A DNA stretch of 64,000 nucleotides from Pyropia yezoensis (Eukaryota; Rhodophyta; Bangiophyceae; Bangiales; Bangiaceae), in assembly GCA_009829735.1 (NCBI GenBank), contig CM020618.1, forward strand, positions 38,726,894-38,790,893, in the 5' to 3' direction. Positions 1-64,000 of the stretch are shown in pieces. Positions within the stretch are counted from its first letter, which is position 1. Every line of letters begins with the position of its first letter. Under the pieces are notes generated by a model. That model was given only the letters and a program-made list of their open reading frames with translations, searched no databases and was not told the origin of the DNA. The translations under genes were made by a program, and so were the position numbers.

Positions 1-794
1 TCAGCTCCGCGGCAGCCGCGGCGACGCGAGCGGCCGGCGTCGACGGTAGGGGGTGAACACAGCACCCACCCCCTCCCGCGACACCCCCGCCGGTGCGCCA
101 GCACGGCCACCGCGCGCGCCAGCCAGACCGCCGGCACACACCGCCCACCCGCGCAGCCACACCAGCACCCACAACACCCGCACCCGCAGCCGCGCCACTC
201 AGCGGCACAGCCCGTCCGGCCGACCCGCGCACACCTCTCACCCCACGCGCAGCACCCCCAGCAGCCCCCCCACACACAGGCACCGCACCCGCACGGCCGA
301 CGAGGGCCGGCGACACAGCGCCCGAAAACCCTTGAGCAGCCACGCAGGGACCCGCTTCCTCAGGGCGTCGAGCGCGGGTGGGAGAGGGGGGTGACGCCAG
401 GCGGTAGGCTGGTGGGACGGGGGCCGAAGCCCCATCGTCGTCCCGCGCGGGGGTGGCGGCCGAAGCGGCCCCCCTGCGCGACCGGGTGCGGCGCCGCACC
501 ACCTCGACCCAGCTACCCCCATCCCCCCCAGCGTGGAGGGAATGAGGGCCGCCGGGCGCGGCGCCGCCTCCCATCCCGGGAGCCCGTGCTACCCCCCCCC
601 CCCCCACACCGCGCCCACCCTGGCATCGGCCACCGTGGTGGGCGGGACAGCTCACACCTTGAACACAGCCACCGAGTCCAGCTACAGCAGCGTCTCCCCC
701 CCCGCACGTTCAAACAGCGACACAGGTCCAGCAGCCCCCCCCGAACGACCGCACCACGAGCACCAGGGGCAAAAACCGCCCCGCCAGAAGCCAC
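1..794 (-). repeat. Second partial copy of the non-LTR retrotransposon ORF1 5' region
   Basis: This stretch matches 7606-8398 almost base for base and in the same orientation, but has scattered single-base insertions (for example near positions 34, 55 and 133) that break the ORF1 reading frame. Read on the minus strand it is the start of ORF1 and follows the end of ORF2 across the gap, so the two copies lie head to tail. It could be a real tandem copy, a degenerate copy, or a lower-quality contig of the same locus placed by the scaffolder. Confidence 0.85.
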
Positions 795-1294
795 NNNNNN
801 NNNNNNNNNNNNNNNNNNNNNNNNNNNNNNNNNNNNNNNNNNNNNNNNNNNNNNNNNNNNNNNNNNNNNNNNNNNNNNNNNNNNNNNNNNNNNNNNNNNN
901 NNNNNNNNNNNNNNNNNNNNNNNNNNNNNNNNNNNNNNNNNNNNNNNNNNNNNNNNNNNNNNNNNNNNNNNNNNNNNNNNNNNNNNNNNNNNNNNNNNNN
1001 NNNNNNNNNNNNNNNNNNNNNNNNNNNNNNNNNNNNNNNNNNNNNNNNNNNNNNNNNNNNNNNNNNNNNNNNNNNNNNNNNNNNNNNNNNNNNNNNNNNN
1101 NNNNNNNNNNNNNNNNNNNNNNNNNNNNNNNNNNNNNNNNNNNNNNNNNNNNNNNNNNNNNNNNNNNNNNNNNNNNNNNNNNNNNNNNNNNNNNNNNNNN
1201 NNNNNNNNNNNNNNNNNNNNNNNNNNNNNNNNNNNNNNNNNNNNNNNNNNNNNNNNNNNNNNNNNNNNNNNNNNNNNNNNNNNNNNNNNNNNNN
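795..1294. other. Assembly gap (500 N)
   Basis: Exactly 500 N, the usual placeholder length, so the true distance is unknown. It removes the C-terminal part of the retrotransposon ORF2. Confidence 0.99.
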
Positions 1295-4200
1295 TGGCAC
1301 GCCGCCAGGCCCGCGCGCTGCCAGAGCGATAGCTCGGCGTAGATGCGCGCGCGGGCGGCGGCGTGCGCCGGGAGGGAGAAGTCCCGCTGGCTGGCCTGCA
1401 CCTCCTCCCCCCAGAAGACCCCGCCACGACAGTGGCGTGTGCGGCGCCGGGCCGGGTAGGCCGTCGGCCAGGGTACCAGGGATGGTCCCGGCGCCGCACG
1501 AGGGGGCAGGGGGGGGGGGGCACGGGCGGGGGGCGGGAAGGACGAGGGGGGGGAGCCAGCGGGTCGGGGCGGCCGCGAGGGCGCGCAGGCGCCGCGGGGC
1601 GGCGCCGCACCCACAGCAGCCCACGGTCTGGGGCGGTGCAGTGGGCCTGCTGGGGCTGCAAGCAGCTCCAGCAGGCCCGCGCACAGGCTGGCGCCTCGGC
1701 CGTGCACGGCCGCGGCGCCCCGCCCACCAGGGGCGGGGGGGTCGAGAGGGGAGGGGGGCGAGGGGGTGACGAAGTGGAACTCGACGTCCTCCCCGTCGGG
1801 CCCCCCCGTCACCCACCCCGTGCGCGGGCAGGGCGCCGCGGCCGCCGTGGGCGCCACAGGGGCGTAGGCGGCGGTAGGCCGCAGCGACGCCCGCCGCGGC
1901 CGGACGCGGGCCGGCGGCAACAGACGGCGACGGCGTGGAGGGAGGCAGGGGGCGTGGCGGCGCGCGGGGGGGACGCGGGAGTCGGCGGTTGGCGAGGGGG
2001 GGGGCGGGCAGGGGGTCGAACAAGTGTCCGACCCCCGAAAAGCCCCCCCCCCTCGGCCGCGCGTAGGCCGCGCGGCGGGGGCGCCGCTTCTGCACCCCCC
2101 AGCCGCAGGGCCAGCACGCCGCGGGGTCGGGCGGGACGGCCCAGGGGGTGGAGGGCGCGGGCGGGGCCGCGAAGGTGGCACAGGGGGTGGGGGGCGCGGG
2201 TGGGGGCGCGGCGGCGGCGGCACAACGCCGCCGTCGGCAGCCGCCACCGGGACCGCCTCCAGACGGTCCCGGATGGCCGCTAGGGCGGGGGTGTAGGCGG
2301 CGCCGGCGCGCAGGGCGGTCGACGCCACGACGCCAGCGCCGCCGCCGGCAGCACACGCGCCCGCCCCCCGATTCCCAGCCCCCCCATCGCGGGGGGGAGC
2401 GCTGCGCGGTCGCCGACCGCGTCGCGCGTGGCGGTGCCGTCGCGTGCGTCACACAGCACGGACAGCACCGCCGCACGCGCGTCGCGGTCGACGGCGGCGG
2501 CAAGGCGCGCTCCCCACTGCAGGGGGAGCGCGCGCAGCCAGTAGTTGGGCCGGGGGCCGGAGCACAGGCGCAGCAGCAAAAGCTGCGCCTGTAGCTCCGC
2601 GGGGGGGAGCGCCGCAATGGCGGCGCTCAGACGCCCTTGCTCCTCCGCAAGGGCGTCCACCCCCGCGGCCACGTGGGCGTCGCTGCCGAGGGGGACGGAG
2701 AACTGCGTCACCCCCGGCGGCGCCCACGTGGCCGGCCACCCCTCCGGCGCCGGCAGCCCAGCTGGCGACCAGCCGACACACTTGGCTGGCGCCAGCTGGG
2801 CGTCGATGCACCGGCCGAGCCGGTCGGCATCGGCGAGGGCGGGGGGGAGCGCTGCGGGCGGGCCAACCACGACGACATCGTCGTGGAAGGCCCGCACCAG
2901 GAGGCGGGGGTGCTCCGCCTCCAGCCGGCGGAGCACCAGCCACAGCGCGGCGGCGTGGAGCAGCGGGCCTAGGGGGTCGCCCTGCTGGGCGCCCCTCTCG
3001 CCCGCAGCACCAGCCGCCGCGGTGGGGCCGGCACCCGCCGGCCGGCGTCGCTCTCCTCACCCGCCGTACCGCCCACCCCCACCGTCGCCGCCAGCCGCCC
3101 GCGCCGCCCGCGTCGTCGCCGTCACGCTCGCACCGCGCGGGCCCGGCGCACTCGCCGCGGCCGCCGCCGCACGCACAGCCGTCGCCGCCACCCCCGCCGC
3201 CCGCACCGCACGCCGCCGCCACCGCCAAGGCCGCACCCCCCACCCGCGCCACACACACCCCCCCAGGCCCGGCGGGCCCGCCGTCGCCGTCGCCGTGGCC
3301 GCCGCCGCCGCCGGGCGCGGCCCCACCGCTGCGGGCGCCGCACGGGTCGTCGGCGGCGCCTCCAGGCGCCCAGCCGTAGACCGGCGGCGCGGCCTTCCCC
3401 TCCTCCCCCCCCGTATACCCACGTCAGGTATGGCGGAGGAGGGGGGAAGGCGGCGGGAGAGGACGGCCCACGCCCCCTCCGGGACACAAGATTGAATGCA
3501 TTCTTGTAGTCCAGCTGGAGGAGGGCGTGGCGGGGGTGGAGGGCGAGTGGGCCTCCAGCTCGTGAAGCATACGCTCACACGCGCTGGAGACCCCCACCCC
3601 CTGCTGCAGCGGCGCAAAAAGCGCCGCCGCGGCCCCCCGCACGGCGCGCGCCAGCGCAGAGGCGACGAGCTTCCTCAGGGTCTCCGGCATGCCTATCGGC
3701 CGGAGACCGGGAAGCCCGTCCGCCTGCAGGCCGCCCGACTTGGTCAGCAGGACCAAGTCGGCGCCCGCCAGCGCGCGGGCCGCCACCGCGGGCACGCGCA
3801 CTGCGGCGTGGTCGCCGGCCAGCAGGAGGAGCACCTCGACCAGGACGTCCTGGCCGTCCGGCGCCAGGGCCCAGAGGTGCTCCGTCCTCAGGCCGGACGG
3901 CCCCGGCGCCTTGCCGGCGGCGGCGGAGCGGATCGCCGTCTCCACCGCCGCGCGCGACAGCGTGGCGGGTGCGGGCGCGTCGGTGGCGGCCGCCTCCGCC
4001 GCCACCAGCTCGGCGGGAAAGGCGGCCGCCACCGACGCGGCAGCGGTCAGCTCCGGCGCCGCCGGCGGGAAGAGGCGGCAGGCCTTGGCCCACACCGCCG
4101 GCGTTTTTGCTGCCGCCGGCGCGGCAAGCAGGGAGCGGGCGGCCGCGCTCAGGCGGCCGCTCCGCACCTGCCGCAGTGCGCGGCGCTGCGCGGCGGTGGG

Positions 4201-5607
4201 GCGCGCAGGGCGGGCAGGCGAGAGTGCGTCCCCCTCCCGCACCGCCCCGGCTGGGCGTGCCCCCCTCCCCACCGGCGGCCGCCAGATGCCGGCGTTGCGG
4301 TCGCCCAGCGCGCCGGCGAAATCCCCGTCCAGCAACGCCGTCGCACGAGCAGCGTGCGACAGCGCTGCGGTAGGGTCCGCGTCGGCGCGCTGAGGGACCG
4401 CGGGCGTGGGGGAGTGGAGGGCGAGGGACGGGAGAAGCAGCAGCCAGAGCCAGGCGTGGCGCTGGGTGGGCTCGCGCCACACCCAGTCCAGGGCATCGGC
4501 GAAAAGCCGACGCCACGCGCCCAGCAGCGCCGCGGGCACGTGCACCGACGTGCGGGCGCCGGACGCCACCAGCGACGGCCACGCCGCGTCGGTGGGCGCG
4601 GACGCGCGCAGAAATGCGCCGCGCGCCCGCGCCCATGCGGCGTGGTCCGCCGCAAAAAGCGTGGCGTCGGGGCGCCCGCCCCCCACAGCCGCTAGGGTCG
4701 CGGGCGGCGCCGTCGCGGGCGCCGCCTCCGCGCGAAGAGCGTCCGCCGTAGCCGTCGCCGCCGCCGTCGCCGCCGCGGCCGTCGCCGTCGCCGCCGTCGC
4801 CGTTGCCGCCGCCGTCGCCGCCGTCGCCGTTGCCGCCGCCGTCACCGCCGTCGCCGTTGCCGCCGCCGTGTCCGCCGTCGCCGACGCCGCCGCCGTCGCC
4901 GCCGTCGCCGCCGTCGCCGTTGCCGCCGCCGTCGCCGCCGTCGCCGTTGCCGCCGCCGTCACCGCCGTCGCCGTTGCCGCCGCCGTGTCCGCCGTCACCG
5001 ACGCCGCCGCCGTCGCCGCCGTCGCCGCCGTCGCCGGTTGCGCCTCCGCGCCGCCAGCCGCCGCCGTGGTGGTCGCCCGGGCCGCTGCCCGCGGCGCGCC
5101 CAGGGCGCGCACGGTCCGCGCCGCCGTCGCCAACGGGGGGCGGGCGCGCTGTCGCCGGGGGTTGAGCCGGCAGAGCGTCTCGTGGCAGGACAGGGAGGAG
5201 TTCCCCCTCCTGCCACGAGACGCCGGAAACGGCCGCTCGCACCACCGACAGCCGGCGGCGCCGAGGGCTGCCAGCACCTCCGGCGGCACCTCCGGGGCGA
5301 CGTGCGCCTGCCGGAGGTGCTGGAGCCCAGCAGGTGCGCCCACCCCCCCCGACAGCAGAACTCCGCAGCCGGGGACGGGACACGGGACGGCGGTGGCAGC
5401 AGCGCCACCGCCGACGGCACCCCCCACAGCACCCCCGACACCAGCCGCCGGGGGAGCGGAAGAGGCCCCCCGCACGGCAGGGGGCCCGCCAGGGTCCGGC
5501 CCGCCGCCCTGCGGCGAGCGGGAGGTCGGACCCGACGCCGCCGCCGAGCGCGAGGCCGCAGTGGCCTCGTCGCGCCCAGCGGCGGCTCCGCGACGGGTGT
5601 CACTCAT
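1295..5607 (-). pseudogene. Non-LTR retrotransposon ORF2, reverse transcriptase, frame-disrupted and 3' truncated by gap
   Basis: ORF2 starts at the ATG at 5607. Its N-terminal part has a C2H2-type finger near residue 75 (CPVPGC...HLRQAH) and a second Cys/His patch (CRWCERPF). An Ala/Thr tract follows (4.74-5.04 kb), then the RT domain: GKAPGPSGLRTEHL (about 3.9 kb), LRPIGMPETLRKLV (about 3.68 kb), motif A LDYKNAFN (about 3.5 kb), motif B GAQQGDPLGPLL (about 2.97 kb) and motif C FHDDVVVVG (about 2.87 kb). Motif A lies in a different frame from the upstream RT, so there is a frameshift near 3520-3540. The A-B interval holds extra GC-rich sequence (about 3060-3430). A further frame change occurs near 2330. 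No apurinic endonuclease domain is visible; an N-terminal finger with RT suggests an R2/CRE-like early-branching non-LTR element. The endonuclease region may be in the gap. Confidence 0.7.
4801..5037 (-). repeat. 117-bp tandem duplication of a (GCC/GTC)n tract inside ORF2
   Basis: The triplet-rich tract repeats with a 117-bp (39-codon) period; marker blocks gtgtccgccgtc at 4868 and 4985 differ by one base. The length is a multiple of three, so on the minus strand it stays in frame and gives an Ala/Thr-rich linker. Slippage expansion is the likely cause. Confidence 0.7.
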
Positions 5608-8176
5608 GGTGACACCCGTCGCTGGCGTTGGTGGTGGCGGCCGCACCGCCAGCCGCACCCTCCGCCGTAGCCGCAGCCCCCTCCACCCCATCTGTCGACG
5701 ATGGGGCGGTGGGGGGGGGGGCAACAGGCGGATCGGCGGCGGCGGTGGGCGTGGCGGCGGCCACAGGCGCCGCCGGTGCGGCGAGAGGGGCGCAAGGCGT
5801 GGCAGCGTCGGCGCCGGCAGGAGGCGCGGCCGCAGCCGCAGCCACAGCCGCTACGGGCGGCGACGCTGCCGACAAGGCGGCGTCGCCGTCCGCGGCAGTC
5901 GTGGCTGCGGGGGCGGCAGCGGGAAGCGTGGGGGCCGCCGTCGGCCACGGCGCCGTCGCTACGGTTGGCGGGGCGGGCGCCGACATCTCGCTGTCGGCGC
6001 CCACAGGGCGGCCGACAGCGGCAAGCGGCATCGCAGGCGCGGAAGGGGATCGCGATCCCCCCCGCAGAGCCGGCCGCAACGGCCGCGCGCGCCCGCGGCG
6101 ATGCGCAGGCGGCGGCAGCACCGCCACCGACCCGGCCTCCGTGCGCCGGCGCTTTCGCGCCGGCCGCGTCGGGTCGGTGGCGGTGGGCGTCACCAGCGCC
6201 GTTCGCGTGGTGTCGGGCGGCAGCGGCGTGCGCGCCGCCGCCGCGGTGGCGGCGGCCAGGCGGGGAGGGATCGGCGTCGGCCGGGGCGGAGGGGGTGCAG
6301 GAGCAGCCCGACAGGGGCCGCCAGCACCACCCTCCGCCACCACCGGCACGGCCGTGCCCAGTGGCGTGGCGGTAGGGGCCGGCACGGCAGGCTGCACCCC
6401 CTCCATGGCGTCGTCGGACGCCACGGGGGGCGCAGGCACAGTGCCGGCCGTAGCCGCCGGCGGGGCCGTATCCCCCGGCGGCGGCGGGTCCGCGCCAGCC
6501 GCGGTCGCACCTCTGGCACCGCCGGGGAAGTCAGCTGGCACCACCCCATCCATTGGGGCAGGTGCAGCAGCCCCCCCCGGCGGCGGACAGGCGGCAGCCG
6601 TCGCGGCCGCACCACCGCCGTCGGCGCCGCGGCCGTCCCCCTCGCCAGCACCCCCGCCAGCACCAGCGGGGGTGGCAGCCGGCGACGCAGCCACCGCAAC
6701 CCGTGCCTCGGCCCCGTCCGGCTGGGCGGGGGGCACACGGGGTGCGGCGGGCGCCGCAGGGGTGGGCACAACGGGTGCCGCCGCCCCAGACCCACCGGTC
6801 GGGGGGGCAGCGCGGGTGGCGGCGCGACGGCGGCGACGCCGACGACGGGCGGCGGTGGCAGCCGCTGGTGCTGCCCCAGTAGCCGGAGCAGCAGCAAAGG
6901 CGGCCACCGCAGCCGCGTCGTCGGCGGCCGCCGCCGGCGTCGTCGCCGGCGCGGAGGGGGGAGCAGGTGCCGCGGCCGCCGGTGGGGCAGCCGCTGGCAC
7001 CCTCCCAGGGTGCAGGTCGGGGGCCGCACGAGCCCCCGACGGCGTGGCGGCAGCAGGCGCAGCGACGGCCGACGAGGCCGTCGCCGCCGCCGCCAGCAGT
7101 GGCAGTCTGGGGGCCGCAGTGGCCCCCACCGTAGGCGCGGGTGCCCCCCCACCGCGCGCCGCAAGCGCGCCCTCGATGTGGGCGCGCAGCGACGCACGCA
7201 GGAGGGGGGGCATGGCCGACCTCACCGCCAGCTGCTCCAGCTTGGCGGTGAGGCGGCGGCGGCAAAAGTCCGCCGCCACACCCGCCGCGTCGGCCGCGGA
7301 CAGCCCCTCTCGGCGGCGCGACCCGAGGAGCTTAGCGCTCCACGGGTCGGCGCCAGGGAGGAGGCGCAGCACCGACGCGGCGGGGCCGGACCGCACCGCG
7401 GCGCGCAGGGCGTCCGCGGCGGTGGCCACCACCGTCACCGCGGCAGTAGTGCCGAAGCGGTCGACGTCCGCCACCAGGCGAACGTCGACCCCGGTGAGGT
7501 CGGCCACCGCCGCTCGCAGACGGTGCGCACGGGCGTCGCGGGACACCCCGGAGACATACACCGTCTCCAGGGGTGTCACCGCCGCCCGACGCGGCCGGCA
7601 GCGCGTCAGCTCCGCGGCAGCCGCGGCGACGCGAGCGGCGGCGTCGACGGTAGGGGGTGACACAGCACCCACCCCCTCCCGCGACACCCCCGCCGGTGCG
7701 CCAGCACGGCCACCGCGCGCGCCAGCCAGACCGCCGCACACACCGCCCACCCGCGCAGCCACACCAGCACCCACAACACCCGCACCCGCAGCCGCGCCAC
7801 TCAGCGGCACAGCCCGTCCGGCCGACCCGCGCACACCTCTCACCCCACGCGCAGCACCCCCAGCAGCCCCCCCACACACAGGCACCGCACCCGCACGGCC
7901 GACGAGGGCCGGCGACACAGCGCCCGAAAACCCTTGAGCAGCCACGCAGGGACCCGCTTCCTCAGGGCGTCGAGCGCGGGTGGGAGAGGGGGGTGACGCC
8001 AGGCGGTAGGCTGGTGGGACGGGGGCCGAAGCCCCATCGTCGTCCCGCGCGGGGGTGGCGGCCGAAGCGGCCCCCCTGCGCGACCGGGTGCGGCGCCGCA
8101 CCACCTCGACCCAGCTACCCCCATCCCCCCCAGCGTGGAGGGAATGAGGGCCGCCGGGCGCGGCGCCGCCTCCCAT
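5600..8176 (-). CDS. Non-LTR retrotransposon ORF1 (gag-like, RRM-like domain)
   Basis: The protein is 858 aa from the ATG at 8176; the frame stays open further upstream, so the start is not certain. Early in the protein is SWVEVVRRRTR, a segment resembling the N-terminal W-V-E motif of LINE ORF1 proteins. At about residues 205-270 lies an RRM-like block beginning VYVSGVSRDARAHRLR, matching the beta1/RNP2-alpha pattern of nucleic-acid chaperone ORF1 proteins. The rest is an Ala/Pro/Val-rich tail of low complexity. Such proteins bind the element RNA and form the retrotransposition RNP. The stop TGA (5602-5600) overlaps the ORF2 ATG (5607-5605) in the string ATGAGTGA, which suggests ORF2 is translated by termination-reinitiation. 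No zinc knuckle is evident. Confidence 0.6.
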   Translation of the reverse strand: MGGGAAPGGPHSLHAGGDGGSWVEVVRRRTRSRRGAASAATPARDDDGASAPVPPAYRLASPPSPTRARRPEEAGPCVAAQGFSGAVSPALVGRAGAVPVCGGAAGGAARGVRGVRGSAGRAVPLSGAAAGAGVVGAGVAARVGGVCGGLAGARGGRAGAPAGVSREGVGAVSPPTVDAAARVAAAAAELTRCRPRRAAVTPLETVYVSGVSRDARAHRLRAAVADLTGVDVRLVADVDRFGTTAAVTVVATAADALRAAVRSGPAASVLRLLPGADPWSAKLLGSRRREGLSAADAAGVAADFCRRRLTAKLEQLAVRSAMPPLLRASLRAHIEGALAARGGGAPAPTVGATAAPRLPLLAAAATASSAVAAPAAATPSGARAAPDLHPGRVPAAAPPAAAAPAPPSAPATTPAAAADDAAAVAAFAAAPATGAAPAAATAARRRRRRRRAATRAAPPTGGSGAAAPVVPTPAAPAAPRVPPAQPDGAEARVAVAASPAATPAGAGGGAGEGDGRGADGGGAAATAAACPPPGGAAAPAPMDGVVPADFPGGARGATAAGADPPPPGDTAPPAATAGTVPAPPVASDDAMEGVQPAVPAPTATPLGTAVPVVAEGGAGGPCRAAPAPPPPRPTPIPPRLAAATAAAARTPLPPDTTRTALVTPTATDPTRPARKRRRTEAGSVAVLPPPAHRRGRARPLRPALRGGSRSPSAPAMPLAAVGRPVGADSEMSAPAPPTVATAPWPTAAPTLPAAAPAATTAADGDAALSAASPPVAAVAAAAAAPPAGADAATPCAPLAAPAAPVAAATPTAAADPPVAPPPTAPSSTDGVEGAAATAEGAAGGAAATTNASDGCHHE

Positions 8177-10093
8177 CCCGGGAGCCCGTGCTACCCCCCC
8201 CCCCCCCACACCGCGCCCACCCTGGCATCGGCCACCGTGGTGGGCGGGACAGCTCACACCTTGAACACAGCCACCGAGTCCAGCTACAGCAGCGTCCTCC
8301 CCCCCCGCACGTTCAAACAGCGACACAGGTCCAGCAGCCCCCCCCCGAACGACCGCACCACGAGCACCAGGGGCAAAAACCGCCCCGCCAGAAGCCACGC
8401 CGCCAGCACCGCCAGCCGCACCGGCGCCCCGACGCACACCGCCCACAGGCGGCACCACAGGGCCACGGCCACGGCCAGCACCGCAAGAGGTGGCAGCCGC
8501 CCCCCCCCGCCCGTCAGGTCCATGGGTGAGGGGGGAGCCCCAGCCGCAGCGACACGGCCGCCAGCCGCACCGCCACCAGCGCCCACCACACCAACAGACC
8601 CAGCGACAGTCGCTGCCCCCCCCCCGCAGACAGCCGCACCACCCGAAACCGCACCGCGAAAAAGGAGAGAGGGCGCCACGGGGCCCCCCCCACCACACAC
8701 ACCAGGAGCGCCAGAGGGGGCCAGACCAGCACCACCAGCCGCACCACCAGCACCACCGACCGCACCGACACGCCCGCCAGCAGGAGCCCCCGCCGCCGCA
8801 ACGGCACCGCGGCCACCAGCAGGCCCACCAGGAGGGGCAGCTCCCCCCCCCGGCAGCAGAACACCGGCAGGGGAGGGGGCAGCCGCAGCAGCATCGCCGC
8901 CGCCAACCGCACCACCACCAGCCCCCACAGCAGCACCCGGGGCAGCGCCAACCGCCCCCCCACCGGCGCGGACACCGACGGAAGAGTTGGCAGGGCAGGG
9001 GGGGTCCAGCAGCATCCCCCCCCCCACCAGGGCAGACCCGTCATGGGCAGGGGCGGGGGCAGAGCCCGCACCGACAGCCGCACCAACGCAGCCCCCACCC
9101 GCACCGACGCCCAAACCAGCAGCACCGCCCCCCGCACCACCCGCACCGCCGCCCAAACAAGCAGCACCGCCCCCCGCACCACCCGCACCACGGCCGCCAA
9201 CATCTGCGCCAGGGGGGGCAGTCAGCACCCCCCCCCCACCAGCGACACCCGACAGCGAGGGAGAGCCAGCCGCACCGCCGCCACCACGGCCGACCGCCGC
9301 ACCAGCACCACCAGGAGCAGCAACACCACCCCCTCCGGCAGCCCCCCCCGCCGCACCACCCGCACAAAGGACGCCAGCAGCACCGCGGGGGGGAGCAGTC
9401 GGCCCCCCCCCAGACGCCAGAACAGGCGCACCGGAGACAGCAGCCGCACCGCCGCCGCCCCGACCAGCAACACGAACAGCACCCCCAGAGGGACCAGCAG
9501 CAACACCCCCCCCCAGGGAAGAACCACCCACAGCAGCCCCCCCCGGCCCACAAGCAGCAGCACCCACGCGAGCACCGCCAGGGGACGCGCAGGACCCGCC
9601 AGAGACCGCCCCGCCCACCGCCGCACGCGCACCGACCGCCGAGGAAGGGCCGACGCCAACCGCCGGAGCACCGCGGCCGAGGGAAGACAGGCCACCAGCA
9701 CCGCCACCGCCCGCCGCCAGCCCCCCGCCAACCGCACCCACAGACCCCGCAGGGGCACCGCCAGACGCCACCACAGGCGCAGGGACCGCCAGAGAGGGGG
9801 AAGAGGGGGGGGCAGGGGGAACAGAAGAAAGGGGAGCAGAGACAGACAGACACAAAGGCACAACCGCAGACCCAGAGCCCGAACCAGAGCCGCCCACCGC
9901 GGCCGCGACCCCACAAAACGAAGAGGAAGGTGCGGCGAAGCCAACGCACCCACCGCTGTCACTTGAGCACCCCGGGTTCGCCCCCGGGGTGCCGCCAAAC
10001 ACCTGCGCTTCACCCCCCCCCAGGGTGCAAGCGCCGCCGCACAACGAACGCAACATAGAACCGTTACGCACAGGCGAATCTGGGCCAATGTGA
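8177..10093 (-). other. Low-complexity upstream region of the non-LTR element
   Basis: About 1.9 kb of CACC/GCAGC-rich sequence, open in several frames on both strands because stop codons are compositionally rare. The plus-strand frame is almost pure Pro/Ala and the minus-strand frames are Val/Leu/Gly-rich, without domains. A 42-bp tandem repeat is visible (agcaccgccccccgcacc at 9121 and 9163). Its place just upstream of ORF1 suggests the 5' UTR/promoter of the retrotransposon. I see no gene I would defend here. Confidence 0.4.
9967..9992. other. Perfect 10-bp hairpin
   Basis: GCACCCCGGG and CCCGGGGTGC are perfect inverted arms around the 6-nt loop TTCGCC. The GC-only stem would be very stable in RNA from either strand. 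It lies upstream of ORF1, so a role in 5' leader structure is possible but unproven. Confidence 0.6.
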
Positions 10094-10157
10094 GGGATTT
10101 CGGTCAATCCCGTCATCTGATTGGCCCAGACCCTCGTCAACACCCCCCGTAAAATAT

Positions 10158-10195
10158 CGGAACGGCCCCGAATATCACTATTCGGAACCGTTCCG
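10158..10195. other. 17-bp imperfect inverted repeat near the tRNA gene
   Basis: Arms CGGAACGGCCCCGAATA and TATTCGGAACCGTTCCG are inverted copies with two mismatches around a TCAC loop. It lies between the retroelement and the tRNA-Gly gene. It could be a terminus or regulatory palindrome; nothing else identifies it. Confidence 0.6.
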
Positions 10196-10331
10196 AGAAT
10201 CCCCACGACCACGGCGTCGACATCCCGCACCAACCGGTCAACTATGTCCCGATCCGGCTCCATCCCGCCCCCGCAGACCAAACCAAGACCGTCAGGGGGT
10301 GCCTCCCGGCCCCCCGCACACGTCCACAGTC

Positions 10332-10346
10332 AAAAAAACGCAAAAA
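10332..10346 (-). terminator. RNA polymerase III terminator of tRNA-Gly
   Basis: Immediately 3' of the tRNA on the minus strand are a T5 run (10346-10342) and a T7 run (10338-10332), the usual Pol III stop signal, 8 to 23 nt past the mature 3' end. Confidence 0.8.
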
Positions 10347-10354
10347 CAAGTCCC

Positions 10355-10426
10355 TACGCCGGCGGGGAATCGAACCCCGGTCCATCGCATGGGAAGCGAT
10401 GATGATTACCACTACACTACCGGCGT
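10355..10426 (-). tRNA. tRNA-Gly (anticodon CCC)
   Basis: 72 nt that fold as a cloverleaf. The acceptor ACGCCGG pairs fully with CCGGCGT, with discriminator A at 10355. The D-arm GTGTAGTGGTAATCAT matches eukaryotic tRNA-Gly and serves as the A box. The anticodon stem ATCGC/GCGAT encloses loop TTCCCAT, giving CCC. The T-arm CGGGG-TTCGATT-CCCCG is the B box. CCA is not encoded, there is no intron, and oligo-T terminators follow. It would decode GGG glycine codons, which are abundant in this GC-rich genome. Confidence 0.97.
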
Positions 10427-13062
10427 GTTCTGACTTGTTCGATAGTGTACAACAACTCATATTTATATGATGCAAATATATGCAAAATAGCTTTTGTTGT
10501 TTTCTTGTCGTTCCCTTCAGCATTCTCATAAAACCGCGCCACGATCTTCGTCACATAGCGTCCCGGAAGACAAGCACAACCCCATCGCCACTCACGCCCC
10601 CAGCCGCGCCGACGGAATAGCGTCGCTTATTTAGGAAGTTCAACATCGCGGGGGCGGTGACCGCCGCGGCGAGCGCCGCCGAGGACCGGGCTGAGGGGTC
10701 GGCAAGCCCCATCACCGTCCCCTCCAACACAGGTGCGCAGAAGTCGGGAGCAGAGATGAGGCGGTCCTGTGCACTGGCACCCCGGCCCCTGCCGCCGCTG
10801 AAAGTGTTGTCCTCATGCAACGACGCCCGCTCCAAGGTGCAGCATGTCACCTGGACCATTCATTTAGCCGCCACCGCAGACGAATTGTGGCCGCCACCGC
10901 CGCCGCCGTCGCCGCCGACATCCACCCACGCCACCGCCGTCACCGCCGACATCTACCCACGCCACCGACTACCACGACCCTGAGAGTGAGCAAGATGTAG
11001 GCGCTCGGCCTACCACGGCCTCGCTTCGGACGAGTCACGCACTGGAGCAGTCAATTATTAGTGGGACTAAACAGAACAGCAACGTGTCAATCATTGCAAG
11101 CGGCATCGTCTGCATATTGAATTCTCGACGGACTGCAGCGAGGCAGAATTGAAAACAAAGTGTCTGCTTTGTCTGCGTTGCGGCACCGTCATTTTGTCGT
11201 TGGGGTCTGTACGCTACGGCTGTAGATTCGGCCTCGAGAGCGGTTCGCTGCTCTAGCATGTGGTGCCAAGAGCGCCGTATGCCCACATTACACTTTTGAA
11301 CCCACGAGAGAGACCTACGGAGCACGGCTTGGCCGGTGTACCCTTCTCTCGTGCGCGCCGGCTGCGGTGCCCTTTACGCCCGTTATTGATCTGAGCGGCC
11401 GGATCGTCCGGTGCATCTCGCCGGCATGCAAGCGCCCGCCGACGGGTGCAAGAAAGCTCTCACGCGCGCCCCCCGTCCGTGCGGGCTTGGCCTTGCCCGG
11501 GTGTTGGCAACGCAAGCCGTGCTCAGCGCGCTCTTGCATCTGGACGGCGGGCGTGGGCGGTCAAGAGGCCAGAAGGTCCCATGTCCGCTTCCCCCCCCCC
11601 TCCACATCCCGAGCCCGTGGGCGACGAGACGCGCTCGTGGGCCGTGCTCGCCACCGTCGCGGGCACTGTCCGTCCCCACCCCGCTTTGGCCCAGCTCCCC
11701 CCGCCGCCACCCCATCCGCCACGCAACCTTTCAAAAAGGAAACGAAAAGTAAAGGGGGGCACCAACGTCACAGGCGTCTCCCGCCATCGCGTGGGCGCCG
11801 CGCTGCCCTCCCGCCTTGAGCGGTGGAGGAGGCATCCAAATCTGGTTTCATCCCCCCCCCCCCCAACCCCCGCTCGGCGACCCGCCTGGGTGCGTACGTA
11901 GGAGCGGGCGGCGGCTTCCGCCCGCGCGGGGGTGTCTGCTTCCCCGCGTGGCGTGCGCATCCCCAGGTTGACGTGGCGGTGAAAGCGGCGGTGCTTTGCA
12001 CGAGAGTCCGTGCAGGGTAGGGGGGCGGGGGGGGGGGGGAAATGGCAGACACTGGACGTGACCGGCCCTGGGATGGATGCCGTGCACGCGTGGACGGCCA
12101 GGGGGTGGCGGTAGCTACGCTCCAGCGCCCCCCCCTCCCCCCGCCCCCCCCCCCACACCTCCACTGGCCCCTCCCCAGTCTTGCGCCATTCAATGAACCG
12201 CGGACACCCCGTTTGCGCCACGGCACGAGACGCGCCACCCCGTCCCTATCCATACCGATCACCGCGGCAGGGGCACACGGATCCACGCGACGCCGAGCCG
12301 CGGGGACCCACTCATATGGCTGCCTCGGCGGCCGCGTCGTGCACGTGCAGGGACGCGGACCGCAGGGACGCGGACGGCAGGGACGCGGACCGCAGGGACG
12401 CGGCGGCGGCGGTGGTGGAGGCGGCGGCGGCAGCCGCGGGAGCGCCGTCCCCCACGCCGCGCGCCCGGCGGCGGTCTGGGGAGAGGGAACCTTGCCGCGG
12501 GCAGCAGGAACGCCGCCGGTTCCCACAAACCACCACCCCCCCCGCCCTTCCCCGGATCCCCCCCCCCCCCCCCACCTGTCCGTTGGTGCAAGCCACCGGT
12601 GATGATCTGATGGCTCGGCCTCGTGGATCGGGGGGAAGAGGGGCTGCCCGAGGGGTGCGCGCGCCTAAGGCACCTGCAGTCCACCACCCGGCCCCCCCGC
12701 TGCGCCGTGCGCCACGCGGCGACCGCCGCACGCTGGTGTGGCTCCACAGCCGCTGCAAAGGTCGGGAGGCGGGAGGGGGGGGGGGCAGTTTGGCGGCAGG
12801 GGTGATCCCTAGCCTCTGCACGTCAGGAGGCGGGGGGAGAAGGGAGCACTGCGGGTGGAGGTGGGGGGGCGGTGGGTGGGTGGGCGGACTTAAAACTGGG
12901 CCACCGACGGTGTGCACAGCAGCCTGCGTCGCCGGTCACATAGCACAAGCACTCTCGACGTGGCCCACACTCTCCACTCACATCCTACGTCGAGACACCC
13001 CCCCCCCCCCCCCCCCCCCTCTCGCCCTCCCCACTCGTCACCCTCCTTCCACACCAGCCGCT
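10427..13062. other. Intergenic, no supported gene
   Basis: Only short ORFs without domains are present. The part near 10.4-11.3 kb is less GC-rich than its surroundings. From 11.3 to 13.0 kb the sequence is C/G homopolymer-rich, and the C-rich stretch 12997-13019 lies just ahead of the next gene, as part of its promoter or leader. Confidence 0.6.
12348..12402. repeat. 15-bp tandem repeat (about 3.7 copies)
   Basis: The unit is cagggacgcggaccg, with one C-to-G variant in the second copy. It is a simple minisatellite in the intergenic region, with no coding context. Confidence 0.8.
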
Positions 13063-13725
13063 ATGGCTCGTTTCGGGGTGATGCTGGCGGCGGCCGCCGC
13101 GACGGTGGTTGGCACCCTGTGCGTGGCCACCGCGTCGGGCGCGGCGGTGGAGGTGAGCGCGGCTGTCAAGGCGGCATCGACAGAGGTGGCCGCCAAGGTG
13201 GCGGCCATCCACGGCCTCGTAGACGCCGCCGCCGCGTCGGTCGCAAAGGCCTCGGCAGCGGAGGCGGCGGCCACCTCCACCCTCGTCCGCGTCAACGCGC
13301 TGGCGGCGGAGGTGGTAGAGGCGGCTGCCGGCGCGGCGCCCGAGGCGGTGGCGAAAGCGGCGGCGGCGGCGACAGAGGCGTCGGCAGCGGCGGTCAAGGC
13401 CAAGCGGGGGGCGGCCGCCGCGGCGGCGGGCCTCGCCACCGCCCGCCAGGCGGCGGCCGGCGCCGACGCCGCCGTCGCGGGCGTGTCTGGGGTGAGCGTC
13501 GACGGGACGGTGCGGCTGTCGCTGGCCGCCACGACAACGGCCCGGCAGGGGCTGCTGGGCCTGTTGGGCGTTCTCCTGGCCACCGCACAGGCCGCGGCAT
13601 CGGCGGCGGCGTCGGCAGCGGTGGCCGCACAGACGGCGGCCAGCCTCATTGCGGGCGCGTTGTCGGTGCTGACAAACATCCGGGAACTGATCAGCGCGTC
13701 CCCAGCCGCCCGCTTTGCCTTTTAG
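13063..13725 (+). CDS. Ala-rich secreted/endomembrane protein of unknown function
   Basis: A single-exon ORF of 220 aa. The N-terminus is a good signal peptide: positive residue, a hydrophobic stretch of about 18 residues, then ATASG-A as a likely cleavage region near residue 27. Most of the mature part is Ala/Val-rich with heptad-like spacing and few prolines or glycines, so long amphipathic helices or a coiled coil are expected. A second hydrophobic patch (GLLGLLGVLLATA, about residue 165) and a helix near the C-terminus (SLIAGALSVLTNI) follow. The protein has no Cys after the signal and ends AARFAF. I do not recognise a family. The ATG follows a long C tract and lies at the first start of the frame. 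Confidence 0.6.
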   Translation: MARFGVMLAAAAATVVGTLCVATASGAAVEVSAAVKAASTEVAAKVAAIHGLVDAAAASVAKASAAEAAATSTLVRVNALAAEVVEAAAGAAPEAVAKAAAAATEASAAAVKAKRGAAAAAAGLATARQAAAGADAAVAGVSGVSVDGTVRLSLAATTTARQGLLGLLGVLLATAQAAASAAASAAVAAQTAASLIAGALSVLTNIRELISASPAARFAF

Positions 13726-14480
13726 AGAGCGGGAAGAGGACAAGGGCGCGGGGTGGGGGGGGGGGGGCGGAACGACGACAGCGGCTCGTGACGCTCGTCC
13801 CACCCCTTCACTTTCCCGCGCCGATGGGCCGACTTACCTGTCGGCGGTGGGGCGGGAGGCGGGGGGGTAAGGCGGTCGCGCACCACGCTAACTAACTATG
13901 GGGCCTCAACCGCCAGGGGGGGGTCCCCGTCTGACCCAGCCAGCGTGTTTTTCTAGGAGAGGCGGGAGGGGGGGGGGGTGAGGGGAGGGAGCCCCGCACG
14001 AGTAGGTCACCAAGAAAACGCGCCGCTACCGGCTTGCTGACCTTTGTACAGCATCCAAGCTTGGGAGCGCCAAACCCCGGGGGACATCTCAGTATCGGTG
14101 GGCACACTCACGTGTCGCGGGGGGGCGGAGGGGTGGGCGCGGAACTTCAAGACTGCCCCGTGGGCGCCCCGTCAACAAACAATGGAGACAGGGACCGTGC
14201 CCGCTGGACGCCCCCAAAGGGGACAGAGTGTCGGCGAGCGCCGTGACCGGCCACGCCTCCGTCGCCATCGCCACGGTCCCTGCCCTTGTCCATGGTCCCG
14301 CCGACGTGTGCAATGGCAATGCTACCAAGCCTCCGCAGGGGACGCGCGTCGACAGGCAACAGTACATACGTCTTCGGGCGGTTGTCGACCATGGTTACCC
14401 CGCGAGGCTTTCGTCATGCCCTGTGCTGCTATGTGCCGTACCTATGGTATTGGTCGAGGTCTCGTACAAAGACATACCTA
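13726..14480. other. Intergenic, no supported gene
   Basis: G-tracts directly follow the preceding stop. ORFs are short and overlap on both strands. The region ends at the first MITE. Confidence 0.6.
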
Positions 14481-14931
14481 TTGCAGTTTTCCGAATTTTG
14501 TCCCATCTGGACAAGAGCAAGAGCAAGTGTACAAGAGCAAGGGCCAATCGCATGCTCGCAGCAGAGGGCTTACCAATGGCGTGCTGCAACACGTCTGTCG
14601 GAAGAACCTGATGATTGGCTATGGCCACAACTGCTCTCGCAACGAACGCTGGTTGGTCCAAACACTCTTGTTTCTTCATCGGATCTCGCCGGTTGGCACT
14701 TTATCTCAGGTCATCTCTGTCGAGAACAGTCCGAAGCGCTCAGCCGGTGCTTGTTCTGCCCTCGAAGTGGTCAGAAATCCCGAGAGAACCCCCGATCACA
14801 CTGTTCGTACAACAACGGACCCTCATGCAGAGCAATCATTGGCCAGAGAGACAGCATATGAGCCATATCATTGGTCAAACACAGTTTGCTCTTGCTCTTG
14901 TCCACATGGGACAAAATTGGGAGAACTGCAA
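14481..14931. mobile_element. MITE copy 1 (451 bp, TA target duplication)
   Basis: The element begins TTGCAGTTTTCCGAATTTTG and ends with its inverted counterpart (CAAAATTGGGAGAACTGCAA). Terminal inverted repeats of about 45 bp include the GACAAGAGCAAGAGCAA block. It is flanked by TA on both sides (14479-14480, 14932-14933). No transposase is encoded. A copy of exactly the same length with high identity lies at 26358-26808. TIR structure, small size and TA duplication fit a Tc1/mariner-type (Stowaway-like) MITE. Confidence 0.9.
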
Positions 14932-14933
14932 TA

Positions 14934-15392
14934 TGTAGGCCACGGAGCATCGCTCGTCAGATCACTGACACTGGACTGGCTATGTAAATAGATATAGCGT
15001 TGCTCAACGCGCAGAATGAAATGCACAGGGGCCACGTTGCAGGGCACGCCGAGTTCGATGCGCACGTCGTGCTTGTCAGTTTTTAAGATACACTGTTTTA
15101 AGCCCAGCGCGGCCGGACAACACAGAGGTGAAGTCTGATCAGTTAAGTACGACTTGTATGTGCCACGCGCCACATCCTGTGCGGTATTTGCAATGTACAT
15201 GTCATGTACACTGTACTGCACATGAGGACGTTCCTAGTGGAGAAAAAGAGACAGCCGCGCGCACTCTGCTTCCTCGCCTCTTTCCGCACGCCACTCATCT
15301 CCGTCGACGTCACGTCGTTGCTCATCCCCCCCCCCTGTCCCCTTCCCCTCTACCCCAAGCGGTTGACTTTCATCACCTGCCGTCCACGCACC
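14934..15392 (+). promoter_or_regulatory. Upstream region of the 193-aa membrane protein gene
   Basis: Less GC-rich than average. It contains a perfect palindrome TGTACATG-T-CATGTACA at 15194-15210, about 185 bp before the ATG, and a C/T-rich stretch next to the start codon. Promoter function is inferred from position only. Confidence 0.35.
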
Positions 15393-16599
15393 ATGGCGCC
15401 CGCCGCAGATGCTGCGCTTCCCCTTCCGGTGGATCCCACAGCGCCTCCCTCTCCCCCCTCTCCCTCCGGCGCCGGCGCCGGCGCTGCCCCTGCGTCGTCA
15501 GACCGCCCGTGGTACAAGTACCTCTTCCGCACCACCTTCTTCTTTGGCGGCGACCCCGAGCGGGCGGCCGCCCGCTTTGCCGCCTTCCGCCACTTTGACA
15601 AGATGGCCGACACGACCGTCAGCCGTGAGGATATTCGCGCGTTTGTCGCGTCGGACGGGGTGTACGGGCCACGGCTGGCTGCGGATGAGACGCAGGCCAC
15701 GGTGCGCGGTACGTTGCGGGAAGGGGGGGGCGGGGGGGGGGGGGGAGGTTCTGTTTTCTCCCTGGCCTGGTGGGTGGGGCTGGCTGGGGCGGCGGCTATC
15801 TATGCGGGCGACCGGGCCGCCCTACCGCCCCACGGATCCCAGCAGGGGTAGGCGCGGCTTGCTGACGCTTGTGTTGTCCCCACTCCACTCGCTTTGGCCT
15901 TCCTTTTTTCCTTGTCCTTGTTTTCTTCTTTCAACATCCCTGCTGCACTTCTGGTATCCCTGTCCACTGCCTGTCGTCCCTTTTGCATCTGTGCGCTCCC
16001 TTCCCCCCCCCACCTCGCCCTCCCGCCCGCCCCTCCTTGCCCTCTTCTTGCGCACGATAGGCCTGGCGGGGCTGCTGTCGGGCGCGGCGATGGCGTCGTC
16101 CATGGCGCGGCGGTCAGGGTCGGTGTTTCCTACTGCCATCATTGGGGCGCTTTTGGGTGGCGTGACGGGCCATCTGCTGGCGGACCACGTACGTGGGGGG
16201 TTTTGCGGGCTCGTGCTGCATCTGATGGCGGGCTGGCCGCCGTGGCGAGCCATGTTCTCCGACGGTGTGGGACCTGTTCTCTGGGGAGCACATGGTAGAA
16301 GCGGATCCCCCCGCACGGGGCGGGTGGCCTGCCCAACACGCGTGGAGGAGCCCCGCTGGTCGAGCTGTTCCCTGACCCCCCGTTTTTTTGTCGTTCTGTT
16401 CCGCTCCCCAGCTGCCACTCACCGTCTTCCCCTCCTGCTCCCACCCCCTTGTTCCCTGCAGGTTGCCTCTTGGGCGCTGGGCACCTACAAGCACGACCAG
16501 GTGGCCACACGGGCGGCCCTCACCGCCTTTGTGCAGCAGCGGGAGCAGGCGCCGCCGTCGGGGGCGACCGGGGGGGGGGCTTCCGTCGCGTCGTCGTGA
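15393..16599 (+). CDS. Small three-exon membrane protein, unknown function
   Basis: Exons 15393-15708, 16061-16188 and 16462-16599 join in phase to give 193 aa. Both introns begin GTACGT and end in AG (GATAG and TGCAG). Residues 1-35 are Pro/Ala/Ser-rich. A soluble segment follows (RPWYKYLFRTTFFFGG, then AAARFAAFRHFDKMAD), and exon 2 encodes Gly/Ala-rich membrane-helix candidates (GLAGLLSGAAMASSM and FPTAIIGALLGGVTGHLLAD) with small-xxx-small packing motifs. The C-terminus WALGTYKHDQ and a Gln/Glu tail are soluble. The GxxxG-type helices resemble mitochondrial inner-membrane small proteins, but I cannot name a family. The ATG has a good context (CACCATGG). Confidence 0.65.
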
Positions 16600-17507
16600 G
16601 CAGTGTGGTGTGGAAAAGGTGCTGATGGAATGGGGGTGGGGGGGGTGGGGCGCGGGATGGGTGGATGGAGGAGAGAAAGGCGGGACAAGAGTGTGGCGGG
16701 GGTCGGGGAGGGGACCGGTGGGGGGCGGAGTGAGGGGGCGTCGGTGAACGGCCAGGGCGTTGCTGTACCCGTGTATCCCGCTCGCGCAGATGTGCGTACC
16801 GCGGGTAGACGGAGGTGAGGGCGGGGAGGTGGGCGGGGCCGGCGGGCGGGAGGGAGGGCGGAGCCGGTGGGGACTGTCGCTCTGGTAGCAGTCCGAGCGT
16901 CGCAGCCGTCGTCGCTATGGGTGGGCGGGGTGGGGGTGGAGGAGGCGGGGGGTGCCGCGGTAGCCACGGTATGTGCCTGCGGCGGCACCGCGGCCGTGGC
17001 CGTCACGGTGCGCGACCGCGGCGTTGCGGACGCGGCCACCGGCGACACTGCGAGCTGCGGGACACGACCGCCGGTTCTGTGGCAACTGGCGGTGGTGGTG
17101 GGGACAGTGCTAGCGGCGGTGGCTGGAGAGAGGAAGGCGGGCGAAGCGTCGGGGGATGATGGAGAGGAGGGAGTGGGGCACCCCGCCGCTTACCCCCGCC
17201 CGCCCGCCCGCGGTCGCGTTACGGAGGCAACGGCGGCGGCGGCACGGGCGGCGGGTGCGCAGGCGGTTGGGGGGGTAGGCTGGTTGGCGGGGAGTCTGTC
17301 GAGATGTCGGCCGCTCTTGGGTACCCACCGCTCCAGAGCTAGGTAGCTGCGTACGGCTCGAGACAAGGCCGGCCCCATGCGGGGTCCGCCGCTGTTCGTA
17401 CAGACTGTACCGCCCTCCCGGTTTGCCGCAGCTCCTCTTTCGTCTCCCCCGCCCACTCCCAGTGTGCCCTCTCGCGCATCGCACACCTACCGCCGCACCC
17501 CCCACAC
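16600..17507. other. Convergent spacer, no supported gene
   Basis: This lies between two convergent genes. Frames are open on both strands by composition, but none shows a domain or a convincing start. It probably holds the 3' UTRs of both neighbours. Confidence 0.5.
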
Positions 17508-19171
17508 CTACCGCCGCACCCCCCACGCAATGCCATATATGAGGAGGCTCGCCGCCTGCGCCACCCCCACCGTCGCGGCGCCATACGCCCACGCCGCACG
17601 CCGGCTGCGCCCGCGCCCGCCCACCCCGCCCCGCCCCGCCCGCCCCCGTCGGCCGGCCGCCACCCCGCTCCGCGGCGTTGTCGCCAGGCACCGCCGCCGC
17701 TGCCGTGGCACGCACCCCGGCGGTGGAGGTTTGTGCGTGTCAGCGTCTGTCCCATGGGCGCACCCCCCACCCGCCCCACCCACCCCCGCCCCCACCACGC
17801 CACGCCACGCCACGCCACCCTTACTCCCCCCCCCCCACCCGCGCCCCCCCCCCGACCCCCGGCGTTTCCAAGGTGCATGCCCACCCTCAACGTACCTCTC
17901 TGCGGCGACGAGCTCCCCCACCCATGAGCTGACGGTGCTGAGCCCCCCCCCCCCCCCCGCCACCGCCGCCCGCAGCACCCAGGCCGCCGGCAGGGGCGCC
18001 GACCCGGCGGGGGCGGTCGCCGTCGCGGCGACGAGGCCCGCCGCGGCGGCGGTGGCGCCCACGTTGGCGGCAAACGTGCCCAGCGGGAAGGCGGGCACCC
18101 GGGGGTTGAGCCGCGCCGCCAGCTGCCACCGCAGGAGCGCACCTGGAGGGAAGGAGGGGGAGGGGGAGAGGGATGGGGAGGGAGAGAGGGAGGGGGAGGG
18201 GGGTGGCAGCCGTGTGAAGACGGGCGCCCGCACACGCAGAGGCGCGGCGGGGCGGGGCAGCGACGGCGGGTGAGTACGCCGGCCAGAATGGACGGGTGGC
18301 CGCGGCGGCGGCGGCCGTCGTCGATAGCGGCGGCGGCGGCGGCAGCGGCGCCTCGGTGCCTGGCAGGCGGCCCGCCGTTGGCAGCCTTCCCTTTTGGCCG
18401 GCAGGCCACGCGCCCGGCCGACGCGTCCGAGGAACGCCGCCCCCTGTCTGCCAACCCGCCACCCCCACCACACCCCCAACCCCCGCCCGCCCACTTTCTC
18501 CCGCACGAACACACCTACCCGCCGGCGCAAACAGGATGGTCGCCGCCGTCTGCCGGTGAACGTCGGCCACCACCCCCGCGATGGCCAGGCCGCCCACGCC
18601 CGCTGTCGCCGGCGGGCAGGCGCGTCACGACCGGCCGTCGTCGCGCCAAGCCAGGCCACGTTGCCGCCGCCAGGCCCCCCCACCGCCATTACCGCCACCA
18701 CCACCGTACCACGCCGCGTCAGTCGTCGCGCCTGTAGAGTGCGCGGCCGGTGGAAACCCCACCCCTCCTGGTACGGCGCAGGTGTACTTCCCCGTCCTTC
18801 ACCCACCCCACCTGTCCCCAGCGCTCTACTTTGCACGCCCCCCCCACAAACCTCTCGACGCCGCCACTGGTCACTCCCAAAAGCACCCACACGGAACGTA
18901 CCCACTACGGTGCAGACGGCCCCAAGGGCCAACCACCCGCACCAGCCCCCCCACGCGGAGCACCCCCCCCCTTCCGCATCGCCGCGGACGTCCTCCCCTC
19001 CCAGGGGCTCTCGCAAAAGGTCGGGCGCCTTGCACGCCCGCCGCCGCCGCGTCTGCCGCCGCCGCCGCACCACCGCCAGCACCCCCCGGCCCGCGTCACG
19101 GCCCGCAACAAACGCCGCCAGCGGCAGCGCCACGCCGACTACCAGCGCAGTGACGGCGGCCGCCACCCTGG

Positions 19172-19215
<44 letters not shown>

Positions 19216-19493
19216 CCGTCACCGTCACCCCCACCTGCCACGACGCAAAGGTGGTGAGCGTGCCCGCCGCCCCCGTCACAAGCCCCGCCACCACTGCCGG
19301 AGGGAGCGCCGCCGCGCGGGCGGCCGCCGACACGGCGCCCGCCACGGCGGCGCCCACCACGTTGGCGGGGAGGGCGGGGAAGAGGCCGCCGGCGGGGGCG
19401 GTGACGCCCAGGTGGGAGGCGGCAAAGGCAGTGGTGAGGCCAAGGCGGGCGGCGACGCCGGCCATGGCGCCGGCGGCAATGGCGGCGGCGGTG

Positions 19494-19525
<32 letters not shown>

Positions 19526-19693
19526 GGGGGGGGGGGAGGTGGGGGGGGGCGGCGAGGGCGGAAGCGGGGGGGGAAGGCCTGTGCCGTCGGCCGGCGGCAC
19601 CGCAAGGGCGGGGACGGGGGCGGGGAGGCCGCCGCTGGGGGGGGACGCCTCGCCGCCAGGCGGGACGTCGGGCAGCACCTCATCCAGCTCCAT
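17508..19693 (-). CDS. FEX: Fluoride exporter FEX (two fused CrcB domains)
   Basis: It exports fluoride from the cytoplasm at the plasma membrane. Five exons can be traced: 19693-19235, about 19166-18902, 18602-18519, 18142-17896 and 17604-17508, roughly 383 aa. The last three junctions are phase-consistent (donors GTACGT, GTAGGT, GTACGT). Domain 1 (exon 1) has GLFPALPANVVGAAVAG and then GAAGTLTTFASW, the CrcB signature. Exons 2-3 encode the linking helices and ILFAPAG. Exon 4 begins the second domain with ALLRWQLAARLNP, FPLGTFAANVG and GGGLSTVSSWVGEL. Exon 5 gives the last helix ending IYGIAWGVRR. The second box has Val where domains usually have Phe. The exon 1-2 join is unresolved: a GC-AG intron, or a Gly linker across the C40 tract with an indel, would both work. 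The start MELDEVLP is chosen for context; the frame is open upstream. Confidence 0.88.
19175..19214. repeat. Uninterrupted C40 homopolymer
   Basis: Forty consecutive C on the plus strand, exactly between FEX exon 1 and exon 2. Read on the minus strand it would encode poly-Gly if exonic. Length is likely to be error-prone in sequencing and polymorphic in nature. Confidence 0.95.
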
Positions 19694-20374
19694 CCCTGCC
19701 GTGATGGCAAGAGTGAGGGGGCGAGTGCAAGCACGCGGCGAGCACAGTGGAGTGGGACGTAGGTCGGGTCGACCCGCGCGAGGGTGTCCACCTTGGCTGC
19801 CAAGAACGACTAAGGCAGATGGCAGGATCCCGAGATCCAGAGGCTGGCGAGTGACGTGCGTTTTACTCATACTTGCTTGCAATTGTCCACAGTAGAACAT
19901 GTCGTCGAACAATAGGGGGGGCCACTACTTGTGATCAATGCTCTTGTGTGCGTTATGGAGGGAAAGGGGCCCCCCCGGACCTCCATGCTCCCATCCATCC
20001 ACGTCGACGACGGTCGCGTTGGCTGTTGCCGCTGCGAGGCACCCCCACTCACCACGCCAAGGGCCTGGGCCTTTCTTCGACACTTTGTCGCGAACCACGA
20101 AGAGGCCGCGTGACGGGTCGCGCTTGTCCCTGTTCCTGTGGTCGTGGCTACAGCGGCGTTGGCGGTGACTGTTCGCGGCTGGCCGTGCCTCTTCCGCGGC
20201 GACCTGACCCTGGAGTCACCGTGCGGGTCTGGGTCTTGTCGCTGGCTTGGACAGCTCGCACCGCCCCTTCTTTCCTGCCTCAGCTGTGTGCTTTCCCTCT
20301 CCCCGTCTCCCCCCGTGCCCTGCTCTCCCTCCTCCCTCCTCCCTTCTCGCCAGCCCAACCCCCCTTGCCCAACC
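19694..20374. promoter_or_regulatory. Shared upstream region of FEX (minus) and NMD3 (plus)
   Basis: The divergent starts are 681 bp apart. The NMD3 side ends in a long C/T-rich stretch directly before its ATG. I see no TATA box. Function is inferred from the divergent arrangement. Confidence 0.4.
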
Positions 20375-22042
20375 ATGATGGACGGTGTGGAGCAGCTGTC
20401 GGCCGAGGAGGCCGGCGCCTTCTCGTCGGGCACCCTTGCCACCATTGCGTGCTGCCTGTGCGGCACGTCGATTGAGCCTAACCCGTCCAACATGTGCGTC
20501 AGCTGCCTGCGCGCTCAAGTGGACATTACCGAGGGGATCCCCAAGGAGCTTGCCATCTACTACTGCCGCAACTGCGGGCGGTACCTGCAGCCGCCCAAGG
20601 CGTGGATTGCCGCCGAGCTCGAGTCCCCCGAGCTCCTCACCCTCTGCATCAAGCGGCTCAAGGGGCTTTCCCGTGTCAAGCTCGTCGACGCTGGCTTCCG
20701 GTGGACAGAACCCCACTCGCGGCGCATCAACGTGCGGCTGACCATCCAGAAGGAGGTATTTGCGCGGACCATCCTGCAGCAGGAGTTCATCGTCGTCTAC
20801 ACCGTTCTATACCAGCAGTGCGACGCGTGCAAGCGGGACGCGGCCAAGATTGAGGCGTGGCAGGCGGTGGTGCAGGCGCGTCAAAAGGTGGACCACAAGC
20901 GGACGTTTTATTACCTCGAGCAGCTGCTGCTCAAGCACGGGGCGCACCAGGACGCGCTGGGCATCAAGGAGACGGGCGATGGCATTGACTTTTATTTTGC
21001 CAACCGGTCGCACGCGGTGAAGCTGCTGGCCTTTCTGGGCGACGTGGTGCCCCTGCGGCACAAGTCGTCGGAGCACCTGGTCACCCACGACACCCACAAC
21101 AACACGTACAACTACAAGTACTCGTTCTCGGCCGAGATTGCGCCCGTCTGCCGGGATGACCTGGTGGTGCTGCCGCCCAAGCTGTCCAACTCCATGGGTG
21201 GCATTGGGCCGCTCGTCCTGGTCTCCCGCGTCAGTGCGTCGGTGTCACTGGTGGACCCGACGGCGGTACGGACGGCGGAGCTCCCCGCGTCGGCCTTTTG
21301 GAAGACCCCCTTTGCCCCCATCATGACCTCCCGTGCCCTCACCGAGTACACGGTGCTGGATATCGAGACGACGGGCGAGACGGCGGGTCGCTTTGCCGCT
21401 GCCGAAGTGACGGTCGCCCGCTCCTCGGACCTGGGTGTCAATGACAGTACCGTGCTGGTGAGGTCCCACCTCGGCCACGTCCTTCACATTGGGGACCTTG
21501 TCTCGGGCTACGACGTGCGCTCCGCTATCTACAACGACAGCCTGGTGGCGGGCCACAAGGCGTCGTTCGAACTCCCAGACGTGGTGCTTGTGCGCAAGAC
21601 GTACCCGCGCCGGAACAGGGCGCGTGGCCGCAAGTGGCGCCTCGCCCGCCTGGCGGTGGAGATGGCTGACGACGACACACGGGTGGCACGCGGGGCCGCC
21701 GGTGTCCGCGACCCGGCAACACGTGACGCAGAGCAGCGGGAGGTGTTCCTGCAAGAGCTGGAGCAGGACGCGGAACTGCGCAGCAACGTCAACCTGTACC
21801 GCGCTGACGACGTGGCGGCGGCCGCCGCCGCCACTGCCCCCGACGCGGCGGCCATGACGGACACCACTCCCGTCGACGTGGCACCGGAGGCTGCCGTTGA
21901 CGCGGATGAAGATGACGTAGATGGCTACCCTGAGGTGCCACTGGAAGAACTGCTCGACGCACTGGACATCTCGCCGCCAGCAGGCGGGGAAGATGGGGAT
22001 GGGGAGGACGGCGACGATGGGGGGGACGACGCCGACGCTTAG
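20375..22042 (+). CDS. NMD3: 60S ribosomal export protein NMD3
   Basis: Adaptor that loads onto the late pre-60S subunit in the nucleus and links it to CRM1 for export. Single exon, 555 aa. The N-terminal half has the four paired cysteine motifs typical of NMD3: CCLC (about residue 25), CVSC (41), CRNC (64) and CDAC (149). Conserved core segments follow, such as YYCRNCGRYLQPPKAW, HKRTFYYLEQLLLKHGA and the SxxLVTHDTHNNTYNYKYSF region. The C-terminal part is acidic and Ala/Asp/Glu-rich, where the family carries its nuclear export signals. Two adjacent ATGs are possible; the first (20375) follows AACC. The 3' end is 216 bp from the convergent prenyltransferase gene. Length is close to the family norm. 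Confidence 0.96.
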   Translation: MMDGVEQLSAEEAGAFSSGTLATIACCLCGTSIEPNPSNMCVSCLRAQVDITEGIPKELAIYYCRNCGRYLQPPKAWIAAELESPELLTLCIKRLKGLSRVKLVDAGFRWTEPHSRRINVRLTIQKEVFARTILQQEFIVVYTVLYQQCDACKRDAAKIEAWQAVVQARQKVDHKRTFYYLEQLLLKHGAHQDALGIKETGDGIDFYFANRSHAVKLLAFLGDVVPLRHKSSEHLVTHDTHNNTYNYKYSFSAEIAPVCRDDLVVLPPKLSNSMGGIGPLVLVSRVSASVSLVDPTAVRTAELPASAFWKTPFAPIMTSRALTEYTVLDIETTGETAGRFAAAEVTVARSSDLGVNDSTVLVRSHLGHVLHIGDLVSGYDVRSAIYNDSLVAGHKASFELPDVVLVRKTYPRRNRARGRKWRLARLAVEMADDDTRVARGAAGVRDPATRDAEQREVFLQELEQDAELRSNVNLYRADDVAAAAAATAPDAAAMTDTTPVDVAPEAAVDADEDDVDGYPEVPLEELLDALDISPPAGGEDGDGEDGDDGGDDADA

Positions 22043-22258
22043 GAGAAGGAACTCTCTCTCGCTTGCATGGGATGGTTGTATTAGTCGGGCGCGAGGAATG
22101 GATTACGAGTGGTATGAGAACAGCTTGTATCTCTCTCCTTTGGGGTATCTTCTGCGAAGAGCGCCACACAGCCATGCTCAGCATGCCTGTGCGTTAGCGA
22201 GTACGGAAAATAGAGCACACTGCCGGACACCCATGCACTCCATTCGTCACCACGACTC

Positions 22259-23476
22259 CTATACAAAAGGAAACAGCGCGTACTCGGCGTAAAAGAGCCC
22301 CCACACGTCGCGGTTGTAAAAGCGCTTGACGCTCCCCGCGTCCGATGGGTCCAGCTGCCGGTACCGCCATGCCAACACCGCCCCCAGCACCGCGTGGGCC
22401 ACCCCACACACACCCCGCCTGAGGGACCCCGCCGGCGCCGCCAACGCCACCACCACGGCCATGAGGTAGTTGGCGCCCATGAGGCCGGCCACCACCTGGC
22501 AGGCACGCGCCACGCCGAGGCGCGACGCAAACGTCGACACCCCGTACTGGACGTCGCCCGCCACGTCAGGGAGGTCCTTGGCTAGCGCAATGACCACCGC
22601 GTAGATGGTCATGAAGACGGCAAGGAAGGTGATGGGCGGGGACCACACAAACGGCACGCCCAGCGCCGCCATGGTCGCGTGGTACACGCCAAAGTTGAGC
22701 AGGAAGCCCCGCACGCACGCAATCGTTGCGGCCGCCGCAATGGGGAACCGCTTGAGCCGGGTGCCCGGCGTGGAGTAGAGGGCGCCCACGACCAGGCCCA
22801 GGCTGTACAGGCCGAGGATGAGGTTGGAAAAGTAGGTCTTGACAATCGCCAAACCCGACACGGCCGAGCCGAGGATAAACGCCCACGCAACGGGGATGGA
22901 CAGCTCCCCCGCGGCGATGGGCAGGAAGGGCTTGTTGATCACGTCAATGTTGACGTCATAGATCTGGTTGATGCCCACGATGAACGCGTTGCCACACAGC
23001 AGCGCCACCACCCCCAGCGCCGCCACTGGCAGGAGCCGCCAGTCAATGGGCGCGCGGGACTCGAGGACCGCCCGGGTGGCGCCCGAGATGGCCCCCAGGA
23101 TGGTCCCCCGGATGGTGTGGGGGCGCGTAAACTTGTACAGCGCCCCCAGGAGGGAGGTGGTGGTGGAGCCGCCGCCACCGCTGGCGGGGCTGGGCGACGG
23201 GGGGGGCAGCGACGAGGAGGAGGACGCAGTGATGGGCACCGCCGCCGCGGGACGAGCGGGGGGAGAGGGGGGGGAGGGAGGTGGGGCAGCGAGGGGACCC
23301 GCCCCCCCCGCCTGGCGTCCGGCACGGGCCCACCAGGGCGGCGACGCCCGCCCTAGCCGCACCGGCCGCGCAAACGCCGACGAGCGCAGGCGAGAGACGG
23401 CGGCCGCCGCGCCCCGCTGCCGGGAAGCTGCCGCCCCCACTGGCGGGGCGACGGCAAAGCCCAGGGGGAAGGCCAT
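22259..23476 (-). CDS. Homogentisate prenyltransferase (UbiA family, plastid)
   Basis: Condenses homogentisate with a prenyl diphosphate in the plastid inner envelope: phytyl for tocopherol (VTE2/HPT type) or solanesyl for plastoquinone (HST type). Single exon, 405 aa. The first 100 or so residues are Ala/Arg/Ser/Pro-rich without acids, as in a transit peptide. The membrane domain starts FTRPHTIRGTILG. The first Asp-rich motif NQIYDVNIDVINKP is near residue 167 and the second, DLPDVAGD, near 300, both intact; they bind the Mg-diphosphate. About eight to nine hydrophobic helices follow the UbiA pattern. The start MAFPLGF is chosen from its ACC-ATG-G context; the frame is open upstream. The sequence alone does not settle phytyl versus solanesyl specificity. 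Confidence 0.92.
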   Translation of the reverse strand: MAFPLGFAVAPPVGAAASRQRGAAAAVSRLRSSAFARPVRLGRASPPWWARAGRQAGGAGPLAAPPPSPPSPPARPAAAVPITASSSSSLPPPSPSPASGGGGSTTTSLLGALYKFTRPHTIRGTILGAISGATRAVLESRAPIDWRLLPVAALGVVALLCGNAFIVGINQIYDVNIDVINKPFLPIAAGELSIPVAWAFILGSAVSGLAIVKTYFSNLILGLYSLGLVVGALYSTPGTRLKRFPIAAAATIACVRGFLLNFGVYHATMAALGVPFVWSPPITFLAVFMTIYAVVIALAKDLPDVAGDVQYGVSTFASRLGVARACQVVAGLMGANYLMAVVVALAAPAGSLRRGVCGVAHAVLGAVLAWRYRQLDPSDAGSVKRFYNRDVWGLFYAEYALFPFV

Positions 23477-24191
23477 GGGGGCGACAACCAGGAGGGGAGG
23501 AAGAGCCGGGAGAGAGACGTTAGGCGACTGCGGGGGTTGGGGGCAGAAGGGGTAGAATGGGGGGCGAAGGACGAGAGGGGGAGGACGGCAGTGGTGACGA
23601 TGGTGAATGGCGGGACGGAAGACAGGGAGGGGCGGGGGGTGGCGGAATGGGACGCCCGATGGCGAGTGCCGTGGGAGCAGGCGCCTCAGGTGGCGGTGGC
23701 GGGTGGACGAGGCGGGCAGAGGCTGGTGGGGGTGGTGAGGGGATGGCCGCACCGGGCAATGGGCGGTCCAGGCGCTGGCCGACCGCTGCCGTTGTGTGGG
23801 GCGCCGACGAAGGGCGGCCGCAGCCGCAGCGGCGGCAGCCGACGGCTGGCCGGCGGGAGATCCGAAAACCTCCCGTCCACGAGAGGTGGCCCCCCAGCCG
23901 GCGCGCCCGCCTGGACGGTCCGCCGCGACTGGTGGAAGGTGCGCTGCCACCACACCTCGTCCGCTTCCAAAGTCGTGTCGTCCGACCACACTTTGTTGTC
24001 TTCTCCCGTCACCCCACCACGAGCCTACGCCTGCGCACCTCCCACCCGCCCGGCACCATCCCATCCCCGTCTCAAGCTCTCCGCTCGCGCCTCTCTTCAC
24101 ACCCTCCCCCCCCTAACCACGTCCCGGTTTGTCTTGCCCTCTCTGCCCCCTCTGGCTTGCAGACGGCGGCTGTGGCCGGCTGGTCCGCGGC
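23477..24191. promoter_or_regulatory. Bidirectional spacer between prenyltransferase and DCC protein genes
   Basis: The divergent starts are 715 bp apart. Frames are open by composition but no domain appears. The plus side shows a C/T-rich leader before the ATG at 24192, like the other plus-strand genes here. Confidence 0.4.
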
Positions 24192-25266
24192 ATGGCCTTT
24201 GTCCCCGCCGTTGCCGCCGCCGGCCTCCTCTGGCGGCGGCTCCCCCAAGGACGTGCCGCGGGCTCCCCCCGCCCCCCGCCCTGGAAGATGACGGCCGCGG
24301 CGCCCCCCCCCCCCTCATCCCGGGGGCCCGCTGCGCCAGCATCGGCGGCAGCGGCGGCCGCAGCGGCAGCAGCGGTGGCGGCACCGCCCGCGGCGGCGAC
24401 GACCGCTCCCCGCGTCACCCCTCCCACCTCGTACACCCCCCCCCCCCCCGGAGAGCGGCGCACATCCGCCCACGTCGCCGCCGCCCGAGCCTACCTCTCT
24501 GCCCGCGGCGTTGGCGGCGCCGCTGACCCGCCGCTCGTCCTCTACGACGGCGCCTGCGGGCTGTGTGACGGGGCGGTGCGGACGCTGCTTGCCGCAGACA
24601 GGGCGGGGGTGTTTACGTACGCGCCCCTGCAGGGCTCTGTCGGCACTGCCGCGTGCGTCGCGTATGGCGCGCCGACGGACCTGTCGACCATGTGCGTTGG
24701 GGCGAGGGATGTGGGGAGAGCAGGGTCGATGGATTGACGAGGGGAAGGGCGGAAGGGCGGGGGGAGAGGGTGCATGGGGGGGTGCACGCATTTTTGGTAC
24801 GGTGGCCGCACCCTGTGGGCGCTGTGCGGGGAGGGCGACGTCCTTCACATGCTGCCGGCGACTGCGGCTCGGCCCAACTGACTTTTCGCCCAGCGTCCCG
24901 TCCCGAAAGCCACCGCCGTCTGCACATCTCCCCTGCCCGCCCTTGCTGTTGCATTTGCCTGTGCTCTCTTGTCACGAACTCCCCTCTCCTCCTCCCCCCT
25001 TTCTTCCCTGCCCTCCCTCTTACAGGGTGTTTGTCGAGGGCGGCACCGCGTACATCCGGTCGGACGCGCCGCTGCGCATTGCGGCGCGGCTGTCGCCCGC
25101 GGCGCGCGTCGCGGCAACCGCCGCGCTCGCCGCCCCGCGGCTGCTGCGCGACGGCGCCTACGACACGGTGGCGGTGAACCGGTACGACTGGTTTGGCACG
25201 TCCTCTGGGGAGGGGGTGGGGGGGGTGCTCACGCCCGAGCAGCGGGCACGGTTTTATCTTGACTGA
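24192..25266 (+). CDS. DCC-family (DUF393) thiol-disulfide oxidoreductase-like protein
   Basis: Exons 24192-24691 and 25026-25266 join in phase (donor GTGCGT, acceptor TTACAG) to give 246 aa. The signature YDGACGLCDGAV (about residue 117) carries the D-C-x-x-C of the DCC family, followed by LAADRAGVFTYAPLQ. Exon 2 gives VFVEGGTAYIRSDAPLRI and the C-terminal part, with YDTVAVNRYDWFG near the end. Residues 1-110 form a hydrophobic then Ala/Pro-rich leader (MAFVPAVAAAGLLW...), which could be an organelle-targeting sequence. DCC proteins are thought to act in thiol redox chemistry, but substrates are mostly unknown. It is divergent from the plastid prenyltransferase gene, so shared regulation is possible. 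Confidence 0.88.
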
Positions 25267-26355
25267 GGGGCAGTGGGGGGGGGGAAGGGGGGAAGGTGAG
25301 AATGGGATAGCGAGGCCGGGGGGGGGGGACGGGCGGGAGAGGGATGGGCGAGGGTACCCTCACCAGGGTGGAGACAGGCACGCCCCAGTGGCATTGGTCG
25401 GTTGCGTAAGGGGGGGGGGGTGTCGCGCGCGCACCCACCGCCGCCGCGCACCCGCGTCAAAGTGCGGCCGGGTGGGTGCCACGTGCGTGGGCTAGCATCC
25501 CCGTGCGGGTTGCCCACCTGCTGGAGACCACTTTCTGCCTCTCTTCGCCCCTCGCAATCTTGCGCCGACCGAGAGAGCGGCGTCTCTCCCTCCAGCGGGT
25601 GCTCGCCCAGTCGACCGCAGCCGGCGTTGCCGACGCTGCCGTCGCCGCTGTCTGGCGCCGACCGCTGCGCGCGCGGCGGCGGCCGGGGCGCCGCCGTCGC
25701 TGTTGCCCGAGTCGGGATGGGGGCGGTCCCGGCGCCCGCCGCCCCCCCCACCCCCGCCCCCGCACCTACCCCCATCTCGTCGGCTGAGGGCAACTGCTGG
25801 CGCCCCCACCGTCGCTCCACCACACGGGACGTGCGGACCACGCTGCCGCCCGAGCAGCACACAGAGAGGATGGAGGTAGGTAGAGACGGGTGAAGGAGAA
25901 GCGCCGGTAACTGTCTTGGGTAGTCTGGCGTGGGGGGGGGGTGAGGCCGCCGCCACCCCCGCCGCCGCCGTCTCCGCTCCTGCCGCAGTCGCCGTCGCCG
26001 CGGCCGCCGCTCCCATTACCGCCAGCCGCCCCCGCGGTGGCCGCCGCCACCGCGGCGGCCGCCGATGCAGCGGCCCCAGTGGGTGTCCGCAGACCCCGTC
26101 TGGGGTGCGGATGCCCCGGGCAGCCACCCTTCCTCCACCCGCTTCTATCTGCTGACGCTGATTCTCGCCCTCCCGGCCGCGGCGGCAGGAGCAGCGGCGG
26201 GCGGCGCGGGTACATCGTCATCTGGCGTCAGAACGGACGCTTCTCATTGGTACACAACTGCTAGCAACACCCAGAAGACCAGCACAGACGCAGGAGAGAG
26301 ACGCAGAGTGGCACCTGAAGTCAGGTTGGCTGGGAGAGAATAGTCGCGTCGTATG
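25267..26355. other. Intergenic, no supported gene
   Basis: G-tracts follow the DCC stop. The region 25.6-26.2 kb is Ala/Pro or Gly/Arg low complexity in all frames, with no conserved motif or plausible splice structure that I can defend. Confidence 0.5.
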
Positions 26356-26357
26356 TA

Positions 26358-26808
26358 TTGCAGTTTTCCGAATTTTGTCCCATGTGGACAAGAGCAAGAG
26401 CAAGTGTACAAGAGCAAGGGCCAATCGCATGCTCGTAGCAGAGGGCTGACCAATGGCGTGCTGCAACACGTCTGTCGGAAGAACCTGATGATTGGCTATG
26501 ACCACAACTGCTCTCGCAACGAACGCTGGTTGGTCAGCATACTCTTGTTTTTTCATCGGATCTCGCCGGTTGGCCCTTTATCTCATGTCATCTCTGTCAA
26601 GAACAGTCCGAAGCGCTCGACCGGTGCTTGTTCTGCCCTCAAAGTGATCAGAAATCCCGAGAGAACCCCCGATCCCACTGTTCGTACAACAACGAACCCT
26701 CATGCAGAGCAGTCATTGGCCAGAGAGGCAGCATCTGAGTCTTATCATTGGTCAAACACAGTTTGCTCTTGCTCTTGTCCACATGGGACAAAATTGGGAG
26801 AACTGCAA
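26358..26808. mobile_element. MITE copy 2 (451 bp, TA target duplication)
   Basis: Same ends and length as the copy at 14481-14931, in the same orientation. Start TTGCAGTTTTCCGAATTTTG and inverted end; TA at 26356-26357 and 26809-26810. Differences from copy 1 are scattered point changes with no length change, so both descend from a recent common source. No coding capacity. Confidence 0.9.
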
Positions 26809-26810
26809 TA

Positions 26811-27221
26811 CAGTACATACAGTACACTACCAGATGCGCTATGCGCTCCTCTCTCTCATGCACTTGTCCTGCGGTTCTATCGCCTGTGCTTCATCTTGCT
26901 TCATAGGGTATTTAAATAGCAAAGATGTCCGCCACGGGCCTTCGTATCAGCTTGTGTGTTCTGTACCTGGGCGTGCTCCCCGGACGGGTGGCCCCCCCAG
27001 GCGCTTGCAAGCCCAGAGATCGCCCTTTTTTCGTTCCGCTTTGTCCTCGCCTCCCAGCCGCGCCGCCGGTGCACGCGCCCCGCTGCCGGTGGCCGTTCCC
27101 CCCTCGCCGCCGCCCCAACCCCCCCCAGCCCCTCCACCTCCCCCTCCCCCCCCGACCGACCCCCACCCCCACCTCTACCCCTGCCCCCTACCCCTACCCC
27201 CCCTACCACCCCCTCTGCGTC
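26811..27221. other. Spacer with 3' region of the ABHD17-like gene
   Basis: Starts with AT-richer sequence next to the MITE and becomes a C-rich tract toward the stop codon of the hydrolase gene. No gene seen. Confidence 0.5.
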
Positions 27222-28004
27222 TCACCCAAAGAGCTGATCATACGGCGTCGCGCGGGAGGCCTCGACCATGGCAGCGACGTGCCGCTCAATCCGGGCGGTC
27301 AGGGACAGGCGGGTGCGGCGGGTGCGGAGCTTGGCCAACCGCTCGCCGGGCGTGTCACCCGCCGCGTAGGCCGCCGCGCCGTCGCGGCCGGCAATGACGG
27401 CGGCAAGGCCGGTGCGCCGGGGGGGGGGTGTGGCGGCGGCCGCCGTCGCGGCCGCAGTGGGCGCGGCCCTCGCGACGGCGGCGGCGGCGGCAGTACCGGC
27501 CGCCGTTTCCGTAGCGGTGTTGGTGGTGGTAGGCGCGGGGGGTGGGGGTGTGGCGGTGGCAAAGGCAGTGGCGGTGGCGGTGGCGGTGGCGGTGGCGGTG
27601 GCGGGCGCTGCCGCGGGCGCGGTGGGTGGGGTGGGCGGCGTGGCGTGGCGGGTGGCCGCCACTGTCGGCCCGACGCGGCGCGGCGCAGCGGCGGCGCTAC
27701 CCGGTGCGGCCGCTGCTGCTGCTGTCACCACCGGCCCGCCAGCGGCTGGCGCGCGCCGCCGCTGCACCGACGACCGCGACGGGGGCGACGCGGGCGGCGC
27801 TGTCGGGGACGCGGCGGTCGGCGCCACGGGCGGGGGCACCTCCCGGTGGGGATCACCCCTCCCCGTCCCCCTGCCGCTCCCCCCCGCCCCCGCTGACGAT
27901 GAGGCGGCGCTCGCGCCACTCGCCGCCGACCGCGCTGCGCGGCGGCCCCCGGACGGCGCGCCGAGGCACGCGCCGAGGCTGTCGCGGAGGTCCACGGCGG
28001 CCAC

Positions 28005-28035
<31 letters not shown>

Positions 28036-28128
28036 GGTGGGGGGGGGCGACTCACCGTCACGTCCACGAGGCCGACCGACAGGGCGGCGTAGCCGCGGGT
28101 GCGTGCCCACGCTGGGGTACTCCCCCCC

Positions 28129-28177
<49 letters not shown>

Positions 28178-31100
28178 GGCCACTGGCCCCGCTGGGGGTG
28201 CTGCCGCTGTTGCCACCGCCGCCGCCGCCGCCGCCGCCGCTGCGGTCGCCGCCTCCATCACCCCCGCTCCCCCCCGCCGCGGCGGCCACATGCGCGGCCG
28301 CCGCGTCCGCAGCGGCCGTCTCGAGCGCATCGAGCGCCGACGCCACCGCCGCCGCCGTCGCCGCCGCCGCCCCCGCCGCTGACCGGGACGCACCGCGGAC
28401 GGCACCGCCGGCCGCCCGCGCGGCGGTGGCCATGGCGCCGCCGCCGCCGCCACCACCGCCGCCGCTCCGGTCAGGTGGGAGTGGCTCCAGCGGCGCCCCT
28501 CCGACCCCCCCCGCCCCGACCCCTGCCGAGTCAGTCGACGTCGGCCGCCGCTGTCGCCGCCGCCGCGCCGCTGCATGAGATGCACCACGGGCGCCGCTGC
28601 CGCCTGACGAACCTGCAGAGGAGAGGGTGGAGGTGGAGAGGGACGGGTGGCGGGGGAGCGCCGGCGACTGCTGAGGGGAGGGGGGATGCGGGAGGCCGCC
28701 ACCGCCGCCGCCGCTACAGCCCATTCCGCCATTGCCGCATCCACCGCCACCTCCGCTGCCCGGGCGGGCACCCCCAGCCCGCCCAGCCGGCGAAAGCCAC
28801 TGTCGGCCAACTCCCCCCCAGCCGCTGCTATCTCCTCTGCAGACGCTGCTGCTGCTGCCGCTGCAGCCGTCGCCACCCGCCGCGTCGGGCACCGCGGGCG
28901 GCCGGGCGCCGCTGACGCCGCTGCTGCCGCCGCCACTGCCGCTCCCGCTGCCGCCGCCACCCAAGCCGTCGCCGCTGCCGCCGCCGCCGCCGCTGCTGCT
29001 ACCAGCGGTGCTGGTCAGGCGCGCCAGGCGGCGGCGGTCCTCGGCGAGCGCGTCGGCCAGCCAGTCGGCCACGGCGGAGCGGCCGTCGCCCCGCCCCCCC
29101 CCCCCCCCCGGTCCCCCTGTCGACCTGCCCCCCGACTTGCCCTCTGCCGTCGTCTCCATCGCTGCCGTCGACGGTGCCGTCGTCGCCGGCGCCCCCTCCC
29201 CCCGCGGCCTCTCTGTCGCCCCCACCCAAGAGGCGGGTGCCGATGCCTCTCGGGGGCGCCCGCCCACGCGGCGGCCGAGGCTCATGGACAGCCGCCGGCC
29301 GAGGCCGTTGCCGCCATTGATGCCGCCGCCGCCGCCGCCGCCCCCCTCCCAGCCGGCAGGGAATGACGCCCCGCCGTCGTCGGTGGCGGCGGCGGCGGCG
29401 GCGGCGGCGGCAGGCACGCTAGACGGTGGCGGCGGGAACGGGGAGGCCATGACGGCCGAGCGGGCGCGGCGGAGGAGGCCTCCCCGAGGAGGGGGCACGG
29501 TGCCACCGCCCCGCCCACGCAGACGTGGTGTGGGGGGGGGCGTGGCGCTCGCGTCGCTTTGGTGGTCCCTGCCGGCCGCGGCGGAGCCGACGGCGGGCGC
29601 AGCGGAAGCGAGCGCGGCAGCGGCGACGGCGGGTGCGGCGGCGGCGGCGGCGGCGGCGGCACCCGCCCCTCTGGCGCCCAGCCAGCGGCGGTAGGTGGAA
29701 AAGCAGGCGACCCGCCAGTCCACCTCGAGCGCATTGTGGTCCCCCCCGGGGATGATGACCACCTCCACCGGCTGGGCGGAGGCGGTGGCGTCCCCCCCGC
29801 CACTGCCTCCCCCACCCCCCCCATCGGGGGCCGCCGCGCCCAGCCGCCGCGCGAGAAGGTGGCTGTGGGCGGGCGGCACCAGCCGGTCAGCCCCGCCATG
29901 AACGAGCAACACGGGTATGCGCCGCGGGACGGCTGGCGCACCGCCAGGCGGCGGCGGTGGCGGCGGTGGCGGCAGCGGCCGCCCTTCCCCCCCCCTCGCC
30001 CCCGCCGCCGCCGCCGACGCCGCCGCGGTCACCCCACCCGCCGGCGCGTCTGCTGCAGCTGTCGCCGCTGCCGTCCCGCCCGCCGCCGCCTCGGCCGCCG
30101 CCCACCGGGCGGCGGCCGCACCGAGGCGAGCGGCGCTGTCAAACGCGTCAAGGCCGCCGCGGTGGAGGAGCGGCGATAGCGCCCGGCCGACGCCGCCCGG
30201 CGCCAGCCGGCCGACCGACGCAAACGGACTGATGAGGAGCAGCCCCCCCGGCGGCGCCGCCGCGCCCGCCACCACCACCCCCGGCGGCGGCGGCGGCCCG
30301 GTCACCACCGCCGCTGCGGCGGTCACGCATCCCGCCGCCGCGCCGGTCGACGCGGCGGTGGCGGTGGCGGTGGGGGTGGCGGCGGCGGTGGCGACGGTGG
30401 CGGTGGGGACGGCGGCGGCGGCGGGGACGGCGGCGGCGGCGGCGGCGGCCGTGGCGTACGCGGTGGTGGCGGTGGTGGTGGCGAGGTGCACCGCAACGGC
30501 GGCGCCGAGGGAGCGCCCCACCACCGTCACCGACGATGGCGGCAGGCCGAGGGTGGTGGTCAGGTGTGCCCACGCGGCGGCCGCGTCGGCGTAGCAGTTG
30601 GCCTCTGAGGCGGTGGGCCGTCCGCCCCCACCGCCACCGCCGCCCCCACCCCCACCTCTTCCGCCACCCCCACCCCCACCACCACCGCCACTCCCGCCCC
30701 CATCCCCACCACCGGGGTCCCCGGGCGGGCGACCCCTTCCCCCCGCCGCCGCCGCGGCCGACGCCCCCTGGTCATCCCCTCGGCCACCGCCACCGCCACC
30801 ATCGCCACCCCCACCGTCGGCCAGCCTGGTGGACAGGCCGTAGCCAGAGTACTCAAACGCAAACACGTCCACGCCCACCTGCTCGTGCAGCTCAGCGAGG
30901 TAGGCGGCCATCAGGCCCAGGTCCGACGCGTTGTCGTGCGCGTACAACAGCGTGTGGCGGGCGGCCACCGCCGGGGGGGAGGGGACAGGGCCGTCGCCTC
31001 TGCTGCTACTGCTGCCATTGTCGCCGCCACTGCCTCTGTTACCGCCGCCGCTGCTGCTGCTGCCGCCGCTGCCGCCGCCGCCGCCGCCGCCGCCGCCGCG

Positions 31101-31346
31101 GCCACTGCCGCCGCCATCACAGACAGCCCCCCCCTCCCCTCCCGCCTCTGCGCGCCAGTGGATGGCCGGTATACGCCACCCGGTGGCGGTGGTGAGCCAC
31201 ACCAGCGGCACAGCGTCGAGGGAGGGGCACTCTGTGTAGGCCGACCGCCCCCGAATGTACACCAGCCGCCCGCCGTCGTCGGCATACGACGGCGCATCAG
31301 GGGGGTTGAATACCAGGCCGCGGACGAGGGAGTGGGTGGCGCCCAT
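27222..31346 (-). CDS. ABHD17-like alpha/beta hydrolase with giant low-complexity tail
   Basis: Single exon, 1374 aa from MGATHSLVRGLVFNPP; the frame is open upstream but Met-Gly and the FxPP start match the ABHD17/FAM108 N-terminus. Catalytic part: HDNASDLG (about residue 134; the family usually has HGNAxDLG), EYSGYG, nucleophile elbow GRSLG (about 275), acid in HGGADRLVPP (about 487) and base in GGDHNALE (about 537), so the Ser-Asp-His triad is complete. Long poly-Gly and Ala/Thr insertions interrupt the fold at loops. Residues 560-1374 are mostly Gly/Ser/Ala runs, ending in a charged segment with RTRLSLTARIERHVA. Animal ABHD17 proteins are about 300 aa depalmitoylases. A lipid thioesterase role is inferred; the tail is unexplained. 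Many homopolymers make local frame errors possible. Confidence 0.8.
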
Positions 31347-34300
31347 CGCCTGGAGGGGGGCGGGAGGGGAATGGGGGGGGGGGGGGGGATGGGGGGCGGG
31401 TGGGGAAGCGCTTCGCTGACTGCGAGGATGGCGAGGCAGCTGCGAGAGGGGAGGTGGTGGTGGTGCTCTTGGTCTGGGGAGGGGCGGGAGACAGAGCAAC
31501 ACCGGGGGGGGGGGGGGGGGGGGGGATTGGCGGTAGGGAGAGAGGGGGAAGGAGGCCAGAGGCGGGCGGGACGGCCAGAGGGGGCGTGGCGGCGCAGGCG
31601 GTGGAGCGGAGAAGAGCACGCGGCGGGGTGGGGGGGGGGGGGCGAACGTGGGTGGGCACGCGAGCGGGAAGGGGGCCGCCCCGGGAGGCGGCGGCCGACG
31701 CGCGGCGGCCGCCGACGCGCGGCGGCGGCGGCGGCGGCAGCGGCGGCGGCGGCAGCGCGCCCGCCGGGATGGCAACGGCAGCGCACCGTCGTCGCTGCCG
31801 GCCCGCCGGGGCGGGGTACAGCCCCCGGGGCGGGCGTGCCACCCGCCACGCGCCGCGCCCGCCCCGCGCGGTGCCGCGTGCGTCGCGTCGCGGGGCGCGG
31901 ACGTTGCTCGCCACGCGCTCCGCCCCCGCCCCCCCCCCCCTTCCCCCCACCCACCCACCCACCGCCCCCCTCTGTCGTCTTCTGCTCTTGGGACGGGGCG
32001 CCGCCTTCCCCCCACCCCCCCCCCTTACACCCCATACGCCCCCCCCCCCCCCCCCCCCTTCCCACCCGGGCGTCGACACGCCCCGCACGCACCTCTCCCC
32101 CCCCCCCCCCCGCCCCCCCCTCCCCCCCTCCCCCCCCTCCCACCCCCCCACCCCCCGGCTGTCTCCCCCCTCTCCCAACGGCAAGGCCACAAGGAGGGTG
32201 GGGGAGAGGGGGGGGGGGGGTGACGCTGGCAGGCAGCGCCGGCCACACCCGTGGGCGCGTCAGGCGGCAGCCACGGCACCCCCAGAGGCAGCGGCGGCGG
32301 CGGCGGCGGGGGCGGGGGCGGCGGCGGGGGCGGCGGGGGCGGCGGGGGCGGCGGGGGCGGCGGCGGCGGCGGGGGCGGCGGCGGCGGCGGGGGCGGCGGC
32401 GGCGCGGCTTGCCCCCACCCGCCGCCCTGCCGCACAACGCGGCTGGCCGCAGAGGCGGGGCGGCGACCCCCACCCACGCACGCCGTCTGGGGGGGGGCGG
32501 GGGGAGCAGCCGGCCGCCACCCCACCGCCCCGCCCCCTTCCCCCTCTCCCCCCCCCCCCCCCCCGGCCAGGCCAGGCACTCCCCCCCCCCCCCCCCCGGC
32601 CAGGCCAGGCACTCCCCCCCGGGTCACGGTCACGCGCGCACGACCCCCGCCCTCCCCTCCTTCCCTCCCCTCTTGTGGGCTTGGTTTGCCCCGGCAGGCG
32701 GCGGGCGGCAGGGCGGTCGGTCGGCACGTCGGTCGGCAGTGCGGTGGCGGCCGCGGGTGGCCACCGGGCGGCGGTGGCTGCACAGGGAGAGGGGCAGACC
32801 CGTGGGGGGGGGGAAGGGGGGACGCGAGGGGAGGTGGTGGAGGCGGCGGGCAGGGGGGGGGGGGGGGGGGGGGGGGGTGGAACACACACCGACGTGGGGA
32901 GGCGTGCAGGGGGTTGGCAGGCAGGCAGGCAGCCGGTGGGCACGCGCCGCGTGCCAGACCACCCCCGGGGGCCCCCCCCTGTCGCATAGCTCCCGGTGGC
33001 GCGCGTGAGCCACAGGTGGCACGGCCGGGCTGAGGGGCGCGAGGGTGGGGCGGGAGGGTGGGGGGGGGGGGGGGTGGTGTTGGTAGGTAGGTGGCCTATG
33101 CGCGCATGGGCCGCCACCGTGACTGCCATAGCATTTCTCTAGTGAGGGAGGAGGGCGGGGGAGCAGCCCCGCCGCCACTGCGGCTGGCTCGACGGGATCC
33201 GCCACGCTGTCGACGATGGGCGACGGTGGTTGGCGAGAGGGAGGGGGGGCTCGTGGGGTGGTGGGGGGGGGGGTGGGGGGGGGGGTTTGTCCACCTGGTG
33301 CACCGTGCGGGAGAGGCGCACACACACCGTTTTTTTTCTCTCTCTAATTTTGTCCGATGTGGTCCAAGTCAAGATCAAGATCAAGACTGGGGACACAAGC
33401 TGTCCGCCATCCACTCAGCCGGATAAAATGTGTCGACGAATGGGAAGCGTCACCCGGCCAGGACTGTACAGCGTCGGGAGACGATCCACAGAAGCACGAA
33501 ATTAGGCTGAGGCTATTTGTGTATCTAGAAGCGGTGGCCGGCCGCTGCCTCCCCTTATTGGCCTTTGGGGTGGGAGGCGCAAGGGGGCCGCCGCTGCTCC
33601 GCCAACCTCGTGAGGGCAAGGCCGGCACCGAGGACTGAAGCAGGCGGGGGGAAGGCGAGCGGTGGTGGTAGACCTACGCGGCAAACGAAGGGGGTAGCGG
33701 GAGGGGAACCGGTCAGTAGATGCGTTGAGCTGTGGGATGATGGCCAAAAGGGGAGAGGAGAGAGGGGACGCGGTACCGTACGAGTCGTCCTCTTTCCCCC
33801 GAGAAGTTATCGTTTGGTTCATAAACTAAAAACAACAGATTTCACACTCACACAGAGACAAAGGGTTGAACAACGGGATTTTTTGCATCAATATTACTCG
33901 ACACTGTCCGTTCCACGGACCATGAGCCAATCAAAGCATTGGACGTCTCCACGCACGAAACAACATTGACGCTTCGTAGAGATGAATGAGACCTGTTTTC
34001 GAGGACGCACAAATTGTGTTTTGCAAGGGGTACAGCCGAGAACGGGTCTTTGCTCGGAGCAGCGTCGGCGGTATCACCACCCACTCCATCGTCGGCCCGT
34101 TTCTACGCTGCGGGTGCGCCTTGGCAAAGAGGGCGCCGGAGGGCCTGGCCCAGCAGTCCCCACAGCGGCCTGCCCACAGCCGCAGTGCCTCGACCGTCCG
34201 TTGACGACCCCACGGGAGAGGGGGAGGGCGGCGGGGGGGGGCGGGGGGTGACGCAACGGCCCCCGCCGTTGGCGAGATTGGAGTGGTGGAAACAACCGCG

Positions 34301-35338
34301 CTGGGGCGGCGGGCTGTCCTTGACACTGCTCACACCGGCCAGGCCAGACTGGCCCGCCAACCTCCCTCTGCGCGAGTCTGTTGGGCGACGCGGCCGGCCA
34401 GTGCCGCTTGCGGTAGGCCTGTAAAGAGAGAGGGCGAGCTCCCGGACTGGCGACTGTGTGCACCCGCCTCTCCCTCCCGGGCCTCCTCTTCCCCCCCCCC
34501 TCCCATCATCATCAGTAAGTGTGGCAACCCAGAACGGGTGCCACTACCGTTCTACTAGATCGACAGGATCTTCGTTTGAGTTTGATCTGAAGAACGCGAC
34601 CGATGCCTGTTCGGTGTGGCTAATTCCACGGCGGCTGCAGTGTGCCGGCGGCCGCGGTTAAGCGGTGACACATGCGGACCAATGAGTCAGTGACGTTGCG
34701 CGACGTCCGTGATTGCGTGTCACACGGGTGGCTGATTGGCGTTCCCGAGGCGTGATGGCCGTGCACTGCTGGGCTGTCGGGGACGTGTGTGGAGGGTCAT
34801 CAGTAAAATGCGCCACACCATTGAGGCCCCCATCGTAGCGAAGACGTACCACTTGTACTGGGGCTTACTGGGGCATGTTGCACCACGAACCCCAGATTGG
34901 TTTCATTTCGGCTGAAACGGCCCCCAGTACAAGATTGCGACCGCGAATATCTGTGTACTGACCCCCGTTTTCCACAGTGTTCTTCCAATCTAGTACAGGA
35001 AATATTCGCCCAGGAGCACCCAGTAAGAACCAGAACCTGCGTCCTTGGCACGTCTGGGGGGGGGGTGGTGGCACATGCGCGCACTCGAGGCACCTCCAGC
35101 ACACGCCCCAGAAGGAGTTGTGGAGCTACTTACGGCCACCTGAAAGCCGCAGCGTGTCCTCGCCTGGTAGTGGAGCGTGTCCGGCCTCCTCAACGATACG
35201 TTGATGCCATCCGCCAACATACGCACCGCGCGGAGAGACGCTTTCAAACACGGCTGTCGGAGGGGGCTGTGGCCTATACGTCACGTCGGCTAGGGGCAGT
35301 ACGTGGCAAAGAAACAAAGCTTTCTTGTACACTATCAG
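31347..35338. other. Homopolymer-rich spacer, no supported gene
   Basis: 31.3-33.3 kb is dominated by G and C runs and (GGC)n blocks, including a directly repeated unit ccggccaggccaggcact at about 32.56 and 32.60 kb. Long frames there are compositional. 33.3-35.3 kb has more balanced composition but only short ORFs without domains. Confidence 0.5.
33346..33386. repeat. Diverged relative of the MITE end (solo)
   Basis: The string aattttgtccgatgtgg followed by ccaagtcaagatcaagatcaag parallels the MITE terminus (aattttgtcccatgtggacaagagcaagagcaag). No matching inverted end was found nearby. It may be a decayed or related-family end, or chance similarity of a simple AAGA-type repeat. Confidence 0.35.
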
Positions 35339-35600
35339 ACACCCCCAGGGGCACCCTGGGCCCCCCCCCATGGCACCCCCAGGGGCACCCTGGGGCCCCC
35401 CCCATGGCACCCCCAGGGGCACCCTGGGGCCCCCCCCATGGCACCCCCAGGGGCACCCTGGGGCCCCCCCCATGGCACCTTCAGGGGCACCCTGCCCCCC
35501 CCCCCAGGGGCACCCTGGGGCCCCCTCTATGGCACCCCCAGGGGCACCTGGGCCCCCCCCTCATGGCGCCTCCAGGGGAACTTATGGGCCCCCCCTCCAG
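35339..35600. repeat. 34-bp minisatellite
   Basis: ATGGCAC anchors recur at 35370, 35404, 35438 and 35472, exactly 34 bp apart, followed by degenerate copies to about 35600. The unit contains the dyad cccaggggcaccctggg. Because 34 is not a multiple of three, three successive copies read through all three frames, giving 34-aa Pro/Gly/His/Trp super-repeats in any frame. No gene start precedes it convincingly. Confidence 0.9.
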
Positions 35601-35808
35601 GGTCACCCGGAGGCACCGAATCCAACGCCCTCCCCTCTTCACCCACCCCCCCGGGCACCCCCCATGATACACTATCTCACCCTCGTCCGCATCCCATCAT
35701 CGATGATCAAGACACGCACACCCCACGCGCTGGAGATAACTGAAAGCACGATACAAGAAAGCATGCAAAGAGAACAGACCGAGGCGCAAAGACGACGAAG
35801 GAGATGGG

Positions 35809-36468
35809 CTAGGAAGAGCTACTGTCCTCGTCCCCTACTGAAAACTCAGAGTCTGACTCCAGACTGTCACCCTGCCGGGCTCGTGCGGCGCGGCGCCGCG
35901 CCCACGACGACCTTGGTCTCTTGTGCGTCGCGGCAGGAACGTCCTCTTCCACCGCAGAGGGAACAGGGGGACGACCAGGGGAAAAACCAGGGGAAAAAGC
36001 GGCACGAGCAGAGAACGGGACGCGTCCGATCCCAGCGCCCAGACGACGAGCAAGATGAATCCCAGATCCAGCAGATGGGGTGCTTGGCCCCCCCAAGCTA
36101 CTTCCCGAGCTGGGCGCGTCGCGGCTGGTGCTGCCGGCGGGGCCCCCTGTCCCCACAGGGGGGGGAGCGCCTCCGCTGCTGCTGGCGCTGGCGCCAGCGC
36201 TGCCACCGCCCACCACCACCAACTGACGATTCCCACCACCACCGCTGCCGTCCCATCCGGCCCCTCCACGGCCCCCGCCCGCGAGCATAGGACGCGTGCC
36301 GCCGGCGCCTCCCACGGAGGGAGGAGGGGCAGAGGCGCCGTCGCCGGCAGCCGCCAAGAGCGTGCGCTTGCCGCCGCAACCACTTGGCGACTGGCGGTTG
36401 CCGCGGCCGGCGAACCGGCCCCGGACCGTCCAACGCTGTCCGGCGCCAACACCGCGACCCGCTGGCAA
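35809..36468 (-). CDS. Hypothetical Gly/Ser-rich ORF with acidic Ser-rich C-terminus
   Basis: 219 aa. The first two thirds are Gly/Ser/Pro low complexity. The last 60 residues look like real protein: a basic patch (THKRPRSSWARRRAARAR, nuclear-localisation-like) followed by an acidic serine tail (DSEFSVGDEDSSSS). It could be the final exon of the disrupted minus-strand gene upstream (37.3-49.6 kb), but no splice junction was established. No family recognised. Confidence 0.35.
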   Translation of the reverse strand: MPAGRGVGAGQRWTVRGRFAGRGNRQSPSGCGGKRTLLAAAGDGASAPPPSVGGAGGTRPMLAGGGRGGAGWDGSGGGGNRQLVVVGGGSAGASASSSGGAPPPVGTGGPAGSTSRDAPSSGSSLGGPSTPSAGSGIHLARRLGAGIGRVPFSARAAFSPGFSPGRPPVPSAVEEDVPAATHKRPRSSWARRRAARARQGDSLESDSEFSVGDEDSSSS

Positions 36469-36479
36469 CGGGCGGTTGC

Positions 36480-36905
36480 TGCCACCGGCCGCTGCACCCC
36501 CTACCAGCTGACGCTTGTCGCCAGTAGGCGACGGACGGACGCTGCGGGTGGGTGGCTGGCAGCCGCCGCCGCCCGGTTGCGATGGGCGGGCGCCGCAACT
36601 GCCGGCGGCCCCTCCACCCCCAACCGTCCGACGCTCACCGCCCGGTTGCGACGGGCGGACGCCGCCGCTGCCGTCCCCTCTACCCCCGACCGTCCGAGGA
36701 TAGCCGCCGGTGGGCAGTGGGCGGGCGCCGCCGCCCGGCTACGACGGGCGGACGCCGCCGCGGACAGCCCCTCCACCCTCGACAGTACGTCGCTGGCCGT
36801 GGCCTGGTGGCCGCGGGCGGACGCCGCCGCGGACAGCCCCTCCACCCTCGACGGTACATCGCTGGCCGTGGCCCGGTGGCCGCGGGCGGACGCCCCCGTG
36901 ACCGC
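36480..36905 (-). repeat. Degenerate 69-bp (23-codon) minisatellite
   Basis: The block ctccaccctcgac recurs at 36771 and 36840 (69 bp), with about five more diverged copies to the left. On the minus strand the unit reads as an Ala/Ser/Arg-rich 23-aa repeat with a V-E-G anchor, in frame with the aminotransferase-like fragment. Confidence 0.7.
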
Positions 36906-37029
36906 CGGCGGCACCTCCACCCCCGCCGCGGCCGGCCTCACCACCCCCGACCGACCAACGCTCGTCTTGCTCCCTGCCGCTCGCCGCTGTGGAGCGCGCG
37001 GCGGCACCAGGCGCAGTACCGTCCCGTCC

Positions 37030-37345
37030 ACTTGTGCCGCCCACTTTGCAATCCGCGCCGCCGCGTCGTCTACGTCTTCCCGGCTGCCACAAACCGACAG
37101 CCGCACGTACCCACCCCCGCGGTCCGCGTCAAAGTCATCCCCCGGCGTTACGGCCACGCCCGTATCAGCCAGCAGGCGCCCACACAGGGCGCCACTGTCG
37201 GGCTCGCCCGACGCTTTCAGCAGCCGTCCGACGCCGGCATAGACGTAAAAGGCGCCACCAGGAGGAACCAGTGGGGTACACCCCGCTGCGTCCAGCACAG
37301 CTGTCAGAGACCGCGCATTAGCGCCGTAGCGCGCGGTGCGGGCGG
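37030..37345 (-). pseudogene. C-terminal fragment of a class I/II (PLP) aminotransferase
   Basis: About 105 codons without a stop match the C-terminal small domain of aspartate-type aminotransferases. Visible landmarks in order are YGANARSLTAVLDAAG, PPGGAFYVYAGVG, ALCGRLLADTGVAVTPGDDF and YVRLSVCGS, the last carrying the Arg that binds the substrate alpha-carboxylate. The N-terminal two thirds, including the PLP lysine, is absent; upstream the same frame is Ala-rich low complexity. It is either a last exon whose gene body lies elsewhere, or a captured gene fragment in a mobile-element zone. The conserved frame and residues suggest recent origin or selection. Confidence 0.75.
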
Positions 37346-39415
37346 CGCCCAGCCCCGCGTCGACCGCCGTCGACGCTGCCTCCTTGGCGGCCGCCGCCCC
37401 CGTACCCGCCGCGTCTGCGGCCGTGCCCCCCGCGTCTGCCACGGCCGCCGTCGCGGGTGTGACCGCGTCTGCCGCGGCGGTGGCGGCGCCCTGGGCCGCC
37501 GCCACCCCCGCGGCAGCCGCATCCACCGTCGCCGCCGACATCAGCACAAGCACCCGCATGCACACGTTCGGCGCCAGCAACAGCGCCGAAGCCAGCCGCA
37601 TCACCGTCGACATCAGTACCAGCCCCAGCACCAGGCGCAGCACCGTCGCCGCCGACGTCAGCACCAGCTCCCTCTTGCACATCGTCGGCGCCAGGACCAA
37701 CACCGCCACCCGCCACACCGTCGTTACCGGCATCAGCACCGCCACCCGCTGCACCGTCGTCACCAGCATCAGCACCGGCACCCTCTTTCGCATCGTCAAC
37801 GTCACCACCAGCACCACAACGAGTCCCCTCTGGCTCGTCCCCATCGTCGGGAGCCTCGTCTGAGTCCAAGTCGACGACAGCGGCGGAGATGGCGGTCTTG
37901 CGGTCTGCTACCCACTTGCTGATTTCATCTCTCAGCTTGATAAGCTCCTCTGGAGTGATAGGCTCGTCCTCTGTTAACGCATCCACGTTGGCGCCGAGAA
38001 TGAGCTTCGATTGGGTCACTTCAGGCGGCGCGTTCGAGATGGTCGCCCTGTCAATGTCCTCATGGTTCGTCTCGAAGAACTTGCTCAGTTGCTCAGTAGC
38101 CACCTCTACATGGAGGTAGCTCAGCTCAGACGCCCACACGACCCGACCGGCAACGAGCACGCCCCCATGTAGTGTCGCCTCACTGACCCGCTTCCCTCCA
38201 GCGGTCGGTTTCAGGCAGTCGGCTTCCAAGGGCATGCGAATCTGAGAGCCAGTACAGAAGCACAACAACACGCCGGACGAGATCATCTCCATCATAATCC
38301 ATAATGGATACCACACCCAGATCATCCATGATGGACACCACACCAGCCGCTCAACATACAACTGAGCAACACAGAACGCCAATGTCAGAGTACGGTGCCC
38401 AAAGCGCACTGGTGTTGGGGAGATGGAACCGTACTTGCCTGGCACAGCACAGTAAACAGTCCCACGTGATGTCCCCCCAGCAACGTACCTTACTGAAAAC
38501 GAACGCCAGCGTGGCCAAGAAAGAGCGGAGCAGCGCCTCACCGTCTGGACCGTCAGGGAAAGTGAACTCTTCAGGATCCACCGAGCAGTGGGTGATGGTG
38601 GCCAAGAAAGCCGCCACAATACCGCACCTCCCCACTGGACCCTTCATGTAGTTGCGGCCGTGCAAGAAGGACTGCGCCGGCTCCTGGGAACCGTCATTCT
38701 CAGTAGCCTCCGCCCACGCGCGGAAGATGCACTTGCGTAGGCTGCAGTGTACGTTGCTCATTGTCTTTCCCAGCCACTGCTTCAGACGTAATGGAGTCGG
38801 GCTGTCAGTCTTGTTGACCGGGGGCACATTGTACTGTGCCTTCAACAGGTTCTCAGCGTCTGAGGGGTTCATCTTCGTGGCCGCCACTACCACGTCCCGG
38901 AGATACTCGGCGTGCGCCGATCGCGCGAGGTACGCGAGGTCGTTCCGACTGGAGCTCGATGGGTGGCCTTAGGTTAGTGCTGCGGGGGGTCTTCCCCTTG
39001 CTGGAGCTTGGAAGGGACGGGCGCGTGTGCCCAGCGGGCAGGGCAGGCGGCTCGACCGGCACGAAAAACACGTCGTCCTCATTGGCAGAGGCGGGGGTGG
39101 GGGGAGGCGCCAGTGCGGGGGCTTCCTCGTCGTCGTCTTCAAACTCTTGGCCGTCACCCGGTAGGCCATCAGCTGCCGCTGCGGCAGCAGCAGCGGCGGG
39201 GGTCACGGTTGGTGCAGCAGCACTGGTGCGCCTACTGCGCGTGTTCAGCGTGCGGGGTGCCAGCGAGCGCCTCTGGCGCTTTGTAGGAGGACGGGGACCC
39301 AACGTCCTCTCAGCCGCCAGCGCCATCGCGATTGCCGCTTCTTGGGCGGCGGCGGCAGATGCGAAACTGTTGTGGGCCGCAATATGGGCGCAGAGAGTCC
39401 CATAAGCACTATACC

Positions 39416-39420
39416 CGTCC
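39416..39420. repeat. Target site duplication CGTCC (left)
   Basis: Matches 48798-48802 directly outside the other LTR; five bases is normal for Ty3/gypsy integrases. Confidence 0.9.
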
Positions 39421-39889
39421 TGTGGCAAAAACCACATGCACACACGGCACCCAAGTTGGGGCGGTGTGCAAGGGCTGCCTCCCGTGTCGGGGGAACCGGA
39501 AGAAGTGCAAGTCGCACACACTCTGTCCCTGTTGTGGGGCAAACCCCCCACGGACAAACAAGAGGATGGTGTGTGGTCCAACAGTTTCTTGGTCGGGACG
39601 GGGACGCAGGGCCAAGCCCCGCTGTCCCTCCCCTTATCCCCCCAGGGTCCACTCAGAATCTCGCCACTCAGAATCTCCCACCCCAGCACCTGCCCACCGG
39701 GCCACACGAAAATTCAAGACGATAAATGCAGAAAACCCTCAAATCCAAGGTGGATTTACTACTAAGCTAACTATCCCAAACTTAGGGAATATGGACCCAA
39801 ACGCGGGGGGAGGAACGGGTCAGGCTAGTGGCCTGCCGCCCCTTGCATGGCACGTGTTGCCCCCCTACCTGGGGGTCAATACTGCCACA
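39421..39889 (-). repeat. 3' LTR of element 1
   Basis: 469 bp, TGTGGC/GCCACA ends. Differs from the other LTR at four sites, all transitions, clustered at about 39789-39820. On the plus strand it carries an open Cys-rich frame (see findings). As the 3' LTR it lies directly before the antisense ORF and could supply its promoter. Confidence 0.95.
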
Positions 39890-39902
39890 CTCCCCTCTCC
39901 TC
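39890..39902 (-). other. Polypurine tract of element 1
   Basis: Minus strand GAGGAGAGGGGAG directly abuts the 3' LTR start, as required for plus-strand DNA priming in Ty3/gypsy elements. Confidence 0.85.
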
Positions 39903-40227
39903 AGTTCCGACCGACCCGGTCGGCCCTGTGAGGGGGTGCGTAAACGCACGTCTCGGCGTTGGGGGCGCGACTTGCTGTCCCCCATCGAGTACGTAACACG
40001 GATGTGGAGGCGGTCACGTTGACCGCCCCTCTCCTCAAGCTTGCCCACTCGGCAGCTTGCTCTCCTCAGTTCACACTTCACCATCACCACCACCTCCCCT
40101 TCACCTTCCACTGGGCCGCCCCACGCTGGGGAGGCCACCCGTATACCCACGATCCGAGTCCCCCTCAACTCGAGGCGGGTCTCGTGCCGCGATAGCCAGA
40201 GCGTCTCTCCCCAACTTGGGGAGAGCC

Positions 40228-42171
40228 ATGGCGACCCCGGGAGTGGAGACGGACTCTCTAGATGAGCGTATGGAGGACACCACCTACGGTGCAGCACCCG
40301 CCGGGACTTCCGGCGGGGGCTCCGCGATCGCTCCGGGGGAGGGGACTCCCGCGTCACCCGGCTTTGGGTTGACGGCGGGGTCTCCCCCGGAGGCGGGACA
40401 AGTTGTCCCGCGTGAGGCCTTGGGGCGGTGGTTTTACCCCGCTTGGCCTCTCTATGAGGAGGGGTTGACTGTTCTTCGCTGTGGCCGACTTGGCGCAGCG
40501 ATGGGTCGGGTATGGGACCGCCTACGGGAGAAGTATCCCCGTAGGGTCGGGTTCCCTGCCGGCTTCAGGACGGACCAGTTTGCCTTCCTGGACGATGAGG
40601 AGGTTGAGGACGTTCAGCGTGCCAAGGCCATGGTGGACCGCGGGGGAACTATCCCGGGTCCCGGCGACTTGCCGACCTTTACTTGGGACGCGGTGGCAAC
40701 TCGCCCCCCGTACCTCCACGAGGCCGATCCGCACACTCATCACTTTGATGTGCGGATGGAGAAAGACTTCCGGCGAGGTCCCTACTTGGAGACCTCGGCT
40801 CAACTTGAGTTTCCTCAACAGTCTGCTGCCAGCAAGGAGCAGTACTATCCGAAGAAGCCCGAGTGGTGGCCTCAAGTTGAGGTCCCCTACGGGTTCCCAG
40901 CGTTGCTGCCACGGTTGTTTGACCACTTCGGATCCGTCATGTTGACGGCTGGCCCTGATCACCTGGTGTGGGCCATGTTGGCCACCCAGTGGCTCCTCGA
41001 GGTCATTTCGACCTGGGTGTCTTGTGTTCAGCGGCGGGGGATGCTCTGGCATCTCCCCCTCCGGCTCGTCCAAGGTTTGGAACAGCTCACCCCTCAGCTA
41101 GTTGCTGAGGGGTGCTCATCAGGACAACTCACTCTACTTGAGGAGATGCTCCGGATCCATAAGTTCATCGAGTGGGAGAGCATTGAGCACAAGTTGCGCC
41201 GCCCCACTCGTGGGCCCAAGGACGATGGCGCACTTCGCCAGTTCGTGTGGGTCGCTCGTGAACTTCACGACGGCCGTGTGGTCCTACGAGAGGGGTTGGG
41301 CATCGGGGACTACCCGTATGCCCAGGGGGTGGATCGCCACACTGCGCCACCCCCGGACAAGCCCATAGTTATGGCTGTGCCCTCATATGATGACCATATG
41401 ACTCAACCTACTGCGGGGGCCCCAAGTCGGGGTCGCAGTTATACCCGGGTACCGCCACCTCGGCGTGCCCCTCCGCTTCCTCCTGTTCCTTTCCAGCCTC
41501 ACGGGAACATCCCGATCAGCGTGGCCGTGGAGTCATCCACCCCGGTGTCCCCCAACTTGGGGGCCACCCTCCTGACGGTATACCCCAAGTTGGTGTTACC
41601 GCCCACGCCTCTAACCTCAGAGATGATGATCACCACGTTGGTGCGCACCATTTCCTGGTTGGCCGCGTCGACCGCAACCCTCCAAAGTTCCGAGACTCCT
41701 CAACTTGAGGAGCGCGTTCGTACTGCAGTGGCGACCGCGAGTTGCGAGTCGGTGGCGGAGTTTATGACAGCCGAGTTGGCTCTCATTGCGGCTATTATGC
41801 CCCAGCCAGCCCCACTTGGGCGTGGCAAACGTCGCGCGAGCCGGGCATACTCGCCTCCTCGCCGTCGCCGCCGACACTCGCGGCGCTCTCCCTCCGTGTC
41901 GGAAGACGAGTTGTCTTACTCCGTTTCGGAGTCCTCTACCCCGTCGGAGACGGAGTCTGTCCAGCGTCTGCGTCGCAAACTTGCGCGCAAGACCAGGCAG
42001 AAGAGTAGCCACGGTCGGCGCCACTTGCGCGACCGTGAAGGGCGCGACGGTTCCGACTTGGAGCCGCCGCCCCTTCCAACGAGTGGAGACCGTTATCGGC
42101 GTGGGTCTCGCCGCTCGGCTCCACGTGAGGGCGAGGGCCGTGGAGTGGGAGAGTCTAGCATGCGTGCCTAG
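40228..42171 (+). CDS. Antisense accessory ORF of element 1 (conserved family)
   Basis: 647 aa, opposite to gag-pol and convergent with pol, about 340 bp inside the 3' LTR. The ATG (GAGAGCCATGG) has good context; the frame is open upstream without ATG. Residues 1-60 are Gly/Ala/Pro-rich. Residues about 160-322 form the core: PPYL, a YGFPALLPRLFDHFGSVML segment, then RRGMLWHLPLRLVQGLEQL and ending HKFIEWESIEH. The same landmarks in the same order and spacing occur in the antisense ORF of element 2. A Pro-rich linker follows, then a second helical patch (about 455-520) and a basic, Arg/Ser-rich tail (PPRRRRRHSRRSPSVSEDE), which suggests nucleic-acid binding or nuclear entry. No Cys knuckle, protease or transmembrane helix is obvious. 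The function is unknown; env is unlikely. Confidence 0.75.
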   Translation: MATPGVETDSLDERMEDTTYGAAPAGTSGGGSAIAPGEGTPASPGFGLTAGSPPEAGQVVPREALGRWFYPAWPLYEEGLTVLRCGRLGAAMGRVWDRLREKYPRRVGFPAGFRTDQFAFLDDEEVEDVQRAKAMVDRGGTIPGPGDLPTFTWDAVATRPPYLHEADPHTHHFDVRMEKDFRRGPYLETSAQLEFPQQSAASKEQYYPKKPEWWPQVEVPYGFPALLPRLFDHFGSVMLTAGPDHLVWAMLATQWLLEVISTWVSCVQRRGMLWHLPLRLVQGLEQLTPQLVAEGCSSGQLTLLEEMLRIHKFIEWESIEHKLRRPTRGPKDDGALRQFVWVARELHDGRVVLREGLGIGDYPYAQGVDRHTAPPPDKPIVMAVPSYDDHMTQPTAGAPSRGRSYTRVPPPRRAPPLPPVPFQPHGNIPISVAVESSTPVSPNLGATLLTVYPKLVLPPTPLTSEMMITTLVRTISWLAASTATLQSSETPQLEERVRTAVATASCESVAEFMTAELALIAAIMPQPAPLGRGKRRASRAYSPPRRRRRHSRRSPSVSEDELSYSVSESSTPSETESVQRLRRKLARKTRQKSSHGRRHLRDREGRDGSDLEPPPLPTSGDRYRRGSRRSAPREGEGRGVGESSMRA

Positions 42172-42284
42172 TTGGCAGCTGCCTTTGTTGTGAGAGTGTG
42201 AGGGTTAGGGCTGTAGTTAAAAGCCACTCTGCGTACCACTTCGACTTGAAGCACTCTCTTGGCACTGTTGCTCGGCCTTCCCTC

Positions 42285-42399
42285 ACGTTGAGGGAGGGCT
42301 GTTAGGGTCTATCTCATTCCGGGCACAGTACGCCCGGACCTTCTCAGCGGGAAGGTCCTCCACATACTCCCACGTATCGTCCTTGGCTTTGTAGCCAAA
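42285..42399 (-). pseudogene. Out-of-reach C-terminal part of the element 1 chromodomain
   Basis: After the pol TGA the same frame continues with GYKAKDDTWEYVEDLP and ends at a second stop near 42266. This is the second half of the chromodomain (aromatic cage and helix), so the pol stop splits the domain. Confidence 0.8.
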
Positions 42400-45300
42400 T
42401 CAACGCACCCTCAACATGAGGCGGTTAGTGTCTTCATCCCATCCGTGGTCGATGAACTTATCGAACACGTACTCCTGCGGGCCCTGTTTGGCCGCAGGCA
42501 GTGAGGGGAGGCGCCACGCTTCCAAAGCACGCGCCCAAGCTGGGTCGCCTGCAGGCGGTGGTGCAACTTTGACCACGTCCTGTCCGTTCACTGTGCGGAC
42601 CCCAGCGTCACTTTCGATGGTGAAGCGCCGCCCATCAGTACGAAGGACCTGGTACGGCCCCTTCGTCTGGAATACCAGCTTACCCCCAGTTGGGGTGTGC
42701 GAGTGTACCAGCACCCAGTCACCCTGCTCGGGGACGTGCTTAGCATTGCGCACCTTTTTGTCAAAGGTACGCTTGTAGCGCTTTTGTGCTTTGTCCATCT
42801 CAGCCCTGACTTTAGGGATGAGGTTTTCAAGCCTAGCAGCGAACTCCGCCTTACTCTCAGTAGGAGTAGGCGTACTGCCACCATCCTCCCTAGTTGGGAG
42901 CAACCGCCGCACGGCAATAGGCCGCACACGACGGGGGGTCACAAAAGCGAGGGGTACTTCCCCGGTAGATGAGTGAACCTGCGAATTGTAGGCGGTAGTA
43001 AGAATAGAAATGTATTGGTCCCACGTCTTCACGTGCTCACTCACATAGTGGCGCAGCTGCCTAACAATAGTTTTGTTGAAGCGCTCCACCTGCCCAATAG
43101 TTTGTGGGTGGTAGGGGGTGGCATAGTTTGCCTTAACCCCCAACATATCCAGCACTCCCTGAAACAGTACAGACGCAAATTGCGGTCCATTGTCCGATAG
43201 TGTACTATCCGGGATGCCATACGCGGCAATCCAGTGATCAAGGAAGGCTGACACGACCGACATGGCCGTGATCTCTGCCAGTGGGATCGCTCGCGTAAGT
43301 TTCGTGAAGCGGTCACAGATGACCAGGAGGTACTGGTTGCCCTCCTCGGTCACTGGCAGTGGCCCAAGGATGTCCATCGCCAACGCGGCGAAGGGCTCCT
43401 TGGCCGGGAACAATAGCATAGCCGTACTAGGCCGCCGTTCCATCAGACGGTTCTGTGCACAACTTGTGCAGGCAGCCACCCGACTGTAGATGTCCACCAC
43501 CATGGACGGCCAGTAGTACCTGGTCCTCAGGGTCTGGTACAGTTTACTAGACCCCAGGTGTCCACCCGTGGGAGCGTTGTGCTCCCTCTCAAGGATACTG
43601 TCCTTGAGGGATGCGGGGACGACAAGTTGTTCAGCCCCTTGGAATACCCCCCTCCTCATGAGGGGGCCATCGTCTCCCAGAAAGAAACGCGTCTCCACCA
43701 CTGTATCCAGTGTATCCCTCTGCGACTTGCAGAAGGGATCCTCGGCCTGGGCCTTCAACACCTCGTCCAGGGACAGGGGCAAGTACTTCTTGTTCCCTGG
43801 CGCCTCGGGGTTCAACGCCTGACCCGAGCGCGTGACTACCCCCACGATGGGGATGTCCTCATCGACTGGGTTAGTGTCCAGCCCCTCGGTAGGTACCCGA
43901 GAGAGGCCGTCGGGAAGGGCATGTTGCCTGCCAGGTCGGTACTCAATGTCAAAGTTGAAGGGTGCCAGTCGCACCCTCCACCGATTGAGACGAGTGTTCG
44001 TACAGTCCGTCTTAAAGATGAACTGCAACGCGCGGTGGTCACAGCGGATGAGGAACTTCTCACCCTCTAGGTAGTGACGAAGTGACGTCACCGCCCACAC
44101 CACTGCGAGTCCTTCCAACTCGGTGACTCCGTAGTTCTTCTCGGCCGAGTTCAGCCCCTTACTGAAGTATCCCACCGGCAAGTACTCCTTGTCCGGCTGC
44201 TGCTGAAGCAACACACAACCAAGTTGGTCGTAGCTAGCGTCCACATCCAGGATGTAGTGGCCTCCCAACCTGGGAATAGCCAGGATAGGGGGCTTCAGCA
44301 GAAGGTCCCGAAGAGTCTCAAAGGATTCCTGCTCCACCCGACTTGGGGGAGGCAGGTTCTTCGGTAGCGTTGAGCTCACTAGCTCATTCAACGGCTTCGC
44401 CACCTTGGCGAAGCCCTTGGTGAAACGTCGGTACACGTTACACATCCCGAGGAAGCTCCTCATCTGGGTCTGGGTCCGGGGGTACTGAGCCTTACGAATG
44501 GCCCTCAAGTTCTTCTCGTTAACACTGAGACGCCCCGGACGGACAACATGTCCCAAGTACTCCACCTCTTGAGTGAAGAGGTGGCACTTACTCGCCTTCA
44601 GTGACACACCGGCGTCAGCAAGTAGCTTGAATACCTGGCCACGATGGCCAATGTGTTCCTCCGGACTTCGGGAGAACACAATGATATCGTCTAGGTACAC
44701 AAGACAGATCTGCCACCGTACTCCGGCCAGAATCATGTCCATAGCGCGCTGGAAAGTTGCCGGCGCGTTACACAGACCAAACGGTAGGCGCTTGCACTGG
44801 TAGGTACCACAGTGACAGGTAAAGGTAGTTTTATGCCTGTCCTCCGGGGCAATGGGAATTTGCCAGTACCCCGCGTTACAGTCCAGGGTAGAGAACACGT
44901 TTGCCTCCCCCAGAGAGTCCAGACAGTCGTCCATCCTAGGTAGGGGATAACTGTCCTTCACCGTGCTTTCGTTGAGCTTACGGTAGTCGATACAAAACCG
45001 GGGGGTCCCATCAACTTTGGGGACGATAACCACCGGACTCGCCCACTCGGCGTTGCTGGCCTCGATCACATCGAGGGCCTCCATGCGAGCAACTTGCTCC
45101 TTAACGAGGGCCCTTGAACGAGGTCCTCCCCTATACGGTTGTTGGCGTATAGGGGGTGCACCGGGCTTCAACTCGATCCGGTGTTGGGTGGCTCTCATGA
45201 GTCCCAATTGACCATCCCACAACCTGTGATATTGGTCCAAGAGGCGTTCAACTTGAACCCTCAACCTGGGGGGGACACCCTCCATGTTCACATGGGGCCG

Positions 45301-46266
45301 AGGAGAGGCGGCCGACTTGGCTTGATGCTTCTCCTTTCCGGACTTCGGGTCGCTACTTGCGCCCGCGTTGAGGGTGACCGCTACTACCGGTCCCTCGTGT
45401 TGGTCGATATAGCCGAACGTGGCTCCCGACTTGAAGTACTGGGGCGACGAGCTCAGGTTCATCACCTGTATCCTCCACGGGACTCCGGCTTTGGAGTCCA
45501 TCGTGCCAAGGGCAACATGCACTTGGTGCTTGCGAGCAAGACGGGGGTGAGGGTGCACCAACCCGTTCCCCGTATAATCAGTTACAACGTCAACGTGCGC
45601 CACCGAGTTGGGGGGCAACGTGACTTTACGGGCTAGACGCAGGGTAGCAGTAAACCCTTCCCTCACAGAGCAAACAGGCTTCGACTGTGAAACTGTCACA
45701 GGAGCCACAGACTTTCCCTTACCAAGGATGGGGATAGTCTCCCCATTCATCAACTTGACCCAGTACTCAGGGCCACAAATCAAAGGCACTTGTGTAACAA
45801 CATAAGGGGTACCCAGAAGCAGGGGTACCGATATATTCTCAACTACACCATAGGTCACGTCGACCTCATGGGTCCCCAACCTAGTTGGTAGGGTCTCGGC
45901 ACCAACGATGGGAAGTACCCCACCATTGATGTCAATCATATGGTCAGCTTTGGACCTCCAGCGTTGGAGCTTCACCTCCTTTGGTAATAGCGACTTGCGT
46001 ATCAAGGAGGCTCCTGACCCGGTATCAAGTACGATACGGGCACAACAGGCGCGGCCGGGGGCAAGTTGCACCCGTCCAGCCACCTGGAAGTTCTCACCCG
46101 TCAGCACCGCGATGACCCGACGTGGGTTTACGTTCTTGGGGAGTCCTACCCGAGGTGGGCGGACTCCCTTAGGTCGCCGCAGTATCCGGCACGGTTGGTT
46201 CGTCCTCCTGGCCCACTTGGCCGAGGCTGCCGTTGTGAGCTTCGGACGAGCAGCCCCAACGGTCAT
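42400..46266 (-). CDS. pol: Element 1 pol polyprotein (protease, RT, RNase H, integrase, partial chromodomain)
   Basis: 1288 aa. Protease active site LDTGSGASLIRK (about residue 81). RT with FCIDYRKLN (424) and YLDD (524). RNase H from DVDASYD (675) through RCDHRALQF. Integrase HHCC zinc domain (about 899-940; HNAPTGGHLG...CTSCAQNR), then catalytic residues in MDILGPL (965), SDNGPQF (1025) and VERFNK (1061). The chromodomain starts near 1270 (EYVFDKFIDHGWDED) but a TGA replaces the Trp codon normally found after VR. The ATG overlaps the gag stop (AATGACC), so pol is probably made by termination-reinitiation rather than a gag-pol frameshift. All enzymatic motifs are intact. Confidence 0.96.
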   Translation of the reverse strand: MTVGAARPKLTTAASAKWARRTNQPCRILRRPKGVRPPRVGLPKNVNPRRVIAVLTGENFQVAGRVQLAPGRACCARIVLDTGSGASLIRKSLLPKEVKLQRWRSKADHMIDINGGVLPIVGAETLPTRLGTHEVDVTYGVVENISVPLLLGTPYVVTQVPLICGPEYWVKLMNGETIPILGKGKSVAPVTVSQSKPVCSVREGFTATLRLARKVTLPPNSVAHVDVVTDYTGNGLVHPHPRLARKHQVHVALGTMDSKAGVPWRIQVMNLSSSPQYFKSGATFGYIDQHEGPVVAVTLNAGASSDPKSGKEKHQAKSAASPRPHVNMEGVPPRLRVQVERLLDQYHRLWDGQLGLMRATQHRIELKPGAPPIRQQPYRGGPRSRALVKEQVARMEALDVIEASNAEWASPVVIVPKVDGTPRFCIDYRKLNESTVKDSYPLPRMDDCLDSLGEANVFSTLDCNAGYWQIPIAPEDRHKTTFTCHCGTYQCKRLPFGLCNAPATFQRAMDMILAGVRWQICLVYLDDIIVFSRSPEEHIGHRGQVFKLLADAGVSLKASKCHLFTQEVEYLGHVVRPGRLSVNEKNLRAIRKAQYPRTQTQMRSFLGMCNVYRRFTKGFAKVAKPLNELVSSTLPKNLPPPSRVEQESFETLRDLLLKPPILAIPRLGGHYILDVDASYDQLGCVLLQQQPDKEYLPVGYFSKGLNSAEKNYGVTELEGLAVVWAVTSLRHYLEGEKFLIRCDHRALQFIFKTDCTNTRLNRWRVRLAPFNFDIEYRPGRQHALPDGLSRVPTEGLDTNPVDEDIPIVGVVTRSGQALNPEAPGNKKYLPLSLDEVLKAQAEDPFCKSQRDTLDTVVETRFFLGDDGPLMRRGVFQGAEQLVVPASLKDSILEREHNAPTGGHLGSSKLYQTLRTRYYWPSMVVDIYSRVAACTSCAQNRLMERRPSTAMLLFPAKEPFAALAMDILGPLPVTEEGNQYLLVICDRFTKLTRAIPLAEITAMSVVSAFLDHWIAAYGIPDSTLSDNGPQFASVLFQGVLDMLGVKANYATPYHPQTIGQVERFNKTIVRQLRHYVSEHVKTWDQYISILTTAYNSQVHSSTGEVPLAFVTPRRVRPIAVRRLLPTREDGGSTPTPTESKAEFAARLENLIPKVRAEMDKAQKRYKRTFDKKVRNAKHVPEQGDWVLVHSHTPTGGKLVFQTKGPYQVLRTDGRRFTIESDAGVRTVNGQDVVKVAPPPAGDPAWARALEAWRLPSLPAAKQGPQEYVFDKFIDHGWDEDTNRLMLRVR

Positions 46267-48209
46267 TCGTTTCCCGCCGACTTAGCGTCCGAATCTGAGG
46301 GCGGGGAGGAAGACGACGAGTCCGAAGACGACGTGTCTGCCTCCTCCGCCGAGGGTGTGGCGACCGCGACGACCGGTCGAGACCCACCCTCGCGGCGTGA
46401 ACGTACTTCGTTCGTAGCCGACTTCTTACTCGCATTCCTAACAAGTTGTTGGATGCGTTTACTCAACTTGGGGCAATCATATGCCCAGTGTCCATCGGAG
46501 TTGCAGTTCCAACACCGATGGTCTGTTCCGGGAGGGGTCTTCCCAACTGGGGTAGACGAAGGGATACCCTGGGAAGTTCCCACGGCAGCTACCACCCTCT
46601 CCTTGCGGATTCGGCGTGCCTCTCTCAACTCTCTGGCCTGGCGCGCCTCCTCCCGTTCCTTGGCCAACTCGGCCTGACGCTCCTGGCGTTGTTCCTCCCG
46701 CAACTTGCGGTAGGCCTCGCCTCTGCGATAGGCGAACCTAGCCAACTCGGCCAGGGTCGCCCGGGCAGTGTTATGCTCCCGGGTCTCCATCCGGACTGAC
46801 CAATGGAGTCCCTCCACAAACCGACTCTTCACCACAGCTTGTGGATGAAGAAACCCACAAATATTGTTGAGCTTACGGACTCGCTCCGCAAAGGACAACT
46901 CGTCCTCCGCCTCTTCCTGATGGGCTTGCGTAAACTCCTCGACTTGAGAAGCCAACGCTGCCTCATCAACCATGGCTCTCAACAACCAGTTGACGAGCTC
47001 CAAATAGGACGTCACCTCCCCAGCGCCTCCACTTGAGGAGCTGGGCATGACGGACATAAGTTCTGTCCGCAGGTCGCCCTTCGTAAACTCCTGTAGCATG
47101 TAAAAAGCCATGCCTTCACTTGTGGCATTGTCGTCACAGGCTTTTGTGAAACGACGTAGGAACTCAAAGACACGGAGGGGGGGGGTTCCATCCCACTCCG
47201 CTTTGTGCCCAAAAGAATGAAGTGCATTCTTCTTGGCACGGCCCATGGCTCGGGCCTGGTCAGGACCATACACCACCGACTTGTTGTGGAGGGCGTAGGT
47301 CTCACAGTCAAAGATCCTCTGGTAGACCGGGTTGGCTACCTGGATCTTTGGCGGCACCTCACGTTGAGGGAACAGCCGCTGTGGCACTGGGGTAAGTTCA
47401 CCCTCAGTGCCTGTATTCCGGCGCGGCGCGCTTGGTGTAGCCGCCGGCGTTTCCGAGGGGAACTCCCCCGTGAAGGGCGTGCGCCCCACCGAGAATGGTG
47501 CGGCTCCCACGTTGGGAGTCACAGGGGTCCCCCCCTGTTCGGGGCGACCCGGAATAGGCGTCAGGGGAGATTCCCCCTGCGCCTGCGGGCTCGAAAGCCC
47601 CAATCCTGTCTGGACATTAAGGCCATCTGGCAAACTCGCCACAATCTGATTCAGAATAGTATTCGTCATCGTGACCACCAGGTCCGGCAAAGTCTGCCGC
47701 AACACATTGGTCGCCTCCCGACGGACAGTTTCCGCGAGGAGTGGATTGACGACTCCAGTTGAGTCTCGGTCCGCCTCCGGGAGTCCACCTGAGGGGTAAC
47801 CACGTCCCTCAGGGGCCTCAACCGGGGGCATGGGCGCGAGCCCATCGCCGACCAACGGAGGTCCACCGTCCTCCGAAAGCCTAGTTCGCGACGGCTCCAA
47901 GCCAAAGTTGGCTCCAACCCGAGTGGGACCCGCGGGGACAGTCCTCACCTCTTGGGACGTTCCCGTTGAGTATACCACACGGTGGCCAGACTTCGGCCCA
48001 CCCACATCAGAAGTGTCACCCGAGTGAACTCCCGACTGAGTCGGGGTGGCCTGTTGCCCGCCCGTACTTCCAGTCCTGCTGGCTAGAGGGACCTCTAGTC
48101 CCTCTGCGACCCCAGGTAAACCCACCTGTGTCTCACCAGTATTCAAAGGCACTGAAGTACGTGCGTCACCCGTGTACTCCCCGGACGACGGGGGGTCCGA
48201 GCTAGCCAT
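46263..48209 (-). CDS. gag: Element 1 gag polyprotein
   Basis: 648 aa from MASSDPPSSG; an in-frame stretch continues upstream without ATG. The first half is Pro/Gly/Thr-rich. The capsid region (about residues 300-480) has the Ty3-type pattern with RFTKACDD and LELVNWLLRAMVDEAA. A single CCHC zinc knuckle, CWNCNSDGHWAYDC, is near residue 565. The C-terminus is acidic/Ser-rich and ends AGNE, the same tetrapeptide as in element 2 gag. The stop TGA shares bases with the pol ATG. Confidence 0.93.
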   Translation of the reverse strand: MASSDPPSSGEYTGDARTSVPLNTGETQVGLPGVAEGLEVPLASRTGSTGGQQATPTQSGVHSGDTSDVGGPKSGHRVVYSTGTSQEVRTVPAGPTRVGANFGLEPSRTRLSEDGGPPLVGDGLAPMPPVEAPEGRGYPSGGLPEADRDSTGVVNPLLAETVRREATNVLRQTLPDLVVTMTNTILNQIVASLPDGLNVQTGLGLSSPQAQGESPLTPIPGRPEQGGTPVTPNVGAAPFSVGRTPFTGEFPSETPAATPSAPRRNTGTEGELTPVPQRLFPQREVPPKIQVANPVYQRIFDCETYALHNKSVVYGPDQARAMGRAKKNALHSFGHKAEWDGTPPLRVFEFLRRFTKACDDNATSEGMAFYMLQEFTKGDLRTELMSVMPSSSSGGAGEVTSYLELVNWLLRAMVDEAALASQVEEFTQAHQEEAEDELSFAERVRKLNNICGFLHPQAVVKSRFVEGLHWSVRMETREHNTARATLAELARFAYRRGEAYRKLREEQRQERQAELAKEREEARQARELREARRIRKERVVAAVGTSQGIPSSTPVGKTPPGTDHRCWNCNSDGHWAYDCPKLSKRIQQLVRNASKKSATNEVRSRREGGSRPVVAVATPSAEEADTSSSDSSSSSPPSDSDAKSAGNE

Positions 48210-48307
48210 GTTGGCTGACGATCCGTATGACACGGTCCAAGACCACCGTTCCTCTGAGACAGAGGGCCCCCTACACCCGGGTGCACCCGGAGGTAAAGTT
48301 CATCTCT

Positions 48308-48326
48308 GTCCCCTGCTGCTCCACCA
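48308..48326 (-). other. Primer-binding site of element 1
   Basis: TGGTGGAGCAGCAGGGGAC lies two bases past the 5' LTR. The identical 19-mer follows the 5' LTR of element 2. It starts TGG as needed for a tRNA CCA end, but does not match the common initiator-Met type PBS. Confidence 0.8.
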
Positions 48327-48328
48327 AA

Positions 48329-48797
48329 TGTGGCAAAAACCACATGCACACACGGCACCCAAGTTGGGGCGGTGTGCAAGGGCTGCCTCCCGTGTCGGGG
48401 GAACCGGAAGAAGTGCAAGTCGCACACACTCTGTCCCTGTTGTGGGGCAAACCCCCCACGGACAAACAAGAGGATGGTGTGTGGTCCAACAGTTTCTTGG
48501 TCGGGACGGGGACGCAGGGCCAAGCCCCGCTGTCCCTCCCCTTATCCCCCCAGGGTCCACTCAGAATCTCGCCACTCAGAATCTCCCACCCCAGCACCTG
48601 CCCACCGGGCCACACGAAAATTCAAGACGATAAATGCAGAAAACCCTCAAATCCAAGGTGGATTTACTACTAAGCTAACTATCCCAAACTTAGGGAATGT
48701 GGACCCAAATGCAGGGGGAGGAACGGATCAGGCTAGTGGCCTGCCGCCCCTTGCATGGCACGTGTTGCCCCCCTACCTGGGGGTCAATACTGCCACA
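48329..48797 (-). repeat. 5' LTR of element 1
   Basis: 469 bp, TGTGGC/GCCACA ends, four transitions from the 3' LTR. Should hold the gag-pol promoter on the minus strand; no clear TATA box was found. Confidence 0.95.
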
Positions 48798-48802
48798 CGT
48801 CC
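48798..48802. repeat. Target site duplication CGTCC (right)
   Basis: Pairs with 39416-39420. Confidence 0.9.
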
Positions 48803-49592
48803 CACTCCGGAGGGGCGACGGGGACAGCCCGACCGTCCACGTACCAGACCAGCTTTGCAGCACTCTCCAACGCCGCCGCGGCGACCATCTGGTCGCGCAG
48901 CCTTTTGCGCAGAGCAGGTTGGCGCGGTGACGGGGAGGCAGATGAGCCGCCAGGAGGGTCTTCACCACCAATCTGGGCCTTTGTGGCTGCTGCCCTACCC
49001 TCGGAGCTGCCTTCATCCCCTTCACATGGTCCAGAAGGGACAGGAGCGCGAGGGAGGTCCGCGACACTAAGACCCTGGCGCCCCGGCCAGAAAAAAGACA
49101 GCTTTGTTTGCCTGTGGGTATAACAAAGAGCCGCGGACAGCAGTAGATAGTGTACGATCGCCTGAATGACAAAGGTAGGCGCCAGTAGTATAGCAATCAG
49201 GAAACCTTCCAGTCAGTAGGCATGCCTGCGCAGACAACTCACACACACACCGTCACAGACACTGTGTCATCATACTGATGTGTGCGACCAATGGAACAGA
49301 ACAGAGAGACTAAGTCGTTCAGCTCGTCAACAGCAACGTACGCTTGCTCCATGCCAGTAACGAAGCGAATTTGCTTGCGCGCGGGGCCGCTCTTGTCCGC
49401 GGCCGGTGTGATGTCGTTCTCGCCATCGGTGGGAGGGACAGCACCAGCACCAGCACCATCGAAAGTGCCAGCACCAGCTTCTCCGCCCGGCGCATCGCTC
49501 GCGACGCGGCCGTCACCGGCTGGAACAATGTCGGCCTCTCCAGTATCACCGCCCAGTACACCGTCCATGGGAGCCGCTGCTGCGCTTGCCAT

Positions 49593-51135
49593 CGCGCGCT
49601 GGTCCGTTGTACACCCCGTAGCACGCACGGGGACCTCCACAAGCGTCACAGAGATAGTGGATGGGGTCGCTGCTCGGTCGGGGGCGGTAGTCGGGGAGAA
49701 GGCAGGGGCAGGAAAGGGGGCCGCAACGAGGTCAGGTGCAGGGGCAGGTGCGGGGGTGGGAGCACGAGCCTGCGCCTCCGTCAGCGCGCTGGTCTACGGA
49801 AGCAGACGGGGCGACGCCTCTCCCAGCATTGTGTGAGACCGCGAAGATGTCGGCGGGGAAGGGGACGGGTCGTGTCCGGGTACACTCCGCCCGTTTCCAC
49901 CCAACTCGGCCGTGCGTGAGTCCGAAAGGCTGCCCCCAGCACGCGCCGTTCCTGCCCCCTCTGACCCCATCCTGCTCGCGGGTGGTACTTGGTGGTCCTC
50001 CTGGGAGTGTGTTGACAGCTAGTCCGAGGCCCGACGCTGGCCTCTGGTGACGGGGGGCGGGGGTGGGGGCGCAGAAGGGGCTTGAGGGGGCGGGGAGGGG
50101 GGGGGGGGGGGGGGGGGGGGGATGGGCGGGGGGGGGGGAGGGCCACACAGACAGAGGGACGGTGGCCGAAGACAAGGGGGTTTTGAAGACGGCGCCGACG
50201 GTCGAATTACGTGCCTTGGGCCGTCCACAGCACGCTTGGGGAAGGATCTCCCACGCGAGCACTCTCTCCGTGGCGCCCGAGGTACGTTGGGGGGCGCACG
50301 GGGCCTCCAGGACGCTGGCGGGCCCGTGCTGGCCCAGCGTCTGCTGACCCCGCGACGACCCCTCGGCCGTACCGGAATCGGACTGGCGGGGCGCACTGGG
50401 CCGTTCCTTCGGTGGCGAGCTGCGAGCTGTGTAGGGCCCCTAGTGCCCCTACTGGTACAAGCTCCTCATGCTGTTCTGTGACCTCGGAAGCCTCGCCCGG
50501 GGTACAAAGACAAAGGACCGCTGGCCTAGGCGAGGCCTGTCAGGTCAGGCCCGCAACAGGTGACCTGGAGTGTCCGGAGTGGAAGGGGAGAGCCGACAGA
50601 GATCCCGTGGGGCACTCGTTGCATTCCCCTTCCGCCCCCCCAACAGAAGGGGGAGGAGAAAGGGGTCCGGAGAGGGACCCGCCGGGTACCTGCCGTGCTG
50701 GGGGAGATCCCTTGCGTGCTAGCAGTCGGGGTTGGCGGTGACCAGTGACCGCCCTATGCTGCCCCAGACGCCCAGACATCTCTACTACTGGGCCAGTGAC
50801 CGTCGTGTGCTGCCCCAGACATCTCCGCTACTGGACAAGGGAAGACGTTCGCAGTGCGCCCGTGACCAGCCCTTGCCGGCGTGTGTCGTCCTCGCATTGA
50901 CAGCCAATCAGTTGTCCGGACAGAGAGATCAAGGATTTCTGTGATGGGGCTACTTTTTTGAAATTTGCTTTTGACATGGAAGCTTGACAGTTCCGACTAC
51001 GGCCACTGCGGTCTCCTCTGTGGACCGCCGGTTCAAAACGCCGCCCAGCGTCAGTCAGCTCATCTATGATAGAGCTCTTCACTGACGAGGACGTGGCTTC
51101 CGAGACGCCCCGTTGTCTTCATCGTCGCCGCCAGC
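49593..51135. promoter_or_regulatory. Divergent spacer between the split gene and the transposase gene
   Basis: About 1.5 kb between divergent starts. It holds G-rich tracts near 50.1 kb and a direct repeat of about 52 bp at 50739-50840 (ccagtgaccg...gctgccccagac twice). No supported gene. It could be the central or subterminal regulatory region of a two-gene DNA transposon. Confidence 0.4.
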
Positions 51136-53696
51136 ATGGGCGTGGTGTGCCGAGTCCCCTGCTGTGGGCGTCTGCTGAAGAATGTACTGGGCGAGCAACG
51201 TCACGTTTCCGCCATGCACAGCGGACCTAACGCCGTCCCACTGCCGCCATGCTTCAGTACCATCTGCATTGAGTCTGGGGACGAGGTCGACGAGGGTGGC
51301 AAGCCGGTGCCAGCGAGCAGCGCGAGTGGTGGTGTGTCAGGGGAGTGTGTTGGTGACGTGGTCGCGCTGGACTCGGAGGTATTCTTGGAGCTCGCACGAG
51401 CAGTTATGGCCCCGCTAGGTACCCCTCGTCGAGGCGGCGCTCGGCGGCGATCACCGTCTGGAAATGCTCAGCGGATGCGTCGAGGTGGTCGCGCACGCTG
51501 GCAAGGGGTGGGGAGGAGAGCTCCGCACAGTAACACTGAAGGTAGCTGCGTCGGGGATGATGAGGGTACAGGTACTATGGGTGCTGATGGGTCCTATGGG
51601 ACGGCTTGTGATGGTACTGAGCGAGATGACAGTACTGGGGAAGGAACAGCGCTCGGACAGCCTCCAGTTGGAGTCCTGGAACAAAATCGCGCCCTTTTTA
51701 AGGACGTTTTTGACATGTACGAGCGCTTTGGGGACGCCGCGCGTGCCAGTACGGCGTTTCCTGTCCGACCTGGTGGGGGGAAGGGCGCCGAAGGGAGCAC
51801 ACCGTGGACAAAGGACGGGCTGTGGCACGTCTTTGTGAACGCATGTACTGCGAGCAATGGATTTGGGCTGTTGCAGAAGGGGCTCAGGAAGCAGTACATG
51901 TACACCAAGAAAGTGGAGGAGGCAACCGGTGCCACTAAGCGGCCGTTCTCGGACACGTTTCGTACGGCCAACAGGTTTATTGCTGCGGTGAGGCGCTTCA
52001 AGCGCTCTCTTATTGCCCCCTTAGACTGGAAGAAGGTGATCATGACGATTGATGGTCACAAGTACAGTGTTTGCTTCCGAGATGCGTTGGCCGCTGCCCA
52101 AGAAGAGCTGCTGCGGGCTGATCCAGCTGACCTGTGCTGGGAGGCCCCAGAATCTGACACGGATGGGACGAATTGCAGCACGGCAGGGGCCACACCGTCC
52201 CTACTGCAAGGTACGTGGGATGGAGAGATGTACAAGGAGCAGAGGGCGCACGTTCTGGGGACCATGCGGGCAGGCACCTATGTCATGGGTCTACACATCT
52301 ACTCGGACGCTACACTGTTGTCAAGCAGTGGTGCTGTCTCGGCGTGCCCTCTGCGCATGCGCGTCGTTAACGTCAACAGGAAGGAGGAGAGCTGGATCAC
52401 CGTTGCGTACGCCCGCCAGGTTGAGGCCATGATCCTTGAGACGGGCACGGGGCAGCAGGTGCGGTCGGAGCTGCTGCAGCGCGCACTACACCTGACATTC
52501 CGAACTGCAATACAAGCTAGCCACAAAGGCGTTGACATGGACCTACCTGACGGCAGCAGCGTGCGAGTATCCCCTCGGGCTTTGCTGTATGTCTGTGACC
52601 AGCGAGGAGCGCGCCATCATGTGCCTGAAGGCGTCGGGCTGCTTGTACCCTTGTACACCTTGCAAAGTGTCACGGGAGGACTCACTGTTCGGGATATGGA
52701 GGAGACTGTGAGGGCTCAGCTGGAAAACGCCACCATGGGGACATTCTGGGGGTCTCGGGCGAGACGCGAAGAAGTAGAGAAGTCTCACAGTTTCAACAGT
52801 ACTGTACCAGCATTGGCGTCTTGGGCAGGCCTTGGGAATGGCCCTCGTATGCTATACCGTCTCCCAGGTTTTGACCGTTTACACGTACGTATTTTTTTCT
52901 CCTCGCGTTGTACTGTACCGCTTGCATCATGCACATGATCATCACGATGATCATGTGCATCTCCGCTCCATCTGTGTGGTCTGCTGTCTGTGAGCAAGAG
53001 TACTGGTGCCCGGTCTGGTGTGGTACTGACTGATGGTACGGAGGGAGTACTTAGACCACGTGTGGACTGGCTAGCTCCACATCCGATACTGCCCTTGCGC
53101 GGCTGATATCCATGCGACAGGTGCTGGACACGGGTGTGAATCGGAAGCTGGCAAACAGGGTGCCCGTGTATCTGCGAAGAGTGGCAGACGACGGTGGCAA
53201 TGTCCAGCTCGACACTGTCACCAATACTGAGCGGGCACTCAACATGCGCTTCAAGTGCGCATCCCGCCGCTTGCGCGTCCCGCATATATTCCCAGGGTAC
53301 TTCGTGCTGGAGAGTGTCAAGCAAGCCACGCTTTCTGGCAGTGAGCACCGCCGTGCCCTGCCTTTCCTGCCGTTTGCAGTGGCGGGTGTCGTGGGACCAG
53401 CAGGCCCCAGCACCGAGCATCGCGGTGTACTAGAATGCGTTTGTGAGTTGGTCGCTCTGACCAACGCACTATTCTCTGCACATTGCCGCGATGGTCCGGG
53501 CCTCACCCTCAGCGAGGCTGTTGTACTGGCGGGGAAGGCCCACGCCTGGGTAGTAGACCACTTCCAGCCTCTTCTTGGCCCTTGCCAGACCACCAAGCTG
53601 CATCGCCTTTCAGCGCACCTACTGAACGAGTTCCGCCTTTGGGGGAATGTCTTCGACGGCAACAGTGCATACAATGAGAGCCTGCATAAGGCTGTG
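51136..53696 (+). pseudogene. CACTA/Plavaka-like DDE transposase, 3' end cut off by element 2
   Basis: Exons 51136-52884 and 53121-53696 join in phase 0 (donor GTACGT, acceptor GACAG), 775 aa remaining. The N-terminus has a C2H2-like finger (VCRVPCCGRLL...HVSAMH). Near residue 390 is HIYSDATLLSSSGAVSACPL, resembling the first-Asp block of the Plavaka/CACTA group (D-x-x-x-L-S-S-x-G). The splice creates FDRLH-VLDTGV, resembling the D-x-L-H-x-x-D-x-G-V block. Near the end, TTKLHRLSAHLLNEFRLWG and YNESLHKAV match the K-H-x-L...G...E-x-x-N block with the third acidic residue. The LTR starts directly after this. The assignment is by motif pattern and not certain at family level. Confidence 0.65.
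52929..52960. other. Perfect 15-bp palindrome with 2-nt spacer in transposase intron
   Basis: ATGCACATGATCATC, spacer AC, GATGATCATGTGCAT. It lies inside the 236-bp intron and would form a strong hairpin in the pre-mRNA or a dyad binding site in DNA. Confidence 0.9.
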
Positions 53697-54059
53697 TGTA
53701 GCAATATGGTTGTCCGTATTGTGACCCTAATATTAGGGGGGCTACTTCTAATCCTTAACTTCCAATTTGAGAGTCCGAGCTGGTCACGGTATCTATAAGT
53801 TACGTATGACCAGAGGGACTTGCATCTTGGGGTGGAGGGTAGTTAGTAGTGTCTCCGAGGGTTTATAACGAGGGGGCCGGTGGCGAATCCACCGCCGGCC
53901 AAGGTAGAACAACAAACCCCTCCCATTTGGGCTCCCATCTTGGTCCCGTGGCTTGCGCTCCAAGGACAGCAACCTTGGCCTCCCGGTGACGTTGGTGCCG
54001 ATCCCCCTTGGTGAGTGTTCCCTGAGAGTGGACGTGCGACGGATTCCTATTGTGCTACA
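53697..54059 (+). repeat. 5' LTR of element 2
   Basis: 363 bp bounded by TGTAGCA...TGCTACA inverted ends and followed one base later by the PBS. A GC-rich stem (ggccgg...ccggcc, 53876-53901) lies inside. The partner LTR is missing, so the left end rests on the terminal inverted repeat and the transposase break point. Confidence 0.8.
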
Positions 54060-54060
54060 T

Positions 54061-54079
54061 TGGTGGAGCAGCAGGGGAC
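54061..54079 (+). other. Primer-binding site of element 2
   Basis: TGGTGGAGCAGCAGGGGAC, identical to element 1, one base past the LTR. Confidence 0.85.
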
Positions 54080-54283
54080 GGGTTTCCGTCACCCTTGTGG
54101 TGACGCCGTCTTCGGCCCTGGCACACGGATAGGGATCTGGTCCTTTTCTTGTACTCGTGGTGTTGCGACCTGATCGATTGTGTTGAGTTTTTACCTTTGA
54201 CTGTGATCTACTGTACTCTCCCCAATCTACCCCCTCGCTCTCTTGTTCGTGGTGATTGATACGTCGGTTGACTGATTGTGACC

Positions 54284-56467
54284 ATGTCTACCCAAGAGAC
54301 GGGGAACGTTCAAGATGACGGATCGGCGTCGACGCCGACCCCGGAGGTGACTACGGGAACCGGGATCGGGAACCCGATCGATAACATTGAGACGCCAATG
54401 CTTTCCGGTGCCGGATCGACGTTTGGCACGGCTCGGACGGCAGGAGGCGGGGGCCCGCCTCAACTGTCGTCGACCGACCTCACTCCGCCGCCTCCTTCAC
54501 CAGGGGATTCCCTGATGGCATCATTGGCCCGCATCGAGGCCCGGTTTTCCGGGCTCGACGCCCGTCAAGATCGGACGGAGGACGCAATGGCAGTGTTGAT
54601 GTCAACACGGCACACGACGGGACCCCGTCGTGTTCCTCCCACACCGGTACGGTTCGAACCGGCCGGACTACTTTCGGAGTCCACCAGGGTCAACCCCGGT
54701 GTTGCTACTCCTGGACAACCCCCGGACACAATGGGGTATGGGTCCGACTCGTCGGCAGAGTTGGAACGGAGTCACACGGAGCGATACGCTCGGAGCACCC
54801 GAAGCGGACTCCGCGGACACGACCCGGCGGATACGTACGCCGGGGGAGAGTCGGTTATTGGAGGAGGGGGTACCCTCTCGCAGTACCCCCACGACGAAGG
54901 AGGCCCGGCAACTCGGGTTCCCGAGGTGCCGACGCCTGAAGTACCATCTTCAGTGGTGGAAGCTATGACCGCGCAGGTAACTGCGAGCCTACTGAAGCGG
55001 ATGGAGTCCGATGAGTTCGCTCATCAACTGGCTAAGCGACTGGATATCCAGGACGCTGACACGGAGATCGTCAACGAGGTCTTCCGGTCGGTTCTTACTC
55101 CGGAACGTTATCGTTTGGAGGACCGCTCTACCACCGTATCGGAATCGATGCGTAATACGTCGCATCGGGCGATCCGCTCTATGCAGACCCTTATGAAGGG
55201 AGTCCCTATGTTCGGGGGGCCGAACGGACGCCCGTTGGCAGTCATCGGCTTCTTGACCAGCTTCAAGGCAGCCGCAGACAAGGCGCTCGTTAACGAGGGG
55301 CTGGCCCTGGAGATCCTCCCGTTCTTTGTTGATGAACGGGTGCGAGGCATTCTTCGCCAGGCATCCCCGATGCCGGGAATGAGGGTCGCGGCCACCCCCA
55401 TGGATTACCGTGGGATATTGAAGGAGCTGCTGAGCAGCTACCTCAGTGAGGACAAGTGCGAGGACCACTATCGGGCCCTTCGCACTGCCACCGCCCAGTC
55501 CTGGGAGGATGAGGAGATGTTTGGACGCCGGATCCAAGAGCTCGACTACGAGCTGGGGAAGCTCCTCGGAGAAGGGGAGCTACGGGCCATCCTGTTCGCA
55601 GGAGTACCCAACTACGTGCGGATATCCGCACGGGGCGCCAACACGGCACGGACGAACTTCAGTCGACTGATGCATATGTGCAAGTCCCTAGGGGACGCCT
55701 ACCGGGTTCTACACCCGGAGTGTGCCTTGGCCCCGAAGCCCAAGGGTGAGGGAGGCAAGCCCAGTCTTACCCCGGTACCGAGGCAAGAGAAGGTGGAACG
55801 TAAGGCCGCACCAGTACTGGTGGCGACCGAACATACCCCTATTGGTGAGGATGACCCTCTAGTCGACCAACAGGGCCACCTGTTGCTACCGGCGACGCCG
55901 GTGATTGATGAACATGGTACGGTAGCGTACATCGCCCCGGCTGGAACCCAGTTCCAGGTCAACGAAGGAACGGGACGGCGCGTCCCGTATGTGCGGACTA
56001 CGGGGTACTCCCCGGTGACGGGTAACCCTCACCAACCCTTGCCAACATGGGCGGTGCACACGGAGGCACCCCCGCAGATTGCGGGCCGACCCAACCGGTT
56101 GGGGGAGTCCATGTTCCGGTTGACCCAAGGACCCAAGGCCTACCAGGGAGCAGGCACTCGGGCGCCCGAGGGAGGCAACCGTAGCTACGGGGCTACCCCG
56201 ATGCGGCCTCAAGGGGGGACCGGCACGTCCGGATGTATGTTGTGTGGGGATCCCCAGCACTGGGTGTCTTCCTGCCCACTCATTCCCGAGGAGTCTCGGC
56301 GGGCAGCGGCGCAACGCAAGGCATCCACCGGGGGGTATCCCCCCCGAGCTCCCGGACCCGCACCGGGTAGGCAGCCAGCTCCAGGTGGAGTACTGGCCGT
56401 CGAGGGGGCACCTCCTCAGCCGGATGTCCCGGCGGACAGCACCCTACCAAGGGCGGGAAACGAGTAA
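54284..56467 (+). CDS. gag: Element 2 gag polyprotein
   Basis: 727 aa from MSTQETGNV (ACCATGT). The N-terminal third is Ser/Thr/Pro-rich. The capsid-like region spans about residues 220-480 (GRPLAVIGFLTSFKAAADKA, RALRTATAQSWEDEEMFGRR). One CCHC knuckle, CMLCGDPQHWVSSC, is near residue 650. The C-terminus ends AGNE followed by TAA. Pol starts 8 nt later in another frame, so the stop-start arrangement parallels element 1. A 32-nt piece of this gene reappears after the second gap. Confidence 0.94.
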   Translation: MSTQETGNVQDDGSASTPTPEVTTGTGIGNPIDNIETPMLSGAGSTFGTARTAGGGGPPQLSSTDLTPPPPSPGDSLMASLARIEARFSGLDARQDRTEDAMAVLMSTRHTTGPRRVPPTPVRFEPAGLLSESTRVNPGVATPGQPPDTMGYGSDSSAELERSHTERYARSTRSGLRGHDPADTYAGGESVIGGGGTLSQYPHDEGGPATRVPEVPTPEVPSSVVEAMTAQVTASLLKRMESDEFAHQLAKRLDIQDADTEIVNEVFRSVLTPERYRLEDRSTTVSESMRNTSHRAIRSMQTLMKGVPMFGGPNGRPLAVIGFLTSFKAAADKALVNEGLALEILPFFVDERVRGILRQASPMPGMRVAATPMDYRGILKELLSSYLSEDKCEDHYRALRTATAQSWEDEEMFGRRIQELDYELGKLLGEGELRAILFAGVPNYVRISARGANTARTNFSRLMHMCKSLGDAYRVLHPECALAPKPKGEGGKPSLTPVPRQEKVERKAAPVLVATEHTPIGEDDPLVDQQGHLLLPATPVIDEHGTVAYIAPAGTQFQVNEGTGRRVPYVRTTGYSPVTGNPHQPLPTWAVHTEAPPQIAGRPNRLGESMFRLTQGPKAYQGAGTRAPEGGNRSYGATPMRPQGGTGTSGCMLCGDPQHWVSSCPLIPEESRRAAAQRKASTGGYPPRAPGPAPGRQPAPGGVLAVEGAPPQPDVPADSTLPRAGNE

Positions 56468-56475
56468 GAGGAAGG

Positions 56476-59400
56476 ATGACCGGGGGGCGCTGGGGTCACC
56501 CAAGCAAGCCACCCCGGAGTACCGCGGGGAAAGCCCCACGGAGAGCGCGGTTGAGCCGACGCCGCATCAACCCCCGGGTACACCTTCCGGCCCCGACGAC
56601 ACGGCGTCAGGGGATTGATGACCAACCTCCAAGGTTGGGAGGAGAGGACGGGAAGCCCCGTCACGTTGAACCAGACAAGGGCCCTGTTCAGGATGCCCGA
56701 GTTACACCGGATATCGGTGTAGGACATGTGTTGTTTACCTTGGAGAACTTCAAGGTATCAGCCACCCTGGGGGTTGACCCCCAGTCGACACGATCGTACT
56801 ACCCTGTACTGGACACAGGGGCTGGACCCAACCTTATCCGGAAGGATACCCTCCCGGACAAGTGGCTTCCACGAGTCAGAGTGACTCGGGGACCCACCAT
56901 CAAGGACGCGAATGGTCGACTCATTCGTACGACCGCAGCGATGTCGCTGCAGGTTACCATCGGGGATCTCACCACGGAAGTTGACTTCCTGGTATGTGAA
57001 ACGCTATCGGTGCCCTGCATACTGGGGTGCACCTTCATCAACGTTCACGTTGATGCAATCCGGCCAGGCCGGAGGACCGTCGAGCTTCAAGAAGCCGACG
57101 GGACGAAGCGAGGACACACGGCTATCGTCAGGGACCTGACGCTACAAGGAAGCCACGTTAACGTGGCTGAGGTGTACGCAAGCGTCGAGCCGAAGACACT
57201 TCGGTTGGCCAAGCGGACTCGCTTTGAGCCATTGTCAGAGACAGTCCTCCCGGTTAACTGCGACCTCGCAGGCATCTGCAGAGTCCAGTCCAACCTACGG
57301 ACGTACAAGCGCCATGGGTTGACCATGGCCAACGGTCTCATAGACCTCCCAGCAGAAGGGTCGTCCCTCCTAGTGATGGCGAACTACCGTCGTAAGGCAG
57401 TCACCCTCCCGAAGGGAACTATCCTCGGGATTGCCGAACTCTACGAAGGAGATATCCTTACCCCTGATAAGGAAGGTCAAGTGGAACCACTTGAAGTACT
57501 GGCGGTCGCCGAGACCACCGAGCGACAGCAAACCGATGACGGGAAGCCTAACCCATCGGCGGCTCCGGCGGACCTGCCGCCAAAGGACCAAGAGGCCTTG
57601 AAGGCACTGGCCGAGGCTGACCTCGACCACCTTCCCCCTTCGGTAGCCGAAGGGGTACGACGGATGCTAAGAAAGCATGACGTTATGTGGACAGGCGGGG
57701 CCTTGGGGACCATTGGGGCAACCCAACATCGTATAGACCTGGTACCAGGCGCACGACCCGCCCGCTCACAACCGCACCGAGCGGGACCTATGCAACGAGA
57801 GATCGTTGATGGAGAAGTGAAGAGGATGAGTGAAGCTAAGGTGATCCGACCTTCGATGTCGGAATGGGGTGCCCCAGTCGTTATTGTGCCGAAGAAGGAT
57901 CAAACCCCTCGGTTTTGCATCGATTATCGACGCCTCAACTTGGTTACCAAGAAGGACTCATACCCTTTACCAAGGATGGATGAATGCATCGACTCCCTGG
58001 GGGAGGCTACGGTGTTTACCACCATCGACTGCAATGCCGGATACTGGCAGATCCCGGTGGCGGACGAGGATATCCCCAAGACGGCATTCGTCTGTCACAG
58101 TGGAGTGTACGAGTTCCTAAGGATGCCCTTCGGATTGTCCAACGCCCCCGCTACATTCCAGCGGGCTATCGACATCATACTGTCTGGGGTGAAGTGGCGT
58201 AACTGCCTAGTGTACCTCGATGACGTCATCGTCTTCTCGCGTAACATGGATGACCATGTACAACATGTTGACGAGGTACTCACCCTCTTGAGGAACGCCG
58301 GGGTAACCCTGCGTCTGAAGAAGTGCGCCTTCTTCCAACAGACGGTCGAATATCTGGGCCACCAGATAACCCCTGGTAAACTAGGGGTACTCGAAGCCAA
58401 TACCCGGGCACTCCGGGATGCCCGGTTCCCTAACACCCAGACGCAGCTCAAGAGCTTCCTGGGAATGTGCAATGTATACCGACGGTTCGTCAAGGACTTC
58501 GCTCGGATAGCTAAACCGTTAACGGTTCTTACGAGCAGTACCTTACCCAAGGTACTCCAACCCCCTTCGCCTAGCGAAGAGGAGGCATTCGAGTCGCTGA
58601 AGCGAGCCCTACTAGCCCCACCCGTCCTTGCGTTACCGCATAGACGGGGTACCTTCGTCATCGATGTCGATGCATGTGATACACAAGTGGGATGCACCCT
58701 GTTACAGGGAGAGACGTTGATCGGCACCGATAACGTTATCCCGGACCTACGTCCGGTAGGGTACTTCAGCCGGACACTCAACCCGGCTGAGCGGAACTAT
58801 AGTGCCACCGAGCGTGAATGCCTCGGAGTTATATGGGCAGTGCAACTGCTCCGTCCATACCTGGAGGGCTCCAGGTTCATCGTGAGGTCCGACCACGAAC
58901 CCCTACGATGGCTCCTCAACCTTGGTGACAAGGATTCCGATAGCCATGGGAGGCTAGCCCGATGGAGGCTGAAGATGGCCGAGCACGACTACCGCACGGT
59001 GTATAAGGCTGGGTCAACCCACCACCTCGGAGACGCGTTGTCTCGACTCGACACCCCGAGCGGGGATACCCGCCCGGTGGACGAGGACATCCCGGTAGTA
59101 CCGGTGTGCATGGTGGGTAATGCTACCCAGGGTATGGTTGACCATACCATGGCACACCTTGCGTGCCCATTGACCCTCGCGGACTTCCGCGAGGCACAGG
59201 CCAACGACGATGACTGTAGACGTCATCGTGCTAACCTCCTGGCCGGTACGGCCGGCATCTTCTCCGAGAACGAAGACGGACTCATATACCGGCGGGCACC
59301 CGCCGATGGACGACATCAAGTCGTGGTTCCCGTGTCCTTACGGCAAGCCGTCATGGAACGAGAACATGAGAACCCTACAGCCGGACACCCGGGGGGTTCA

Positions 59401-60642
59401 CGTATGTTCGCAGCAATGCGAAGGTTCTTCTACTGGCCAGCAATGGCCGTCGACGTGGTCGACCACGTAAGGGGATGCCACCCCTGTGCACGTAACCGCA
59501 TGAGTCTACATAGGCAGGCGTCTGCCATGAAGCTATTCTCACCTGATGGGCCCAACGAGCAAGTCGCTATCGACATACTCGGGCCACTTCCGATAACGGA
59601 AGAAGGGAACAGGTACATCCTGGTCATGTCTGACCGCTTCACTAAGCTGTCAAGAGCGGCAGCCATCCCGAATGATACGGCATACACGATCATGAACGCA
59701 GTGGTTGACCACTGGATCAGTGCATACGGAGTCATGAAGCAACTCCTCTCCGATAACGGAGCAAACCTTACGTCGGCATTCTGCACGAAGGTCCTGGGCA
59801 TGTTCGGTATCGAACCACGTCGGGCATCCGACTACCACCCGCAGTCCAACGGGCAGGTGGAGCGGTTCAACCGCACCATCGTAAAGATGCTACAGTGCTA
59901 CGTGGCCGAGCACACGAACACTTGGGACAGGCTTCTGTCCGTAATCACCCTGACATACAATGCCAGGCCACATCGGAGCACAAACATTGCTCCGCTGGAG
60001 TGGGTCATGCCACTAGGCGTCGGTAACCTGACGCTGCCACCCGGCAGGTGCACTCGGTATGATACACCGAAGGGCCGACCCGCCGAGCGCATCCACCTAG
60101 CTTGGTTGGCCAAGCTATCGTGGATGATTCCTAAGCTCAAGGGTGCCCTTGACAGAACACAACTTCGGTATAAGAAGAACTTCGACGCCCGACTACGGGT
60201 GCGCAACGCAACCCTGGTAACAGGTGACTGGGTCTATATCAGACACCAGAAGTTCCGAGGGAACAAGCTTATGCAACCGGTCAAGGGACCGTACCAGATC
60301 CTCCACAGAGATAACCACTCTGTTATCTTACACTCCGATACGGAGATTCAACGCATCAGCATGAATGACGTCACACCTGCTCCGATGCCGGAACAGCCTC
60401 AGCCGGTACCGGCTGGGTTGCTACATGAAGCTCTTACAACCCACCGGTCAGATGACCCGGTGGGACCGGATGGGATTCCATACCAAGTAGAGAGCGTGGT
60501 CGGACACACCGACCCGGACCTACCAGGACCCTGGTACGTCAAGGTTATGTGGGTCGGATACGACTCACCCACCTGGGAACAGGCGGCAAATATACCCCGC
60601 CAACTACTCATGCCTTACATGAGGCGACGACGCCTACTGTAA
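56476..60642 (+). CDS. pol: Element 2 pol polyprotein (protease, RT, RNase H, integrase, chromodomain)
   Basis: 1388 aa, uninterrupted. Protease LDTGAGPNLIRKD (about residue 113). RT with FCIDYRRLN (480), NAPATFQRAIDIIL and YLDD (579). RNase H from DVDACD (730). Integrase HHCC (about 960-1005; HENPTAGHPGG...CHPCARNR) and catalytic residues in IDILGPL (1033), SDNGAN (1093) and VERFN (1128). The chromodomain near 1335-1378 is complete (YQVESVVGHTD, VKVMWVGYDSPTWEQ). It starts with its own ATG 8 nt after the gag stop. All visible motifs suggest an active-type enzyme. The chromodomain would steer integration toward modified chromatin. Confidence 0.96.
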   Translation: MTGGRWGHPSKPPRSTAGKAPRRARLSRRRINPRVHLPAPTTRRQGIDDQPPRLGGEDGKPRHVEPDKGPVQDARVTPDIGVGHVLFTLENFKVSATLGVDPQSTRSYYPVLDTGAGPNLIRKDTLPDKWLPRVRVTRGPTIKDANGRLIRTTAAMSLQVTIGDLTTEVDFLVCETLSVPCILGCTFINVHVDAIRPGRRTVELQEADGTKRGHTAIVRDLTLQGSHVNVAEVYASVEPKTLRLAKRTRFEPLSETVLPVNCDLAGICRVQSNLRTYKRHGLTMANGLIDLPAEGSSLLVMANYRRKAVTLPKGTILGIAELYEGDILTPDKEGQVEPLEVLAVAETTERQQTDDGKPNPSAAPADLPPKDQEALKALAEADLDHLPPSVAEGVRRMLRKHDVMWTGGALGTIGATQHRIDLVPGARPARSQPHRAGPMQREIVDGEVKRMSEAKVIRPSMSEWGAPVVIVPKKDQTPRFCIDYRRLNLVTKKDSYPLPRMDECIDSLGEATVFTTIDCNAGYWQIPVADEDIPKTAFVCHSGVYEFLRMPFGLSNAPATFQRAIDIILSGVKWRNCLVYLDDVIVFSRNMDDHVQHVDEVLTLLRNAGVTLRLKKCAFFQQTVEYLGHQITPGKLGVLEANTRALRDARFPNTQTQLKSFLGMCNVYRRFVKDFARIAKPLTVLTSSTLPKVLQPPSPSEEEAFESLKRALLAPPVLALPHRRGTFVIDVDACDTQVGCTLLQGETLIGTDNVIPDLRPVGYFSRTLNPAERNYSATERECLGVIWAVQLLRPYLEGSRFIVRSDHEPLRWLLNLGDKDSDSHGRLARWRLKMAEHDYRTVYKAGSTHHLGDALSRLDTPSGDTRPVDEDIPVVPVCMVGNATQGMVDHTMAHLACPLTLADFREAQANDDDCRRHRANLLAGTAGIFSENEDGLIYRRAPADGRHQVVVPVSLRQAVMEREHENPTAGHPGGSRMFAAMRRFFYWPAMAVDVVDHVRGCHPCARNRMSLHRQASAMKLFSPDGPNEQVAIDILGPLPITEEGNRYILVMSDRFTKLSRAAAIPNDTAYTIMNAVVDHWISAYGVMKQLLSDNGANLTSAFCTKVLGMFGIEPRRASDYHPQSNGQVERFNRTIVKMLQCYVAEHTNTWDRLLSVITLTYNARPHRSTNIAPLEWVMPLGVGNLTLPPGRCTRYDTPKGRPAERIHLAWLAKLSWMIPKLKGALDRTQLRYKKNFDARLRVRNATLVTGDWVYIRHQKFRGNKLMQPVKGPYQILHRDNHSVILHSDTEIQRISMNDVTPAPMPEQPQPVPAGLLHEALTTHRSDDPVGPDGIPYQVESVVGHTDPDLPGPWYVKVMWVGYDSPTWEQAANIPRQLLMPYMRRRRLL

Positions 60643-60721
60643 CAACCCAACCGACACCGACTTCGGCTGTTGGGGGGTGAGGCTTATACCTACTAAGTAG
60701 GGTGTGACATGGTTAAAGCAG

Positions 60722-60809
60722 ACTTAGGTTTCTAAGTCAAATCAGACTTAGGTTTCTAAGTCGAACCAAGCTTAGGTAACTAAGTAGAGCTAAGCTTAGG
60801 TAACTAAGT
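60722..60809. repeat. 24-bp tandem array of four hairpins
   Basis: Four units at 24-bp spacing: ACTTAG-GTTT-CTAAGT (60722 and 60746), then GCTTAG-GTAA-CTAAGT (60770 and 60794). Each unit is a 5-6-bp stem with a 4-nt loop. It lies between the convergent pol and antisense ORF. The loop changes GTTT to GTAA between the two pairs. Confidence 0.9.
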
Positions 60810-61122
60810 AAAAACCTGAACCTTAATAAGGTAACTTAAAGGTAAAGGCTAACTCCGATAATATCGAAGTAACTAGGAGGCTTACACGGGAGGATGACCT
60901 CCCAAAGCCAAGACACAAAGTGAGGGAGGATAACCTCCCCAAGCATGAACCAACCGGAAGAAGTTGGACGGGAGGCAAGGCACCACTGAGCCAGAAGGGG
61001 TACTCCCCAGGGCAGCAAACAGAGGCAAGCAATGCCCCCAGCGGGGGATGAGTTTATACTCACTACTACCCGGCTACCATAAGGGTTGCCGGGGCCCTCT
61101 CCCGCACAAACAATAGCACTCC

Positions 61123-62388
61123 TCAGTGGGTAGACCCACTGCCCGAGGGAGGCCACTCACGCGTAAGCGCGTAGACCTCCGTGCTCCACCGGTCGGCAAC
61201 GTCACGACGGTCGACCACCCGAGTTACCTCGGTGCATAGCTGGACGAGGGTGCTGCGGCCAGCCTCCACGTCCTCCAGAGCTTTCTGGAGGCGGTCCAGC
61301 ACGCCACCGAAGCAACGCGCTGACCCAACCAGCGCAGCACCTGGGGGGATATCCCCCCAGCTAACAGAGAGACCCCCACGCATTGCGCGGGTAACAAGGG
61401 CGTCAACGCCTTCATACCAGAGACGGGGACCTCCGTCATGTAGGACAGGGGCGGGAGGTGACACTGGCGCAGCCAGAGGAGCCACAGGAGCCGACACGGC
61501 TACCACCGGAGCCGGTGGCACCTGATACGAGGCCCGGTAGGACCCTACCGAAGGGGCTCCACCGTAACCACGGCGGTACTCCGCCCGACGACGGGACACC
61601 TCACGCTCCCCACCCACAGAGCCCCACTCTCGGGGACGACGGCCTACCGCCGCCGGCATCGGGTTACCGAACCACGGAGCAAGGACCTGAAGAGGGTCAT
61701 GGATAACCATGGGAATACCCAGGTCAGCAACAGCCTCGGTGGATGCCCACCCATGGCAACTGGGCTCACCCGGCTGAGTACGCCGGACACGCAACGAGTG
61801 ACGAGGCAAGGGGGAAGCCCCAGCCTGCGGGTCCCGGTACGGGGGAAGGTCCAACACCCCAGCCCAGTTCACGGCATCGTGAACAGCCAGCAGGGCTTCG
61901 AACTCCCGGGCCAACCCGGTCTTGGCAGCTATCAGATCCACGCCCAACTGCGCGATGTGCCGACGGACACCCGTCGGAAGATGAAACAGACGACCCTGCC
62001 GGCGGACGGACAGCAAGAAGGATGAAGCCTGCCCGAGGGTAACCTCAAGGGTGAAGGTACCCTGCAACGGGTGGACCGGTCGCGAGGCCAACACACTCCC
62101 GAAGTAGCGAAGACAGGAGCCGGTGTCAAACCGGAAAGCAGGGGCGGGTTCCCACCCCTCCTGCCATAGCGGCGGGCGCACGGGAGTGTATACCGGAGCA
62201 CGACCGTTGCCGGTCTGCAACGCACACGTTATATCCGTGCGGAACGCATCCGCCATGACACCATGGTTACGTCGCCAACTCGACGCCGACTTCAACCCCG
62301 CCATGGGCGGGTAGGGAGCCGTCAACGACAGATACGGGGGTACCCCCGGGTAGTAGTCAAAGTCGGGATACCGACCGGTACGGCTCAC
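61123..62388 (-). CDS. Antisense accessory ORF of element 2, conserved core part
   Basis: 421 codons, convergent with pol. The first codon shown is GTG and no ATG precedes the conserved core, so translation probably enters from the upstream antisense ORF. The core (about residues 17-175) has PPYL, CLRYFGSVLA, RRQGRLFHLPTGVRRHIAQL and HDAVNWAGVL, collinear with the element 1 antisense ORF (PPYL to FGSV about 70 residues, FGSV to W-x-x-[VI] about 80 in both). The rest is Pro/Arg/Ala-rich with a helical C-terminal patch (LDRLQKALEDVEAG). No known domain. Confidence 0.7.
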   Translation of the reverse strand: MSRTGRYPDFDYYPGVPPYLSLTAPYPPMAGLKSASSWRRNHGVMADAFRTDITCALQTGNGRAPVYTPVRPPLWQEGWEPAPAFRFDTGSCLRYFGSVLASRPVHPLQGTFTLEVTLGQASSFLLSVRRQGRLFHLPTGVRRHIAQLGVDLIAAKTGLAREFEALLAVHDAVNWAGVLDLPPYRDPQAGASPLPRHSLRVRRTQPGEPSCHGWASTEAVADLGIPMVIHDPLQVLAPWFGNPMPAAVGRRPREWGSVGGEREVSRRRAEYRRGYGGAPSVGSYRASYQVPPAPVVAVSAPVAPLAAPVSPPAPVLHDGGPRLWYEGVDALVTRAMRGGLSVSWGDIPPGAALVGSARCFGGVLDRLQKALEDVEAGRSTLVQLCTEVTRVVDRRDVADRWSTEVYALTREWPPSGSGSTH

Positions 62389-63401
62389 CGTCTCCCCAAA
62401 CGCAACCGGCTCCGCCGCCGCCGCAATCCCCGAGCACTAGCCGGGTAGTCAATCTCCCGCGGCAACGCGGGGGCAATCAAGTCGCAGACCCCGAAGTTGG
62501 GGTCGAGGTAGACCTCACCCCGTCCCACCCGGGTGCGCCAGAGCTGCGCATGCCGGTCGTCCGGCTGACTCAGGATCCAATGGTGTTCCACCCGGACCGC
62601 GTTCGGCTGGTTGACCAGCCGCACCAACTCCCGCTCCCAGCACGGGTCCACCTTGACGCGCCGGGAGGATTCTCCACGGGGATGCACCAGGTGGAAGTCC
62701 ACCCGCATACGCCCATCGGACTCCATCGACTCTTGCACCGTGAGGCCTCGAACCCGAGCCACCAAGTCGGACACCGACATGGCGGGTTGACCCGCCGCCA
62801 CGGCGACGCCGCCACCCAACGGGGCAACCCGGGCAGGACCAGGAAGAATCGGGGGCGCCGGGGGACGCACCACCGGCAGAGGGGCCGACGTCGGAGATGG
62901 ACGAGGCCGAGGAGGAAGAAGAAGGGCGGGCGCCCGCCCGGAGTAACTCCCGGTGTCAACCGCCATGGGAGAAGGAGCGTCTTGACCGCTCGACGCCCGC
63001 GGCACCGCAGGTACGGCACCGGCGCCGGCACCACCCGTCGGCGTAGCCCCCGCCTCGGAAGGGGAAGGCACTTGGACAGCCTCCGGAGCCGGAGCCCCGG
63101 CCGTGCGGACACCCGCACCGTCTTGACCCGCCGCACCGGGTGTCGCACCGCCACCACCACCCGCGTCAACGTCGGACCGCCTCGAGGAGTCACCGCCCGG
63201 ACACCCGGACCACCTTGACCAGCCGGAGTCGGCTGCGGGTCGCGACCTCCGCCGCAGGGCGGACCATCTTGAGGTACCTGCGGTGAGCCGGCACCGGCAC
63301 CAGGCCCCATCCGGGCAGCCGGCAGAGAGGGGGTAGAAGCCGCCACGCGCGGTTGACCGCCGGGTTGACCTCCGGCCGACGGCACCGTCGTGCCGCTGCA
63401 C
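62385..63401 (-). CDS. Antisense accessory ORF of element 2, upstream part
   Basis: 338 codons. The N-terminal 60-70 residues in this frame look like non-coding Arg/Trp-rich sequence, while another frame reads on to the gap (63439 onward), so a frame change near 63170 is likely. From about residue 80 it is Ala/Pro/Gly-rich, then a folded-looking part (SVSDLVARVRGLTVQESM, MRVDFHLVHPRGESSRRVKV, EVYLDPNFGVCDLIAPALP). The stop TGA overlaps the core ORF by 4 nt in the -1 frame; a TTTGGGG heptamer lies just before it. True start lies in or beyond the gap. Confidence 0.55.
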   Translation of the reverse strand: MQRHDGAVGRRSTRRSTARGGFYPLSAGCPDGAWCRCRLTAGTSRWSALRRRSRPAADSGWSRWSGCPGGDSSRRSDVDAGGGGGATPGAAGQDGAGVRTAGAPAPEAVQVPSPSEAGATPTGGAGAGAVPAVPRASSGQDAPSPMAVDTGSYSGRAPALLLPPRPRPSPTSAPLPVVRPPAPPILPGPARVAPLGGGVAVAAGQPAMSVSDLVARVRGLTVQESMESDGRMRVDFHLVHPRGESSRRVKVDPCWERELVRLVNQPNAVRVEHHWILSQPDDRHAQLWRTRVGRGEVYLDPNFGVCDLIAPALPREIDYPASARGLRRRRSRLRLGRR

Positions 63402-63468
63402 ACGGACGACAGTCCTCCGGCCGACAGACGGACGGACACCGCAGGCCCGTCGTCGTCAGACGAGCTCA

Positions 63469-63968
63469 NNNNNNNNNNNNNNNNNNNNNNNNNNNNNNNN
63501 NNNNNNNNNNNNNNNNNNNNNNNNNNNNNNNNNNNNNNNNNNNNNNNNNNNNNNNNNNNNNNNNNNNNNNNNNNNNNNNNNNNNNNNNNNNNNNNNNNNN
63601 NNNNNNNNNNNNNNNNNNNNNNNNNNNNNNNNNNNNNNNNNNNNNNNNNNNNNNNNNNNNNNNNNNNNNNNNNNNNNNNNNNNNNNNNNNNNNNNNNNNN
63701 NNNNNNNNNNNNNNNNNNNNNNNNNNNNNNNNNNNNNNNNNNNNNNNNNNNNNNNNNNNNNNNNNNNNNNNNNNNNNNNNNNNNNNNNNNNNNNNNNNNN
63801 NNNNNNNNNNNNNNNNNNNNNNNNNNNNNNNNNNNNNNNNNNNNNNNNNNNNNNNNNNNNNNNNNNNNNNNNNNNNNNNNNNNNNNNNNNNNNNNNNNNN
63901 NNNNNNNNNNNNNNNNNNNNNNNNNNNNNNNNNNNNNNNNNNNNNNNNNNNNNNNNNNNNNNNNNNNN
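63469..63968. other. Assembly gap (500 N)
   Basis: Exactly 500 N, placeholder length. It hides the start of the antisense ORF and the expected 3' LTR of element 2. Confidence 0.99.
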
Positions 63969-64000
63969 GACTACGAGCTGGGGAAGCTCCTCGGAGAAGG
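63969..64000 (+). repeat. gag: Repeat of element 2 gag sequence after the gap
   Basis: All 32 bases equal 55544-55575 in the gag gene and in the same orientation. Either a second element 2 copy lies directly downstream, or the scaffold was joined through the repeat. Confidence 0.85.

What the first reader, a model, noticed from the sequence alone, without database searches (positions are those of the whole stretch)
40228..62388. Conserved antisense accessory protein family in two different chromoviruses
Seen: both Ty3/gypsy elements carry, 3' of pol and on the opposite strand, a long ORF (40228-42171 plus; 62388-61123 minus). The elements are otherwise diverged in LTRs, gag and pol, yet these proteins share landmarks in the same order and spacing: PPYL, then F/Y-F-G-S-V, then R-R-x-G-x-L-x-H-L-P, then H-x-x-x-x-W. 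Known: antisense ORFs exist in some plant Tat/Ogre and Grande elements, but I know of none in chromoviruses of this type. Inference: an undescribed accessory protein (particle, nuclear import or host-defence role) translated from an antisense LTR-driven transcript.
Basis: partly seen in the sequence, partly recalled or inferred. Interest (0 to 1): 0.88.

Follow-up and report, generated by a model that had tools for sequence, protein, structure and literature searches.

The report
Antisense accessory gene of algal retrotransposons
Several families of jumping genes (LTR retrotransposons) in the red seaweed that makes nori carry an extra gene written backwards behind their replication genes; it is conserved and kept by selection, it resembles no described protein found here, and what it does is still a guess.

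Summary
The window matches the Pyropia yezoensis genome. Both Ty3/gypsy elements carry a long ORF behind pol on the opposite strand, and the two proteins are homologous (BLASTP E 1e-8, profile E 8e-6). The second ORF is only the C-terminal half of a gene: this copy is frameshifted and runs into a 500-N assembly gap; 16 of the 20 copies fetched first hold the uninterrupted gene, about 815 aa from its ATG. Two further families sampled have homologous antisense ORFs; of 82 hits in those families 20 have a listed reverse transcriptase within 7 kb, and all 20 lie on the opposite strand. Relatives occur in Pyropia vietnamensis and in unnamed public assemblies. Among copies dN/dS is 0.14 (family 1) and 0.35 (family 2); in family 1 the codon-phased substitution pattern starts at the predicted ATG, so selection acts on the antisense protein. 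No credible Pfam or PDB match, no TRP28 or chromodomain; structure prediction failed. Antisense genes at this place are known (Grande, RIRE2, Retand, Boty, REM1), so this is a new protein family of a known kind. The nuclear-regulator role and the LTR-driven transcript are inference.

The parts
40228..42171 (+). antisense accessory ORF of element 1 (647 aa); core about 40405-41427, basic run RRRRRHSRR at residue 545
   Evidence: codon-phased substitution pattern starts at this ATG
39421..39889 (-). 3' LTR of element 1 (469 bp, TGTGGC...GCCACA)
48329..48797 (-). 5' LTR of element 1
39416..39420 (.). 5-bp target-site duplication CGTCC, one side (the other at 48798-48802)
   Evidence: read from sequence
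39890..40227 (+). leader between 3' LTR and the antisense ATG; polypurine tract of the element (other strand) at 39890-39906; candidate place of antisense promoter or 5' UTR (inference)
   Evidence: no codon-phased pattern in the open stretch 39997-40227
48308..48326 (-). primer-binding site of element 1, same sequence as in element 2
   Evidence: read from sequence
42400..46266 (-). pol of element 1 (RT, RNase H, integrase)
46263..48233 (-). gag of element 1 (zinc knuckle)
61123..62388 (-).
62385..63455 (-). N-terminal part of the same gene in another frame (this copy is frameshifted), ending near the assembly gap
63469..63968 (.). assembly gap of 500 N; the rest of the element including its 3' LTR is outside the window (L021)
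53697..54059 (+). 5' LTR of element 2 (363 bp, TGTAGC...GCTACA)
54061..54079 (+). primer-binding site of element 2
   Evidence: read from sequence
54278..56467 (+). gag of element 2 (no Pfam hit)
56476..60642 (+). pol of element 2 (protease, RT, RNase H, integrase, weak chromodomain-like end)

Best explanation
A lineage of Ty3/gypsy LTR retrotransposons in Pyropia carries an accessory gene between pol and the 3' LTR, on the strand opposite to gag-pol. Shown: it is a protein gene (conserved between families, codon-constrained among copies, found with the element). Inferred: it is translated from an antisense mRNA that starts in the 3' LTR or in the short leader beside it, convergent with the sense transcript, and makes a protein with a poorly conserved N-terminus, a conserved core and a tail that is rich in Arg and Ser in some families. 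Inferred, by analogy with Grande gene23 and HTLV-1 HBZ: a nuclear accessory factor that acts on the element's own RNA or DNA (transcription, RNA export or the nuclear stage of integration).
For: Homology: window ORFs 1 and 2 E 1e-8, profile E 7.7e-6; ORF 1 vs family 3 E 4e-5, vs family 4 E 2e-8; family 3 vs 4 E 2e-18 over 351 aa; search with 383 frames as background. Orientation: of 82 family 3/4 hits entered, 20 have an RT hit within 7 kb; 20 of 20 lie on the opposite strand, 19 of 20 downstream of the nearest RT, the exception being a tandem copy with another RT 5 kb upstream on the right side. Selection: mean dN over mean dS 0.144 among 26 family-1 copies and 0.349 among 16 family-2 copies; 0 of 5000 context-matched placements had as few non-synonymous changes, in either family; no new stop. 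Start codon, family 1: variable sites by codon position 6/10/7 of 77 each before the ATG, 11/2/41 of 341 each in the core; pol 9/3/27 of 129, 129, 130. Family 2: core 8/7/22 of 330 each, C-terminus 6/3/17 of 215 each. No stop inside in 148 of 150 scored family-1 core hits and 97 of 99 scored family-2 hits. Other species: 16 relatives of the family-4 core, two named Pyropia vietnamensis hypothetical proteins.
Against: No transcript data. No domain or fold: no credible Pfam hit, no PDB sequence match below E 3.3, AlphaFold model pLDDT 36 and pTM 0.28. RS/SR dipeptides are 21 and 13 in families 3 and 4 but 7 and 5 in families 1 and 2, with no control for composition, and family 2 has no basic run, so 'basic nuclear protein' is not general. 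Weak links: phmmer none of six pairings of families 1-3; family 2 vs family 3 no BLASTP hit; family 4 profile vs family 2 E 0.46; in the 383-frame search family 3 as query meets ORF 1 only at E 0.07 and families 2 and 4 meet at E 0.06-0.08. The N-terminal 270 aa of family 2 show little codon phasing (17/12/19 of 270 each). The scored hits are the best of 2481 and 3177 first-look candidates, so intactness is biased upward. Orientation of the relatives is unknown.
Confidence: 0.5

Rival explanations
1. The antisense protein is a particle or pre-integration-complex component (structural, or nuclear import) rather than a regulator; the antisense strand only gives it its own promoter and dose.
For: Codon constraint like that of pol in family 1; found with the element in the sampled families.
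Against: No similarity to the two gags (profile comparison E 0.24). Structural proteins of LTR elements are normally made from the sense genomic RNA (established knowledge).
Confidence: 0.22
2. It counters host silencing, for example by binding double-stranded or small RNA that convergent transcription of the element would produce.
For: Inference: convergent transcripts that overlap make dsRNA, and an element that keeps this arrangement may need a counter-measure. Many RS/SR dipeptides in families 3 and 4.
Against: No RNA-binding domain recognised; no small-RNA data; no overlap of transcripts shown.
Confidence: 0.15
3. The antisense transcript matters as RNA (a brake on the element), and the ORF is a by-product.
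For: Antisense RNAs that may regulate LTR elements are described (PMC7264820; PMC12786077, passages).
Against: Codon-level constraint that starts at the ATG, no new stops, protein similarity between families.
Confidence: 0.05
4. Chance ORF in GC-rich DNA, or mirror of a sense-strand gene.
For: The window has many long frames; a 372-aa sense frame overlaps the family-2 ORF; the complementary frame with aligned third positions also has a low pN/pS (0.267 and 0.423).
Against: In the other five frames there are 12-25 stops (family 1) and 7-26 stops (family 2), and pN/pS is lowest in the antisense ORF frame, 0.171 and 0.325; dN/dS and homology as above.
Confidence: 0.02
5. A captured host gene still shared with the host genome.
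For: Transduction is known in retroelements (PMC7264820). One P. vietnamensis model (P0004, 984 aa) has some 360 further residues that align with nothing in A5.
Against: No Pfam or PDB match; relatives found are unnamed or hypothetical. No dedicated search for a single-copy host gene was made.
Confidence: 0.06

Closest known systems
Grande gene23, RIRE2, Retand antisense ORFs (plant Ty3/gypsy; aORF-3R)
   Same: antisense ORF between pol and 3' LTR, present in most copies; Grande's is transcribed from its own promoter and its product is nuclear (PMC7264820, parts 1 and 2 of 3 read, i.e. all text before the references and part of these)
   Different: Retand type carries TRP28 (PF04195; PMC11963269, passages and discussion), which has no match in this genome at E<=10; Grande and RIRE2 proteins were not at hand for comparison
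REM1 of Chlamydomonas reinhardtii
   Same: algal Ty3/gypsy element called a chromovirus, with a coding module in reverse frame (PMC2774666, passages only)
   Different: that module is the GPY/F and chromodomain end of integrase; here the integrase is in the sense pol and the antisense proteins show no chromodomain. The original paper (PMC1291216) is not held; [quoted passage not shown]
Boty / BcGypsy1 brtn (Botrytis)
   Same: additional antisense gene in a fungal Ty3/gypsy element (reference title and passage in PMC8365987; PMC7264820)
   Different: sequence not at hand for comparison
HTLV-1 HBZ
   Same: antisense gene driven from the 3' LTR of an integrated retroelement; nuclear regulator (PMC10186651, passages)
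   Different: bZIP protein; no bZIP match here; exogenous retrovirus

Membership tests
Ty3/gypsy LTR retrotransposon | LTRs with TG...CA ends, PBS, PPT, short target-site duplication | tested here: met
   element 1 complete with 5-bp duplication; element 2: 5' LTR and PBS in the window, 3' LTR and PPT seen in L021; no duplication checked for element 2
Ty3/gypsy LTR retrotransposon | pol order RT-RNase H-integrase | tested here: met
Chromovirus | chromodomain at integrase C-terminus | tested here: inconclusive
   element 2 E 0.06, element 1 none, L060 E 5e-4 (below cut-off), L063 E 5e-6 (above cut-off); another family (L061) has a canonical one, E 1e-15
Chromovirus | RT within the chromovirus clade | not tested
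   no reference RT set at hand
LTR elements with antisense ORF 3' of pol (aORF-3R) | ORF between pol and 3' LTR, antisense | tested here: met
LTR elements with antisense ORF 3' of pol (aORF-3R) | conserved in many copies with coding constraint | tested here: met
   (best-scoring copies only)
LTR elements with antisense ORF 3' of pol (aORF-3R) | antisense transcript | not testable with these tools
   no RNA data
Retand-type TRP28 protein | TRP28 domain PF04195 | tested here: not met
   no hit among 5 and 19 proteins; no hit in the genome at E<=10
REM1-type antisense module | chromodomain in the antisense protein | tested here: not met
HBZ-type antisense regulator | bZIP domain | tested here: not met
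   no bZIP in Pfam scans
HBZ-type antisense regulator | promoter in 3' LTR reading antisense | not testable with these tools
   no RNA data

The most novel reading that the evidence does not exclude
An ancient antisense gene class defines a whole lineage of red-algal Ty3/gypsy elements, older than the split of at least four families whose antisense proteins are down to 23-28% identity, and perhaps present in other organisms behind the unnamed database records. Its protein has a new fold and works as a nuclear regulator that the element expresses while the sense genes are silent: an HBZ-like latency switch in a seaweed retrotransposon.
Probability: 0.2. Interest if true: 0.8.

Novelty: new variant of a known kind. 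Interest (0 to 1): 0.56.

Why it matters
Antisense accessory genes have been described in plant, fungal, green-algal and retroviral elements, mostly without a known function outside the retroviruses. A selected, multi-family example in red algae, in at least 99 and 150 near-identical scored copies of two families, gives a good system to ask what such genes do: the selection data show that the protein, not just the RNA, is kept. It also suggests that some multi-copy 'hypothetical proteins' in Pyropia annotations are transposon genes.

Tried and rejected
Chance ORF and sense-strand mirror: rejected by frame statistics, dN/dS and the 383-frame search. Upstream extension of ORF 1 to 39997: rejected, no codon phasing there. 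TRP28, chromodomain or other Pfam, PDB relatives, gag similarity: none credible. Database searches with ORF 1 and with alignment A1 gave only one 95%-identical protein each; relatives came only with the family-4 core; each search scored 8000 candidates. IMG/VR and GTDB contigs, searched with two peptide patterns from six family-4-like relatives: no relatives. Families with pol frames 1186 and 1255 were sampled once each (L061, L062): none of their frames of 100 aa or more hit an antisense protein at E<1, but L061 is cut short by a neighbouring element. AlphaFold on 19 sequences gave an unusable model, so no fold search was made; a second job was never accepted (queue full). The idea that element 2 is truncated at 63468 was dropped when this proved to be an assembly gap.
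Full report
What the window is. The genome that holds the window has three large contigs of 43.6, 34.3 and 29.4 Mb (lengths; total 107.5 Mb). Passages of PMC7423979 give the same three scaffold sizes for Pyropia yezoensis, with 48% repeats, mostly LTR retrotransposons. The species name rests on this match.

The two elements. Element 1 (39421-48797, minus strand) is a complete insertion: LTRs of 469 bp, 5-bp duplication CGTCC on both sides, PBS, gag, pol, PPT. Element 2 (from 53697, plus strand) has a 363-bp 5' LTR, gag and pol; in the window it ends at an assembly gap of 500 N at 63469-63968. L021, which begins just after the window, matches window 55576-63468 at 99.8% over 7.9 kb, so one element may have been assembled twice across the gap. 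The two elements share the PBS and similar LTR termini; pol is 41.7% identical over 1243 aa and gag 26%.

The antisense ORFs. Both lie behind pol on the opposite strand. ORF 1 is 647 aa. Of the 20 copies fetched first, the open frame is 909 codons in ten, 905 in one, 854 in three, runs off the locus at 920 in two, and is shorter in four, the window copy among them; 16 of 20 hold the whole gene without a stop from its ATG. The protein is 815 aa. Of the 99 scored copies, 50 have exactly 909 codons open and 83 at least 815 (rows, counted). In seven longer stretches (L023-L029) an antisense 909-codon frame lies behind pol sequence in 7 of 7, though pol itself is broken in some.

More than chance. 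BLASTP E 1e-8, profile comparison E 7.7e-6. Against 383 stop-to-stop frames from the window and loci L060-L063, antisense frames included, ORF 1 at E<1 hits only itself and the antisense proteins of family 2 (6e-7), family 4 (5e-6) and family 3 (0.004). From the other side the links are weaker: family 3 as query meets ORF 1 at 0.07, families 2 and 4 meet at 0.06-0.08, and two or three unrelated frames appear at 0.65-0.84. phmmer with default filters reported none of the six pairings of families 1-3.

More families. Two further families were sampled from the RT hit list: L060 (866-codon frame open to the locus edge) and L063 (608 aa), both antisense and 3' of pol. L060 vs L063 E 2e-18; ORF 1 vs L063 E 2e-8; ORF 1 vs L060 E 4e-5, family 2 vs L060 no hit. 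A genome search with a family-4 relative gave 72 matches of 34-60% identity; the L060 core gave 64, among them six of its own family and a distant set at 28-30% whose surroundings were not looked at. Of the 82 hits entered (72 plus 10 of the 64), 20 have an RT hit within 7 kb: 20 of 20 on the opposite strand, 19 of 20 downstream of the nearest RT; for the exception, a tandem copy, another listed RT lies 5 kb upstream on the expected side. One search lists only the best 150 of 3927 RT candidates, so the other 62 hits say nothing. Two other pol families sampled once each (L061, L062) showed no such ORF; L061 is cut short and is weak evidence.

Other species. The L063 core found 16 proteins in 5.8 billion (8000 candidates scored): two Pyropia vietnamensis hypothetical proteins, one standing for a cluster of 74 member sequences, and 14 without a name from the sources lgn, jgi and ena. 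Their position relative to pol is unknown. ORF 1 and alignment A1 found only one, 95% identical. IMG/VR and GTDB contigs: none, with two peptide patterns each.

Selection. Family 1: 26 of 30 loci used, the window copy included (L032, L035, L038, L044 dropped as out of frame or short). Family 2: 16 of 28 extractions used; L001, L004, L010, L011, L014 dropped for stops, frame or length, and seven are the same genomic copies as others. Mean dN over mean dS is 0.144 and 0.349. With changes placed at random in matching trinucleotide contexts, none of 5000 trials had as few non-synonymous changes, in either family; CpG transitions are 15 of 150 and 16 of 104 changes. In family 1 (25 copies plus the window) variable sites by codon position are 6/10/7 of 77 each in the open stretch before the ATG, 3/2/11 of 59 each just after it, 11/2/41 of 341 each in the core, 10/20/44 of 247 each in the tail; pol gives 9/3/27 of 129, 129, 130. 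Family 2 (17 copies): 9/11/6 of 94 each before the ATG, 17/12/19 of 270 each in the N-terminal part, 8/7/22 of 330 each in the core, 6/3/17 of 215 each at the C-terminus. So core and C-terminus are constrained; the N-terminal part of family 2 hardly is. Copies share history, so these counts are not independent events. Families 3 and 4 were not tested for selection.

What the protein is. No credible Pfam match (best E 0.026 in one of 19 members), no PDB sequence match below E 3.3, no gag similarity, no TRP28 in the genome. The AlphaFold model of P0005 with 19 sequences is unusable (pLDDT 36). Profile comparison links family 4 to ORF 1 (E 2.5e-5; with A2, which holds both window proteins, 9.7e-5) but not to family 2 alone (E 0.46). 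RS/SR dipeptides number 7, 5, 21 and 13 in families 1-4, with basic runs in families 1 and 3 and no control for composition.

Mechanism. Shown: a protein gene, antisense, found with the element lineage, kept by selection. Inferred: antisense mRNA from the 3' LTR or the adjacent leader (338 bp in element 1), convergent with the sense transcript; a nuclear accessory role by analogy with Grande gene23 (PMC7264820) and HBZ (PMC10186651, passages). The analogy sets the prior; nothing here tests it. I hold the protein-gene part at about 0.95 and the nuclear-regulator part at about one half.

Known or new. PMC7264820 (parts 1 and 2 of 3; part 3 is the rest of the references) lists antisense ORFs 3' of pol in Grande, RIRE2, Retand, PvRetro13 and Boty. 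PMC11963269 (passages and the discussion) reports TRP28-coding antisense ORFs in 97% of Retand clusters. PMC2774666 (passages) describes the reversed integrase module of REM1. In ten paper searches I saw no listed title or abstract that reports this gene in red algae; the library lacks most subscription papers and I did not read most listed papers. Passages of PMC12477816 and PMC12786077 held no such report. Hence: new protein family, known kind of gene.

Noticed in passing
L060:2-1741 (+), residues 431-500: C-terminal pol extension behind the chromodomain matches DNA N-6-adenine-methyltransferase (Dam, PF05869, E 4e-7); L063 pol has a related extension (28% over 254 aa).
   Followed up: partly
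window 63469-63968 and 795-1294: Two assembly gaps of exactly 500 N. Sequence on both sides repeats (55576-63468 vs L021, 99.8%; 134-433 vs 7736-8035 and 735-794 vs 8339-8398, 100%), so elements may be assembled twice across gaps.
   Followed up: partly
L023 1-9900: Variant of element 2 in which the LTR is followed directly by sequence matching window 55705 on, so about 1.6 kb with some two thirds of gag is missing and a 1712-codon frame is open; candidate non-autonomous form.
   Followed up: no
L022 1-4696: Tandem array of about 550-bp units, 98% alike, next to an element 2 copy.
   Followed up: no
window 51136-52935 (+): Plavaka transposase match (PF18759, E 7e-7) upstream of element 2.
   Followed up: no
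window 20138-24100: Ordinary host genes: NMD3 and a UbiA prenyltransferase.
   Followed up: no
L002 2545-3660 (+) and copies: A 372-aa sense-strand frame overlaps the antisense ORF of family 2; stop and pN/pS figures favour the antisense frame.
   Followed up: partly
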